Source of the DNA: Salminus brasiliensis | Taxonomy: Eukaryota > Chordata > Actinopteri > Characiformes > Bryconidae | Assembly (NCBI RefSeq): GCF_030463535.1 | Contig: NC_132883.1 | Location: forward strand, 30,819,373-30,883,372 | Length of the DNA: 64,000 nucleotides | Reading direction: 5' to 3' | Part shown: one piece after another, positions 1 to 64,000 of the stretch | How the letters are laid out: each line of letters starts with the position of its first letter | How positions within the stretch are numbered: the stretch's first letter is position 1 | Notes under the pieces: model-generated | Told to the model about the DNA's origin: nothing | Database searches by the model: none | The model's input: the letters and a program-made list of their open reading frames with translations, nothing else | Translations under genes and position numbers: made by a program

Positions 1-504
1 CAGGCGGTTCTCCTGTTGAATTTGGGCTGTTAAATATACGATCTCTAGCCCCTAAAGCGGTCATTTTCAGTGAAGTTCTGACCGCTGTCCAGTCACAGTT
101 CAGGTTCAGTTTATTAATCTTCCTCTTGATCTTCATGCTCTCTTCTGCATCCTGTAATGTGAAGCATCAGAATTACAGTGAAGGAGGATTTCATGCTGTT
201 TGAATATTGAAACATACTGTAACCATCACCACTGAGATCATTGATCACATTCAGGTGATGAAGCCTGTTGTACTCTTTAATGGGGAGCTTTATTTGTGGC
301 TGTGTTTCCCACGTCCTTGGTGAGAGTTCAGAGGCGGTCGCAGTTTCATTCTGAATGCATCGACTCCCCGAGGTTTAGCTGTTGTAGTTACTCACGTGGA
401 AGTGCTCATGGTGGAGTCACCACAGTTTTATGGTTCAGTTCTGTGCACAACCCAAACCTCATTCTGAAGCTAAATGCTCGACAGCTAGTGTTTTATTAAG
501 CTTC
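1..504 (+). repeat. Module tail plus A-type leader, copy 0
   Basis: Bases 1-60 are the common tail that ends in AAATTTGGGCTGTTAAATA elsewhere. About 100-500 is the A leader seen again at 1.64, 7.1, 13.13 and 20.07 kb: an AATGGGGA stretch, then the segment ending CACAACCCAAACCTCA. Its short open frames are not conserved between copies. I see no gene. Confidence 0.6.
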
Positions 505-862
505 TAGATTTCTCCATCTCCCTCCCATTTCCCCCCTAAAGATCTAGAGCATGTAACAGATGATCTGCAGACTGTGCTCCGTTCTAGTCTTAACAATGTT
601 GCTCCAATCAGAATCAAACACATTTGGTAGAAAAAGCACTGTGGTATAATGACCAGACATGTGCTCTGAAACCGGTCACTTGTAGCTGTGAACGTCAATA
701 GAGACACAATTAGAATTTAGACTCGATTGGTATCCTAGTCTTGCTGAATACAAACCAATCTTAATTAAAACAGTCGTCATATTTCTCCTCTCTAATATTC
801 AGTAAGTAAAACTGTCCTAGATTTCTTTTCAGTACAGAAAAATTCCTCTAAATCTGCATGTA
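505..862 (+). mobile_element. L2-clade LINE ORF2 fragment (endonuclease-RT linker)
   Basis: A frame-shifted translation gives DDLQTVLRSSLNNVAPIRIK, then an LWYND...ALK stretch, then YFSSLIFSK and PRFLFST. This order is typical of the linker between endonuclease and reverse transcriptase in fish L2-type LINEs. It has several stops and is dead. It lies directly upstream of an SGNH relic, which is not the usual order if the relic is that LINE's ORF1. Confidence 0.6.
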
Positions 863-1160
863 GACTCAGGGCGGTATTCTCACTGTTGGAGATTCTACTG
901 TGAAACACTTAAAAGTATCGGGCCTGAAGAGTAACTCCACGCTCTCCTGTTTTCTAGGTGCTCATGTCCTGGAGTCTCCAGACGGCTTCCCTCTGCGCTT
1001 TGGCAGCGTGACTCCTTCAATACCATCATTCTCTACTGTTGACCGCCCGATGCAGCAAGGTCCTGAAGGAACACTGCTGCATGCTTCTGGACAGTCTTCG
1101 CCCCCTGCCCACCTACCGAGGAGTGAGCGAGCCGTTTATAATTATAACCTCAGAAAATCT
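863..1160 (+). pseudogene. SGNH/GDSL esterase-like relic, copy 1
   Basis: The sequence reads VGDSTVKHLKVSG from 885, giving an intact block-I G-D-S nucleophile motif. A second piece near 1,090 reads RPLPTYRGVSEPF, the copy closest to the PLPTYRRG motif of LINE-encoded esterases. Frameshifts separate the pieces, and the block-V DxxH end is missing. A product would have been an SGNH-fold hydrolase, but no intact frame remains. Confidence 0.65.
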
Positions 1161-1640
1161 GCTTTAAAAATCTTATTAGAATTAGAATAGAATACTACTG
1201 CTCTTAACGATATTCAGGGATTGTGTTGCTGCTGCCTCCATCCTACGGGTAGGAAAACTGGTAAATGATCATCGACCCAGATTATCAGTGTTATCCTCCT
1301 GATTTCAGTGTGTAAAGCCATTTTCATCTAGATAATGTTTCTGGTCCATCTACAGTTTTTAATCTTAGGTCCGCCTTCCCCTCACTGCATGTTCAGCTTC
1401 TGGGAGAGGGGTCAGAGTAAATGTGTCATTTTCAATGAGGGAAGTCCTCTCCTCTTTCATAGCATCAACCCTCAATGTTGATTTTGTTGAATCTTTTTAA
1501 AGCTCTGTGGTTCATTACAGACCCTGTAGCAGTAGTCGGTGTTGGTCAGTGTCTGATCTCCAATATCTGAATCCGTACGTTAAGTACTGAGGTGCTTTCC
1601 TATCTCTCTTTGGATAGCGTGTACTATCACTCAGTAGCTT
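1161..1640. other. No gene seen; copia sliver at the end
   Basis: Mostly unrecognised sequence. Bases about 1,534-1,620 (TTGGTCAGTGTCTGATCT and onward) match the extreme end of the minus-strand copia module at 47.3 kb. Confidence 0.4.
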
Positions 1641-2250
1641 TTATGATTTCACCTTTCATTTTCAGGAAGTACAGGGACTGCACCTGAGTAATCCTCAGTA
1701 AACGCCAGAGTGTATCTACAACCCTCTTTTGCACACTGGATCTGTAGGAGCAGCTAGGTCAGTATGTACTAGTTCAAGTACTGCTTTTGCTCGAGCATCA
1801 GGTTCTGTTTCTACTCTGAGCAGATTTCTCTTGTCTGCAGACTTCACAGTTCAGTTTATCAATCTTACCCTTGATCTTCATGCTCTCTACTGCATAATGT
1901 GAAACGTCATTACACTGAACAAGGATTTCATGCTCTGAACATTTTCACACATTGTAACCATCACTGTGATCATTGACCACATTCAGGCAATAAAGCCTAT
2001 TGTACTCTTTAATGGGGAACTTGGGACTGTATTTCTGGCTGTTTGTCACGTCCTTGGTGAGAATTCAAAGGCTGTCGCAGTTTCATTCTGAGTGCATCAA
2101 CTCCTCAAGGTTTAGCTATTGCAGTTATTCACACAGAAGTGGTCGCGGCGGCATCACCACAATTCAGTTCAGTTCTATGCACAACCCAAACCTCAGGTTC
2201 TGAAGCTAGTCATTAATAACCTTCCAGAGTACTCTGTCTCACTGACCGTC
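1641..2250 (+). repeat. A-type leader, copy 1
   Basis: Starts near ATTTTCAGGAAGTACAG and runs through CTCGAGCATCAGGTTCTG, AATAAAGCCTATTGTACTC and AATGGGGAACTTGGGA. It ends in TGTCTGTTTACTCTC before the esterase relic. It is nearly identical to 20.09-20.7 kb (offset 18,447) and close to 13.14-13.77 kb. Confidence 0.7.
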
Positions 2251-2880
2251 ATCTGTCTGTTTACTCTCGAGGAACATGGTGATCACGGGGGAACGAGCTC
2301 TCCAGATGTCATCTAGCTTGACCAGCAGATCCAGCTGCTGTTGTAGAGGCAGTCCAAACGCACCAGACGGAAGATGAGGCTGGAGGCTGCATGTGACTCC
2401 TTCAATTAGGCAGTCTTAATTCCAGCACCACCGGAGCAGCGGACACAGAGGGTCGTCATCACCGCTCCCGCATCTGAGAGCCTGGGGGTGTCAGCGTGGC
2501 GGGCAAAAACCGAGGGCTCCTCCCCCACCACAGCCAGGGTTCACCCCTCCTAGCCAATCCGAGGTCCTCAGATTTTCAACTTCATGTGCTTCGTCACAGA
2601 GACTCCTCAGGGCGGTGTTCTCACTGTTGGAGATCTTCTATAAAACACTTAAAGGTATCGACCCTAAAGAGTATCGCCACAATCTCCTGTTTTTCAGGTG
2701 CCGGTGTCCTGGGCGTCACCAATCTGCTTCCCTTTGAGTTGCACCAGCATGACTCGAGGTCCTGAAGGAGCACTGCAGCATGCTTCTGCACACAGTTCGG
2801 AAAAAGACTTTCGCCCCCCTGCTCGCTTCCTGACGAGTGCGCTAGTCGTTTTCCCAGCTCTTCACGCTATGTTTTAAACA
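2251..2880 (+). pseudogene. SGNH esterase-like relic, A subfamily
   Basis: Contains the pre-domain ADPAAVVEAVQT stretch, the proline/serine-rich linker and block I. Block I reads V-G-D-L followed by a stop, because GATTCT has become GATCTT, so the catalytic serine is lost. CRCR-like and CFPGA-like motifs follow, out of frame. It is copied at 20,701-21,310 with the same GDL lesion, so the lesion predates that duplication. Confidence 0.6.
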
Positions 2881-3320
2881 AATTCTGCCAGCCTTGCCTT
2901 AGTCCAGTGTAAGAAATACACTATTTTAACCTGAATTATAATGTTTTAAACACATACATGAGGAGAGTTATCTACAATATTTTACCACCATTCAGTAAAT
3001 ATATTGATAGACAGATGGATCCTCCACCTACTGCTGCTTTAATACTTGTAAAGATTTCATATGAAAGGAGTTCAGTAACAGATATGGTGCCAATTACATT
3101 TTTTATCTGTGGGTTGACATTCAGAACTGTATCTAATAATGACGAGGGAGTTTGTGGACACAAAACTACGTAGCTGCAAATACCTGAAGAAATGAGTTTG
3201 AGGATTAAATTAAATTCAGTTCCAAGTTCAAAAGATTTTTTATCAATAACCTTTTATCAGTAAACAGATTCTTTTAAAACATTTCCTCCTTTTTCTCTCC
3301 AAGATGAAAAGGCCTCATCA
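2881..3320. repeat. Unrecognised module U, copy 1
   Basis: An AT-rich module containing ATTCTGCCAGCCTTGCC, GGACAGATGGATCCTCCACC and TTAATACTTGTAA. It recurs at 9,143-9,600, 21,311-21,770, about 30,420-30,595, 43.11-43.3 kb and 47.7-47.86 kb. A 63-codon minus-strand frame is conserved in two copies but matches nothing I recognise. It often abuts minus-strand copia integrase, so it may be another part of that element. Confidence 0.5.
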
Positions 3321-3665
3321 ATGGTGGCTCTTGAACCTTTTCTGGAGTCTGATCATCACTGCTGGCTGTTGGAATGGGGGGTACACCCCTCTCATTTTGA
3401 GATCATCAGCTTTCATTGACTGGTCAGTCTGGGTTTGCTGTTCTTTAACACACTTTGTGTGAAATTTCACAAGCCTGTGTTTAAGGACTTTCCCTGTGTC
3501 TGGATAGTAGACTAGGTATGATGGACTGTTCTTGTCTGTCCCTACAAAGACACTCTTTCACATTTTGACTCTAGCTTCTATCGGTCCTGTTTATAAGTGT
3601 GGCTCCACATACTCTCCTCTTTGAAAGGTTATGCTTTCTCCCTGTCAAAGTAGAGTTATTGAAGA

Positions 3666-3704
<39 letters not shown>

Positions 3705-3870
3705 CTGCTGAGGTCTCACACCTTATCCCCTGCTTACAGAGCAATGACTGTAAATGTGTTGCTGTGAACTCTGAACCATTATGTGAACAAATACATTTCA
3801 TTGATATGTAGATGAATCGACCAAACATCTATCAGTAGCTTTAACTGTTTCACCCTTAGTTTGTTGTTGA
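3321..3870 (-). mobile_element. Ty1/copia-type integrase fragment
   Basis: The minus strand gives an integrase-core piece (KGETVK..., then a degenerate N-G-S-E-F region). After a microsatellite come the C-terminal integrase motifs around a G-x-D-K-N-S-P-S-Y-L-V-Y-Y-P segment and KHRLVKF. This order is typical of the Ty1/copia integrase C-terminal region. Stops and frameshifts are present, and no LTRs or reverse transcriptase are seen here. Confidence 0.6.
3668..3703. repeat. (TA)18 microsatellite
   Basis: A pure TA run interrupting the copia fragment. The same site holds only a few TA units at 22.18 kb and none at 17.46 kb, so it expanded here. Confidence 0.95.
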
Positions 3871-4640
3871 AGTTCACAGCCTGCATCTGAGTAATCCTCA
3901 GTAAATGTCTGAGTGGACCTACAACCCTGGATCTGTCCTAAAGCTCCTTAAATTAGTAACCTCATTTAATATTCACGAAGCTTCAGCCGCATTGGTCAGT
4001 ATATAATGCGTAGTCTCAGATAATTAGGAGCCTCCGCTGTAAAGCAGCAGCGTGGTCTTGCAGCAGTGTGCAGGACAAACGAGCCGGTGTGACCGAGCTC
4101 TGTAGCTCTGTGATACAAACTAAGCTGCTGTTCATTTAGTTTGGGAATGGCTTAGTTCTGTTGCTATGCTAGCTTTCTCCTTAGCAATGTAGCTTCAGTT
4201 TTTACTTATGTATTACTGAATCTTCATGGATTATTTTTTCACATGTTTCACTCTTCTGAGCTGTTTTAGGTTAGTATGGATGGTGTAATTCTGTGGATTT
4301 GTGCAAAATTTGTGTTCTTTGTCAACGTCCTGGTGTTTATTGAACTACTGCTCAGAGGCTGTTGCTATTCCTCTCTTCGTCCTTGTGGGGGCGCTAAAAC
4401 CCCATAGGTTAACCTGTGAAAACGGTCAGAGGCAGGTTAAAGCTGGTGTCTTGCTAGAAGCTCTGAGTGGTAATTATTAGCTTTGTTTCTCCTGCCTGTT
4501 GAGCGTATACACATCTCTCTTTGAATGAAGTCATTTAGTAGCACTATGATATAGACCTGGAACCTTTCTGAACTTCACCCCCCCCCTTACTGAATCTATA
4601 GGTCCAGCCAGGTCAATCTGTACTGCTTTTGGCGATTGCG
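3871..4640 (+). repeat. C-type leader, copy 1
   Basis: Runs from CCTGCATCTGAGTAATCC through TATATAATGCG, AGGAGCCTCCGCTG, TTGTGGGGGCGCTAAAACC and ACATCTCTCTTTGAATG, to a poly-C tract and TACTGAATCTATAGG. Recurs at 6.1, 14.0, 22.36, 28.34 and 41.04 kb. In this copy the GTAAGC donor-like site is changed to CTAAGC. Confidence 0.65.
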
Positions 4641-5265
4641 GAGGAACAAGCTCTCCAGATGCTCTGCAGGGAGGTCGTCAAGCCTGACCGACTGATCCAG
4701 CTGCTGTTGTAGAGGCAGTCCAAACTCCACCCACGGAAGACGAGGCTGGAAGCTGCCTGTGACTCCTCCAACACGACCGTTTTAACTGCAGCACTATCGG
4801 TGCGGCAACTCCTCAGGTCGGTGTTTTCACTGTTGGAGATTCTTCTGTAAAAAAAGTATCGACCCTAAAGAGTAATGCCGCGGTCTTCTGTTTTCCAGGT
4901 GACCATGTCCTGGACGTCACCAGGTGACTTTGGCACCATCGTTCTCCACTATTCTCCTCCTTATGCAGCGTGGCCCTGAAGAAGCACTGCCGTACGCTTC
5001 TGGACACTGTTTGGAAAAAGCCAGACACCAGGATCATAGTCCTCTGCCCCCTGCCCACTTACCGACGAGTGAGCGAGATGTTTCCAGCTCTTCTCATTCC
5101 ACTGCTGGCTGCGGGACAGGTCCATCTGTGCTGACCGTAGAGAACCAGGAGAGCTTTCGACTGCGTCCTGTCCTCTAACACAGAGATGAGCTTCACCTGA
5201 GCCTTTTGGGGTCCATCGTTCTCTCCGCTAACTTCAAGAAGGTGCCAGGCCAGGACTGACTGACC
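4641..5265 (+). pseudogene. SGNH esterase-like relic, C subfamily
   Basis: Frames give an EEQALQMLCREVVK start, V-G-D-S-S in block I, then VLDV, ALKKHCRTLLDT, RIIVLCPLPTYRRVSEMF and an H-R-D-E-L-H block V. All the expected esterase blocks are present in order. Frameshifts separate them, and six bases after GDSS are lost. The RIIV-to-YRRVSE stretch is the best preserved in the window. Confidence 0.7.
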
Positions 5266-5570
5266 CTTCCCAGTCACACTGTCAGGTTAGTGAACTGTGT
5301 AGTTGGTGATTTAGTGATTTACATAATTTACCTGTTCCACCCATTTATTGTCACTTGTATTGTCACTTGTATTATTGTTGCTTGTATTAAAAAGTAATAT
5401 ATCAGTGTCACACATAGTATTTCAGGCACATCCTGCAGTATCGAGACTGTCATGGTTTGTAATTGTAACTTTGGAAAATCTGCTTTAAAAATCTTATTAG
5501 AATTTATATGAATTCTTCCATCTTTGCGAGTACAAGCAGTTCTACTGTTAAATTTGGGCTGTTAAATATA
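5266..5570 (+). repeat. Module 3' tail
   Basis: Follows the esterase stop. It contains CCATTTATT, GCTTGTATTAAAAAGTAAT (an ATTAAA polyadenylation-type hexamer) and AAATTTGGGCTGTTAAATA. The same tail follows relics at 8.24, 14.66, 29.35, 33.42, 42.06, 46.1 and 55.68 kb. Confidence 0.6.
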
Positions 5571-5819
5571 CACTGGGGCAAAAAAGTATTTAGTCAGCCA
5601 CTGATTGTGCTTATTGTGAAGTTCTCCCACTGAGAAAGATAAGAGGTCTGTATTTTTTATCATAGGTACACTTCAACTATGAGAGAGCAAATGAGGGGGG
5701 GGAAAAGCCAGGAAACACAGTGTAGGATTTTTAAAGAATTTATTTGTAAATTATGGTGGAAAATAAGTATTTGGTCACCCACAAACAAGCAAGATTTCTG
5801 TCTCTCACAGACCTGCAGC
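5571..5819 (+). mobile_element. Tc1/mariner family A, 5' end only
   Basis: Begins right after a TA with a CAGTGGGGCAAAAAAGTATT-like inverted-repeat start (here CACTGGGG), and continues through the GTATTTGGTCACCCACAAAC internal repeat to ACAGACCTGCAG. No transposase coding remains. The right edge is an abrupt switch to module R sequence. Confidence 0.85.
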
Positions 5820-6100
5820 ACTGGTTTTATAGTCTCCATACATTGCCCCCTGAATTTACTAGGAAGTGACTTATTGGGAGCTTTCAGTCTAAACCTACAA
5901 TGTACAGATTCAGAGGCAGGTTAAAGCTGGTGTCTTGCTAGAAGCTCTGAGTGGTATGATGGACTGTTCTTGTCGTACCTACAAAGACTCCCTTTCACAT
6001 TTTGACTCTAGCTTCTATCTGTCATGTTTGTAAGTGTAGCATGCTGCTCCACATACTCTCCTCTTTGAAAGGTTATGCTTTCTCTCTGTCGGCGTAGTTT
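5820..6100 (-). mobile_element. Module-R piece and short copia integrase piece
   Basis: Bases 5,821-5,915 match the module containing GACTTATTGGGAGCTTTCAG. About 5,954-6,100 is a 150-base minus-strand copia integrase C-terminal sliver, matching 17.3-17.45 kb. Confidence 0.5.
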
Positions 6101-6870
6101 AGCCTTAGTTTTCAGGAAGTTCAGACTGCATCTGAGTAATCCTCAGTAAATGTCTGAGTGGATCTCCAACCCTGGATCTGTTGAAAAGCTCCTTTAATTA
6201 GTAACCTCATTTAATATTCACCAAGCTTCAACCACATTGGTCAGTATATAATGCATAGTCTCAGCCAATCAGGAGCCTCCGCTGTAGAGCAGCAGCGTGG
6301 TCTTGTAGCAGTGTGCAGGGCGAACGAGCCGGTGTGACCGAGCTCTGTAGCTCCTCTGGAAGACTGAACTTTAGAAATTGCTCAAGCTGTGTGACTGTGG
6401 GTGCCTTTCATTTAGAGTCTGTGACACAAAGTAAGCTGCTAGTTTGGGAATGGCTTAGTTCTGTTGCTGTGCTAGCTTTCTCCTTAGCAACGTAGCTTCA
6501 GTGTTTACCTATGTATTACTGAATCTTCATGGTTTGCTGTTGTTTCTTCACATGTTTCACTCTTCTGAGCTGTTTAAGGTTAGTATGGATGGTGTAATTC
6601 TGTGCATATTTGCTATATTTGTGTTCTTGGTCAAGGTCCTGGTGTTTATTGAACTACTGCTCAGAGGCTATTGCTATTCCCCTTTTTGTCCTTGTGGACA
6701 AACCCCATAGTTTAGGCTGTGGAAACGGTCAGAGGCATGTTAAAGCTGGTGTCTTGCTAGAAGCTCTGAGTGGTAATTATTAGTTGAGTTAGTATGTTGA
6801 GCGTATACACATCTCTCTTTGAATGAAGTCATTTAGTAGCACTACGATATAGACCTGGAACCTTTCCTAA
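6101..6870 (+). repeat. C-type leader, copy 2
   Basis: Same module as at 3,871. It has an extra exon-like stretch, AAATTGCTCAAGCTGTGTGA to GTGACACAAAGTAAGC, shared with the X-unit promoter segments. It keeps the GTAAGC donor-like site near 6,430. Confidence 0.6.
6236..6270 (+). promoter_or_regulatory. TATA/CCAAT-like cluster in C leader
   Basis: An inverted CCAAT (ATTGG, 6,236-6,240), a TATATAA-like stretch from 6,245 and a forward CCAAT at 6,265-6,269 sit within 35 bases. The cluster is retained at 14.15 and 22.48 kb, and without the forward CCAAT at 4.0 kb. The spacing is not that of a standard promoter, so this is only a candidate. Confidence 0.25.
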
Positions 6871-7458
6871 CTTTTATTTAATATTGTGCATGTATTCTGT
6901 TTATTTCAGAGTCTTTATTCTTCAGCCTGTCCTCAGTTCTTCCTCATTCACTTATTCATCATTCACCCATAACGCTGTCATTTCTAATGCCCAGTGCTCC
7001 ATGCTTCAGCCTCTTTGTAAACCCAGTCTCATTCAATACAACAAGAACTAGTACATACTGACCTAGCTGGTCCTAGATGTAGTACTACTTTTGCTCGAGC
7101 ATCAGGTTCTGTTTCTACTCTGAGCAGATTTCACAGTTCAGTTTATCAATCTTACCCTTGATCTTCATGCTCTCTCCTGCATAATGTGAAACATCATAAT
7201 TACAGTGAACAAGGATTTCATGCTGTTTTTATATTGTAACACACTGCAACCATCACCACTGTGATCATTGACCACATTCAGGTAATAAAGCCTATTGTAC
7301 TCTTTAATGGGGAACTTGGTACCATTTCTGTGGCCTTGTCTTCTTTTTATTAGCTTTGTCTTCTTTATCTTAGCCAGTTGTTGTGATCCTTGTTCTCTGC
7401 TGCCTGTTACTGTACAGTACTGTCTTACTAACTGTGTTTCTGTCTGTGTTTTTACTCA
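6871..7458 (+). repeat. A-type leader with inverted segment and acceptor-like end
   Basis: The A leader follows about 170 unrecognised bases. Bases 7,045-7,078 are inverted relative to other A leaders. The leader ends in a pyrimidine-rich TGTGTTTTTACTCAG immediately before the longest clean frame of the esterase relic, which looks like a splice acceptor. Confidence 0.55.
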
Positions 7459-8236
7459 GATGCGACCACGGAGGAACGAGCTCTCCAGCAGGTCGTCAAG
7501 CTTTGTACGGCAGATCCAGCTGCTTTTGTAGAAGATGTCCAAACTCCACCGACGGAAGACGAGGCTGGAGGCAGGCGGTGACTCCTCCAACGCCGTCGTC
7601 TTAATTCCAGCACTACCGGTGCGGCGGACACCGGGTCATCGTCTCCCCTCCCGCACCTGAGAGGGTCTGGGAGTGTCAGCGTGGCTTGGAAAAGCAGAGG
7701 GCTCCTCCACCACCACAGCCGGTTTTTGCCTCTGCTAACTGTTCGAGTTCCTCAGCTCTTCACCTGCTCCGGCACCGAGGACGACTCCTCAGGGTAGTGT
7801 TCTCACTGTTGGAGATTCTTCTGTAAAACACTGAAAAGTATCAACCCTAAAGAGTAATGCCACGGTCTTCTGTTTTCCAGGTGCCCGTGTCCTGGACATC
7901 ACCAGGTGGCTTTGGCACCATCGTTCTCCACTATTCTTCGTCCTGATGCAGCGTGGCCCTGAAGAAGCACTGCTGTACGCTTCTGCACATTGTTTGGGGG
8001 GAAAAAAGACAGACACCAGAATCATCGTCTTCCACCCCCTGACCACATGACGACTGAGCGAGCAAGCCGTTTCCTCAGCTCTTCTCACTCCACTGCTGGC
8101 TGCGGGACAGGTCCGTCTGCACTGACTATGTAGAGAACTGCGTCCGGTCCTCTAACACAGAGATGAGCTTCACCTGAGCCGCCTGGGGTCCATCATTCTC
8201 TCCGGAAACATCAAGCAGGTGCCAGGACAGGACTGA
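7459..8236 (+). pseudogene. SGNH/GDSL esterase-like relic, most complete copy
   Basis: A clean 40-codon frame from 7,459 (DATTEERALQQVVKL..., then ADPAAFVEDVQTPPTEDE) ends at TGA. A proline/serine-rich linker follows. Block I (V-G-D-S-S-V-K-H, GDS at 7,811-7,819) continues in one frame, with one stop, through KSNATVFCFPGARVLDI. After frameshifts come ALKKHCCTLL, TDTRIIVFHPLTT and block V H-R-D-E-L-H (8,156-8,173), with a terminal TGA at 8,234. The G-D-S and D-x-x-H spacing of about 115 codons fits an SGNH hydrolase. It could derive from LINE ORF1 or from a lost gene. It is clearly broken. Confidence 0.75.
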
Positions 8237-8467
8237 CTGACCTGCCAACTATGCAGTTCACCAACCTGACAGTGTGACTGGGAAGGGTAAGTGATTTACT
8301 TGATTCCACTCATTTATTCTGTCACTTTTCTGCTTGTATTAAAAAGTAATAGATCAGTGTCACTCATAGTGTTTCAGACAAATCCTGCAGTATTGAGACT
8401 GTCTGTACCCCGCATGGCTTAATTGTAACGTCGGAAAATGTTTTATAAATCTTATTAGAATTTATAT
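8237..8467 (+). repeat. Module 3' tail with ATTAAA
   Basis: Common tail. ATTAAA at about 8,338 lies roughly 100 bases past the esterase stop, a normal distance for a poly(A) signal in a short 3' UTR. Confidence 0.5.
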
Positions 8468-9142
8468 AAATTCCTCCATCTTTCCGTAACTTCTTTAAGA
8501 AGCTCTTCTGTCCTCTACTCGTTACCTGTATTAATGGAACCTGTTTGACCTCGTTATCTGTATAAAACTCTAAAACTCTAAACTCTGAAAATACAGGTAA
8601 TTTAGGGGAAGACTGGATTGGCTGTTTGAAGGCGTCATTTTTAGACAAAACCAAAACGTGTGCCTGTGTTGATTGTTTGACATCTTTTGTAGAAGATGTC
8701 CAAACTCCACCGACGGAAGACGAGGCTGGAGGCAGGCTGTGACTCCTCCAACGCCGTCGTCTTAATTCCAGCACTACCGGTGCGGCGGACACCGGGTCAT
8801 CGTCTCCCCTCCCGCACCTGAGAGGGTCTGGGAGTGTCAGCGTGGCTTGGAAAATTCCTCCATCTTTCCGTAACTTCTTTAAGAAGCTCTTCTGTCCTCT
8901 ACTCGTTACCTGTATTAATGGAACCTGTTTGACCTCGTTATCTGTATAAAACTCTAAAACTCTAAACTCTGAAAATACAGGTAATTATACAGATAACTGT
9001 TTGACCTCGTTATCTGTATAAAACTCTAAAACTCTAAACTCTGAAAATACAGGTAATTTAGGGGAAGACTGGATTGGCTGTTTGAAGGCGTCATTTTTAG
9101 ACAAAACCAAAACGTGTGCCTGTGTTGATTGTTTGACATCTA
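8468..9142. repeat. Templated tandem duplication
   Basis: About 8,468-8,683 is repeated at 8,852-9,142. Between the two copies lies a 171-base copy (8,684-8,854) of the esterase segment 7,523-7,693, with one mismatch. Inside the second copy, 8,926-8,986 is repeated at 8,998-9,058 around an 11-base filler (8,987-8,997) that is the reverse complement of GTTATCTGTAT. The base sequence includes a Tc1 family-A internal piece. Confidence 0.9.
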
Positions 9143-9600
9143 TCACACATTAGATTCATGTTTTAAACAAATTCTGCCAGCCTTGCCTCTCCAGTGTAAG
9201 AAATGCACTATTTTAAACTGAATTATAATGTGTTTAAACATATAGATGAGGAGAGTTATCTACAATATTTTACCACCATTAAGTAAATATATTGATGGAC
9301 AGATGGATCCTCCACCTACTGCTGCTTTAATACTTGTAACAATTTCATATGAAATGAGTTCCTGTAACTGATATGGTGCCAATTACATTTTTTATCTCTA
9401 GGTTGACATTCAGAACTGTATCTAATAATGACGAGGACGTTTGTGGACACAAAACTATGCAGCTGCAAATACCTGAAAAAATGAGCTTGAAGATTAAATT
9501 CAGTTCCAAGTTCAAAACCTTTTATCAATAAACAGATCCTTTAAGACATTTCCTCCTTTTTCTCTCCAAGATGAAAAGGCCTCATCAATGGTAGAGGGAG
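9143..9600. repeat. Unrecognised module U, copy 2
   Basis: Same module as at 2,881, ending at GATGAAAAGGCCTCATCAATGG. No gene. Confidence 0.5.
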
Positions 9601-9791
9601 TGAACGTTGTTGTTCATCAGGCTGTATGTAGATAATTCATTTAGTGAAAAGGCTCTTCCAAACTGCAGCCAGATTTTCAGGCACTGTATCACAGTCTGGT
9701 TTAGTGAACAGCTAGACGAAGATTCTGGTATGGGTAGTTTTGAGTAGAGCAACACGTGTAACGTGCAGAACAGCCCTGATGTTCGAAGCCC

Positions 9792-9831
<40 letters not shown>

Positions 9832-9860
9832 GCGAAAATCTGGTTTCAATAAGCAGCTGT
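9601..9860. other. Unrecognised sequence with (AAT)n
   Basis: No gene seen. A pure AAT microsatellite of about 13 units occupies 9,792-9,832. Confidence 0.6.
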
Positions 9861-10028
9861 AGGGGGCAGTGGTGGCTTAGCGGTTAGAGCTCCAGGCAAT
9901 TGATGACAGGGTTGAAGGTGAGATGCCTATGCTCTGCAAACTGCCACTCTTGAGCAAGACCTTCACCTTCTTTTGTGAGCGCTGCAGCAATGGCTGCTCA
10001 CTGCTCCAGGTACATGTGCTCACTTTTC

Positions 10029-10078
<50 letters not shown>

Positions 10079-10140
10079 CACTGCACAGCTGTGTTATGGG
10101 GGGGTGAAGACAAATTCCATCCGTGTCTCAAAAAATGGTG
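9861..10140 (+). mobile_element. tRNA-derived SINE with (TG)n
   Basis: Starts AGGGGGCAGTGGTGGCTTAG. TGGCTTAGCGG (9,873-9,883) matches a Pol III A box. A degenerate B box lies near GGTTGAAGGTGAGATGCC. The body ATGGCTGCTCACTGCTCC is typical of a common fish SINE. A (TG)23 run (10,031-10,077) fills the middle of the tail. Confidence 0.75.
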
Positions 10141-10700
10141 AATCTAGTTTTCTTGTCTTGTACGTCAGCGCTGCAATATTGTGGGGGAATCTTTTCAGAA
10201 GTTTCTATATTCTATGTATACGTTGTTTTGAGAAACAGACCCCACTGTTTCAAAGTAACAAAAGCCACCATCTGTCTATCAACTTCACACCAGCCTCATC
10301 ACAGGTTGTTTACTGCAGGATTAAAGTGTTTCTCTACATTCCTAAGACTGACTGATCAGGTTGATTCTTTAAGCGCGGAGAACGCGGAGAACTACTCAGA
10401 ACTACTCAGACTACCACAGTTTTGGAGGTTCCACCAAGCTCCCAATATTCCTCTGGGTCCAGAGTTTTCAGAGACAGGATCAGAAACAGACAGAGGCGGC
10501 CGCCGTCATCCCAATGAGTGATTTCTGAGGCAGTTCAGGCACTCTACTGACTCCGAGACTCTGTACCCGAGGTGACTGTGCCAAATAAGATAAAGTGAGT
10601 ACAACAGTTTCAGTACTTATGAAGGAGTCAGTACCCATATCCGTCAGTACGGACACAGTTCTAACAGTGGATGTTTCAGGCTTACCACTCAACATTTTTG
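10141..10700 (-). repeat. Module R with minus-strand frame
   Basis: Contains CCTCTGGGTCCAGAGTTTTC and the CpG-rich GGCGGCCGCCG. The minus-strand frame beginning MLSGKPETSTVRTVSVLTD is conserved in other copies. Here it is interrupted by TGA at the GRRRPP position. I do not recognise the protein. Confidence 0.5.
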
Positions 10701-11040
10701 CAGTCCTGTGAAGGTGAAATTGGGTAATAGATCAGTAAAACACAAAATTTACTAGAACGTGACTTATTGGGAGCTTTCAGTCTAAACCTACAATGTACAG
10801 ATTCAGGTTTTTCTGCTGCTAGTCCTAGTATAGGGATATTCCTCTTAAAATAGACCCAGTAGAATATTCTTGATCTGACAGAGCAGAGAACCTGATGCGT
10901 CACATGGAGCTCTGTCCAAGGTTGAATAGAAGAATCCTCTATTTTTACATTGTTTTATTTGTCTCCAGATGGTTTTGACAATATGATGAACATACTGTAC
11001 AGTACTCTCTCCCTGACCGTGTGTGTGTGTTTCTATCTGC
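10701..11040 (+). repeat. B-type leader, copy 1
   Basis: Contains ACTTATTGGGAGCTTTCAG, ATAGACCCAGTAGAATATTC, GATGGTTTTGACAATATGA and a short TG run, then TTTACTCTGGAGGAAC before the B relic. Recurs at 18.46, 24.05, 49.86 and 58.1 kb. The minus strand has a 73-86 codon frame of unknown meaning. Confidence 0.55.
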
Positions 11041-11545
11041 GTTTACTCTGGAGGAACTTGGCGACCGCGGAGGTGCAAGATCTCCAGGCGCTCTGCAAGG
11101 AGGTCGTTAAGCTTGACTGCTGCTGTTGTAGAGGCAGTCCAAACTCCACCGACTGAAGACGAGGCTGGAGGCTGCCCGTGGCCTGGAAAAGCAGAGGGCG
11201 CCTCCACCACCACAGACGGTTTTCACCTTAACTAACTGGCGAGAGGTTCAGTTCTTCGCCTTCACCTTCTCCCTCACCGAGGACAACTCCTCAGGGCAGT
11301 GTTTCCATTGTTGGAGGTTCTACTGTAAAACCCTTTAAAGTATCGGGACCAAAGAGTAACGCCTCAATCTTTCTTTTTTTTTTTTTTTCTTTTTTTCCCC
11401 CTCCTTAGGAGTCCTGGATATTGCCAGGTGGCTTCTGTACCATCATTCTCCACTTTTCTCTGCCCGCTTCAGTGAAGCCCTGAAGGAGCTCTGCCACACA
11501 CTTCTGGACACCACTCGGAAAAAGACAGGACGCCAGGTTAGGCAA
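11041..11545 (+). pseudogene. SGNH esterase-like relic, B subfamily (GGS)
   Basis: Pre-domain AAVVEAVQTPPTEDEAGG, then block I V-G-G-S-T-V-K: the aspartate next to the nucleophile is glycine. A T-rich tract of about 30 bases then splits the frame. It resumes as GVLDIARWLLYHHSPLF, then FSEALKELCHTLLDTTRKK, a clean stretch of more than 40 codons. Block V is absent. All complete B copies share GGS and the T tract. Confidence 0.65.
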
Positions 11546-12595
11546 CTGGATAGTGGGCAGGTTATTAATTTACATGATTTACTGGAGTTTATCATTTATT
11601 CTGTCATTTCTCTGCTTGTTTTGAAAAGTAATATATCAGTGTCCCTCAGTGTATCTCAGACAAACTCTGCAGTATGGAGACTGTGTCTGTCTCCCGGAGG
11701 GCGCAGAGAAAGACGACCCTAACAGTTTTATCAAGAAGCAGCTCAAAGTTTGGCTACTAGTACCAGTTATATTTCAGTTTATTTTCAATCTTTATGGTTT
11801 TGAATGTCTTGAGCTGGAACATTTTAATGGTCTACATGAGCCTCTTAAACGTGCAAGTTTGGTCTGATTAAGAATCCCATTTGAGAGATGCTAATATTCC
11901 CAAATGCAATAAATTCTATAGAGTTGCTTCTTTTGCAGCTGCAAATGCTACAAATAAAGGAGTTCTTATCTTGGTACAGAGGAATTGGGAGGTTACTATT
12001 TAAAACCAAGGACGGGATGAAGAAAGGAGAATAACACGCATTACAACAAAAGTAAGAAATGAGAAAATGACCTTTATTTCAGTTCATGCTCCAAATCCAA
12101 GAGATCCCAGTTTTTCTTTTCTGTTGGATTATCTAACAAATCTAGTGGACTTTCAGTTAGTGGTGGGAGCAGCTATGAGTAGTCATTAATCATTTATTAA
12201 TTAAACAGATCAGGGGGTGATATTTCTCTAACAGCTGGCTGCTAGTTTTGAGCTTAAGCTATGTATTACCGCCTTGTCTTTACTCGACTGCTGGCAGCAT
12301 CTTAATCCGAGCACTAAGCAATAAATTTTATCTGCAAGGCACAAATCTTTCAAAGCCCTCAAATCAGGAGTGAATTAACCAAATTTCTTATGTTGAATCA
12401 GGGTTCAGTGGACGATCAGAGTTTTGTTGGGAGCAGTGAATGATTTCTTTAGGAATAATTCTATTGCATTTGATTTGTCCCTTTTTTTTGCCTTTGTCAC
12501 CAAGAAGCAATGATGCTTTTTACAGCCTCTATATTCAGAAGCCAGATGTCCCAAAGGAAACTTAAATATTGCCCCCCTTTTTCCATTTCCTATTC
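11546..12595 (+). mobile_element. LINE-1-type ORF2 fragment (endonuclease and beyond)
   Basis: Reads FNGLNEPLKR-like (here NGLHEPLKR), HLRD, NKGVLILVQRNWE and HAPNPRDPSF. This is the order of L1 apurinic endonuclease motifs (N-G-L, E-x-H-L region, G-V-x-I-L, Y/H-A-P-N). A later piece near 12,400-12,580 corresponds to the region before the reverse transcriptase. Many stops. The B-relic 3' tail lies at its start (11,546-11,680). Confidence 0.65.
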
Positions 12596-12632
12596 TTCAG
12601 CAGGGATAATTAGCTCAGTTATCCCTGCTGAA
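12596..12632. repeat. Perfect 14-bp hairpin
   Basis: TTCAGCAGGGATAA and its exact complement TTATCCCTGCTGAA flank a 9-base loop. Present at 36,099-36,136 and 59,058-59,095 with a 10-base loop, and precisely absent at 51,828. Confidence 0.95.
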
Positions 12633-12659
12633 ATTAGCAGCAACAACATCATGAAATTC

Positions 12660-13130
12660 TTTGGATTATTTCCCTCATGTCCTGAGCTGCCTGTCTGGAG
12701 TTGCCCTTTTTTGGGTCAGTTACTACGTTTTGGTATCGGGCCTGTCCCGCTACTCAGCAGAGTTCCAACACAACCATTCTAACACCCCCCCCCTCCCCCC
12801 CCCCCCCCCCCCTCTCTCTCTCTCGCTCGCTCGCTCTCACGGAGATGCCCTGCCATGGAGGTGTCCATTGATCCATGTTCCAGAATCAGGCCTGTCCCTC
12901 TACTCAGCAGAGCTTTTTTACACAAGTCTCCTAACCCTTTCTTTCTTCCTTTCGTTTCTCTCTTTATCTCTTTTGCATGTGCTGTGGTGCCCTGTTCCTC
13001 CTGCTGTGCCCTGATGTTCGCTCAGATACACATACGTAATCATGACTTTAACATTGATGCTGATCATATGTCCAGCACCTAATCACAAACATACTTCATA
13101 ACCTGCTCCTACATTAGCTATAGCTAAGCA
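12660..13130. repeat. Low-complexity C/CT-rich segment
   Basis: Begins with the ubiquitous TCCTGAGCTGCCTGTCTGGA stretch. It has a poly-C then (CT)n/(CGCT)n tract at 12,782-12,838 and ends with one unit of the 71-base repeat found at 36.9 kb. No gene. Confidence 0.6.
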
Positions 13131-13770
13131 TCGGAGCATCACTCCATAGCTTTTACAGTTTCACCCTTCATTTTCAGGAAGTACAGAGACTGCACCCGAG
13201 TAATCCTCAGTAAATGCCAGAGTGCATCTACAACCCTCTTTTGCACACTGGATCTGTAGGAGCAGCTAGGTCAGTATGTACTAGTTCAGGTACTGCTTTT
13301 GCTCGAGCATCAGGTTCTGTTTTTACTCTGAGCAGATTTCTCTTGTCTGCAGACTTCACAGTTCAGTTTATCAATCTTACCCTTGATCTTCATGCTCTTT
13401 ACTGCATAAGGTGACGCATCATAATTACAGTGAACAAGGATTTCATGCTGTTTGAATATTGTAACACGCTGCAACCATCACTGTGATCATTGACCACATT
13501 CAGGCAATAAAGCCTATTGTACTCTTTAATGGGGAACTTGGGACCGTGTTTCTGGCTGTTTGTCACGTCCTTGGTGAGAATTCAAAGGCCGTCGCAGTTT
13601 CATTCTGAGTGCATCAACTCCTCAAGGTTTAGCTATTGCATTTATTCACACAGAAGTGGTCGCGGCGGCATCACCACAATTCAGTTCAGTTCTATGCACA
13701 ACCCAAACCTCAGGTTCTGAAGCTAATCATTAATAACCTTTCAGAGTACTCTCTCACTGACCGTCATCTG
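13131..13770 (+). repeat. A-type leader, copy 3
   Basis: Nearly identical to 20,066-20,700 (offset 6,930) and 1,641-2,250. Confidence 0.7.
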
Positions 13771-13943
13771 TCTGTTTACTCTCAAGGAACATGGTGACCA
13801 CGGGGGAACGAGCTCTCCAGATGTCGTCTAGCTTGACCAGCAGATCCAGCTGCTGTTGTAGAGGCAGTCCAAACGCACCAGACGGAAGATGAGGCTGGAG
13901 GCTGCATGTGACTCCTTCAATTAGGCAGTCTTAATTCCAGCAC
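13771..13943 (+). pseudogene. SGNH A relic, N-terminal part only
   Basis: Keeps the ADPAAVVEAVQT-type pre-domain and breaks off after AATTCCAGCAC, joining a copia sliver. Blocks I-V are deleted. Confidence 0.55.
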
Positions 13944-14570
13944 ATTTTATTGATCCATATGAAGACGAATCGACCAAACATTTCTCAGTAGCTTTAACTG
14001 TTTCACCCTTAGTTTGTTGTTGAAGTTCACAGCCTGCATCTGAGTAATCCTCAGTAAATGTCTGAGTGGATCTACAACCCTGGATCTGTCCTAAAGCTCC
14101 TTAAATTAGTGACCTCATTTAATATTCACGAAGCTTCAGCCGCATTGGTCAGTATATAATGCGTAGTCTCAGCCAATCAGGAGCCTGCGCTGTAAAGCAG
14201 CAGCGTGGTCTTGCAGCAGTGTGCATGCCGAACAAGCCGGTGTGACCGAGCTCTGTAGCTCTGTGATACAAACTAAGCTGCTATTCATTTAGTTTGGGAA
14301 TGGCTTAGTTCTGTTGCTATGCTAGCTTTCTCCCTTAGCAATGTAGCTCTTGGTCAACGTCCTGGTGTTTATTGAACTACTACTCAGAGGCTATTGCTAT
14401 TCATATTTTTGTCCTTGTGGGGGAGCTAAAACCCCATAGTTGCTAGAAGCTTTGAGTGGTAATTATTAGCTTTGTTTCTCCTGCCTGTTGAGCGTATACA
14501 CATCTCTCTTTGAATGAAGTCATTTAGTAGAATGATATAGACCTGGAACCTTTCTGAACTTCACCTAAGC
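13944..14570 (+). repeat. Copia sliver plus C-type leader, copy 3
   Basis: About 70 bases of minus-strand copia integrase (13,944-14,015), then the C leader with TATATAATGCG and AGCCAATCAGGAGCC. The leader has an internal deletion near 14,345 and loses the 3' end, so that it runs directly into block V of an esterase relic. Confidence 0.5.
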
Positions 14571-14911
14571 CGTCTGGGGTCCATCGTTCTCTCCGGTAAC
14601 ATCAAGCAGGTGCCAGGCCAGGACTGACTGACCCTTCCCAGTTACACTGTCAGGTTAGTGAACTGCATAGTTGGAAGGTAAGTGATTTACATGATTTACT
14701 TGATTCCACCCATTTATTCTGTCACTTTTCTGCTTGTATTAAAAAGTAATAGATCAGTGTCACTCATAGTGTTTCAGACAAATCCTGCAGTATTGAGACT
14801 CTGTCCCCCGGATGGTTTGTAATTGAAATGTCAGAAAATCTGAATTTATATAAATTCTTCAATTGTTCTGATTACAAGCAGTTCTGCATTGAATTTGGGC
14901 TGTTAAATATA
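14571..14911 (+). pseudogene. SGNH relic, C-terminal tip plus tail
   Basis: Only the last part of block V (LGSIVLSGNIKQV...) and the stop remain, followed by the common tail with ATTAAA to the TA preceding the Tc1 piece. Confidence 0.5.
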
Positions 14912-15310
14912 CAATGAGGCAAAAAAGTATTTCTTCAGCCACTGATTGTGAAGTTCTCCCACCTAGAAAAATAAGAGGTCTGTAATTTATTATAGATACA
15001 CTTCAACTATGAGAGACAAAATGAGAAATAAATCCAGGAAACACAGTGTAGGATTTTTAAAGAATTTATTTGTAAATTATGGTGGAAAATAAGTATTTGG
15101 TCACCCACAAACAAGCAAGATTTTTGTCTCTCACAGACCTGCAGACTTCTTTAAGAAGCTCTTCTGTCCTCCACTCGTTACCTGTATTAATGGCACCTGT
15201 TTGACCTCGTTATCTGTATAAATGACACCAGTCCACAGCCTCAAACAGTCAGACTCCAAACCTCCAACCTGCTTAAGCCAGTACATGTCCAGGCCGTTCT
15301 GCAGTGAACC
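14912..15310 (+). mobile_element. Tc1/mariner family A, internally deleted
   Basis: An inverted-repeat start (CAATGAGGCAAAAAAGTATT), then leader GTTACCTGTATTAATGGCACC. After CAGACTCCAAACCTCCAA the sequence jumps to CTGCTTAAGCCAGTACATGT, which lies far downstream in the transposase gene of known family members. The 36-base segment 15,205-15,240 is in the ancestral orientation. Confidence 0.8.
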
Positions 15311-15618
15311 ACCTTAGTTCACTAGATCTCTGTGAAACTAAATCAAAACCTAGGTCTGTTAATTACACTGGGGGGGTCAGAAATGCAAAAAGACTTCCAA
15401 AGGCCCTGGATGAATCGATTTTACAATGAACTTAAAACTCTAACTCTAAAAATACAGGTAATCTCTGAATATGAAGATCCCAATATTCCTCTGGGTCCAG
15501 AGTTTTCAGAGACAGGATCAGAAACAGACAGAGGCGGCCGCCGTCATCCCAATGAGTGATTCCGAGTCAATTCAGGCGCTCTACTGACTCCGAGACTCTG
15601 TACCCGAGGTGACTGTAA
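15311..15618 (+). repeat. Unrecognised link plus module-R core
   Basis: 15,311-15,474 is unrecognised. 15,475-15,618 is the module-R core ending CGAGGTGACTGT, where it switches to the gag-like module instead of the B leader. Confidence 0.45.
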
Positions 15619-16331
15619 CCCAATCAATTAGACTGCTTGTCTTACAAATTTAGAATAAACAGGAAGAGACGAGACACTGTATTCTTAGACCTTCAGGTTA
15701 CTTTAATCCGGACCCCTTTGATATTTTCTTTTTCATATTTGTTTTAGACCATTGGCTTTTTGCAGCGATCCGGACTCAAAGGACGAAGATGTCCAAAGCA
15801 TTGCCTTAAGATCATTTGAGTCTCACAGTTGTCTGAACTGAGAATTTCTCAGGAACCAGATTTGATTTAAATTGGAAGATTCTAAGATTTTGTCTTGGAA
15901 TATTTTGATTCTCAGGGTTGTTTAAAGCAGAGACTTTTTCAGAATTTCAGATTTATTCAAATTAAGTTTCTAAGACAAGATTTTAGGATATTTAATTCTT
16001 AGTACTGTTCAATCTAGAGAATTTTGTAAAGGGATCTGAATTTATTTTTTAGAGATTGACCTTTTTTAGAGATTTTAAATCAAGGTTTTGAGGGGAAAAA
16101 AAATTTCAGGACTGTTCAAATCAGATTTTGAAGGTTATAAGACAAGGGAGCAGAGTTTATAATACCCAAAGAGTTCAGACTATACATGGGAAATAAATAA
16201 AAAGAAGATTGTTAGAAGCTCAGTTAATGTACTGCTGGACTGAGGCAGGGGACTCTGGAGCAGGCGAGATTGAAGGTAGGAGAGAATGTGCTTGTTTTAA
16301 TTGTGGGAAATTGGACTGTTTTGCGAGATTG
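15619..16331 (+). mobile_element. Gag-like module with a zinc-knuckle relic
   Basis: Recurs at 30.9, 43.6 and 53.3 kb. Near its end the frame reads GRRECACFNCGK, then D-C-S/F-A-R. This resembles a retroelement CCHC knuckle (C-x2-C-x4-H-x4-C), but the histidine position is cysteine and the last cysteine is gone. The upstream 500 bases are too decayed to identify. Its family is uncertain. Confidence 0.4.
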
Positions 16332-17124
16332 CAATATTTAGTAGATCCTCCTTTTGCAGAAATAATAGCCTCCAAACGCTTCCTATTGCTTCCAATGAGC
16401 GTCTGGATTCTGGTTGAAGGTATTTTGGACGTTCTTTACAAAATATCTCCAGTTCAGTCAGGTTTCATGGTTTCTGAGCAAGGACCGCCTGCTTTAAATC
16501 ACACCCCAGATATTCTGGAACGGCCATCTCAGTCCCCAGACCTGAATATTACAGAAAGTCCTTGTTCCTCTGCATGAGTGCCTTAGTAGATTTTGAGCAG
16601 TGTTTCGGGTCGTTGCGCTGAATAGTTGAACGATGCACAGTGACTCCATCTGCAGCAAGATGATGATGTAGGTCTTTGGAGCTGGTCTGTGGGTTGACTA
16701 TGACTGTTCTCACCATCCTTCACCTTTTCTTGGCCTGCCACTTCGGGCTGTGACTAGAACTGTGCCTGTGGTCTTCGATTTCCTCACCATGTTCCTCACA
16801 GTGGAAACTGGCAGCTGAAATCTGAGAGAGCTTTTTGTATCCTTCCCCTAAACCATGATGTTGAACGATCTTTGTTTTCAGTTCATTTGTGAGTTGTTTT
16901 GAGGCTCCCATGTTTCCACTCTTCAGAGAAGAAGAGGAGAAAAACTTGCAACTGGCCACTTAACCTCCTTCTCATAATTGGATTCACCTGTATATGTAGG
17001 TCAAGGGTCAATGAGCTTACAAAACAAATTTAGTGTTTTAATAATTAGTGCTAAAGGTATTCAAATCAATAAAACGACAAGGGTGCCCACATTTATGCAC
17101 CTGCCTAATTTTGTTTAAATAATC
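16332..17124 (-). mobile_element. Tc1/mariner family B, internally deleted
   Basis: The minus strand encodes the N-terminal helix-turn-helix region (KQLTNELKTKIVQHHGLGEG) joined across a deletion to the C-terminal D-P-K-H and PSQSPDLNI catalytic-core region. The 5' terminal sequence with TTTATGCACCTGCCTAATTT lies at the + strand right end. The middle of the transposase, including the first catalytic Asp, is missing. Frameshifts break this copy. Confidence 0.8.
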
Positions 17125-17540
17125 TTCGTCTTTTTCTTTCTCCCCTCATGTCCTGAGCTGCCTGTCTGAAGTTGCCCTTTTTTGGTTCAGTTCCTGCGTC
17201 TTAGTATCAGGCCTGTCCCCCCTTTTCTGTTCTTTAAAACACTTTGTATGAAATTTCACAAGCCTGTGTTTAAGGACTTTTCCTGTGTCTGGATAGTAGA
17301 CTAGGTATGATGGACTGTTCTTGTCTGTCCCTACAAAGACTCCCTTTCACATTTTGACTCTACGCTTCTATCTGTCATGTTTGTAAGTGTAGCATGCTGC
17401 TCCACATACTCTCCTCTTTGAAAGGTTATGCTTTCTCTCTGTCAGCGTAGAGTCATTGAAATTCATATATTTAGCTGCTGAGGTCTCACGTCTTATCCCC
17501 TGCTTACAGAGCCATGACTGTAAATGTGTTTTGTGTGATT
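17125..17540 (-). mobile_element. Ty1/copia integrase fragment
   Basis: A short TCCTGAGCTGCCTGTCTG stretch (17,145-17,220), then minus-strand copia integrase with KHRLVKF and N-S-P-S-Y-L-V-Y-Y-P motifs. No TA expansion here. Confidence 0.55.
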
Positions 17541-18015
17541 TACATGTTTCCACCCATTTATTCTGTCACTTTTCTGCTTCTATTAAAAGAGCTAGGAAAT
17601 CTGACCATCTGTCTCCTCTCCCGCACCTGAGAGGGCCTGGAAATGTCAGCGTGGCTGGGAAAAGCCGAGGACTGTTCCACCACTACAGCCGGTTTTCACC
17701 TCTGCCAGCTGGTTTGAGGACCTCAGAGCTTCACCTGCTACGGCACAGAGGACGAGTCCTCAGGGCGGTGTTCTCACTCTTGGAGATTCTTCTGTAAAAA
17801 CCCTGAACAGTAATGCTGCGGTCTCCTGTTTTGCAGGTGCCCGTGTCCCGGACATTGCCAAGTGGCTTTGTCACCATCGTTCTCCACTATTCTCCTCCTG
17901 ATGCGGCTTGGCCCTGAAGAAGCACTGCCGTACGCTTCTGTACACTGTTCAGAAAAAGCCAGACACCAGGATCATCGTCTTCAACCCCCCAGACCCCCCC
18001 CCCCTTCCGCCCACT
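17541..18015 (+). pseudogene. SGNH esterase-like relic
   Basis: Linker (HLRGPGNVSVAGKSRG), block I L-G-D-S-S-V-K, then ARVPDIAKWLCHHRSPLF. It ends in a poly-C tract and a CACTTACCGACAAG break that joins module R. No block V. Related to 34.97-35.4 and 57.2-57.65 kb. Confidence 0.6.
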
Positions 18016-18463
18016 TACCGACAAGTGTAACTGACTGACTGTACAGCAAGGCGTTTTTGTCAGACTCAGATCTGAAGTCTTCCACCGGCGTTACGTTTAC
18101 TGCAGGATTAAAGTGTTTCTCTACATTCCTAAGACTGACTGATTGAGTTGATTCTTTAAGTGCAGAGAAGCAAATCCCACTACCACAGTTTTGGAGGTTC
18201 CACCAAGATCCCAATATTCCTCTGGGTCCAGAGTTTTCAGAGACAGGATCAGAAACAGACAGAGGCGGCCGCCGTCTTCCCAATGAGTGATTCTGAGTCA
18301 ATTCCGGCGCTCTACTGACTCTGAGACTCTGTACCCGAGGTGACTGTGCCAAATAAGATAAAGTGGGTGCAACAGTTTCAGTACTTATGAAGGAGTCAGT
18401 ACCCATATCCGTCAGTACGGACACAGTTCTAACAGTGGATGTTTCAGGCTTACCACTCAACAT
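17981..18463 (-). other. Conserved minus-strand frame (module R)
   Basis: A 160-codon open frame from MLSGKPETSTVRTV to a glycine-rich end, where it becomes antisense to the esterase relic. Serine/threonine-rich, no motif I recognise. At the position where most copies have TGA (LG*RRPP) this copy has AGA. It could be an old ORF or a chance opening. Confidence 0.35.
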
Positions 18464-18810
18464 TTTTGCAGTCCTGTGAGGGTGAAATTGGGTAATAGAT
18501 CAGTAAAACACAAAATTTACTAGAACATGACTTATTGGGAGCTTTCAGTCTAAACCTACAATGTACAGATTCAGGTTTTTCTGCTGCTAGTTCTAGTATA
18601 GGGATATTCCTCTTAAAATAGACCCAGTAGAATATTCTTGATCTGACAGAGCAGAGAACCTGATGCGTCACATGGAGCTCTGTCCAAGATTGAATAGAAG
18701 AATCCTCCATTTTTACATTGTTTTATTTGTCTCCAGATGGTTTTGACAATATGATCAACATACTGTACAGTACTCTCTCCCTGACCGTTGTGTGTGTGTG
18801 TGTGTGTTTC
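18464..18810 (+). repeat. B-type leader, copy 2
   Basis: Same as 10,701-11,040, with a slightly longer TG run at about 18,788-18,807. Confidence 0.55.
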
Positions 18811-19335
18811 TATCTGCTTTTACTCTGGAGGAACTTGGCGACCGCTGAGGTGCAAGATCTCCAGGCGCTCTGCTAGGAGGTCGTTAAGCTTGACTGCTGC
18901 TGTTGTAGAGGCAGTCCAAACTCCACCGACTGAAGACGAGGCTGGAGGCTGCCCGTGGCCTGGAAAAGCAGAGGGCGCCTCCACCACCACAGACGGTTTT
19001 CACCTTAACTAACTGGCGAGAGGTTATCAGTTCTTCGCCTTCACCTTCTCCCTCACAGAGGACAACTCCTCAGGGCAGTGTTTCCATTGTTGGAGGTTCT
19101 ACTGTAAAACCCTTTAAAGTATCGGGACCAAAGAGGAACGCCTCAATCTTTTTCTTTTTTCTTTATTTATTTTCTTTCTTTTTCCCCCTCCTCAGGAGTC
19201 CTGGATATTGCCAGGTGGCTTCTGTACCATCATTCTCCACTTTTCTCTGCCCGCTTCAGTGAAGCCCTGAAGGAGCTCTGCCACACACTTCTGGACACCA
19301 CTCAGAAAAAGACAGGACGCCAGGTTAGGCAACTG
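18811..19335 (+). pseudogene. SGNH relic, B subfamily (GGS)
   Basis: Same structure as 11,041-11,545: GGS in block I, a T/TTTA-rich interruption, then GVLDIARWLLYHHSPLF and ALKELCHTLLDTT. Confidence 0.6.
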
Positions 19336-20065
19336 GATAGTGGGCAGGTTATTAATTTCCATGATTTACTGGAGTTTATAATCATTTATTCTGTCATTTC
19401 TCTGCTTGTTTTGAAAAGTAATATATCAGTGTCCCTCAGTGTATCTCAGACAAACCCTGCAGTATGGAGACTGTCTGTCTCCCGGAGGGCGCAGAGAAAG
19501 ACGGCTCTAACAGTTTTATCAAGAAGCAGCTCAAAGTTTGGCTACTAGTACCAGTTATACTTCAGTTTATTTTGAATCTTTATGGTTTTGAATGTCTTGA
19601 GCTGGAACATTTTAATGGTCCAAATGAGCCTCTTAAACGTGCAAGTTTGGTCTGATTAAGAATCCCATTTGAGAGATGTTAATATTCCCAAATGCAATAA
19701 ATTCTATAGAGTTGCTTCTTTAGCAGCTGCTAATACTACAAATAAAGGAGTTCTTATCTTGGTACAGAGGAATTGGGAGGTTACTATTTAAAACCAAGGA
19801 CGGGATGAAGAAAGGAGAATAACACACGTTACAACAAAAGTAAGAAATGAGAAAATGACCTTTATTTCAGTTCACGCTCCAAATCCAAGAGATCCCAGTT
19901 TTTCTTTTCTGTTGGATTATCTAACAAATCTAGTGGACTTTCAGTTAGTGGTGGGAGCAGATCTGAATAGTCATTAATCATTTATTAATTAAAACAGATC
20001 GGGGGTGATATTTCTCGGCCTGCTGGCTGCTAGTTTCGAGCTTGAGCTATGTATTACCGCCTTGT
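19336..20065 (+). mobile_element. LINE-1-type endonuclease fragment
   Basis: Tail of the B relic, then FNGPNEPLKR, NKGVLILVQRNWE and HAPNPRDPSF motifs. Breaks off at ATTACCGCCTTGTC and joins the A leader, so it is about 0.8 kb shorter than the copy at 11.5 kb. Confidence 0.65.
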
Positions 20066-20700
20066 CGGAGCATCACTCCATAGCTTTTACAGTTTCAACC
20101 TTCATTTTCAGGAAGTACAGAGACTGCACCTGAGTAATCCTCAGTAAACGCCAGATTGCATCTACAACCCTCTTTTGCACACTGGATCTATAGGACCAGC
20201 TAGGTTAGTATGTACTATTTCAAGTACTGCTTTTGCTCGAGCATCAGGTTCTGTTTCTACTCTGAGCAGATTTCTCTTGTCTGCAGACTTCAGTTCAGTT
20301 CATCAATCTTACCCTTCATTTTCATGCTCTCTACTGCATAATGTGAAACATCATAATTACAGTGAACAAGGATTTCATGCCATGAATATTTTCACACATT
20401 GTAACAATCACTGTGATCATTGACCACATTCAGGTAATAAAGCCTATTGTACTCTTTAATGGGGAACTTGGGACCGTATTTCTGGCTGTTTGTCACATCC
20501 TTGGTGAGAATTCAAAGGCCGTCGCAGTTTCATTCTGAGTGCATCAACTCCTCAAGGTTTAGCTATTGCAGTTATTCACACAGAAGTGGTCGCGGCGGCA
20601 TCACCACAATTCAGTTCAGTTCTATGCATAACCCAAACCTCAGGTTCTGAAGCTAATCATTAATAACCTTCCAGAGTACTCTGTCTCACTGACCGTCATC
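20066..20700 (+). repeat. A-type leader, copy 4
   Basis: Pairs with 1,641-2,250 and 13,131-13,770. Contains AATAAAGCCTATTGTACTC and the TCGCGGCGGCATCACC stretch. Confidence 0.7.
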
Positions 20701-21310
20701 TGTCTGTTTACTCTCAAGGAACATGGTGACCACGGGGGAACGAGCTCTCCAGATGTCGTCTAGCTTGACCAGCAGATCCAGCTGCTGTTGTAGAGGCAGT
20801 CCAAACGCACCAGACGGAAGATGAGGCTGGAGGCTGCATGTGACTCCTTCAATTAGGCAGTCTTAATTCCAGCACCACCGGTGCAGCGGACACAGAGGGT
20901 GGTCATCACCGCTCCCGCATCTGAGAGCCTGGGGGTGTCAGCGTGGCGGGCAATAACCGAGGGCTCCTCCCCCACCACAGCCGGGGTTCACCCCTCCTAG
21001 CCAATCCGAGGTCCTCAGATTTTAAACTTCATGTGCTTCGTCACAGAGACTCCTCAGGGTGGTGTTCTCACTGTTGGAGATCTTCTATAAAACACTTAAA
21101 GGTATTGACCCTAAAGAGTAACGCCACAATCTCCTGTTTTCCAGGTGCCTGTGTCCTGGGCGTCACCAATCTGCTTCCCTTTGAGTTGCAACAGCATGAC
21201 TCGAGGTCCTGAAGGAGCACTGCAGCATGCTTCTGCACACAGTTCGGAAAAAGAGTTTATCCCCCCTGCTCGCTTCCTGACGAGTGCGCTAGTCGTTTTC
21301 CCAGCTCTTC
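20701..21310 (+). pseudogene. SGNH relic, A subfamily (GDL)
   Basis: Copy of 2,251-2,880 with the same loss of the nucleophile serine (GATCTT) and the same ending near GACGAGTGCGCTAG. Confidence 0.6.
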
Positions 21311-21800
21311 ACGCTATGTTTTAAACAAATTCTGCCAGCCTTGCCTTAGTCCAGTGTAAGAAATACACTATTTTAACCTGAATTATAATGTTTTAAACAC
21401 ATACATGAGGAGAGTTATCTACAATAATTTACCACCATTAAGTAAATATATTGATGGACAGATGGATCCTCCACCTACTGCTGCTTTAATACTTGTAAAG
21501 ATTTCATATGAAAGGAGTTCAGTAACAGATATGGTGCCAATTACATTTTTTATCTGTGGGTTGACATTCAGAACTGTATCTAATAATGACAAGGGAGTTT
21601 GTGGACACAAAACTACGTACCTGCAAATACCTGAAGAAATGAGTTTGAGGATTAAATTAAATTCAGTTCCAAGTTCAAAAGATTTTTTATCAATAACCTT
21701 TTATCAGTAAACAGGTTCTTTAAAACATTTACTCCTTTTTCTCTCCAAGATGAAAAGGCCTCATCAATGGTAGATGGATTGGACGTCTAACATGCAGGAA
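21311..21800. repeat. Unrecognised module U, copy 3
   Basis: Near-identical to 2,881-3,320 at offset 18,447. The minus-strand 63-codon frame is again open. No recognised function. Confidence 0.5.
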
Positions 21801-22355
21801 CAGCCCTGACGTTCGAAGCCCAGGCTCTTGAACCTTTTCTGGAGTCTGATCAACACTGCTGGCTGTTGGAATGGGGGGTGTGTGCACCCCTCTCATCTTG
21901 AGATCATCAGCTGCCATTGACTGGTCAGTCTGGGTTTGTATGAAATTTCACAAGCCTGTGTTTAAGAACAGCAAAGTGTGTTTAAGGACTTTCCCTGTGT
22001 CAGGATAGTAGACTAGGTATGATGGACTGTTCTTGTCTGTCCCTACAAAAACTCCCTTTCACATTTTGACTCTAGCTTCTATCGGTCCTGTTTATAAGTG
22101 TAGCATGCTGCTCCAAATACTCTCCTCTTTGAAAGGTTATGCTTTCTCCCTGTCAATGTAGAGTCATTGAAGACATATATATATAGCTGCTGAGGTCTCA
22201 CACCTTATCCCCTGCTTACAGAGCCATGACTGTAAATGTGTTGCTGTGAACTCTGAACCATTATGTGAACAAATACATTTTATTGATCCATATGGAAAAG
22301 AATCGACCAAACATCTCTCAGTATCTTTAACTGTTTCACCCTTAGTTTTCAGGAG
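21801..22355 (-). mobile_element. Ty1/copia integrase fragment
   Basis: The integrase core is best seen here: minus-strand GETVKDTERCLVDSFPYGS, then an H-N-G-S-E-F (ancestral D-N-G-x-E-F) motif and LCKQGIRCETSA. The C-terminal part is on the other side of a short TA run. Truncated and frame-shifted. Confidence 0.65.
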
Positions 22356-23040
22356 GATCACAGCCTGCATCTGAGTAATCCTCAGTAAATGAGTGGATCT
22401 ACAACCCTGGATCTGTCCTAAAGCTCCTTAAATTAGTGACCTCATTTAATATTCACAAAGCTTCAGCCGCATTGGTCAGTATATAATGCGTAGTCTCAGC
22501 CAATCAGGAGCCTCCGCTGTAAAGCTGCAGCGTGGTCTTGCAGCAGTGTGCATGGCGATCGAGCCAGTGTGACCGAGCTCTGTGATACAAACTAAGCTGC
22601 TGTTAATTTAGTTTGGGGATGGCTTAGTTCTGTTGCTATGCTAGCTTTCTCCTTAGCAATGTAGCTTCAGTGTTTACCTATGTATTACTGAATCTTCATG
22701 GTTTGCTGTTATTTTTTCACATGTTTCACTGTTCTGAGCTGTTTTAGGTTAGTATGGATGGTTTAATTCTGTGGATATGTGCTAAATTTGTGTTCTTGGT
22801 CAACGTCCTGGTCGCTAAAACCCCATAGTTTAACCTGTGGAAACGGTCAGAGGCATGTTAAAGCTGGTGTCTTGCTAGAAGCTCTGAGTGGTAGTTATTA
22901 GCTTAGTTTCTCCTGCCTGTTGAGCGTATACACATCTCTCTTTGAATGAAGTCATTTAGTAGCGCTATGATATAGACCTGGAACCTTTCTGAACTCCCCC
23001 CCCCCCCCCCTTACTGAATCTATAGGTCCAGCCAGGTCAA
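22356..23040 (+). repeat. C-type leader, copy 4
   Basis: TATATAATGCG at about 22,481 and AGCCAATCAGG follow. The GTAAGC site is CTAAGC. A poly-C tract at about 22,997-23,010 precedes TACTGAATCTATAGG. Confidence 0.6.
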
Positions 23041-23480
23041 TCTGTCCTGCTTTTGGCGGCCGCGGAGGAACAAGCTCTCCAGATGCTCTGCAGGGAGGTC
23101 GTCAAGCCTGACCGACTGATCCAGCTGCTGTTGTAGAGGCAGTCCAAACTCCACCCACGGAAGACGAGGCTGGAAGCTGCCTGTGACTCCTCCAACTCCT
23201 CAGGTCGGTGTTCTCACTGTTGGAGATTCTTCTGTAAAAAAGTATCGACCCTAAAGAGTAATGCCACTGTCTCCTGTTTTCCAGGTGCTCGTGTCCTGGA
23301 CGTCACCAGGTGACTTTGGCACCATCGTTCTCCACTATTCTCCTCCTGATGCAGCGTGGCCCTGAAGTAGCATTGCCGTACGCTTCTGGACACTGTTTGG
23401 GGGGAAAAGCCAGACACCAGTATCATCGTCTCCTACCCCCTGACCACTTAGCGACGAGTGAGCGAGATGTTTCCCCAGCT
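23041..23480 (+). pseudogene. SGNH relic, C subfamily
   Basis: EEQALQMLCREVVK, a shortened linker (the proline-rich part is deleted), V-G-D-S-S, VLDV, a TIVLHYSPPD block-III-like stretch and an R-R-V-S-E-like remnant. Block V is absent. Confidence 0.6.
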
Positions 23481-24052
23481 CTTCACTCCACTGCAGCTTG
23501 GCCCTGAAGAAGCACTGCTGTACACTTCTGTACACTGTTCAGAAAAAGCCAGACACCAGGATCATCATCTTCAACCCTCCAGACCCCCCCCCCTTCTGCC
23601 CACTTACCGACAAGTGTAACTGACTGACTGTACAGCAAGGTGTTTTTGTCAGACTCACTTCTGAAGTCTTCTACCGGCGTTACGTTTACTGCAGGATTAA
23701 AGTGTTTCTCTACATTCCTAAGACTGACTGATCGAGTTGATTCTTTAAGTGCAGAGAAGCAAATCCCACTACCACAGTTTTGGAGGTTCCACCAAGATCC
23801 CAATATTCCTCTGGGTCCAGAGTTTTCAGAGACAGGATCAGAAACAGACAGAGGCGGCCGCCGACATCCCAATGAGTGATTCTGAGTCAATTCAGGCGCT
23901 CTACTGACTCCGAGACTCTGTACCCGAGGTGATTGTGCCAAATAAGATAAAGTGAGTACAACAGTTTCAGTACTTATGAAGGAGTCAGTACCCATATCCG
24001 TCAGTACGGACACAGTTCTAACAGTGGATGTTTCAGGCTTACCACTCAACAT
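23481..24052 (-). other. Conserved minus-strand frame (module R), longest copy
   Basis: A 189-codon open frame starting MLSGKPETSTVRTV. The last 40 or so codons are antisense to an esterase relic fragment (23,481-23,615). At the stop position seen in most copies this one has TGT. No domain recognised. Confidence 0.35.
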
Positions 24053-24365
24053 TTTTGCAGTCCTGTGAAGGTGAAATTGGGTAATAGATCAGTAAAACAC
24101 AAAATTTACTAGAACGTGACTTATTGGGAGCTTTCAGTCTAAACCTACAATGTACAGATTCAGGTTTTTCTGCTGCTAGTCCTAGTATAGGGATATTTCC
24201 TCTTAAAATAGACCCAGTAGAATATCCTTGATCTGACAGAGGAGAAAACCTGATGCGTTACATGGAGCCCTGTCCAAGGTTGAATAGAAGAATCCTCCAT
24301 TTGTACATTGTTTTATTTGTCTCCAGATGGTTTTGACAATATGATGAACATACTGTACAGTACTC
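24053..24365 (+). repeat. B-type leader, copy 3
   Basis: Same module as 10,701, but without a long TG run. Confidence 0.55.
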
Positions 24366-24820
24366 TCTCCCTGACCGTTGTGTGTTTCTATCTGCGTTTA
24401 CTCTGGAGGAACTTGCCGACCGCGGAGGTGCAAGATCTCCAGGCGCTCTGCAAGGAGGTCGTTAAGCTTGACTGCTGCTGTTGTAGAGGCAGTCCAAACT
24501 CCACCGACTGAAGACGAGGCTGGAGGCTGCCTGTGGCCTGGAAAAGCAGAGGGTGCAAAAACAGTGGTTTTGAAAAAACCAGAGACCTGGATCATAGTCT
24601 TCTACCACGTGACCACATAACGACGAGTCAGCGAGCCATTTCCTCAGCTATTCTCGCTCCACTGCTGACTGCGGGACAGGTGCGTCTGTGCTGACTTAAT
24701 GGACAACTAAGAGCTTTCGGCTGCATTCGGTTCTCTAACACAGAGATGAGCTTCACCTGAGCCGTCTGGGGTCCATTGTTCTCTCCAGGAACATCAAGAA
24801 GGTGCCAGGCCAGGACTGAC
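24366..24820 (+). pseudogene. SGNH B/C chimera
   Basis: The B pre-domain (EVQDLQALCKEVVK, AAVVEAVQTPPTEDE) is joined at about 24,557 to the end of a C relic (KKPETWIIVFYHVTT, then H-R-D-E-L-H-L-S-R-L-G). Blocks I-III are deleted. The join is the left edge of unit X1. Confidence 0.6.
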
Positions 24821-24848
24821 TAGCAGCTGTAGGGGGCAGTGGTGGCTG
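24821..24848 (+). mobile_element. SINE head remnant
   Basis: GCAGCTGTAGGGGGCAGTGG plus a few bases, then unrelated sequence. Only the A-box-side head of the SINE remains, immediately after the esterase stop. Also at 38,253 and 61,212; a fuller copy is at 52,799. Confidence 0.55.
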
Positions 24849-24879
24849 GCAGAACCAGACTATGCTGAATAGGATAAGG

Positions 24880-25265
24880 TGGGAGAAAATGTAGACAGTC
24901 TGTAAAGAGGATTTTGAAAGCCAATGAGGAACCCATTCTAAATGTAAGAATTTGCTGGGAAATGAATTCTGTTCTGAATGATGTTGCTTTATTAATCATT
25001 GGCTGTTCAGATCAGTAATTTTAGTTAAATAGATCATGAAGCAGACGAACACAGTGATATTTGAGAAGTGAAATGAAGTTAATAGGATTTATAGAAAGTG
25101 CAATAATTATTTAAATGAAATTAGGCAGGTGCATAAATTTGGACACCCCAACAGATGAATTACATCAATATTTATTAGATTCTCCTTTTTCAGAAATAAC
25201 AGCCTCTAAACGCTTCCTATAGCTTCCAATGAGAGTCTGGATTCTGGTTGAAGGTATTTTGGACC
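24880..25265 (-). mobile_element. Tc1/mariner family B, terminal region
   Basis: Contains GCAGACGAACACAGTGATAT, AATTAGGCAGGTGCATAAAT and then AACAGCCTCTAAACGCTTCC. This is one terminal-repeat end of family B joined to its near-terminal interior. No coding. Confidence 0.65.
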
Positions 25266-25965
25266 AAAACATCTGAACAGACTGACATCTGAAATCTCTG
25301 AGAGCTTTTTCTTGGCTGAAAGTTCAGGTAAATCTCTTCATAAGCTCCAGCTTGTTCAGAATGCTGCTGCCACGGAAATCTGATTATATTAGTCCAGTTC
25401 TTTCATCCTTACACTGGTTACCTGTTAAATTCAATATAGATTATAAAATACTTCTAACATATTAATTTCTCAATGATCTGACCCCACATTATCTGGAGGA
25501 ACTTTTTACACCTTACAACCCTCCACATACACTCCACTCACAAGATGCTGGCCTATTATCAGTCCCACGTATTAGAAAAACCAGTGCAGGAGGAAGAGCG
25601 TTCTTTTATAAAGCCCCCAACTTTGGAACAACCTCCCTGTTAATCTACAGGAATCAGACACACTCTCAGTCTTTAAATCTGGAGTGAAAACTTCTCTCTT
25701 TACACCAGCTTTCAGAGAACTCTCCAGTTGTGTGTTCTGTCCTGCTCTGATTACAGTTCACCACTGTTCTGTCCTGCTCTGATTATAGGCTGTTCATTAC
25801 TATTATTGTGGTTGTGTCTCTAACTATTTCTGCTACAGGTCTACAGGTCACTAAACGTAAAGCTTGTTCTAATCTTCATCTTTCTCTCAGAGAGAACTGT
25901 GTGGGAGTTGGTCAGATTTTATGGTCAGATTTTAACTGAATCTCTTGTGATTCTTAAAATCTGTT
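25266..25965 (+). mobile_element. L2-clade LINE 3' end
   Basis: Translates in pieces to LQLVQNAAA-like, then HWLPV-like, YKAPNFGT/WNNLPVNLQESDTLS and VKTSLFTPAFREL. This is the C-terminal end of L2-type ORF2. A pyrimidine-rich 3' region follows. It is 5'-truncated, as LINE copies usually are. Confidence 0.7.
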
Positions 25966-26683
25966 TAGTCTTTATATAGTACATCATTACTTCAGCTAGA
26001 AATATTCATCTGTAAGTGATCGTGTCTCATTGATGCTTTTCAGACTAACACAGTTTCAGTTTCTCACTTGTATCTCAGACCTGTTTCTGAAACAGTGTTT
26101 AATGTTGTAGTGAGGATGTCGTGGCAGATTATAGGAATATGATATTTATGTGGTGAAATTAGTTTTATTACATTTCATGAAATTTACATTTTACCACTTA
26201 AATATTTTCATATTTGCTCATGAAACCTTCATCTATGGGTAAATTACATCTATACAGTCTTGTACAGCTGACTTGTTGAGTGAATCTAAAAATAACCTGC
26301 ATCTTTATTCACGTCTGACTCAGGGTGCCTGGTTTGCAGGACAATTCACAGAGACTTAGGTCTGGAGAATAAGGTTTCTCTTGAGCAAATGACCAAAAAA
26401 TGGGACAACTTAAAATATATATATATATGGTGCTTGTCATGTTCCACATAATGATAATGACTGTAGGTATAAGGGCTTGCGCTGGGTGTCTGTTATGTTA
26501 CATTATCCAAACCAGAAATCCAGTGTTTAGAAAGTGTTTTCAGAGATTCCCAACTTCTCACTGGTGCTGGGCAAAGGCTGAGCACAGAATGATGTGGTAT
26601 CTTTTCTGTACAAGCAGCTAATAGGGACAACACTGTACCATCACATTTACGTGTTTTAGGGGCTAAGAAGTCCCTCTACAGGG
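25966..26683. other. Unrecognised sequence; mostly X1-specific
   Basis: No gene seen. About 560 bases from 26,151 are missing from X2 and X3, whose joined edges are TTTATG and CCACA. Contains a short TA run at about 26,418. Confidence 0.5.
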
Positions 26684-27015
26684 ATGGGCACTGAGCAGGG
26701 TGAGGCCACAGCAGCCACATTGTGCTGGTTTGGGGCGGTGCGTGTCATCCTGGGAGGCAAACCTTCAGGAGGATCACAAGTGCTCCACTGCCAGCACCAC
26801 CAGCTGATGTGGCCTCAACAAGTAAAGGCTCAGACACAGAGGTTGCCTACAAAGGGGAAGATGATGCGCCCTCCTGTGCCAAGTCTGACCCTGTGAGCCA
26901 GTCAGTTCCCTCTACCAGCAGGAGTGCCTCCTGTCCCCCCTCAGGAAGTCCAGCAGCCAAAAGGAGAAGACGTACTGACTCAGCAGAGGTGCTGGAGTTT
27001 CCTTGTGAAAACTAA
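26684..27015 (+). other. Small open frame with a basic K-R-R-R-R tail
   Basis: A 97-codon frame from 26,722, closely matching 112-codon frames in X2 and X3. It is rich in Ser/Pro/Ala, has an acidic middle (GSDTEVAYKGEDDAPS) and a nuclear-localisation-like AAKRRRRTDSAEVLEFPCEN end. It resembles the tail of a transposon-associated DNA-binding protein, but I do not recognise it. A Tc1 fragment follows directly. Confidence 0.3.
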
Positions 27016-27029
27016 GTCCTGCTAGTTAC

Positions 27030-27530
27030 CTGCCCAACACCATTCTTTCAGTGGAGCTTCATGCTGTGGGGGTATATTTCAGTGTCTGGGACAGGGAGAC
27101 TGGGTCAGGGTTGAGGGAAAGCTGAATGGAGTTCAGATATATTCTTAATGGAAACCTGATCCAGAGCACACAGGACCTCAGACAGGGCAAAGATTCACCT
27201 TCCAACAAGACAATGACTCAAGACAACGCAGGAATGGCTTAGAGACGACTCTGTGAATACTACTGAGTGGCCAACCAGAGCCCTGCCTTACACTCTATCA
27301 GAAATCTCTGGAGAGACCTAAAAAAGGCTGTCCACCGATGTCCCCATCCAACCTTACGGAGAGGATCTGCAGAGAAGAAAGGCAGAAAATCCCCAAATCC
27401 AGGTGAGCAAACCTTGTGGCATCATATCCAAGAAGACTGGAGGCTGTAATCACTGCCAAATGTGCTTCAACTAAGTACCAAGTAAAGGGTCTGAATACTT
27501 ATGTCAATGCAACATTTTAGTTTTTTAATT
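27030..27530 (+). mobile_element. Tc1/mariner family C, 3' half
   Basis: Reads QDNAGMA, then NLWRDLKKAVHR, EKKGRKSPNPG-like and NLVASYPRRLEAVITAKCAS across frames. This is the C-terminal part of a Tc1 transposase, with the last catalytic Glu region altered. Ends GGGTCTGAATACTTATGTCA, a known family terminus. The 5' half is missing. Confidence 0.75.
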
Positions 27531-27889
27531 TTTTTATTTATTTATTTTTTTTATTTGCTTTGCTTAACTTTGTCGTTACGGGATAAACATGGTGCTAGTG
27601 TCTAAAGCTGTATATTTTCCTTCATAATGCCACTTTTATTAAAGGTGTATGTTTCCTGATTAAGATTATATTAATAAAATGCCAGAGAAAGAAAAGAAAA
27701 TCCCAGCAACACTAAGTATAGAAAAAATTATCCTTTATATCTGTTATTATTTACAGTTATTAATTTAAGTTACTTTTAATAAGCTGTTAAATTGTTGTAA
27801 ACACAGTTTAAGATAACAAGTTTATCATTTTCAATTTAGAGATTCAGAAAGTATTTATTCAGGTTTAGGAGGGACTTTTATTTTGACAG
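27531..27889. other. AT-rich sequence, no gene
   Basis: T-rich at the start, then unrecognised AT-rich sequence. X2 and X3 lack about 43 bases of it. Confidence 0.6.
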
Positions 27890-28338
27890 GATTTCGTTCG
27901 CTATTCTGGTCAAGTGTAGCTAGATTCACAATGCTAGCTCGTTGCGCTCGGGTCTGCAGCGGGACCGGGGAACTGACACGCCTTGAAACGTGATTGCGTA
28001 ACGAAGCGTCACTTCCGGCGATCACGTGATCTCCGGTATGTTTGAGCGCGTGTTTGGATTCGGTTCTTCTTTAGAAGCTCGACTCGTGATTCGACACAGA
28101 GCGTCGAGCGACCGGCCCTCCTTTCTAGTCTTTACTCTCAGCTCTGTCTCCTTCCTCTGAGACAGCTGCTGTGATCCTGGAGCTCTCTGCTCCCTGTGCT
28201 GCTGTACAGTCCTCTGTCTCACGGAGGCTCGTCGTCTCCTCTCCCAAGAAGCAGCAGTGTGCAGCACAAACGAGCCCTTTAGAAACTGCTCAAGCTGTGT
28301 GACTGTGGGTGTCTTTCATTTAGAGTCTGTGACACAAA
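27890..28338 (+). promoter_or_regulatory. CpG-rich promoter-like segment and exon-like stretch
   Basis: Much more CpG than its surroundings. ATTGCGTAAC (near 27,993), CACTTCCGG (28,010-28,018, ETS-type) and palindromic ATCACGTGAT (28,021-28,030, E-box/USF-type) cluster within 40 bases. About 300 bases of exon-like sequence follow and end at CACAAA|GTAAGC (GT at 28,339). An esterase relic begins about 510 bases downstream. This could drive a lost gene or be a retroelement 5' UTR. X2 and X3 lack 63 bases upstream of the motifs. Confidence 0.45.
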
Positions 28339-28855
28339 GTAAGCTGCTGTTCATTTAGTTTGGGAATGGCTTAGTTCTGTTGCTATGCTAGCTTTCTCCT
28401 TAGCAACATAGCTTCAGTGTTTATCTATGTATTACTGAATCTTCATGGATTATTTCTTCACATGTTTCACTGTTCTGAGCTGTTTTAGGTTAGTATGGAT
28501 GGTGTAATTCTGTGGATTTGTGCTAAATTTGTGTTCTTGGTCAACGTCCTGGTGTTTATTGAACTACTGCTCAGAGGCTGTTGCTGTTCCTCTCTTCGTC
28601 CTTGTGGGGGCGCTAAAACCCCATAGTTTAAGCTGTGGAAACGGTCAGAGGCAGGTTAAAGCTGGTGTCTTGCTAGAAGCTCTGAGTGGTAATTATTAGC
28701 TTAGTTTCTCCTGCCTGTTGAGCGTATACACATCTCTCTTTGAATGAAGTCATTTAGTAGCACTACGATATAGACCTGGAACCTTTCTGAACTTCACCCC
28801 CCCCTTACTGAATCTATAGGTCCAGCCAGGTCAATCTGTACTGCTTTTGGCGGCC
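28339..28855 (+). repeat. C-type leader, X1 copy (intron-like)
   Basis: From GTAAGC to CTATAG, with the TTGTGGGGGCGCTAAAACC and ACATCTCTCTTTGAATG landmarks. If the flanking sites were spliced this would be a 480-base intron. Confidence 0.45.
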
Positions 28856-29599
28856 GCGGAGGAACAAGCTCTCCAGATGCTCTGCAGGGAGGTCGTCAAG
28901 CCTGACCGAATGATCCAGCTGCTGTTGTAGAGGCAGTCCAAACTCCACCCACGGAAGACGAGGCTGGAAGCTGCCTGTGACTCCTCCAACACGACCGTTT
29001 TAACTGCAGCACTATCGGTGCGGCAACTCCTCAGGTCCGTGTTCTCACTGTTGGAGATTCTTCTGTAAAAAAGTATCGACCCTAAAGAGTAATGCTGCGG
29101 TCTTCTGTTTTCCAGGTGACCGTGTCCTGGACATCACCAGGTGACTTTGGCACCATCGTTCTTCACTGTTCTAATAGTGGAGACTATTCTCAGGTCTGTC
29201 TGTGCTGATTTCGTAGAGAACTGGGAGAGCTTTCGGCTGCGTCCGGTCCTCTAACACAGAGATGAGCTTCACCTGAGCCGTCTGGGGTCCATCGTTCTCT
29301 CCGGTAACATCAAGCAGGTGCCAGGCCAGGACTGACTGACCCTTCCCAGTCACACTGTCAGGTTAGTGAACTGCATAGTTGGAAGGTAAGTGATTTACAT
29401 GATTTACTTGATTCCACCCATTTATTCTGTCACTTTTCTGCTTGTATTAAAAAGTAATAGATCAGTGTCACTCATAGCGTTTCAGACAAATCCTGCAGTA
29501 TTGAGACTCTCGGATGGTTTGTAATTGAAATGTCAGAAAATCTTAATTTATATTTCTGAGTACAAGCAGTTCCGCATTGAATTTGGGCTGTTAAATATA
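28856..29599 (+). pseudogene. SGNH relic, C subfamily, plus tail
   Basis: EEQALQMLCREVVK, V-G-D-S-S, VLDI, then a deletion to FVENWESFRLRPVL and H-R-D-E-L-H-L-S-R-L-G-SIVLSGNIKQV. The W-x-x-F and DxxH parts are clean. The tail with ATTAAA runs to the Tc1 piece. Confidence 0.65.
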
Positions 29600-30005
29600 C
29601 AGTGGGGCAAAAAAGTATTTCTTCAGCCACTGATTGTGCTGATTGTGAAGTTCTCCCACCTAGACAAATAAGAGGTCTGTAATTTATTATAGATACACTT
29701 CAACTATGAGAGACAAAATGAGAAATAAAGCCAGGAAACACAGTGTAGGATTTTTAAAGAATTTATTTGTAAATTTTGGTGGAAAAGAAGTATTTGGTCA
29801 CCCACAAACAAGCAAGATTTCTGGCTCTCACAGACCTGCAGACTTCTTTAAGGAGCTCTTCTGTCCTCCACTCGTTACCTGTATTAATGGCACCTGTTTG
29901 AGGCTGTGGACCGGTGTCTTTTATACAGATAACGAGGTCAAACAGTCAGACTCCAAACCTCCAACCTGCTTAAGCCAGTACATGTCCAGACCTGTCTGAA
30001 GTGAA
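29600..30005 (+). mobile_element. Tc1/mariner family A with micro-inversion
   Basis: Same internally deleted element as 14,912, starting CAGTGGGGCAAAAAAGTATT after TA. The 36 bases 29,902-29,937 are reverse-complemented between TGTTTGA and TCAAACA. Ends near GACCTGTCTGAAGT. Confidence 0.85.
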
Positions 30006-30600
30006 CCACCTTAGTTCACTAGATCTCTGTGAAGCTAAATCAAGGGCGTAGGTTTGTTTATTAGCTTCCAGGGGGTCCTGTGTGAACTGATTTTATGACC
30101 CCCACCAATGTGAGTGTTTCTGTATTTATGATGAACTTGAAACTCAAACCAAGTAGTATTAAATTTACCACTTCACCCAATTTTAGGTAGGAGGGTTTTT
30201 CTCTTCTCCTTTAAGTAATCTAAGCAGTCTTAGCCAGCACCTTTTGATCAAGATTTACCCAGATAAAGCTCTTGAGGAGTCACCCCGAATATTGCTGTTG
30301 TAGGGGAAGGCTGGATCGTCTGTTTGTCTTTTGGAATCATGTTTGAGTCTTCAGTCATTTTTAAGAAAACCAAAACGTGTGCCTGTGTTGTTGAGTCTGT
30401 TTGACATCGATCACACATTAGATTCATGTTTTAAACCAATTCTGCCAGCCTTGCCTCTCCAGTGTAATGAATGCACTATTTTAATCTGAATTATAATGTG
30501 TTTTAAACATATAGATGAGGAGAGTTATCTACCTTATTTTACCACCATTCAGTAAATATATTGATGTGTATATATAGATGTATTAAAGCAGCAGTAGGTG
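30006..30600 (-). other. Unrecognised, possibly LINE-like minus strand, plus module U
   Basis: The minus strand has a weak TTAIFGVTPQELYL stretch reminiscent of a LINE-1 C-terminal region. That is tentative. From about 30,420 it is module U. No intact gene. Confidence 0.25.
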
Positions 30601-30915
30601 GAGGGTCCAAGTTTTTGTTTTTTTTGGTCAGACTCAGTTCTGAAGTCTTCCACTGGTGTTACGTTTACTGCAGGATTAAAGTGTTTCTCTACATTCCTAA
30701 GATTGACTGATCGAGTTGATTCTTTAAGTGCAGAGAAGCAAATCCCACTACCACAGTTTTGGAGGTTCCACCAAGATCCCAATATTCCTCTGGGTCCAGA
30801 GTTTTCAGAGACAGGATCAGAAACAGACAGAGGCGGCCGCCGTCATCCCAATGAGTGATTCTGAGGCAGTTCAGGCACTCTACTGACTCCGAGACTCTGT
30901 ACCCGAGGTGACTGT
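30601..30915 (+). repeat. Module-R core
   Basis: From GTTACGTTTACTGCAGG to CGAGGTGACTGT, switching to the gag-like module. The minus-strand frame is truncated by TGA. Confidence 0.5.
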
Positions 30916-31624
30916 AAATAAATGAATTAGACTGTTTGCCTTACATATTTAGAATAAACAGGAAGAGACGAGACGCCGTATTCTTAGACCTTCAGGTTAC
31001 TTTAATCTGGACCCCTTTGATATTTTCATTTTCACATTTGTTTTAGACCATTGACTTTTTGCAGCGATCCGGACTCAAAGGACGAAGATGTCCAAAGCAT
31101 TGCCTTAAGATCATTTGAGTCTCTCAGTTGTCTGAACTGGGGAATTTATTGGGATCCAGATGTGTTTTAAATTGGAAGATTCTAAGATTTTGTCTTTGAA
31201 TATTTTGATTCTCAGGGTTGTTTAAAGCGGAGACTTTTTCAGAATTTCAGATTTATTCAAATTAAGTTTCTAAGATATGATTTTACGATATTTAATTCTC
31301 AGTACTGTTCAGTCTAGAGAATTTTGTAAAGGGAATGTATTTGTTAGGAAATGTAAAGATTTTAAATCAAGGTTTTGGAAAAAAAAAATGTTAATTTTCA
31401 GGACTGTTCAAATCAGATTTTGAAGGTTATAAGACAAGGGAGCAGAGTTTACAATACCCTAAGAATTCAGACTATACACGTGAAGTAAATAAAAAGGAGA
31501 CATTGTTACAAGCTCAGTTAATGTACTGTTGGACTGAGGCAGGGGACTCTGGAGCGGGCGAGATTGAAGGTAGGAGAGATAGTGCTTGTTTTAATTGTGG
31601 GTAATCAGACTGTTCTGCGAGATT
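30916..31624 (+). mobile_element. Gag-like module, X1 copy
   Basis: Same module as 15,619. Here the knuckle codes GRRDSACFNCG and then a stop (GGTAAT), so it is more decayed than the X2 copy. Confidence 0.4.
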
Positions 31625-32392
31625 GCAATATTTAGTAGATCCTCCTTTTGCAGAAATAACAGCCTCCAAACGCTTCCTATTGCTTCCAATGAGGGTCTGG
31701 ATTCTGGTTGAAGGTATTTTGGACGTTCTTCTTTACAAAACATCTCCAGTTCTCCAGCTTTAAATCACACCCCAGATTTTCTGTAATATTCAGGTCTGGG
31801 GACTGAGATGGCCGTTCCAGAATGTCCTTGTTCCTCTGCATGAGTGCCTTAGTAGATTTTGAGCAGTGTTTTGGGTCATTGCGCTAAATAGTTGAACAAT
31901 GCACAGTGACTCCATCTGCAGCAAGATGATGATGTAAGTCTTTGGTGCCTTTCTGTGGGTTGACTATGACTGTTCTCACCATCCTTCGCCTTTTCTTGGC
32001 CTGCCACTTCGGGCCGTGACTAGAACTGTGCCTGTGGTCTTCCATTTCCTCACAGTGTTCCTCACAGTGGAAACTGACAGCTGAAATCTGAGAGAGCTTT
32101 TTGTATCCTTCCCCTGAACCATGATGTTGAACGATCTTTGTTTTCAGGTCATTTGTGAGTTGTTTTGAGGCTGCCATGTTTCCACTCTTCAGAGAAGAAG
32201 AGGAGAAAAATTTGCAACTGGCCACTTTAACCTCCTTCTCATAATTGGATTCACCTGTATATGTAGGTCAAGGGTCAATGAGCTTACAAAACAAATTTAG
32301 TGTTTTAATAATTAGTGCTAAAGGTATTCAAATCAATAAAACAACAAGGGTGCCCACATTTATGCACCTGCCTAATTTTGTTTAAATAATCT
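31625..32392 (-). mobile_element. Tc1/mariner family B, internally deleted, X1 copy
   Basis: As at 44,319, but the joined frame is stopped by TAG near 31,885 (ATT-TAG where X2 has ATT-CAG). 113 codons stay open from the N-terminal MASCKFF. Confidence 0.8.
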
Positions 32393-32735
32393 TTGTCTTT
32401 TTCTCTCTCCCCTCATGTCCTGAGCTGCCTGTCTGGAGTTGCCCTTTTTTGGTTCAGTTCCTGCTTCTTAGTATCAGGCCTGTCCCTCTACTCAGCAGCC
32501 TTCACCTGCTTCATCCCTCAAGGACAACCCCTTAGGGCAGTGTTCTCATTGATGGATATTCTACTGAAAACCACTTAAAGTATTGAGCCCCAAGAGTAAC
32601 ACCACTGTCTCCTGTTTTCCAGATGCCAACTTCACCTGGTTGCTTCCCTTGGCACTGTGGCAGCGTGATGCCTTTGACACAATCATTCTTTACTGTTCTC
32701 CTCCCGATGCAGCGAGTTCCTGATTTTAGTGAACT
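32393..32735 (+). pseudogene. SGNH relic, D subfamily (GYS in X1)
   Basis: Contains D-G-Y-S-T-E-N-H-L (Asp to Tyr), then TTVSCFPDANF, LLPLALWQRDAF and a TIILYCSPPDAASS-like end at TGA. Frameshifts are few. The sister copies at 47.0 and 54.8 kb keep GDS. Confidence 0.6.
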
Positions 32736-33310
32736 GAATAGTTGGCAGGTAAGTAATTTTACATAGTTTTTCTATTTTAATAACCATTTATTCTGTAATT
32801 TCTCTGCTTGTATTAAAAATGAATTTGGTCAGTATCTGACACCCAGTCCTGAAGTGCTTTCCCATCTCTCTTTGAAACGTGTGTACCATGTCTGTCTCCC
32901 TCTGTTTGAGCATCATCTTGAGCATCAGTTTTGGACTCTTGAACCTCTTCTGGAGTCTGATCAACACTGCTGGCTGTTGGAATGGGGGGGTGCACCCATC
33001 TCATCTTGGGATCATCAGCTTTCATTGACTGGTCAGTCTGGGTTTGCTGTTCTTTAACACACTTTGTATGAAATTTCACAAGCCTGTGTTTAAGGGCTTT
33101 CCCTGTGTCTGGATAGTAGACTAGGTATGATGGACTGTTCTTGTCTGTCCCTACAAAGACTCCCTTTCACATTTTGACTCTAGCTTCTATCTGTCATGTT
33201 TGTAAGTGTAGCATGCTGCTCCACATACTCTCCTCTTTGAAAGGTTATGCTTTCTCTCTCTCAGCGTAGAGTCATTGAAATTCATATATAGAGCTGCTGA
33301 GGTCGTACGC
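32736..33310 (-). mobile_element. Ty1/copia integrase C-terminal fragment
   Basis: The minus strand carries G-V-F-V-G-T-D-K-N-S-P-S-Y-L-V-Y-Y-P, KHRLVKF and an 88-codon open tail rich in Gln/Asp. Near-identical to 45.43-46.0 and 55.0-55.58 kb. Confidence 0.65.
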
Positions 33311-33850
33311 CTTTTCACCTGAGCCGCCTGGGGTACATCGTTCTCTCCGGGAACATAAAGAAGGTGCCAGACCAGGACTGACTGACCCCTCCCAGTCACA
33401 CTGTCAGGTTAATGAACTGCATAATTGGCAGGTAAGTGATTTACATGTTTCCACCCATTTATTCTGTCACATTTCTGCTTCTATTAAAACGTAATAGATC
33501 AGTGATACTCTGAGCATTTCACTCAAATCCTGCAGTATTGAGACTGTCATGGTTTGTAATTGTAACGTCGGAAAATCTGCTTTAAAAATCTTATTAGAAT
33601 TTATATAAATTCTTCCATCTTTCCAAGTACAAGCAGTTCTACTGTTAAATTTGGGCTGTTAAATATACGATCTCTAGCCCCTAAAGCAGCCATTGTCAAT
33701 GAAGTTATTTTAAATTGGGTGAAATTGGGTAATAGAACAGTAAAACACTGGTTTTATAGTCTCCATACATTGCCCCCTGAATTTACTAGGAAGTGACTTA
33801 TTGGGGGCTTTCAGTCTAAACCTTAACCTACAGTCTAAACACTACAATGT
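33311..33850 (+). pseudogene. SGNH C-terminal tip plus tail and module-R scrap
   Basis: LSRLGYIVLSGNIKKVPDQD then TGA. The D-E of DxxH is lost. The tail with ATTAAA-like sequence follows, then ACTTATTGGGGGCTTTCAG. Confidence 0.5.
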
Positions 33851-34335
33851 CACAGTGGAAACTGACAGCTGAAATCTGAGAGAGCTTTTTGTATCCTTCC
33901 CCTAAACCATGATGTTGAACGATCTTTGTTTTCAGGTCATTTGTGAGTTGTTTTGAGGCTCCCATGTTTCCACTCTTCAGAGAAGAAGAGGAGAAAAACT
34001 TGCAACTGGCCACTTTAACCTCCTTCTCATAATTGGATTCACATGTATATGTAGGTCAAGGGTCAATGAGCTTAGAAAACAAATTTAGTGTTTTAATAGT
34101 TTGTGCTAAAGGTATTCAAATCAATAAAACAAGGGTGCCCACATTTATGCACCTGCCTAATTTTGTTTAAATAATTATTGCACACTTTCTGTAAATCCTA
34201 TAAACTTCATTTCTCTTCTCAAATATCACTGTGTTCATCTACTTTGATGTATTCAACTGAAATTGATGATCTGAATAACCATTAATTTTATAAAGGAAAA
34301 TCGTCAAAATTATCATAGTTGCCCAAATTTTTACA
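33851..34335 (-). mobile_element. Tc1/mariner family B, 5' end and N-terminus only
   Basis: N-terminal transposase (MASCKFF to SAVSFHC) and the terminal repeat to TTGCCCAAATTTTTACACC. It is fused to an L2 3' end. Confidence 0.75.
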
Positions 34336-34715
34336 CCTTACAACCCTCCACGTACACTCCGCTCACAAGATGCTGGCCTATTATCGGTCCAACATATTAG
34401 AAAAACCAGTGCAGGAGGAAGAGCGTTCTTTTATAAAGCCCCCAACTTTGGAACAACCTCCCTGTTAATGTACAGGAATCAGACACACTCTCAGTCTTTA
34501 AATCTGGAGTAAAAACTTCTCTCTTTACACCAGCTTTCAGAGAACTCTCCAGTTCTGTGTTCTGTCCTGCTCTGATTACAGTTCACCACTATTCTGTCCT
34601 GCTCTGATTACAGGCTGTTTATTACTATTATTGTGGTTGTGTCTCTATTTCTGCTACAGGTCTACAGGGCACTAAACGTAAAGCTTGTTCTAATCTTCTT
34701 CATTTTCTCTCTCTC
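34336..34715 (+). mobile_element. L2-clade LINE 3' end, shorter
   Basis: Begins at CCTTACAACCCTCCACGTAC. Contains WNNLPVNVQESDTLS and VKTSLFTPAFREL. Copied at 56,583-56,975. Confidence 0.65.
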
Positions 34716-35400
34716 CTCATGTCCTGAGCTGCCTGTCTGGAGTTGCCCTTTTTTGGTTCAGTTTCTGTGTCTTGGTACTTTAATGGGGGACTTGGTACTA
34801 TTTTTGTGGCTATGTCTTTTTATTTGTTTTATCTTCTGTGTTTTTACTCAGGAGCTCTTCAGGAGGTCGTCAAGATCCATTACGGCAGATCCAGCTGCTG
34901 TTGTAGAGGCAGTCCAAACTCCACTGGCGGAAGACAAGGCTGGGGCTGCCCGTCACCTCCATCGTGACCGCGGGGGACACAGAGGGTCAGCGTCTCCTCT
35001 CCCGCGCCTGAGAGGGCCTGGAAGTGTCAGCGTGGCTGGGAAAAGCCGAGGACTGTTCCACCACTTCAGCCGTTTTTCACATCTGCCAGCTGGTTCGAGG
35101 ACCTCAGCTCTTCACCTCACCCGAGTCCTCAGGGCGGTGTTCTCACTCTTGGAGATTCTTCTGTAAAAACCCTGAACAGTAATGCTGCGGTCTCCTGTTT
35201 TGCAGGTGCCCGTGTTCCGGACATTGCAAGGTGGCTTTGTCACCATCGTTCTCCACTATTCTCCTGATGCAGCTTGGCCCTGAAGAAGCACTGCTGTACA
35301 CTTCTGTACACTGTTCAGAAAAAGTCAGACACCAGGATCATCGTCTTTAACCCCCCAGACACCCCCCCTCCCTTCCGCCCACTTACTGACAAGTGTAACT
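34716..35400 (+). pseudogene. SGNH relic with acceptor-like start
   Basis: TGTGTTTTTACTCAG (AG at 34,850-34,851) precedes ELFRRSSRSITADPAAVVEA. This is the only subgroup where the whole pre-domain stays in one frame with ADPAAVVEAVQT. Block I is L-G-D-S-S-V-K-T, then SNAAVSCFAGARVPDIARW. It ends at the CACTTACTGACAAG break. No block V. Confidence 0.65.
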
Positions 35401-35967
35401 GACTGACTGTACAGCAAGGTGTTTTTGTCAGACTCCGTTCTGAAGTCTTCCACCGGCGTTACGTTTACTGCATGATTAAAGTGTTTCTCTACATTCCTAA
35501 GACTGACTGATTGAGTTGATTCTTTAAGTGCAGAGAAGCAAATCCCACTACCACAGTTTTGGAGGTTCCACCGAGATCCCAATATTCCTCTGGGTCCAGA
35601 GTTTTCAGAGACAGGATCAGAAACAGACAGAGGCGGCCGCCGTCATCCCAATGAGTGATTCTGAGTCAATTCAGGCACTCTACTGACTCCGAGACTCTGT
35701 ACCCGAGGTGACTGTGCCAAATAAGATAGTGAGTACAACAGTTTCAGTACTTATGAAGGAGTCAGTACCCATATCCATCAGTACGGACACAATTCTAACA
35801 GTGGATGTTTCAGGCTTACCACTCAACATTTTTGCAGTCCTGTGAAGGTGAAATTGGGTAATAGATCAGTAAAACACAAAATTTACTAGAACGTGACTTA
35901 TTGGGAGCTTTCAGTCTAAACCTACAATGTACAGATTCAGGTTTTTCTGCTGCCCTAGTATAGGTCT
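35401..35967 (-). repeat. Module R, X1 copy
   Basis: The minus-strand frame is open only for 85 codons because TGA is present at the LG*RRPP site. At 35,968 it is joined, by a roughly 700-base deletion, to an L1 fragment. Confidence 0.5.
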
Positions 35968-36140
35968 AATACATCTTATTTAGATCAGGATATTTCTACT
36001 CTAGAATTAAAAGACTCTCTGTCAGATGAAAAAAGGGAAGTAGCCAGGATTGGACGGCATGACGAGTTTAATTCATTCTTCTAGCTTCATTCTTATTCTT
36101 CAGCAGGGATAATTTAGCTCAGTTATCCCTGCTGAAATTA
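35968..36140 (+). mobile_element. LINE-1 sliver and hairpin
   Basis: DQDISTLELKDSLSDEKRE (the L1 region before RT), then the 14-bp hairpin at 36,099-36,136. Confidence 0.6.
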
Positions 36141-36545
36141 GCAGCAACAACATCATGAAATTCCTTGGATTTTTAGTGTAATATTCTCTGTTTTATCATT
36201 AATGTCAGTCCCAAACCACAGCGATGGACAATGATGAATGCTGCACTACATACCTACAGTACTTTAGCTCCGTTACAGAAGACGATTTGCTCAATATAAT
36301 GAGCTCCTCTAAATCGTCATCATGTAGATTAGAGCCGGTACAAACACCGCTGTTTAAACAGGCACTGCCAAAGGTTGGTAAACCATTAATTGACATAGTT
36401 AATGCATCTCTTGGGATGAAATCTCTTGACCTAAATCTCTTAAATTGGCGATTATAAAGCCCATTATTAAAAAGCCTAATCTGGACCCCCATGACCTGGC
36501 CAGTTGTAGACCAAGTTCTAATCTACCCTTCGTCGCCAACATTTT
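36141..36545 (+). mobile_element. L2-clade LINE RT N-terminal fragment
   Basis: EDDLLNIMSSSKSSSCRLEP, TPLFKQALPKVGKPLIDIVN, then a frameshift and IIKKPNLDPHDLA. These are RT blocks 0-1 of an L2-type element. The frameshift (GATGAAATCTCTTGACC) is shared with 59.36 kb. Confidence 0.75.
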
Positions 36546-36933
36546 AGTTCTCTCCCCCCTCATTTCCTGAGCTGCCTGTCTGGCGTTGCCCTTTTTTTGG
36601 GTCAGTTCCTGTGTTTTGGTATCGGGCCTGTCCCGCTACTCAGCAGAGTTCCAACACAACCATCCTAACACCCCCCACCCCCCCCCTCTCTCTCTCGTAC
36701 TGAGATGCCCTGCCATGGAGGTATCCATTGATCCATGTTCCAGAATCAGGCCTGTCCCTCTACTCAGCAGAGCTTTTTTTACACAAGTCTCCTAACCCTT
36801 TCTTTCTTCCTTTCGTTTCTCTCTTTATCTCTTTTGCATGTGCTGTGGTGCCCTGTTCCTCCTGCTGTGCCCTGATGTTTGCTCAGATACACATACTTAA
36901 TCAGCACTTTAACATTAATGTTCATCATATGTC
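36546..36933. repeat. C/CT-rich low-complexity segment
   Basis: Like 12,660-13,070, with shorter C and CT tracts. No gene. Confidence 0.6.
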
Positions 36934-37110
36934 CAGCACCTACTCACAAACATACTTCATAACCTGCTCCTACATTAGCTATAGCTCTGCATTATCTCTC
37001 TGTTCAGCACCTACTCACACTCCTACTTCATAACCTGCTCCTACATTAGCTATAGCTCTTCATTATCTCTCTGTTCAGCACCTACTCACACTCCTACTTC
37101 ATAACCTGTC
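36934..37110. repeat. 71-base minisatellite, about 2.5 units
   Basis: Units start at CAGCACCTACTCACA (36,934; 37,005; 37,076). Same array at 59,890-60,067. Only about one unit at 13.07 kb. Confidence 0.9.
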
Positions 37111-37990
37111 CCCCACATAGTTTGTAATTGTAATGTCAGAATATTGGTTTTAACATTGTTGTTGTTTAGGGGTTTATCATTTTAATATTTATATTAAATA
37201 TTTGAGTCCTTGTTGCGACTGACTGCAGTGGTTATTACAACAGATGTCCAGAATTCTTTAGGTAATTTGATCTCTACTAGCATTCACCTTTCCATATCAA
37301 ATAGGCTTCTCCAATTTTTTAGATGTTGTGATCAAGGTGCTGAGGTCTCAAGCCTTATGCCTTTCTTTCTGATCAACTCCACCACTCTACTGACTCCGAG
37401 ACTCTGTACCCGAGGTGACTGTAAGTAAATGAAATAGACTGTTTGCCTTACGAATTTAGAATAAACAGGAGGAGACGAAACGCCGTATTCTTAGACCTTC
37501 TGGTTACTTTAATCCGGATCCCTTTTGATATTTCAATTTTCAGATTGGTTTTAGACCATTGACTTTTTGCAGCGATCCAGACTCAAAGGACAAAGATGTC
37601 CAAAGCATTGCCTTAAGATCATTTCAGTCTCACGGTTGTCTTCGAAACTTCAAATTTTAATAAATTTGGATCCCTGAAAAAGTCTCTGGTTTGATCAACC
37701 CTGAGAATCAAAATATTCAGACAATGACTGAAAATCCCTTGCTGTGAACTCTGTGCCATTATCTGAACAAATACATTTATTGTTCCATATGGAGAAAAGT
37801 CAGTCCAGCATCACTCTGTAGCTTCTACACTTTCACCCTTCATTTTCAGGAAGTTCACAGACTACACCCGAGTTATCCTCAGTAAACGCCAGAGTGTCTC
37901 TACAACCCCTTTTGCACCCTGGATCTATAGGAACAGCTAGGTCAGTATGTACTAGTTAAAGTACTGCTTTTGCTCGAGCATCAGGTTCTT
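37111..37990. other. Mixed remnants, no gene
   Basis: 37,111-37,390 unrecognised. 37,391-37,730 is the start of the gag-like module after CGAGGTGACTGT. 37,735-37,795 is a copia sliver. 37,830-37,990 is an A-leader end (CTCGAGCATCAGGTTCTTC). Copied at 60.07-60.95 kb. Confidence 0.45.
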
Positions 37991-38253
37991 CAAAACACTG
38001 TTTTGAAAAAGCCAGACACCAGGATCATAGTCTTCTACCACGTGACCACATAACGATTAATGAGCGAGCCATTTCCTCAGCTATTCTCGCTCCGCTGCGG
38101 GCTGCGGGACAGGTGCGTCTGTGCTGACTTAATGGACAACTAAGAGCTTTCGGCTGCATTCGGTTCTCTAACACCGAGATGAGCTTCACCTGAGCCGTCT
38201 GGGGTCCATTGTTCTCTCCAGGAACATCAAGAAGGTGCCAGGCCAGGACTGAC
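37991..38253 (+). pseudogene. SGNH C relic, C-terminal half
   Basis: KKPDTRIIVFYHVTT, then AGQVRLC and H-R-D-E-L-H-L-S-R-L-G, followed by TGA. Blocks I-III are absent. Confidence 0.6.
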
Positions 38254-39580
38254 TAGTAGCTGTAGGGGTAGTGGTGGCTGGCAGAACCAGAACCAGACTA
38301 TGCTGAATAGGATAAGGTGGGAGAAAATGTAGACAGTCTGTAAAGAGGATTTTGAAACCCAGTGAGGAACCCATTCTAAATGTAAGAATTTACTGGGAAA
38401 TGAATTCTGTTCTGAATGATTTTGCTTTATTAATCATTGGCTGTTCAGATCAGTAATTTTAGTTAAATAGATCATGAAGCAGACGAACACAGTGATATTT
38501 GAGAAGTGAAATAAAGTAAATAGGATTTATAGAAAGTGCAATAATTATTTAAATGAAATTAGGCAGGTGCATAAATTTGGACACCCCAACAGATGAATTA
38601 CATCAATATTTATTAGATTCTCCTTTTTCAGAAATAACAGCCTCTAAACGCTTCCTATAGCTTCCAATGAGAGTCTGGATTCTGGTTGAAGGTATTGAAG
38701 GTATGGACCAAAACATCTGAACAGACTGACATCTGAATTCTCTGAGAGCTTTTTCTTGGCTGAAAGTTCAGGTAAATCTCTTCATAAGCTCCAGCTTGTT
38801 CAGAATGCTGCTGCCACGGAAATCTGATCATATTAGTCCAGTTCTTTCATCCTTACACTGGTTACCTGTTAAATTCAGTACAGATTATAAAATACTTCTA
38901 ACATATTAATCTCTCGATGGTCTGACCCCACATTATCTGGAGGAACTTTTTACACCTTACAACCCTCCACGTACACTTTGCTCACAAGATGCTGGCCTAT
39001 TATCAGTCCCACATATTAGAAAAACCAGTGCAGGAGGAAGAGCGTTCTTTTATAAAGCCCCCAACTTTGGAACAATCTCCCTGTTAATCTACAGGAATCA
39101 GACACACTCTCAGTCTTTAAATCTGGAGTAAAAACTTCTCTCTTTACACCAGCTTTCAGAGAACTCTCCAGTTGTGTGTTCTGTCCTGCTCTGATTACAG
39201 TTCACCACTGTTCTGTCCTGCTCTGATTACAGGCTGTTCATTACTATTATTGTGGTTGTGTCTCTAACTATTTCTGCTACAGGTCTACAGGTCACTAAAC
39301 GTAAAGCTTGTTCTAATCTTCATCTTTCTCTCAGAGAGGACTGTGTGGGAGTTGGTCAGATTTTATTGGAATAACGGAATCTTTTGTGTGATTCTTAAAA
39401 TCTGTTTAGTCTTTATGTAGTACATCATTACTTCAGCTAGAAATATTCATCTGTAAGTGATCGTGTCTCACTGATGCTTTTCAGACTAACACAGTTTCAG
39501 TTTCTCACTTGTATCTCAAACCTGTATCTGAAACAGCGTTTAATGTTGTAGTGAGGATGTCGTGGCAGATTATAGGAATA
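38254..39580. mobile_element. SINE head, Tc1 family-B end, L2 3' end (X2)
   Basis: The same three pieces as 24,821-26,150: a SINE head (38,254-38,282), a Tc1-B terminal region (to about 38,705, with a small GAAGGTATT duplication) and an L2 3' end on + (38,765-39,345). Confidence 0.65.
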
Positions 39581-39900
39581 TGATATTTATGCCACACAGC
39601 CACATGGTGCTGGTTTGGGGCAGTGCATGTCATCCTGGGAGGCAAACCTTCAGGAGGATCACAAGTGCTCCACTGCCAGCACCACCAGCTGATGTGGCCT
39701 CAACAAGTAAAGGCTCAGACACAGAGGTTGCCTACAAAGGGGAAGATGATGCGCCCTCCTGTGCCAAGTCTGACCCTGTGAGCCAGTCAGTTCCCTCTAC
39801 CAGTAGGAGTGCCTCCTGTCCCCCCTCAGGAAGTCCAGCAGCCAAAAGGAGAAGGCGTACTGACTCTGCAGAGGTGCTGGAGTTTCCTTGTGAAAACTAA
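39562..39900 (+). other. Small open frame with K-R-R-R-R tail (X2)
   Basis: A 112-codon frame. The start MADYRNMIF... comes from sequence upstream of the X2/X3 deletion, so the frame is a fusion created by that deletion. The rest matches 26,722-27,015. Confidence 0.3.
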
Positions 39901-40330
39901 GTCCTGCTAGTTACCTGGTGCCCAACACCATTCTTTCAGTGAAGCTTCATGCTGTGGGGGTATATTTCAGGGTCTGGGACAGGGAGACTGGGTCATGGTT
40001 GAGGGAAAGCTGAATGGAGTTCAGATATATTCTTAATGGAAACCTGATCCAGAGCACACAGGACCTCAGACAGGGCAAAGATTCACCTTCCAACAAGACA
40101 ATGACTCAAGACAACGCAGGAATGGCTTAGAGACGACTCTGTGAATACTACTGAGTGGCCAACCAGAGCCCTGCCTTACACCCTATCAGAAATTTCTGGA
40201 GAGACCTAAAAAAGGCTGTCCACTGATGTCCCCATCCAACCTTACGGAGAGGATCTGCAGAGAAGAAAGGCAGAAAATCCCCAAATCCAGGTGAGCAAAC
40301 CTTGTGGCATCATACCCATTTTAGTTTTTC
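39901..40330 (+). mobile_element. Tc1/mariner family C, 3'-trimmed (X2)
   Basis: Same as 27,030, but the last 110 or so bases are deleted (CATAC joined to CCATTTTAG). Confidence 0.7.
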
Positions 40331-40674
40331 TTTTTTTTTTTTTTTCTTTTTTTTTTTTTATTTGCTTTGCTTTACTTTATCGTTACGGGATAAACATGGT
40401 GCTAGTGTCTAAAGCTGTATATTTTCCTTCATAATGCCACTTTTATTTAAGGTGTATGTGTCCTGATTAAGATTAAGTATAGAAAAAATGATCCTTCATA
40501 TCTGTTATTATTTACAGTTATTAATTTGAGTTACTTTTAATAAGCTGTTAAATGGTTGTAAACACTGTTTTCTTAAACTAGTTGATCATTTTCAATTTCA
40601 AGAGTCTAAAAATATTTTTATTCGGGTTTAGGAGGGACTTTTATTTTGACAGGATTTCGTTCGCTATTCTGGTC
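40331..40674. other. T-rich then AT-rich, no gene
   Basis: An interrupted T tract at 40,327-40,360, then unrecognised AT-rich sequence. Confidence 0.6.
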
Positions 40675-41037
40675 AAGCGCCTTGAAACGTGATTGCGTAA
40701 CGAGGCGTCACTTCCGGCGATCACGTGATCTCCGGTATGTTTGAGCGCGTGTTTGGATTCGGTTCTTCTTTAGAAGCTCGACTCGTGATTCGACACAGAG
40801 CGTCGAGCGACCGGCCCTCCTTTCTAGTCTTTACTCTCAGCTCTGTCTCCTTCCTTTGAGACAGCTGCTGTGATCCTGGAGCTCTCTGCTCCCTGTGCTG
40901 CTGTACAGTCCTCTGTCTCACGGAGGCTCGTCGTCTCCTCTCCCAAGAAGCAGCAGTGTGCAGCACAAACGAGCCCTTTAGAAACTGCTCAAGCTGTGTG
41001 ACTGTGGGTGTCTTTCATTTAGAGTCTGTGACACAAA
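40675..41037 (+). promoter_or_regulatory. CpG-rich promoter-like segment (X2)
   Basis: Same motif cluster as X1 (ATTGCGTAAC, CACTTCCGG, ATCACGTGAT), unchanged, and the exon-like stretch to GTAAGC at 41,038. The 63-base upstream part is missing. Confidence 0.45.
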
Positions 41038-42298
41038 GTAAGCTGCTGTTCATTTAGTTTGGGAATGGCTTAGTTCTGTTGCTATGCTAGCTTTCTCCTT
41101 AGCAACATAGCTTCAGTGTTTATCTATGTATTACTGAATCTTCATGGATTATTTCTTCACATGTTTCACTGTTCTGAGCTGTTTTAGGTTAGTATGGATG
41201 GTGTAATTCTGTGGATTTGTGCTAAATTTGTGTTCTTGGTCAACGTCCTGGTGTTTATTGAACTACTGCTCAGAGGCTGTTGCTGTTCCTCTCTTCGTCC
41301 TTGTGGGGGCGCTAAAACCCCATAGTTTAAGCTGTGAAAACGGTCAGAGGCAGGTTAAAGCTGGTGTCTTGCTAGAAGCTCTGAGTGGTCATTATTAGCT
41401 TAGTTTCTCCTGCCTGTTGAGCGTATACACATCTCTCTTTGAATGAAGTCATTTAGTAGCACTACGATATAGACCTGGAACCTTTCTGAACTTCACCCCC
41501 CCCTTACTGAATCTATAGGTCCAGCCAGGTCAATCTGTACTGCTTTTGGCGACCGTGGAGGAACAAGCTCTCCAGATGCTCTGCAGGGAGGTCGTCAAGC
41601 CTGACCGAATGATCCAGCTGCTGTTGTAGAGGCAGTCCAAACTCCACCCACGGAAGACGAGGCTGGAAGCTGCCTGTGACTCCTCCAACACGACCGTTTT
41701 AACTGCAGCGCTATCGGTGCGGTAACTCTTCAGGTCCGTGTTCTCACTGTTGGATATTCTTCTGTAAAAAAGTATAGACCCTAAAGAGTAATGCTGTGGT
41801 CTTCTGTTTTCCAGTTGACCGTGTCCTGGACATCACCAGGTGACTTTGGCACCATCGTTCTTCACTGTTCTAATAGTGGAGACTATTCTCAGGTCTGTCT
41901 GTGCTGATTTCGTAGAGAACTGGGAGATCTTTCGGCTGCGTCCGGTCCTCTAACACAGAGATGAGCTTCACCTGAGCCGTCTGGGGTCCATCGTTCTCTC
42001 CGGTAACATCAAGCAGGTGCCAGGCCAGGACTGACTGACCCTTCCCAGTCACACTGTCAGGTTAGTGAACTGCATAGTTGGCAGGTAAGTGATTTACATG
42101 ATTTACTTGATTCCACCCATTTATTCTGTCACTTTTCTGCTTGTATTAAAAAGTAATAGATCAGTGTCACTCATAGCGTATCAGACAAATCCTGCAGTAT
42201 TGAGACTCTCGGATGGTTTGTAATTGAAATGTCAGAAAATCTTAATTTATATTTCTGAGTACAAGCAGTTCCGCATTGAATTTGGGCTGTTAAATATA
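41038..42298 (+). pseudogene. C leader, SGNH relic and tail (X2)
   Basis: Leader to about 41,554, then a relic like 28,856. Block I reads V-G-Y-S-S: GAT changed to TAT near 41,754. So X1 and X2 differ at the catalytic aspartate position. Block V D-E-L-H is retained. Confidence 0.6.
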
Positions 42299-42704
42299 CA
42301 GTGGGGCAAAAAAGTATTTCTTCAGCCACTGATTGTGCTGATTGTGAAGTTCTCCCACCTAGACAAATAAGAGGTCTGTAATTTATTATAGATACACTTC
42401 AACTATGAGAGACAAAATGAGAAATAAAGCCAGGAAACACAGTGTAGGATTTTTAAAGAATTTATTTGTAAATTTTGGTGGAAAAGAAGTATTTGGTCAC
42501 CCACAAACAAGCAAGATTTCTGGCTCTCACAGACCTGCAGACTTCTTTAAGGAGCTCTTCTGTCCTCCACTCGTTACCTGTATTAATGGCACCTGTTTGA
42601 GGCTGTGGACCGGTGTCTTTTATACAGATAACGAGGTCAAACAGTCAGACTCCAAACCTCCAACCTGCTTAAGCCAGTACATGTCCAGACCTGTCTGAAG
42701 TGAA
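42299..42704 (+). mobile_element. Tc1/mariner family A with micro-inversion (X2)
   Basis: Copy of 29,600-30,005. The inverted 36 bases are 42,601-42,636 between TGTTTGA and TCAAACA. Confidence 0.85.
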
Positions 42705-43297
42705 CCACCTTAGTTCACTAGATCTCTGTGAAGCTAAATCAAGGGCGTAGGTTTGTTTATTAGCTTCCAGGGGGTCCTGTGTGAACTGATTTTATGACCC
42801 CCACCAATGTGAGTGTTTCTGTATTTATGATGAACTTGAAACTCAAACCAAGTAGTATTAAATTTACCACTTCACCCAATTTTAGGTAGGAGGGTTTTTC
42901 TCTTTTCCTTTAAGTAATCTAAGCAGTCTTAGCCAGCACCTTTTGAACAAGATTTACCCAGATAAAGCTCTTGAGGAGTCACCCCGAATATTGCTGTTGT
43001 AGGGGAAGGCTGGATCGTCTGTTTGTCTTTTGGAATCATGTTTGAGTCTTCAGTCATTTTTAAGAAAACCAAAACGTGTGCCTGTGTTGTTGAGTCTGTT
43101 TGACATCGATCACACATTAGATTCATGTTTTAAACCAATTCTGCCAGCCTTGCCTCTCCAGTGTAATGAATGCACTATTTTAATCTGAATTATAATGTGT
43201 TTTAAACATATAGATGAGGAGAGTTATCTACCTTATTTTACCACCATTCAGTAAATATATTGATGTGTATACAGATGTATTAAAGCAGCAGTAGGTG
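42705..43297. other. Unrecognised plus module U (X2)
   Basis: Copy of 30,006-30,600. No gene. Confidence 0.4.
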
Positions 43298-44318
43298 GAG
43301 GGTCCAAGTTTTTGTTTTTTTTGGTCAGACTCAGTTCTGAAGTCTTCCACTGGTGTTACGTTTACTGCAGGATTAAAGTGTTTCTCTACATTCCTAAGAT
43401 TGACTGATCGAGTTGATTCTTTAAGTGCAGAGACGCAAATTCCACTACCACAGTTTTGGAGGTTCCACCAAGATCCCAGTATTCCTCTTGGTCCAGAGTT
43501 TTCAGAGACAGGATCAGAAACAGACAGAGGCGGCCGCCGTCATCCCAATGAGTGATTCTGAGGCAGTTCAGGCACTCTACTGACTCCGAGACTCTGTACC
43601 CGAGGTGACTGTAAATAAATGAATTAGACTGTTTGCCTTACATATTTAGAATAAACAGGAAGAGACGAGACGCCGTATTCTTAGACCTTCAGGTTACTTT
43701 AATCTGGACCCCTTTGATATTTTCATTTTCACATTTGTTTTAGACCATTGACTTTTTGCAGCGATCCGGACTCAAAGGACGAAGATGTCCAAAGCATTGC
43801 CTTAAGATCATTTGAGTCTCTCAGTTGTCTGAACTGGGGAATTTATTGGGATCCAGATGTGTTTTAAATTGGAAGATTCTAAGATTTTGTCTTGGAATAT
43901 TTTGATTCTCAGGGTTGTTTAAAGCGGAGACTTTTTCAGAATTTCAGATTTATTCAAATTAAGTTTCTAAGATATGATTTTACGATATTTAATTCTCAGT
44001 ACTGTTCAGTCTAGAGAATTTTGTAAAGGGAATGTATTTGCTAGGAAATGTAAAGATTTTAAATCAAGGTTTTGGAAAAAAAAATGTTAATTTTCAGGAC
44101 TGTTCAAATCAGATTTTGAAGGTTATAAGACAAGGGAGCAGAGTTTACAATACCCTAAGAATTCAGACTATACACGTGAAGTAAATAAAAAGGAGACATT
44201 GTTACAAGCTCAGTTAATGTACTGCTGGACTGAGGCAGGGGACTCTGGAGCGGGCGAGGTTGAAGGTAGGAGAGAATGTGCTTGTTTTAATTGTGGGAAA
44301 TCAGACTGTTCTGCGAGA
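43298..44318 (+). mobile_element. Module-R core and gag-like module (X2)
   Basis: Switch at CGAGGTGACTGT (about 43,611). The zinc-knuckle frame is open here: LQAQLMYCWTEAGDSGAGEV, then RRECACFNCGKSDCSAR. It fuses in frame into Tc1-B sequence. Confidence 0.45.
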
Positions 44319-45081
44319 TTGCAATATTTAGTAGATCCTCCTTTTGCAGAAATAACAGCCTCCAAACGCTTCCTATTGCTTCCAATGAGCGTCTGGATTC
44401 TGGTTGAAGGTATTTTGGACGTTCTTCTTTACAAAACATCTCCAGTTCTCCAGCTTTAAATCACACCCCAGATTTTCTGTAATATTCAGGTCTGGGGACT
44501 GAGATGGCCGTTCCAGAATGTCCTTGTTCCTCTGCATGAGTGCCTTAGTAGATTTTGAGCAGTGTTTTGGGTCATTGCGCTGAATAGTTGAACAATGCAC
44601 AGTGACTCCATCTGCAGCAAGATGATGATGTAGGTCTTTGGTGCCTTTCTGTGGGTTGACTATGACTGTTCTCACCATCCTTCGCCTTTTCTTGGCCTGC
44701 CACTTCGGGCCGTGACTAGAACTGTGCCTGTGGTCTTCCATTTCCTCACAGTGTTCCTCACAGTGGAAACTGACAGCTGAAATCTGAGAGAGCTTTTTGT
44801 ATCCTTCCCCTGAACCATGATGTTGAACGATCTTTGTTTTCAGGTCATTTGTGAGTTGTTTTGAGGCTGCCATGTTTCCACTCTTCAGAGAAGAAGAGGA
44901 GAAAAACTTGCAACTGGCCACTTTAACCTCCTTCTCATAATTGGATTCACCTGTATATGTGGGTCAATGAGCTTACAAAACAAATTTAGTGTTTTAATAA
45001 TTAGTGCTAAAGGTATTCAAATCAATAAAACAACAAGGGTGCCCACATTTATGCACCTGCCTAATTTTGTTTAAATAATCT
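44319..45081 (-). mobile_element. Tc1/mariner family B, internally deleted (X2)
   Basis: A near-complete outer part of a family-B element with the middle deleted. Contains the 182-codon frame listed separately. Confidence 0.8.
44373..44921 (-). pseudogene. Internally deleted Tc1 transposase, open 182 codons
   Basis: Starts MASCKFFSSSSLKSGN. The N-terminal helix-turn-helix (KQLTNDLKTKIVQHHGSGEG, about residues 20-60) and a basic KWQAKKRRR (GRPR-like/NLS) follow. It is joined in frame to N-D-P-K-H (about residue 120) and ERPSQSPDLNITEN. A full transposase is about 340 residues, and the first catalytic Asp region is absent. It could bind ends without cutting. Expression is unknown. Confidence 0.6.
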
Positions 45082-45424
45082 TTGTCTTTTTCTCTCTCCC
45101 CTCATGTCCTGAGCTGCCTGTCTGGAGTTGCCCTTTTTTGGTTCAGTTCCTGCTTCTTAGTATCAGGCCTGTCCCTCTACTCAGCAGCCTTCACCTGCTT
45201 CATCCCTCAAGGACAACCCCTCAGGGCAGTGTTCTCATTGATGGATATTCTACTGAAAACCACTTAAAGTATTGAGCCCCAAGAGTAACACCACTGTCTC
45301 CTGTTTTCCAGATGCCAACTTCACCAGGTTGCTTCCCTTGGCACTGTGGTAGCGTGATGCCTTTGACACAATCATTCTTTACTGTTCTCCTCCCGATGCA
45401 GCGAGTTCCTGATTTTAGTGAACT
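45082..45424 (+). pseudogene. SGNH relic, D subfamily (GYS, X2)
   Basis: As 32,393-32,735, with the same GYS. Confidence 0.6.
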
Positions 45425-45999
45425 GAATAGTTGGCAGGTAAGTAATTTTACATAGTTTTTCTATTTTAATAACCATTTATTCTGTAATTTCTCTGCTTGT
45501 ATTAAAAATTAATTTGGTCAGTATCTGACACCCAGTCCTGAAGTGCTTTCCCATCTCTCTTTGAAACGTGTGTACCATGTCTGTCTCCCTCTGTTTGAGC
45601 ATCATCTTGAGCATCAGTTTTGGACTCTTGAACCTCTTCTGGAGTCTGATCAACACTGCTGGCTGTTGGAATGGGGGGGTGCACCCATCTCATCTTGGGA
45701 TCATCAGCTTTCATTGACTGGTCAGTCTGGGTTTGCTGTTCTTTAACACACTTTGTATGAAATTTCACAAGCCTGTGTTTAAGGGCTTTCCCTGTGTCTG
45801 GATAGTAGACTAGGTATGATGGACTGTTCTTGTCTGTCCCTACAAAGACTCCCTTTCACATTTTGACTCTAGCTTCTATCTGTCATGTTTGTAAGTGTAG
45901 CATGCTGCTCCACATACTCTCCTCTTTGAAAGGTTATGCTTTCTCTCTCTCAGCGTAGAGTCATTGAAATTCATATATAGAGCTGCTGAGGTCGTACGC
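45425..45999 (-). mobile_element. Ty1/copia integrase fragment (X2)
   Basis: Near-identical to 32,736-33,310. The 88-codon minus-strand tail differs at one residue. Confidence 0.65.
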
Positions 46000-46536
46000 C
46001 TTTTCACCTGAGCCGCCTGGGGTACATCGTTCTCTCCGGGAACATAAAGAAGGTGCCAGACCAGGACTGACTGACCCCTCCCAGTCACACTGTCAGGTTA
46101 ATGAACTGCATAATTGGCAGGTAAGTGATTTACATGTTTCCACCCATTTATTCTGTCACATTTCTGCTTCTATTAAAACGTAATAGATCAGTGATACTCT
46201 GAGCATTTCACTCAAATCCTGCAGTATTGAGACTGTCATGGTTTGTAATTGTAACGTCGGAAAATCTGCTTTAAAAATCTTAGATTTTATATAAATTCTT
46301 CCATCTTTCCAAGTACAAGCAGTTCTACTGTTAAATTTGGGCTGTTAAATATACGATCTCTAGCCCCTAAAGCAGCCATTGTCAATGAAGTTATTTTAAA
46401 TTGGTTGAAATTGGGTAATGGAACAGTAAAACACTGGTTTTATAGTCTCCATACATTGCCCCCTGAATTTACTAGGAAGTGACTTATTGGGGGCTTTCAG
46501 TCTAAACCTTAACCTACAGTCTAAACACTACAATGT
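46000..46536 (+). pseudogene. SGNH C-terminal tip, tail, module-R scrap (X2)
   Basis: Same as 33,311-33,850 with a few substitutions and an 8-base deletion near 46,282. Confidence 0.5.
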
Positions 46537-46864
46537 CACAGTGGAAACTGACAGCTGAAATCTGAGAGAGCTTTTTGTATCCGTCCCCTAAACCATGATG
46601 TTGAACGATCTTTGTTTTCAGGTCATTTGTGAGTTGTTTTGAGGCTGCCATGTTTCCACTCTTCAGAGAAGAAGAGGAGAAAAACTTGCAACTGGCCACT
46701 TTAACCTCCTTCTCATAATTGGATTCGCCTGTATATGTAGGTCAAGGGTCAATGAGCTTACAAAACAAATGTAGTGTTTTAATAATTAGTGCTAAAGGTA
46801 TTCAAATCAATAAAACAACAAGGGTGCCCACATTTATGCACCTGCCTAATGTTGTTTAAATAAT
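46537..46864 (-). mobile_element. Tc1/mariner family B, N-terminal end
   Basis: The 61-codon N-terminal frame is retained. The right end stops at GTTTAAATAATC instead of the full terminus, so the X1-like copy ends here. Confidence 0.7.
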
Positions 46865-47220
46865 CTTCATCTTTTTCTCTCTCCCCTCATGTCCTGAGCT
46901 GCCTGTCTGGAGTTGCCCTTTTTTGGTTCAGTTCCTGCATCTTAGTATCAGGCCTGTCCCTCTACTCAGCAGCCTTCACCTGCTTCATCCCTCAAGGACA
47001 ACCCCTCAGGGCAGTGTTCTCATTGATGGAGATTCTACTGAAAACCACTTAAAAGTATCGAGCCCCAAGAGTAACACCACTGTCTCCTGTTTTCCAGATG
47101 CCAACTTCGCCAGGTTGCTTCCCTTGGCACTGTGGCAGCGTGATGCCTTTGGCACAATCATTCTCTACTGTTCTCCTCCCGATGCAGCGAGTTCCTGATG
47201 TTGGTGAACTGAATAGTTGG
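46865..47220 (+). pseudogene. SGNH relic, D subfamily, open 91 codons with GDS
   Basis: One uninterrupted frame (46,923-47,198) runs from the leader through TTPQGSVLIDGDSTENHLKV, TTVSCFPDANFARLLPLAL, and F-G-T-I-I-L-Y-C-S-P-P-D to TGA. It carries the G-D-S motif and the block-III strand, where a G-x-N-D would be S-P-P-D. The domain ends before block V. Confidence 0.6.
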
Positions 47221-47695
47221 CAGGTAAGTAATTTTATGTAGTTTTTCTATTTTAATAACCATTTATTCTGTAATTTCTCTGCTTGTATTAAAAATGAATT
47301 TGGTCAGTGTCTGATCTTCAGTATCTGACACCCAGTCCTGAGGTGCTTTCCTATCTCTCTTTGAAAAGTGTGTACAATGTCTGTCTCCCTCTGTTTGAGC
47401 ATCAGTTTAAGACTCTTGAACCTCTTCTGGAGTCTGATCAACACTGCTGGCTGTTGGAATGGGGGGTACACCCCTCTCATCTTGGGATCATCAGCTTTCA
47501 TTGACTGGTCAGTCGGGGTTTGCTGTTCTTTAAAACGCTTTGTATGAAATTTCACAAGCCTGTGTTTAAGGACTTTCCCTGTGTCTGGATAGTAGACTAG
47601 GTATGATGGACTGTTCTTGTCTGTCCCTACAAAGACTCCCTTTCACATTTTGACTCTAGCTTCTATCTGTCATGTTTGTAAGTGTAGCATGCTGC
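47221..47695 (-). mobile_element. Ty1/copia integrase fragment, diverged copy
   Basis: More diverged than the three X-unit copies and with a different frame after KFHTKR. Retains the C-terminal integrase motifs. Confidence 0.6.
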
Positions 47696-47864
47696 TACAT
47701 AATGGCTGCTTATAATGTTTTAAACATATAGATGAAGAGAGTTATCTACAATATTTTACCACAGTTCAGTAAATATATTAATGGACAGATGATCCTCCAC
47801 CTACTGCTGCTTTTAATACTTGTGAAGGTTTCATATGAAATGAGTTCAGTAACAGATACGATTG
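47696..47864. repeat. Module U fragment
   Basis: About 150 bases of module U between copia and Tc1. Confidence 0.5.
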
Positions 47865-48347
47865 AAACTGACAGCTGAAATCTGAGATTTTTGTATCCTT
47901 CCCCTAAACCATGATGTTGAACAGTCTTTGTTTTCAGGTCATTTGTGAGTTGTTTTAAGGCTCCCATGTTTCCACTCTTCAGAGAAGATGCAAAGAGGAG
48001 ATTTGGCCACCTTAACCTCCTTCTCATAATTGGATTCACATGTATATGTAGGTCAAGGGTCAATGAGCTTAGAAAACAAATGTAGTGTTTTAATAGTTAG
48101 TGCTAAAGGTATTCAAATCAATAAAACAAGGGTGCCCCAAAAACATTTGTGCACCTGCCTAATTTTGTTTAAATAATTATTGCACACTTTCTGTAAATCC
48201 TATAAACTTCATTTCTCTTCTCAAATATCACTGTGTTCATCTACTTTGATGTATTCAACTGAAATTGATGATCTGAATAACCATTAATTTTATAAAGGAA
48301 AATCATCAAAATTATCAGGGGTGGCCAAACTTTTTCACACCACTGTA
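47865..48347 (-). mobile_element. Tc1/mariner family B, N-terminus with full terminus
   Basis: The only family-B copy reaching the outer terminus (ends ACACCACTGTA at 48,347). Its transposase part is frame-shifted. Confidence 0.75.
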
Positions 48348-49070
48348 TGCAGTATTTTTAAAACTGCTTTCTTTCATTTACGCAACATTTGCTAAACTCT
48401 GCAGCATACTATCCCAGGGGGAAGCTGAGAAGCTGGTGCACGCATTCAGAACCTCAAGGCTGGACTGCAGTGCACTGTAGGCTGGAAGTCCAGGTAAATC
48501 GCTTCATAAGATCCAGCTTGTTCAGAATGCTGCTGCCAGGGTACGAACTAGAGCTAGGAAATCTGATCATATTAGTCCAGTTCTTTCATCCTTACACTGG
48601 TTACCTGTTAAATTCAGTACAGATTATAAAATACTTCTAACATATTAATCTCTCAATGGTCTGACCCCACATTATCTGGAGGAACTTTTTACACCTTACA
48701 ACCCTCCACGTACACTCCACTCACAAGATGCTGGCCTATTATCGGTCCAACGTATTAGAAAAACCAGTGCAGGAGGAAGAGCGTTCTTTTATAAAGCCCC
48801 CAACTGTGGAACAACCTCCCTGTTAATCTACATGAATCAGACACACTCTCAGTCTTTAAATCTGGAGTAAAAACTTCTCTCTTTACACCAGCTTTCAGAG
48901 AACTCTCCAGTTCTGTGTTCTGTCCTGCTCTGATTACAGTTCACCACTGTTCTGTCCTGCTCTGATTATAGGCTGTTTATTACTATTATTGTGGTTGTGT
49001 CTCTAACTGTTTCTGCTACAGGTCACTAAACGTAAAGCTTGTTCTAATCTTCATCTTTTTCTCTCTGTCC
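48348..49070 (+). mobile_element. L2-clade LINE C-terminal RT and 3' end, longest copy
   Basis: Starts further upstream than other copies: EAEKLVHAFRTSRLD-like, then LQLVQNAAAR-like, TRARKSDHISPVL-like, HWLPV, WNNLPVNL and VKTSLFTPAFREL. Multiple frameshifts. Confidence 0.7.
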
Positions 49071-49380
49071 TCATGTCCTGAGCTGCCTGTCTGGAGTTGC
49101 CCTTTTTTGGTTCCGTTTCTGTGTCTTGGTACTTAATGGGGGACTTGGTACAGTAATGCTGCGGTCTCCTGTTTTGCAGGTGCCCGTGTCCCAGACATTG
49201 CCAGGTGGCTTTGTCACCATCGTTCTCCACTATTCTCCTCCTGATGCAGCTTGGCCCTGAAGAAGCACTGCCGTACGCTTCTGTATACTGTTCAGAAAAA
49301 GCCAGACACCAGGATCGTCGTCTTCAACCCCCCAGAACCCCCCCCCCCCTTCCGCCCACTTACCGACAAGTGTAACTGAC
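49071..49380 (+). pseudogene. SGNH relic lacking block I
   Basis: SNAAVSCFAGARVPDIARWL to KKPDTRIVVFNPP. A deletion has removed the linker and GDS (GGTAC joined to AGTAATGC). Ends at the CACTTACCGACAAG break. Confidence 0.55.
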
Positions 49381-49854
49381 TGACTGTACAGCAAGGTGTT
49401 TTTGTCAGACTCAGTTCTGAAGTCTTCTACCGGCGTTACGTTTAGTACAGGATTAAAGTGTTTCTACATTCCTAACACTGACTGATCGAGTTGATTCTTT
49501 AAGTGCAGAGAAGCAAATCCCACTACCACAGTTTTGGAGGTTCCACCAAGATCCCAACATTCCTCTGGGTCCAGAGTTTTCAGAGACAGGATCAGAAACA
49601 GACAGAGGCGGCCGCCGTCATCCCAATGAGTGATTCTGAGGCAGTTCAGGCACTCTACTGACTCCGAGACTCTGTACCCAAGGTGACTGTGCCAAATAAG
49701 ATGAAGTGAGTACAACAGTTTCAGTACTTATGAAGGAGTCAGTACCCATATCCGTCAGTACGGACACAGTTCTAACAGTGGATGTTTCAGGCTTATCACT
49801 CAACATTTTTGCAGTCCTGTGAAGGTGAAATTGGGTAATAGAACAGTAAAACAC
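49381..49854 (-). repeat. Module R
   Basis: The minus-strand frame from MLSDKPETST is stopped at the usual TGA. Another frame runs 83 codons. Unrecognised. Confidence 0.45.
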
Positions 49855-50100
49855 AAAATTTACTAGAATGTGACTTATTGGGAGCTTTCAGTCTAAACCT
49901 ACAATGTACAGATTCATGTTTTTCTGCTGCTAGTCCTAGTATAGGGATATTTCCTCTTAAAATAGACCCAGTAGAATATTCTTGATCTGACAGAGCAGAG
50001 AACCTGATACGTCACATGGAGCTCTGCCCAAGGTTGAATAGAAGAATACTGTACAGTACTCTCTCACTGACCCTTATGTGTGTGTGTGTGTTTGTGTGTG
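49855..50100 (+). repeat. B-type leader, shortened
   Basis: Lacks the GATGGTTTTGACAATATG part. TG runs at about 50,076-50,102. Confidence 0.5.
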
Positions 50101-50625
50101 TGTTTCTATCTGCGTTTACTCTGGAGGAACTTGGCGACCGCGGAGGTGCAAGATCTCCAGGCGCTCTGCAAGGAGGTCGTTAAGCTTGACTGCTGCTGTT
50201 GTAGAGGCAGTCCAAACTCCACCGACTGAAGACGAGGCTGGAGGCTGCCCGTGGCCTGGAAAAGCAGAGGGCGCCTCCACCACCACAGACGGTTTTCACC
50301 TTAACTAACTGGCGAGAGGTCATCAGTTCTTCGCCTTCACCTTCTCCCTCACCGAGGACAACTCCTCAGGGCAGTGTTTCCATTGTTGGAGGTTCTACTG
50401 TAAAACCCTTTAAAGTATCGGGACCAAAGAGGAACGCCTCAATCTTTTTCTTTTTTATTTATTTATTTATTTTCTTTTTTCCCCCTCCTCAGGAGTCCTG
50501 GATATTGCCAGGTGGCTTCTGTACCATCATTCTCCACTTTTCTCTGCCCGCTTCAGTGAAGCCCTGAAGGAGCTCTGCCACACACTTCTGGACACCACTT
50601 GGAAAAAGACAGGACGCCAGGTTAG
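50101..50625 (+). pseudogene. SGNH relic, B subfamily (GGS)
   Basis: Same structure as 11,041: V-G-G-S, T/TTTA-rich interruption, then GVLDIARWLLYHHSPLF and ALKELCHTLLDTT. Confidence 0.6.
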
Positions 50626-51835
50626 GCAACTGGATAGTGGGCAGGTTATTAATTTACATGATTTACTGGAGTTTATAATTTATTCTGTCATTTCTCTGCT
50701 TGTTTTGAAAAGTAATATATCAGTGTCCCTCAGTGTATCTCAGACAAACCCTGCAGTATGGAGACTGTGTCTGTCTCCCGGAGGGCGCAGAGAAAGACGA
50801 CCCTAACAGTTTTATCAAGAAGCAGCTCAAAGTTTGGCTACTAGTACCAGTTATACTTCAGTTTATTTTGAATCTTTATGGTTTTGAATGTCTTGAGCTG
50901 GAACATTTTAATGGTCTAAATGAGCCTCTTAAACGTGCAAGTTTGGTCTGATTAAGAATCCCATTTGAGAGATGTTAATATTCCCAAATGCAATAAATTC
51001 TATAGAGTTGCTTCTTTTGCAGCTGCAAATACTACAAATAAAGGAGTTCTTATCTTGGTACAGAGGAATTGGGTGGTTACTATTTAAAACCAAGGACGGG
51101 ATGAAGAAAGGAGAATAAGACACATTACAACAAAAGTAAGAAATGAGAAAATGACCTTTTTCAGTTCACGCTCCAAATCCAAGAGATCCCAGTTTTTCTT
51201 TTCTGTTGGATTATCTAACAAATCTAGTGGACTTTCAGTTAGTGGTGGGAGCAGATATGAGTAGTCATTAATCATTTATTAATTAAACAGATCAGGGGGT
51301 GATATTTCTCGATCAGCTGGCTGCTAGTTTCAAGCTTAAGCTATGTATTACCGCCTTGTCTTTACTCGACTGCTGGCAGCATCTTAATCCGAGCACTAAG
51401 ACATAAACATTATCTGCAAGGCACAAATCTTTCAAAGCCCTCAAATCAGGAGTGAATTAACCGAATTTCTTATGTTGAATCAGGGTTCAGTGGACGATCA
51501 GAGGTTTGTTGGGAGCAGTGAATGATTTCTTTAGGAATAATTCTATTGCATTTGATTTGTCCCTTTTTTTTGCCTTTGTCACCAAGAAGCAATGATGCTT
51601 TTTACAGCCTCTATATTCAGAAGCCAGATGTCCCAAAGGAAACCTTAAATATTGCCCCGTTTTTCCATTCCTTAGATTTGCCACAATTGTACACTGACGA
51701 GGCATCTTATTTAGATCAGGATATTTCTACTCCAGAATTAAAAGACCCTCTTTCAGATGAAAAAAGGGAAGTAGCCAGGATTGGACGGCATGACAAGTTT
51801 AATTTATTCTTCTAGCTTCATTCTTATTTAGCAGC
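50626..51835 (+). mobile_element. LINE-1-type ORF2 fragment, longest copy
   Basis: Endonuclease motifs (NGLNEPLKR, NKGVLILVQRNW, HAPNPRDPSF). Then a 97-codon frame (51,522-51,815) reading LYIQKPDVPKETLN, FFHSLDLPQLYTDEASYLDQ and STPELKDPLSDEKRE, the segment just before the reverse transcriptase. No hairpin follows. Confidence 0.7.
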
Positions 51836-52245
51836 AACAACATCATGAAATTCTTTGGATTTTTAGTGTAATATTCTCTATTTTATCATCAATATCAGTC
51901 CCAAACCACAGCGATAGACAATGATGAATGCTGCACTACATACCTACAGTACTTTAGCTCCGTTACAGAAGACGATTTGCTCAATATAATGAGCTCCTCT
52001 AAATCGTCATCATGTAGATTAGAGCCGGTACAAACACTGTTGTTTAAACAGGCACTGCCAAAGGTTGGTAAACCATTAATGGACATAGTTAATGCATCTC
52101 TTGGGATGAACTTCATACCTAAATCTCTTAAATTGGCGATTATAAAGCCCATTATTAAAAAGCCTAATCTGGACCCCCATGACCTGGCCAGTTATAGACC
52201 AAGTTCTAATCTACCCTTCGTCGCCAACATTTTAGATCTCTCCCC
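51836..52245 (+). mobile_element. L2-clade RT fragment, best preserved
   Basis: Open through RT blocks 0-1: SSCRLEPVQTLLFKQALPKV, MDIVNASLGMNFIPKSLKLA, IIKKPNLDPHDLASYRP and SSNLPFVANIL (canonical SYRPISNLPF). No frameshift, unlike 36.2 and 59.2 kb. Confidence 0.8.
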
Positions 52246-52425
52246 CCTCATGTCCTGAGCTGCCTGTCTGGAGTTGCCCTTTTTTGGGTCAGTTCCTGCG
52301 TTTTGGTATCGGGCCTGTCCCGCTACTCAGCAGAGTTCCAACACAACCATCCTAACACCCCCCGCTCTCTCTCTCGCTCTCTCTCGCTCACGAAGATGCC
52401 CTGCCATGGAGGTGTCCATTGTTTT
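52246..52425. repeat. Low-complexity CT-rich segment
   Basis: Short version of the 12.66 kb segment with a CTCTCTCTCTCG tract. Confidence 0.6.
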
Positions 52426-52798
52426 GCAGGTGCCCGTGTCCCAGACATTGCCAGGTGGCTTTGTCACCATCGTTCTCCACTATTCTCCGCCTGATGCAGC
52501 GTGGCCCTGAAGAAGCACTGCCGTACGCTTCTGGACACTGTTTTGAAAAAGCCAGACACCAGGATCATCGTCTTCTACCCCCTGACCACATAAGGATTAG
52601 TGAGCGAGCCATTTCCTCAGCTCTTCTCGCTCCACTGCTGGCTGCGGGACAGGTGCGTCTGTGCTGACTTCGTGGACAACTAGGAGAGCTTTCGGCTGTG
52701 TTCGGTTCTCTAACACAAAGATGAGCTACACCTGAGCCGTCTGGGGTCCATTGTTCTCTCCAGGAACATCAAGAAGGTGCCAGGCCAGGACTGAGTAG
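52426..52798 (+). pseudogene. SGNH C relic without block I
   Basis: ARVPDIARWLCHHRSPLF, ALKKHCRTLLDTVLKKPDTR, IIVFYPLTT, then an FVDN-like stretch and H-K-D-E-L-H-L-S-R-L-G. Frames shift twice. Stop TGA at the SINE junction. Confidence 0.65.
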
Positions 52799-53015
52799 CA
52801 GCTGTAGGGGGCAGTGGTGGCTGTAGGGGGCAGTGGTGGCTCAGTGGTTAGGGCTCTGGGCTATTGATGACAGTGTTGTGGGTTTGATGCCTGGGCTTGT
52901 CAAACTGCTGCAGCGCCCACAAAAGAAGATGAAGGCCTTGCTAAAGAGTGGCAATGGCTGCCCACCACTCCAGGGATGTGAGCTCACTGTCCACTGTGTG
53001 TTTCACTGTGTGTCA
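52799..53015 (+). mobile_element. tRNA-derived SINE with duplicated head
   Basis: The 19-base head CTGTAGGGGGCAGTGGTGG is present twice in tandem (52,802-52,839). A box TGGCTCAGTGG at 52,837-52,847, degenerate B box near GGGTTTGATGCCTG. Confidence 0.75.
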
Positions 53016-53275
53016 CTAGACGTTTCAATATTCTGTGTATCCGTTGTTTTCAGGAACAGACAGATGGTGGCTTTTGTTACTTTGGTAGTGGGATTTGCTT
53101 CTCTGGCATTTTTTCACAGTTTGAGGTTCCCCCGAGATCCCAATATTCCTCTGGGTCCAGAGTTTTCAGAGACAGGATCAGAAACCGACAGAGGCGGCCG
53201 CCGTCATCCCAATGAGTGATTCTGAGTCAATTCAGGCGCTCTACTGACTCCGAGACTCTGTACCCGAGGTGACTG
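53016..53275 (+). repeat. Module-R core
   Basis: Ends at CGAGGTGACTG and switches to the gag-like module. Confidence 0.5.
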
Positions 53276-53891
53276 CAAGCAAATTAATTAGACCACTTGC
53301 CTTACGAATTTAGAATAAACAGGAGGAGACGAGACGCCGTATTCTTTCAGACTTTCAGGTTACTTTAATCCGGAATTTTCATATTTGTTTTAGACCATTT
53401 GACTTTTTGCAGCGATCCGGACTCAAAGGACGAAGATGTCCAAAGCATTGCCTTAAGATCATTTCAGTCTCACTGTTATCTCAGAAACTTCAAATTTTAC
53501 TAAGTTTGGATCCCTGAAAAATTCTCTGGTTTAAACAGACAAGATTTTAGGAGATTTAATTCAGTACTGTTCAACCTAGAGAATCTTGTAAAGGGATCCA
53601 AATTCATTTTTTAGAAAATGAAAAGGTTTAAATCAAGATTTTGGAAATAAATGTTGTTTTTCTGGACTGTTCAAATACGAGATTTCGATGGTTATAAGAC
53701 AAGGGAGTAGAGTTTATAATACCCAAAGAGTTCAGACTATACACATGAAATTAACACATAAGGAGACATTGTTACAAGCTTAGTTAATGTACAAACGGAC
53801 TGAGGCAGGGGACTCTGGAGCAGGCGAGATTGAAGGTAGGAGAGAATGTGCTTGTTTTAATTGTGGGAAATCAGACTGTTCTGCGAGATTG
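53276..53891 (+). mobile_element. Gag-like module, diverged copy
   Basis: Shorter than other copies. The zinc-knuckle frame is open: GDSGAGEIEGRRECACFNCG, then KSDCSAR. Confidence 0.4.
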
Positions 53892-54659
53892 CAATATTTA
53901 GTAGATCCTCCTTTTGCAGAAATAATAGCCTCCAAACGCTTCCTATTGCTTCCAATGAGAGTCTGGATTCTGGTTGAAGGTATTTTGGACGTTCTTTACA
54001 AAATATCTCCAGTTCAATCAGGTTTCATGGTTTCTGAGCAAGGACAGCCCGCTTTAAATCACACCCCAGATTTTCTGTAATATTCAGGTCTGGGGATTGA
54101 GATGGCCGTTCCAGAATGTCCTTGTTCCTCTGCATGAGTGCCTTAGTAGATTTTGAGCAGTGTTTCGGGTCGTTGCGCTGAATAGTTGAACGATGCAGCA
54201 AGATGATGATGTAGGTCTTTGGAGCTGGTCTGTGGGTTGACTATGACTGTTCTCACCATCCTTCGCCTTTTCTTGGCCTGCCACTTCGGGCCGTGACTAG
54301 AACTGCGCCTGTGGTCTTCGATTTCGTCACCATGTTCCTCACAGTGGAAACTGACAGCTGAAATCTGAGAGAGCTTTTTGTATCCTTCCCCAAAACCATG
54401 ATGTTGAACGATCTTTCTTTTCAGGTCATTTGTGAGTTGTTTTGAGGGTCCCATGTTTCCACTCTTCAGAGAAGAAGAGGAGAAAAACTTGCAACCTCCT
54501 TCTCATAATTGGATTCACCTGTATATGTAGTTCAAGGGTCAGTGAGCTTACAAAACAAATGTAGTGTTTTAATAATTAGTGCTAAAGGTATTCAAATCAA
54601 TAAAACAACAAGGGTGCCCACATTTATGCACCTGCCTAATTTTGTTTAAATAATCTTCA
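53892..54659 (-). mobile_element. Tc1/mariner family B, internally deleted, diverged copy
   Basis: Same join of N- and C-terminal parts as 44,319. The deletion edge near GATGCAGCAAGATG differs, breaking the frame at about 103 codons. Confidence 0.8.
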
Positions 54660-55000
54660 TCTTTTTCTCTCTCCCCTCATGTCCTGAGCTGCCTGTCTGG
54701 AGTTGCCCTTTTTTGGTTCAGTTCCTGCGTCTTAGTATCAGGCCTGTCCCTCTACTCAGCAGCCTTCACCTACTTCATACCTCAAGGACAACCCCTCAGG
54801 GCAGTGTTCTCATTGATGGAGATTCTACTGAAAACCACTTAAAAGTATCGAGCCCAAAGAGTGACACCACTGTCTCCTGTTTTCCAGATGCTAACTTCGC
54901 CATGTTGCTTCCCTTGGCACTGTGGCAGCGTGATGCCTTTGACACAATCATTCTCTACTGTTCTCCTCCCGATGCAGCGAGTTCCTGATGTTGGTGAACT
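54660..55000 (+). pseudogene. SGNH relic, D subfamily, open 91 codons with GDS
   Basis: Second copy (54,713-54,988) of the open D frame with LIDGDSTENHLKV and TIILYCSPPDAASS. Differs from 46,923 by a handful of codons, none of them stops. Confidence 0.6.
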
Positions 55001-55575
55001 GAATAGTTGGCAGGTAAGTAATTTTACATAGTTTTTCTATTTTAATAACCATTTATTCTGTAATTTCTCTGCTTGTATTAAAAATTAATTTGGTCAGTAT
55101 CTGACACCCAGTCCTGAAGTGCTTTCCCATCTCTCTTTGAAACGTGTGTACCATGTCTGTCTCCCTCTGTTTGAGCATCATCTTGAGCATCAGTTTTGGA
55201 CTCTTGAACCTCTTCTGGAGTCTGATCAACACTGCTGGCTGTTGGAATGGGGGGGTGCACCCATCTCATCTTGGGATCATCAGCTTTCATTGACTGGTCA
55301 GTCTGGGTTTGCTGTTCTTTAACACACTTTGTATGAAATTTCACAAGCCTGTGTTTAAGGGCTTTCCCTGTGTCTGGATAGTAGACTAGGTATGATGGAC
55401 TGTTCTTGTCTGTCCCTACAAAGACTCCCTTTCACATTTTGACTCTAGCTTCTATCTGTCATGTTTGTAAGTGTAGCATGCTGCTCCACATACTCTCCTC
55501 TTTGAAAGGTTATGCTTTCTCTCTCTCAGCGTAGAGTCATTGAAATTCATATATAGAGCTGCTGAGGTCGTACGC
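55001..55575 (-). mobile_element. Ty1/copia integrase fragment
   Basis: Near-identical to 32,736 and 45,425. Close identity to X1 starts here. Confidence 0.65.
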
Positions 55576-56114
55576 CTTTTCACCTGAGCCGCCTGGGGTA
55601 CATCGTTCTCTCCGGGAACATAAAGAAGGTGCCAGACCAGGACTGACTGACCCCTCCCAGTCACACTGTCAGGTTAATGAACTGCATAATTGGCAGGTAA
55701 GTGATTTACATGTTTCCACCCATTTATTCTGTCACATTTCTGCTTCTATTAAAACGTAATAGATCAGTGATACTCTGAGCATTTCACTCAAATCCTGCAG
55801 TATTGAGACTGTCATGGTTTGTAATTGTAACGTCGGAAAATCTGCTTTAAAAATCTTATTAGAATTTATATAAATTCTTCCATCTTTCCAAGTACAAGCA
55901 GTTCTACTGTTAAATTTGGGCTGTTAAATATACGATCTCTAGCCCCTAAAGCAGCCATTGTCAATGAAGTTATTTTAAATTGGGTGAAATTGGGTAATAG
56001 AACAGTAAAACACTGGTTTTATAGTCTCCATACATTGCCCCCTGAGTTTACTAGGAAGTGACTTATTGGGGGCTTTCAGTCTAAACCTTAACCTACAGTC
56101 TAAACACTACAATG
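55576..56114 (+). pseudogene. SGNH C-terminal tip, tail, module-R scrap
   Basis: Copy of 33,311-33,850. Confidence 0.5.
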
Positions 56115-56582
56115 TCACAGTGGAAACTGACAGCTGAAATCTGAGAGAGCTTTTTGTATCCTTCCCCTAAACCATGATGTTGAACGATCTTTGTTTTCAG
56201 GTCATTTGTGAGTTGTTTTGAGGCTCCCATGTTTCCACTCTTCAGAGAAGAAGAGGAGAAAAACTTGCAACTGGCCACTTTAACCTCCTTCTCATAATTG
56301 GATTCACCTGTATATGTAGGTCAAGGGTCAATGAGCTTAGAAAACAAATTTAGTGTTTTAATAGTTTGTGCTAAAGGTATTCAAATCAATAAAACAAGGG
56401 TGCCCACATTTATGCACCTGCCTAATTTTGTTTAAATAATTATTGCACACTTTCTGTAAATCCTATAAACTTCATTTCTCTTCTCAAATATCACTGTGTT
56501 CATCTACTTTGATGTATTCAACTGAAATTGATGATCTGAATAACCATTAATTTTATAAAGGAAAATCGTCAAAATTATCATA
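56115..56582 (-). mobile_element. Tc1/mariner family B N-terminus
   Basis: Copy of 33,851-34,335, but the last bases before the L2 join are deleted (ATCATAG joined to TTTTTACACC). Confidence 0.75.
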
Positions 56583-56975
56583 GTTTTTACACCTTACAAC
56601 CCTCCACGTACACTCCGCTCACAAGATGCTGGCCTATTATCGGTCCAACATATTAGAAAAACCAGTGCAGGAGGAAGAGCGTTCTTTTATAAAGCCCCCA
56701 ACTTTGGAACAACCTCCCTGTTAATGTACAGGAATCAGACACACTCTCAGTCTTTAAATCTGGAGTAAAAACTTCTCTCTTTACACCAGCTTTCAGAGAA
56801 CTCTCCAGTTCTGTGTTCTGTCCTGCTCTGATTACAGTTCACCACTATTCTGTCCTGCTCTGATTACAGGCTGTTTATTACTATTATTGTGGTTGTGTCT
56901 CTAACTATTTCTGCTACAGGTCTACAGGGCACTAAAGGTAAAGCTTGTTCTAATCTTCTTCATTTTCTCTCTCTC
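56583..56975 (+). mobile_element. L2-clade LINE 3' end
   Basis: Copy of 34,336-34,715. Confidence 0.65.
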
Positions 56976-57655
56976 CTCATGTCCTGAGCTGCCTGTCTGG
57001 AGTTGCCCTTTTTTGGTTCAGTTTCTGTCTTGGTACTTTAATGGGGGACTTGGTACTATTTTTGTGGCTATGTCTTTTTATTTGTTTTATCTTCTGTGTT
57101 TTTACTCAGGAGCTCTTCAGGAGGTCGTCAAGATCCATTACGGCAGATCCAGCTGCTGTTGTAGAGGCAGTCCAAACTCCACTGGCGGAAGACAAGGCTG
57201 GGGGCTGCCCGTCACCTCCATCGTGACCGCGGGGGACACAGAGGGTCAGCTTCTCCTCTCCCGCGCCTGAGAGGGCCTGGAAGTGTCAGCGTGGCTGGGA
57301 AAAGCCGAGGACTGTTCCACCACTTCAGCCGTTTTTCACATCTGCCAGCTGGTTCGAGGACCTCAGCTCTTCACCTCACCCGAGTCCTCAGGGCGGTGTT
57401 CTCACTCTTGGAGATTCTTCTGTAAAAACCCTGAACAGTAATGCTGCGGTCTCCTGTTTTGCAGGTGCCCGTGTTCCGGACATTGCAAGGTGGCTTTGTC
57501 ACCATCGTTCTCCACTATTCTCCTGATGCAGCTTGGCCCTGAAGAAGCACTGCTGTACACTTCTGTACACTGTTCAGAAAAAGTCAGACACCAGGATCAT
57601 CGTCTTTAACCCCCCCAGACACCCCCCCTCCCTTCCGCCCACTTACTGACAAGTG
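56976..57655 (+). pseudogene. SGNH relic with acceptor-like start (X2)
   Basis: Copy of 34,716-35,400: acceptor-like TTTTTACTCAG, ELFRRSSRSITADPAAVVEA, L-G-D-S-S. One extra G near 57,203 breaks the long pre-domain frame that is open in X1. Confidence 0.65.
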
Positions 57656-58400
57656 TAACTGACTGACTGTACAGCAAGGTGTTTTTGTCAGACTCCGTTC
57701 TGAAGTCTTCCACCGGCGTTACGTTTACTGCAGGATTAAAGTGTTTCTCTACATTCCTAAGACTGACTGATTGAGTTGATTCTTTAAGTGCAGAGAAGCA
57801 AATCCCACTACCACAGTTTTGGAGGTTCCACCGAGATCCCAATATTCCTCTGGGTCCAGAGTTTTCAGAGACAGGATCAGAAACAGACAGAGGCGGCCGC
57901 CGTCATCCCAATGAGTGATTCTGAGTCAATTCAGGCACTCTACTGACTCCGAGACTCTGTACCCGAGGTGACTGTGCCAAATAAGCTAGTGAGTACAACA
58001 GTTTCAGTACTTATGAAGGAGTCAGTACCCATATCCATCAGTACGGACACAATTCTAACAGTGGATGTTTCAGGCTTACCACTCAACATTTTTGCAGTCC
58101 TGTGAAGGTGAAATTGGGTAATAGATCAGTAAAACACAAAATTTACTAGAACGTGACTTATTGGGAGCTTTCAGTCTAAACCTACAATGTACAGATTCAG
58201 GTTTTTCTGCTGCCCTAGTATAGGTCTATTCCTCTTAAAATAGACCCAGTAGAATATTCTTGATCTGACAGAGCAGAGAACCTGATGCGTTACATGGAGC
58301 TCTGTCCAAGGCTGAATAGAAGAATCCTCCATTTTTACATTGTTTTATTTGTCTCCAGATGGTTTTGATGAACATACTGTACAGTACTCTCTCCCTGACC
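57656..58400 (-). repeat. Module R and B leader (X2)
   Basis: Copy of 35,401-35,967, continuing into the B leader that X1 has lost. Confidence 0.5.
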
Positions 58401-58610
58401 GTTGTGTGTTTCTATCTGCGTTTACTCTGGAGGAACTTGGCGACCCCGGAGGTGTAAGATCTCCAGGTGCTCTGCAAGGAGGTCGTTAAGCTTGACTGCT
58501 GCTGTTGTAGAGGCAGTCCAAACTCCACCGACTGAAGACGAGGCTGGAGGCTGCCTGTGGCCTGGAAAAGCAGAGGGTGCCTCCACCACCACAGACGGTT
58601 TTCACCTTAA
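58401..58610 (+). pseudogene. SGNH B relic, N-terminal part
   Basis: Pre-domain and the start of the linker, then joined at about 58,611 to L1. Block I onward is missing. Confidence 0.55.
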
Positions 58611-59057
58611 CTTAATCCGAGCACTAAGCAATACATTTTATCTGCAAGGCACAAATCTTTCAAAGCCCTCAAATCAGGAGTGAATTAACCGAATTTCTTA
58701 TGTTGAATCGGGGTTCAGTGGATGATCAGAGGTTTGTTGGGAGCAGTGAATGATTTCTTTAGGAATAATTCTATTGCATTTGATTTGTCCCTTTTTTTTG
58801 CCTTTGTCACCAAGAAGCAATGATGCTTTTTACAGCCTCTATATTCAGAAGCCATATGTCCCAAAGGAAACCTTAAATATTGCCCCCTTTTTCCATTCCT
58901 TAGATTTGCCACAATTGTCCACTGACGAGGCATCTTATTTAGATCAGGATATTTCTACTCTAGAATTAAAAGACTCTCTGTCAGATGAAAAAAGGGAAGT
59001 AGCCAGGATTGGACGGCATGACGAGTTTAATTCATTCTTCTAGCTTCATTCTTATTC
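58611..59057 (+). mobile_element. LINE-1 ORF2 fragment (pre-RT)
   Basis: A 97-codon frame with FFHSLDLPQLSTDEASYLDQ, as at 51,522. Confidence 0.7.
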
Positions 59058-59095
59058 TTCAGCAGGGATAATTTAGCTCAGTTATCCCTGCTGAA
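59058..59095. repeat. Perfect 14-bp hairpin
   Basis: Same arms as 12,596-12,632, with a 10-base loop. Confidence 0.95.
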
Positions 59096-59505
59096 ATTAG
59101 CAGCAACAACATCATGAAATTCCTTGGATTTTTAGTGTAATATTCTCTGTTTTATCATTAATGTCAGTCCCAAACCACAGCGATGGACAATGATGAATGC
59201 TGCACTACATACCTACAGTACTTTAGCTCCGTTACAGAAGACGATTTGCTCAATATAATGAGCTCCTCTAAATCGTCATCATGTAGATTAGAGCCGGTAC
59301 AAACACCGCTGTTTAAACAGGCACTGCCAAAGGTTGGTAAACCATTAATTGACATAGTTAATGCATCTCTTGGGATGAAATCTCTTGACCTAAATCTCTT
59401 AAATTGGCGATTATAAAGCCCATTATTAAAAAGCCTAATCTGGACCCCCATGACCTGGCCAGTTGTAGACCAAGTTCTAATCTACCCTTCGTCGCCAACA
59501 TTTTA
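59096..59505 (+). mobile_element. L2-clade RT fragment
   Basis: Copy of 36,141-36,545 with the same frameshift after LGMKSLD. Confidence 0.75.
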
Positions 59506-60067
59506 GTTCTCTCCCCCCTCATTTCCTGAGCTGCCTGTCTGGCGTTGCCCTTTTTTTGGGTCAGTTCCTGTGTTTTGGTATCGGGCCTGTCCCGCTACTC
59601 AGCAGAGTTCCAACACAACCATCCTAACACCCCCCACCCCCCCTCTCTCTCTCGTACTGAGATGCCCTGCCATGGAGGTGTCCATTGATCCATGTTCCAG
59701 AATCAGGCCTGTCCCTCTACTCAGCAGAGCTTTTTTACACAAGTCTCCTAACCCTTTCTTTCTTCCTTTCGTTTCTCTCTTTATCTCTTTTGCATGTGCT
59801 GTGGTGCCCTGTTCCTCCTGCTGTGCCCTGATGTTTGCTCAGATACACATACTTAATCAGCACTTTAACATTAATGCTGATCATATGTCCAGCACCTACT
59901 CACAAACATACTTCATAACCTGCTCCTACATTAGCTATAGCTCTGCATTATCTCTCTGTTCAGCACCTACTCACACTCCTACTTCATAACCTGTTCCTAC
60001 AATAGCTATAGCTCTTCATTATCTCTCTGTTCAGCACCTACTCACACTCCTACTTCATAACCTGTCC
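59506..60067. repeat. Low-complexity segment and 71-base minisatellite
   Basis: C/CT tract near 59,630. The 71-base units start at 59,890, 59,961 and 60,032. Confidence 0.75.
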
Positions 60068-60946
60068 CCCACATAGTTTGTAATTGTAATGTCAGAATAT
60101 TGGTTTTAACATTGTTGTTGTTTAGGAGTTTATCATTTTAATATTTATATTAAATATTTGAGTCCTTGTTGCGACTGACTGCAGTGGTTATTACAACAGA
60201 TGTCCAGAATTCTTTAGGTAATTTGATCTCTACTAGCATTCACCTTTCCATATCAAATAGGCTTCTCCAATTTTTTAGATGTTGTGATCAAGGTGCTGAG
60301 GTCTCAAGCCTTATGCCTTTCTTTCTGATCAACTCCACCACTCTACTGACTCCGAGACTCTGTACCCGAGGTGACTGTAAGTAAATGAAATAGACTGTTT
60401 GCCTTACGAATTTAGAATAAACAGGAGGAGACGAAACGCCGTATTCTTAGACCTTCTGGTTACTTTAATCCGGATCCCTTTTGATATTTCAATTTTCAGA
60501 TTGGTTTTAGACCATTGACTTTTTGCAGCGATCCAGACTCAAAGGACAAAGATGTCCAAAGCATTGCCTTGAGATCATTTCAGTCTCACGGTTGTCTTCG
60601 AAACTTCAAATTTTAATAAATTTGGATCCCTGAAAAAGTCTCTGGTTTGATCAACCCTGAGAATCAAAATATTCAGACAATGACTGAAAATCCCTTGCTG
60701 TGAACTCTGTGCCATTATCTGAACAAATACATTTATTGTTCCATATGGAGAAAAGTCAGTCCAGCATCACTCTGTAGCTTCTACACTTTCACCCTTCATT
60801 TTCAGGAAGTTCACAGACTACACCAGAGTTATCCTCAGTAAACGCCAGAGTGTCTCTACAACCCCTTTTGCACCCTGGATCTATAGGAACAGCTAGGTCA
60901 GTATGTACTAGTTCAAGTACTGCTTTTGCTCGAGCATCAGGTTCTT
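60068..60946. other. Mixed remnants, no gene
   Basis: Copy of 37,111-37,990: unrecognised, gag-like start, copia sliver, A-leader end. Confidence 0.45.
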
Positions 60947-61212
60947 CAAAACACTGTTTTGAAAAAGCCAGACACCAGGATCATAGTCTTCTACCACGTG
61001 ACCACATAACGATTAATGAGCGAGCCATTTTCTCAGCTCTTCTCGCTCCACTGCGGGCTGCGGGACAGGTGCGTCTGTGCTGACTTAATGGACAACTAAG
61101 AGCTTTCGGCTGCATTCGGTTCTCTAACACCGAGATGAGCTTCACCTGAGCCGTCTGGGGTCTATTGTTCTCTCCAGGAACATCAAGAAGGTGCCAGGCC
61201 AGGACTGACTAG
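60947..61212 (+). pseudogene. SGNH C relic, C-terminal half (X3)
   Basis: Copy of 37,991-38,253. Confidence 0.6.
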
Positions 61213-62517
61213 TAGCTGTAGGGGTAGTGGTGGCTGGCAGAACCAGAACCAGACTATGCTGAATAGGATAAGGTGGGAGAAAATGTAGACAGTCTGTAAA
61301 GAGGATTTTGAAACCCAGTGAGGAACCCATTCTAAATGTAAGAATTTACTGGGAAATGAATTCTGTTCTGAATGATTTTGCTTTATTAATCATTGGCTGT
61401 TCAGATCAGTAATTTTATTTAAATAGATCGTGAAGCAGACGAACACAGTGATATTTGAGAAGTGAAATAAAGTAAATAGGATTTATAGAAAGTGCAATAA
61501 TTATTTAAATGAAATTAGGCAGGTGCATAAATTTGGACACCCCAACAGATGAATTACATCAATATTTATTAGATTCTCCTTTTTCAGAAATAACAGCCTC
61601 TAAACGCTTCCTATAGCTTCCAATGAGAGTCTGGATTCTGGTTGAAGGTATTGAAGGTATGGACCAAAACATCTGAACAGACTGACATCTGAATTCTCTG
61701 AGAGCTTTTTTTTGGCTGAAAGTTCAGGTAAATCTCTTCATAAGCTCCAGCTTGTTCAGAATGCTGCTGCCACGGAAATCTGATCATATTAGTCCAGTTC
61801 TTTCATCCTTACACTGGTTACCTGTTAAATTCAGTACAGATTATAAAATACTTCTAACATATTAATCTCTCGATGATCTGACCCCACATTATCTGGAGGA
61901 ACTTTTTACACCTTACAACCCTCCACGTACACTTTGCTCACAAGATGCTGGCCTATTATCAGTCCCACATATTAGAAAAACCAGTGCAGGAGGAAGAGCG
62001 TTCTTTTATAAAGCCCCCAACTTTGGAACAATCTCCCTGTTAATCTACAGGAATCAGACACACTCTCAGTCTTTAAATCTGGAGTAAAAACTTCTCTCTT
62101 TACACCAGCTTTCAGAGAACTCTCCAGTTGTGTGTTCTGTCCTGCTCTGATTACAGTTCACCACTGTTCTGTCCTGCTCTGATTACAGGCTGTTCATTAC
62201 TATTATTGTGGTTGTGTCTCTAACTATTTCTGCTACAGGTCTACAGGTCACTAAACGTAAAGCTTGTTCTAATCTTCATCTTTCTCTCAGAGAGGACTGT
62301 GTGGGAGTTGGTCAGATTTTATTGGAATAACGGAATCTTTTGTGTGATTCTTAAAATCTGTTTAGTCTTTATATAGTACATCATTACTTCAGCTAGAAAT
62401 ATTCATCTGTAAGTGATCGTGTCTCATTGATGCTTTTCAGACTAACACAGTTTCAGTTTCTCACTTGTATCTCAAACCTGTATCTGAAACAGCGTTTAAT
62501 GTTGTAGTGAGGATGTC
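61213..62517. mobile_element. SINE head, Tc1-B end, L2 3' end (X3)
   Basis: Copy of 38,254-39,561 with very few differences. Confidence 0.65.
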
Positions 62518-62856
62518 GTGGCAGATTATAGGAATATGATATTTATGCCACACAGCCACATGGTGCTGGTTTGGGGCAGTGCATGTCATCCTGGGAGGCA
62601 AACCTTCAGGAGGATCACAAGTGCTCCACTGCCAGCACCACCAGCTGATGTGGCCTCAACAAGTAAAGGCTCAGACACAGAGGTTGCCTACAAAGGGGAA
62701 GATGATGCACCCTCCTGTGCCAAGTCTGACCCTGTGAGCCAGTCAGTTCCCTCTACCAGTAGGAGTGCCTCCTGTCCCCCCTCAGGAAGTCCGGCAGCCA
62801 AAAGGAGAAGGCGTACTGACTCTGCAGAGGTGCTGGAGTTTCCTTGTGAAAACTAA
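62518..62856 (+). other. Small open frame with K-R-R-R-R tail (X3)
   Basis: A 112-codon frame, translation apparently identical to X2. The nucleotide differences I saw are silent (for example GCG/GCA and CCA/CCG), but they are too few to test selection. Confidence 0.3.
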
Positions 62857-63285
62857 GTCCTGCTAGTTACCTGCCCAACACCATTCTTTCAGTGAAGCTT
62901 CATGCTGTGGGGGTATATTTCAGGGTCTGGGACAGGGAGACTGGGTCAGGGTTGAGGGAAAGCTGAATGGAGTTCAGATATATTCTTAATGGAAACCTGA
63001 TCCAGAGCACACAGGACCTCAGACAGGGCAAAGATTCACCTTCCAACAAGACAATGACTCAAGACAACGCAGGAATGGCTTAGAGACGACTCTGTGAATA
63101 CTACTGAGTGGCCAACCAGAGCCCTGCCTTACACCCTATCAGAAATTTCTGGAGAGACCTAAAAAAGGCTGTCCACTGATGTCCCCATCCAACCTTACGG
63201 AGAGGATCTGCAGAGAAGAAAGGCAGAAAATCCCCAAATCCAGGTGAGCAAACCTTGTGGCATCATACCCATTTTAGTTTTTCTT
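62857..63285 (+). mobile_element. Tc1/mariner family C, 3'-trimmed (X3)
   Basis: Shares the CATAC|CCATTTTAG deletion with X2. Confidence 0.7.
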
Positions 63286-63610
63286 TTTTTTTTTTTCTTC
63301 TTTTTTTTTTATTTGCTTTGCTTTACTTTATCGTTACGGGATAAACATGGTGCTAGTGTCTAAAGCTGTATATTTTCCTTCATAATGCCACTTTTATTTA
63401 AGGTGTATGTGTCCTGATTAAGATTAAGTATAGAAAAAATGATCCTTTATATCTGTTATTATTTACAGTTATTAATTTGAGTTACTTTTAATAAGCTGTT
63501 AAATGGTTGTAAACACTGTTTTCTTAAACTAGTTGATCATTTTCAATTTCAAGAGTCTAAAAATATTTTTATTCGGGTTTAGGAGGGACTTTTATTTTGA
63601 CAGGATTTCG
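63286..63610. other. T-rich then AT-rich, no gene
   Basis: Same as 40,331-40,674. Confidence 0.6.
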
Positions 63611-63988
63611 TTCGCTATTCTGGTCAAGCGCCTTGAAACGTGATTGCGTAACGAGGCGTCACTTCCGGCGATCACGTGATCTCCGGTATGTTTGAGCGCG
63701 TGTTTGGATTCGGTTCTTCTTTAGAAGCTCGACTCGTGATTCGACACAGAGCGTCGAGCGACCGGCCCTCCTTTCTAGTCTTTACTCTCAGCTCTGTCTC
63801 CTTCCTCTGAGACAGCTGCTGTGATCCTGGAGCTCTCTGCTCCCTGTGCTGCTGTACAGTCCTCTGTCTCACGGAGGCTCGTCGTCTCCTCTCCCAAGAA
63901 GCAGCAGTGTGCAGCACAAACGAGCCCTTTAGAAACTGCTCAAGCTGTGTGACTGTGGGTGTCTTTCATTTAGAGTCTGTGACACAAA
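63611..63988 (+). promoter_or_regulatory. CpG-rich promoter-like segment (X3)
   Basis: ATTGCGTAAC, CACTTCCGG and ATCACGTGAT unchanged. Exon-like stretch to GTAAGC at 63,989, then the window ends. Confidence 0.45.
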
Positions 63989-64000
63989 GTAAGCTGCTGT

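Follow-up and report, generated by a model that had tools for sequence, protein, structure and literature searches.

The tandem arrays of a decayed LINE esterase that occupy this locus run outward from a putative centromere on both arms of several chromosomes, and copies on opposite sides of that centromere can be nearly identical. The window, which is the whole analysed stretch of 64,000 nucleotides, is part of one such array. We tentatively read this as a chromosome-wide polarity of pericentromeric arrays, outward on both arms and upheld by ongoing exchange between arms and chromosomes, an account that may well hold but is far from secure. The interest of the locus lies in these outward-only arrays, whose mechanism we infer, and not in the relic itself. 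They offer a sequence-level test of how pericentromeres exchange DNA among chromosomes and between the two arms. The same arrays could show whether dicentric and acentric products set repeat orientation, a question usually out of reach of sequence work because such regions were formerly unassembled. If the polarity rule is true, the strand of an array could record, within the sequence itself, where a centromere lies and what its history was, much as subtelomeric repeats point towards the telomere.

The window as a tandem mosaic array

Relics were located as blastn HSPs of the fullest copy (query 7401-8500 of the window), which were then grouped. This resulted in 30 separate places spanning 865-61210, all on the + strand (Table 1). 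Matches on the - strand were limited to nine stretches of 30-57 bp within or adjoining + relic copies, and all nine correspond to one short part of the query, 8236-8292, which is inverted in the query copy itself. Apart from these, the description of about 30 relics on one strand in the first-pass annotation is accurate.

The single strand is not peculiar to the esterase since the whole window matches itself in direct orientation. Direct self-matches cover 96.4% of the window and inverted ones 4.3% (1358 direct vs 80 inverted matches), and higher-order units recur within it. Ten marker segments, including the Tc1-like, copia-like and RT-like fragments, keep one orientation per segment in 112/112 matches of at least 60 bp, a count that includes the markers themselves; the Tc1/Sleeping Beauty-like relic has eight array matches and the copia-like fragment eight matches, each in a single orientation. 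The RT-like fragment resembles an L2-type reverse transcriptase in a motif, but Pfam returned nothing for it up to E=1, and in the PDB nothing scored below E=0.24. The same-strand pattern is a property of the whole array, and the 30 relics are therefore not 30 independent events. The higher-order repeats and the extent of direct self-matching bear out the earlier preference for tandem amplification over independent insertion. On the C6 arm that includes the window, array copies extend from about 30.61 to 31.54 Mb.

A protein-coding role of the array was considered and rejected, as neither substitutions nor indels show coding constraint. Among the 35 of 78 array ORFs for which matches were sufficient, codon position 3 accounts for 36.4% of substitutions, and 374 indels are frameshifting vs 55 in-frame. 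GT-AG-like signals are present in the relic unit.

Table 1. Features of the window, with positions counted from its first nucleotide
Feature	Position	Strand	Basis and remarks
Tandem/mosaic array stretch	1..64000		G000:C6:30819373-30883372
Relic 1	865..1196	+	blastn; without 29-bp deletion; GDS, CFLGAHVLE
Relic 2	2234..2868	+	blastn; leader included
Relic 3	4632..5528	+	blastn; carries RIIVLCPLPTYRRVSE and DELH
Relic 4	7401..8500	+	blastn; fullest copy, reference/query
Relic 5	8684..8884	+	blastn; leader piece
Relic 6	10993..11702	+	blastn
Relic 7	13745..13943	+	blastn; leader only
Relic 8	14555..14859	+	blastn; 3' part
Relic 9	17535..17989	+	blastn
Relic 10	18761..19490	+	blastn
Relic 11	20681..21247	+	blastn
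Relic 12	23056..23585	+	blastn
Relic 13	24351..24821	+	blastn
Higher-order unit	27979..34175		second copy 40678-46864, 98.9%
Relic 14	28850..29565	+	blastn
Higher-order unit	31754..35978		second copy 54048-58237, 97.7%
Relic 15	32496..32836	+	blastn; without 29-bp deletion
Relic 16	33314..33624	+	blastn; 3' part
Relic 17	34813..35355	+	blastn
Higher-order unit	35972..41049		second copy 58931-64000, 99.35%
Relic 18	37988..38254	+	blastn
Relic 19	41549..42264	+	blastn
Tc1/Sleeping Beauty-like transposase relic	44373..44963	-	Pfam HTH_SB E=2e-07, under curated cut-off
Relic 20	45185..45525	+	blastn; without 29-bp deletion
Copia-like polyprotein fragment (SH3_retrovirus)	45502..45855	-	Pfam E=1.2e-4, under curated cut-off
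Relic 21	46003..46310	+	blastn; 3' part
Relic 22	46970..47311	+	blastn; without 29-bp deletion
Relic 23	49152..49332	+	blastn
Relic 24	50099..50786	+	blastn
RT-like fragment	51872..52258	+	3 matches, single orientation
Relic 25	52420..52794	+	blastn
Relic 26	54760..55101	+	blastn; without 29-bp deletion
Relic 27	55579..55889	+	blastn; 3' part
Relic 28	57071..57614	+	blastn
Relic 29	58375..58607	+	blastn; leader
Relic 30	60944..61210	+	blastn

Identity and decay of the relic

For the PDB sequence search, the relic consensus was translated straight through with X placed at stops. It matched, far beyond chance, 4c1b, the crystal structure of the esterase from the zebrafish LINE ZfL2-1 (E=4.1e-24). 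The alignment spans residues 5-166 of a chain of 171 aa. Neither Pfam nor NCBIfam models matched the relic, and the placement comes from the PDB sequence search only. A pattern search of IMG/VR matched 17 stretches with no relative among them. The ZfL2-1 ORF1p esterase belongs to a zebrafish L2/CR1-type LINE (PDB 4c1b; PMC3905857), with which the relic shares the SGNH family and motif order. The relic differs in that it carries stops, lies in a tandem array and has a broken block III; most copies spanning the site have lost 29 bp with a shift of frame, and no ORF2 was seen adjoining.

The previously noted motif series G-D-S, CFPGARVLD, PLPTYRRVSE and D-E-L-H is real and in this order, although it is spread across frames and interrupted by stops. 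GDS is present in some relics and DELH in several, and the consensus has both. In the comparison of catalytic blocks, block III reads YSPPD or CSPPD where 4c1b has GTND, which is absent from all frames of the window. Upstream of the esterase part, the window relics show mosaic junctions and deletions in a strongly decayed leader, for which the earlier wording of three different leaders was fair. No stop-free copy was found among the 150 listed relics (best 150 of 7074 candidates on the genome contigs). The identical frameshifting deletion was present in 29/30 loci examined on C3, C6, C8, C14 and C27. With one deletion common to nearly all of these loci across five contigs, the ORF was dead before the array spread.

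The genome also holds intact two-ORF LINEs, in which a homologous ORF1 esterase is followed by an endonuclease ORF2, and this family is 31-32% identical to the relic. None of the ORFs of at least 90 aa after the relics, taken from an ORF list of which a part was profile-scanned, resembles ORF2. Dispersed copies with ORF2 in both orientations, as would mark an ordinary LINE, were found for this other family and not for the relic lineage among the matches listed. Judged by sequence, the relics derive from an old L2/CR1-type LINE and are what is left of the SGNH esterase region in its ORF1. The relic is classed as a descendant of ZfL2-1-type ORF1 esterases and not as a working member. It is without function in the array and, taken alone, is an ordinary dead LINE fragment.

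Array orientation, satellites and similarity between arms

At least ten contigs of the 1.07-Gb genome carry arrays of this kind. The relic strand table covers the best 150 of 7074 candidates, with weaker ones unscored, and three further array queries were scored for the best 40 of 3996, 5031 and 2581 candidates. Because only the best candidates were scored, weaker exceptions are undercounted. On the six two-sided contigs, 98/98 listed relics (best 150 of 7074) are on the - strand to the left and on the + strand to the right, with one switch of strand per contig among the matches listed. The one-sided contigs C5, C13 and C14 fit the same outward rule (37/37 listed relics). All assignable listed matches on nine contigs are outward (135/135), which corresponds to 15/15 arm-arrays; copies inside one array are not independent of each other. 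The three other queries gave 46/46, 40/40 and 40/41 listed matches outward, on C6, C27 and C8. Two exceptions on the 'wrong' strand were found by sampling, namely L111 (C6:22.9 Mb, 65%) and L094 (C27:20.5 Mb, 82%), the latter an island surrounded by satellite.

Intact dispersed LINE ORF1s served as a control. Among the 17 of 45 typed matches that were assignable, 10 were outward vs 7 inward, where four of the ten are C16 neighbours (11.7-12.5 Mb) that may be non-independent. The control covers full-length, stop-free matches other than 13 that form a single cluster on C18, all +, where no side could be assigned because the contig has no known satellite.

Satellites of 150-211 bp adjoin the arrays and look centromeric, and the putative centromere is placed by position and satellite. 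Satellite was found in 45/81 stretches sampled between or beside arrays, in 0/20 outer stretches (nine just outside the C5, C13 and C14 arrays, eleven elsewhere on the arms), and in none of four stretches sampled on C28, which has 15 listed relic matches. Both satellite orientations are seen on C6, C8 and C27; the orientation changes in the middle on C6 and C8, and on C27 it is uniform except at the left edge. A single orientation was seen in the sampled stretches of C3, C5, C13, C14, C16 and C17. With only one satellite orientation seen on six of the nine contigs, the central region does not form a plain mirror image. A satellite mirrored on every contig, as extrapolated from C6, was dropped when denser sampling showed both orientations only on C6, C8 and C27. 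On the tentative polarity reading, the satellite between the arrays is organised around a conserved box of about 50 bp that has the form of a complete mini-intron. The array unit would act as a pericentromeric tandem repeat and is probably heterochromatic.

C6 left-arm copies are 99.2-99.6% identical to the window, and neighbours within the window 99.28% to each other. On C8, left and right copies are 90-92% identical, and 84-86% identical to those of C6 and C27. In the tree, the lone left copy of C3 clusters with five copies from the right side of that contig, and C27 left and right copies mix at a fork with support of 93/85, below the program's strong-support mark. Since C6 copies on opposite sides of the putative centromere differ no more than adjacent copies do, exchange between the arms may be continuing.

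Origin, alternatives and comparable systems

The array structure and the shared deletion show that the relic-bearing segment was amplified and spread. The whole scheme, in which a LINE fragment died beside a centromere, was amplified in tandem, spread to several pericentromeres and had its orientation kept by exchange, is probable. One LINE fragment would have inserted into a DNA segment adjoining a putative centromere and lost its reading frame through the common 29-bp deletion and stops. The segment would then have been amplified in tandem and copied to the pericentromeres of several chromosomes, with the relic carried passively. Exchange, conversion or break-induced copying between outward arrays would produce one-centromere chromosomes, whereas exchange with a wrongly oriented array would give two centromeres or none, and the product would be lost. 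Orientation relative to the centromere would be kept because only outward-outward exchange leaves one-centromere chromosomes, and the left and right arrays of a chromosome would keep exchanging sequence.

Alternative origins of the relics themselves carry little weight. The genome's many esterase LINE copies, intact and decayed, could have supplied about 30 separate L2 insertions sharing a strand by chance. However, non-LINE DNA and unrelated transposon relics have the identical repeat structure and orientation, the relics have a deletion in common, and dispersed intact LINEs lack a clear side bias (10 vs 7). Common flanks already refute this idea, which has practically no probability left. 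The first-pass annotation had left the choice between a LINE ORF1 family and the cassette-like amplification of a lost gene, and the 4c1b match decides for the former. A host gene that carried an esterase domain and was later lost would agree with the GT-AG-like signals and with the existence of SGNH genes in host genomes, but it is very improbable given that the one relative with a known structure in the PDB is the esterase of a LINE ORF1, that intact LINE ORF1s with this domain precede an endonuclease ORF2 in the same genome, and that coding constraint is absent.

The mirrored layout leaves more room for alternatives. A Robertsonian-type fusion, in which one-armed ancestors with outward pericentromeres joined and their arrays diverged later, would account for the - left and + right order per contig and for the mid-way switch of the C6 and C8 satellites. 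It is nevertheless unlikely, as the satellites of C3, C5, C13, C14, C16 and C17, and that of C27 save its left edge, were seen in one orientation only, near-identity across the C6 centromere requires later exchange regardless, and a separate event is needed for every contig. Rather less probable still is outward layering, in which an inverted seed expands into the centromere core and older blocks are displaced to either side, so that mirrored flanks arise without exchange between arms. Arrays at both satellite edges fit this, but C6 left and right copies are no less alike than neighbours, most of the satellite runs in a single direction, and L094 and L111, the diverged islands, are nearer to or within the satellite, where layering predicts older, more diverged flanks outward. 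Mirrored, nearly identical repeats are a familiar assembly hazard, and collapsed pericentromeres duplicated in inverted form could mimic the layout. Such an artefact is improbable, as the order is identical on all six two-sided contigs and left and right sequences differ (99.2-99.6% on C6, 90-92% on C8).

The literature on mirrored pericentromeres, LINEs and fish satellites, mostly titles and abstract openings, did not describe this arrangement. Human SST1 arrays, whose orientation on chromosome 14 is opposite to that on 13 and 21, are a proposed source of Robertsonian fusions (PMC11057876), and fusion by exchange likewise depends on the relative orientation of common arrays. The SST1 model differs in concerning short arms of the human acrocentrics 13, 14 and 21, with one array per chromosome (PMC11057876). 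The macro-dyad symmetries of Tribolium are palindromes within satellites, from a few kb up to several tens of kb long, and according to the authors they are so far documented in Tribolium alone (PMC13081366). They share inverted halves in putative (peri)centromeric repeats with the fish arrays, but here complex flanking arrays form a single mirror of chromosome scale around a satellite that mostly runs in one direction. Centromeric inverted repeats of fission yeast and Candida recombine into isochromosomes (PMC12795605), and their pericentromeric repeats are likewise opposed on the two arms. The fission-yeast repeats flank central unique sequence (PMC12795605), whereas the fish arrays are tandem and flank satellite domains on several chromosomes, with a separation of about 8 Mb on C6 and about 6 Mb on C27. 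Their opposite orientation on the two sides holds in all 98 listed matches of the six contigs, next to the two diverged exceptions found by sampling.

Polarity of the arrays around satellite domains

The window covers 30819373-30883372 of C6. A relic query was run against the whole 1,066 Mb assembly of 103 contigs. Scoring the best 150 of 7074 candidates gave at least 177 matches, and the 150 rows listed lie on ten contigs. Six of these (C3, C6, C8, C16, C17 and C27) carry both strands, and among the matches listed every - copy lies left of all + copies, with a single switch on each contig. Between and around the arrays, 81 stretches were sampled; a tandem satellite fills 45 of them, in one orientation in 22, in the other in 23 and mixed in none. 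It is present on nine of the ten array contigs and was not found in the four stretches sampled on C28, nor in any of 20 control stretches outside the arrays (C5, C6, C13, C14, C27). The position of these satellite domains between or beside arrays, their span and their unit lengths of 150-211 bp suggest that they are putative centromeres.

With sides set by the satellite, all 135 assignable relics among the 150 listed (best 150 of 7074 candidates) point outward, i.e. they are - on the left and + on the right. This number comprises 98 relics on the six two-sided contigs and 37 on C5, C13 and C14, three contigs with arrays observed on a single side, where the satellite was at first sought on the predicted side only; nine stretches immediately outside these three contigs' arrays, checked later, contained no satellite. 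The remaining 15 rows, on C28, were not assigned to a side. Counted by arm-array, 15 of 15 point outward, and three further array queries gave 46/46, 40/40 and 40/41 outward rows among the best candidates scored, the lone inward row being a 41-bp fragment on C8. Two diverged inward-strand relic pieces run against this rule: L094 (82% over 182 bp), an island inside the C27 satellite domain with satellite sampled on either side of it, at 20.25 and 20.65 Mb, and L111 on C6 (65% over 244 bp). Both were found by sampling (the searches scored best candidates only), and they are perhaps remnants of older layers. Short or weak window matches occur in four other stretches (L058, L075, L078, L092), and the outer control stretch L127 has a 62% match.

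Full-length, stop-free ORF1 copies of dispersed esterase LINEs, found with PDB 4c1b as query (best 150 of 1980 candidates scored), provided the control set. A side could be given to 17 of the 45 typed rows, with 10 outward, four of them neighbours on C16, and 7 inward; 13 further such rows, forming one + cluster on C18 and unassignable to a side, were left out. Same-strand clusters of other esterase-LINE copies were also seen among the matches listed.

The satellite units are contig-specific. In the stretches compared (L040-L047 without L046, L050, L051, L053, L054, L056, L057, L060, L061, L064, L065 and L079), the best-conserved part is a box of about 50 bp that looks like a complete mini-intron: a GTAAGT donor, a branch-like TATTGACT, a pyrimidine tract and a CAG acceptor. 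Across eight unit consensuses, mean pairwise identity is 0.84-0.87 in the first 40 columns of the box vs 0.21-0.39 at mid-unit.

Similarity across the putative centromeres

Two C6 left-arm stretches, L002 and L003, match the window at 99.2% over 4 kb and at 99.5-99.6% over 2.5 kb; two neighbours within the window are 99.28% identical over that same 2.5 kb. A tree was built from 38 rows, made up of 30 loci plus 8 pieces of the window. In it, the lone C3 left copy falls into a fully supported group with five C3 right copies, and the C27 left and right copies appear intermixed, at a fork whose support of 93/85 is not strong. A C8 left-arm segment is 90-92% identical to the C8 right arm vs 84-86% to C6 and C27. 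The left-right likeness on C6, C3 and C8 therefore indicates that the arms of one chromosome have variants in common, in inverted orientation.

The sequence shows tandem amplification, copies on ten contigs, a strand that depends on the side and near-identity across the putative C6 centromere. Products with one centromere would result if outward-pointing arrays exchanged DNA or copied it from one another in a break-induced manner, whereas exchange with an inward array would join or lose centromeres. Centromeric inverted repeats recombine into isochromosomes in fission yeast and Candida (PMC12795605), and an inverted SST1 array on human chromosome 14 is a proposed source of Robertsonian fusions (PMC11057876); both are precedents. 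Outward layering and fusion of one-armed chromosomes are rivals to such exchange. Fusion, taken alone, fits poorly, since six contigs showed satellites of a single direction and the arrays are near-identical across the putative C6 centromere.

Among published patterns, the closest one found is that of Tribolium satellites, which show macro-dyad symmetry (PMC13081366). Those dyads are smaller and lie within the satellite itself, whereas the mirror described here is formed by the flanking arrays. No mirrored, outward-pointing pericentromeric arrays were found in the literature searched, which does not prove their absence. This arrangement and the intron-like satellite box merit specialist attention; the esterase relics themselves are ordinary.

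The esterase as a passenger of the arrays

The first-pass annotation of about 30 SGNH esterase relics at 863-61212, all on +, was borne out, as grouping the window matches of the query copy, the fullest relic (7401-8500), gave 30 separate places, all on +. Only nine stretches of 30-57 bp match on -, which is explained by a small inversion within the query copy itself. The motif order proposed there also held, but the motifs are spread across different frames, with stops.

Pfam and NCBIfam scans of the relic gave no match. The column-majority consensus, with X in place of stops, had one good match among solved proteins, to residues 5-166 of the 171 in PDB 4c1b (E=4.1e-24), which is the ORF1p esterase domain of ZfL2-1, a zebrafish LINE. 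This domain is an SGNH-type esterase in ORF1, of a kind first found in the CR1 clade (Schneider and colleagues, PMC3905857). The relics retain GDS and D-E-L-H, and have YSPPD or CSPPD where 4c1b has GTND. In the dispersed LINEs, an esterase ORF1 (Lipase_GDSL_2, E=2e-13) precedes an ORF2 that encodes an endonuclease (Exo_endo_phos, E=1.2e-11). They occur on both strands (L066-L071) and belong to another family, since the alignments displayed put their identity with the relic at 31-32%.

Of the 30 loci L009-L038 (on C3, C6, C8, C14 and C27), 29 have lost 29 alignment columns between the GARVLD and IVLH parts, a frame-shifting deletion; at L032 the deletion pattern gave no match. The longer form, which aligns gap-free to 4c1b at this site, survives in five window relics. 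None of the 150 matches listed (best 150 of 7074 candidates) is stop-free. On this evidence the relic ORF had died before the arrays spread.

Self-matches cover 96.4% of the window directly and 4.3% inverted (1358 vs 80 HSPs), and blocks of 4 to 6 kb repeat at 97.7-99.35% identity with offsets of 12.7, 22.3 and 23.0 kb. Ten marker segments, including Tc1-like, copia-like and RT-like pieces, keep one orientation per segment in 112 of 112 matches of at least 60 bp. No coding constraint was detected in the 35 of 78 window ORFs with enough matches, where 36.4% of substitutions fall at codon position 3 and 374 indels are frameshifting vs 55 in-frame. Direct repeats, the single orientation of the other relics and this lack of constraint together indicate that a tandem mosaic array carries the esterase as one of its passengers.

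An open frame of 103-118 aa occurs in three copies; the one copy scanned had no Pfam match, and the array codon test was unconstrained overall. The ends of the relic unit allow a possible exon-like reading.

Positions of array, satellite and LINE features
Feature	Contig	Position	Strand	Remark
Relic places	C6	window 865-61210	+	30 places
Micro-inversion	C6	window 8236-8292		52-57 bp, vs other array copies; flanked by short inverted arms
Micro-inversion	C6	window 16509-16560		52-57 bp, vs other array copies
Micro-inversion	C6	window 15197-15248		52-57 bp, vs other array copies
Relic tails (examples)	C6	window ~29390, ~42090		AG/GTAAGTG-like end of unit, then TTTCAG-like site
Open frame	C6	window 26704-27015, 39544-39900, 62500-62856	+	103-118 aa
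L002, L003	C6	22.63-22.64 Mb		left-arm stretches
L111	C6	22.9 Mb	inward	relic piece
Satellite	C6	about 24.0-29.3 Mb		interrupted, at sampled points
L049	C6	30.0 Mb		between satellite and right-hand arrays; low-complexity arrays rich in AAAGACAAAGAAG
Satellite	C27	about 15.0-20.95 Mb		interrupted, at sampled points
L094	C27	20.5 Mb	inward	relic piece
Satellite units	C3, C5, C6, C8, C13, C16, C17, C27			150-211 bp
LINE cluster	C12	14.0-20.4 Mb	same strand
LINE cluster	C18	34.4-36.3 Mb	same strand
LINE cluster	C4	8.6-13.7 Mb	same strand
LINE clusters	C16	10.7-11.2 and 13.9-15.2 Mb	same strand

One C16 esterase-LINE group among the matches listed is a reverse mirror, with + on the left and - on the right.
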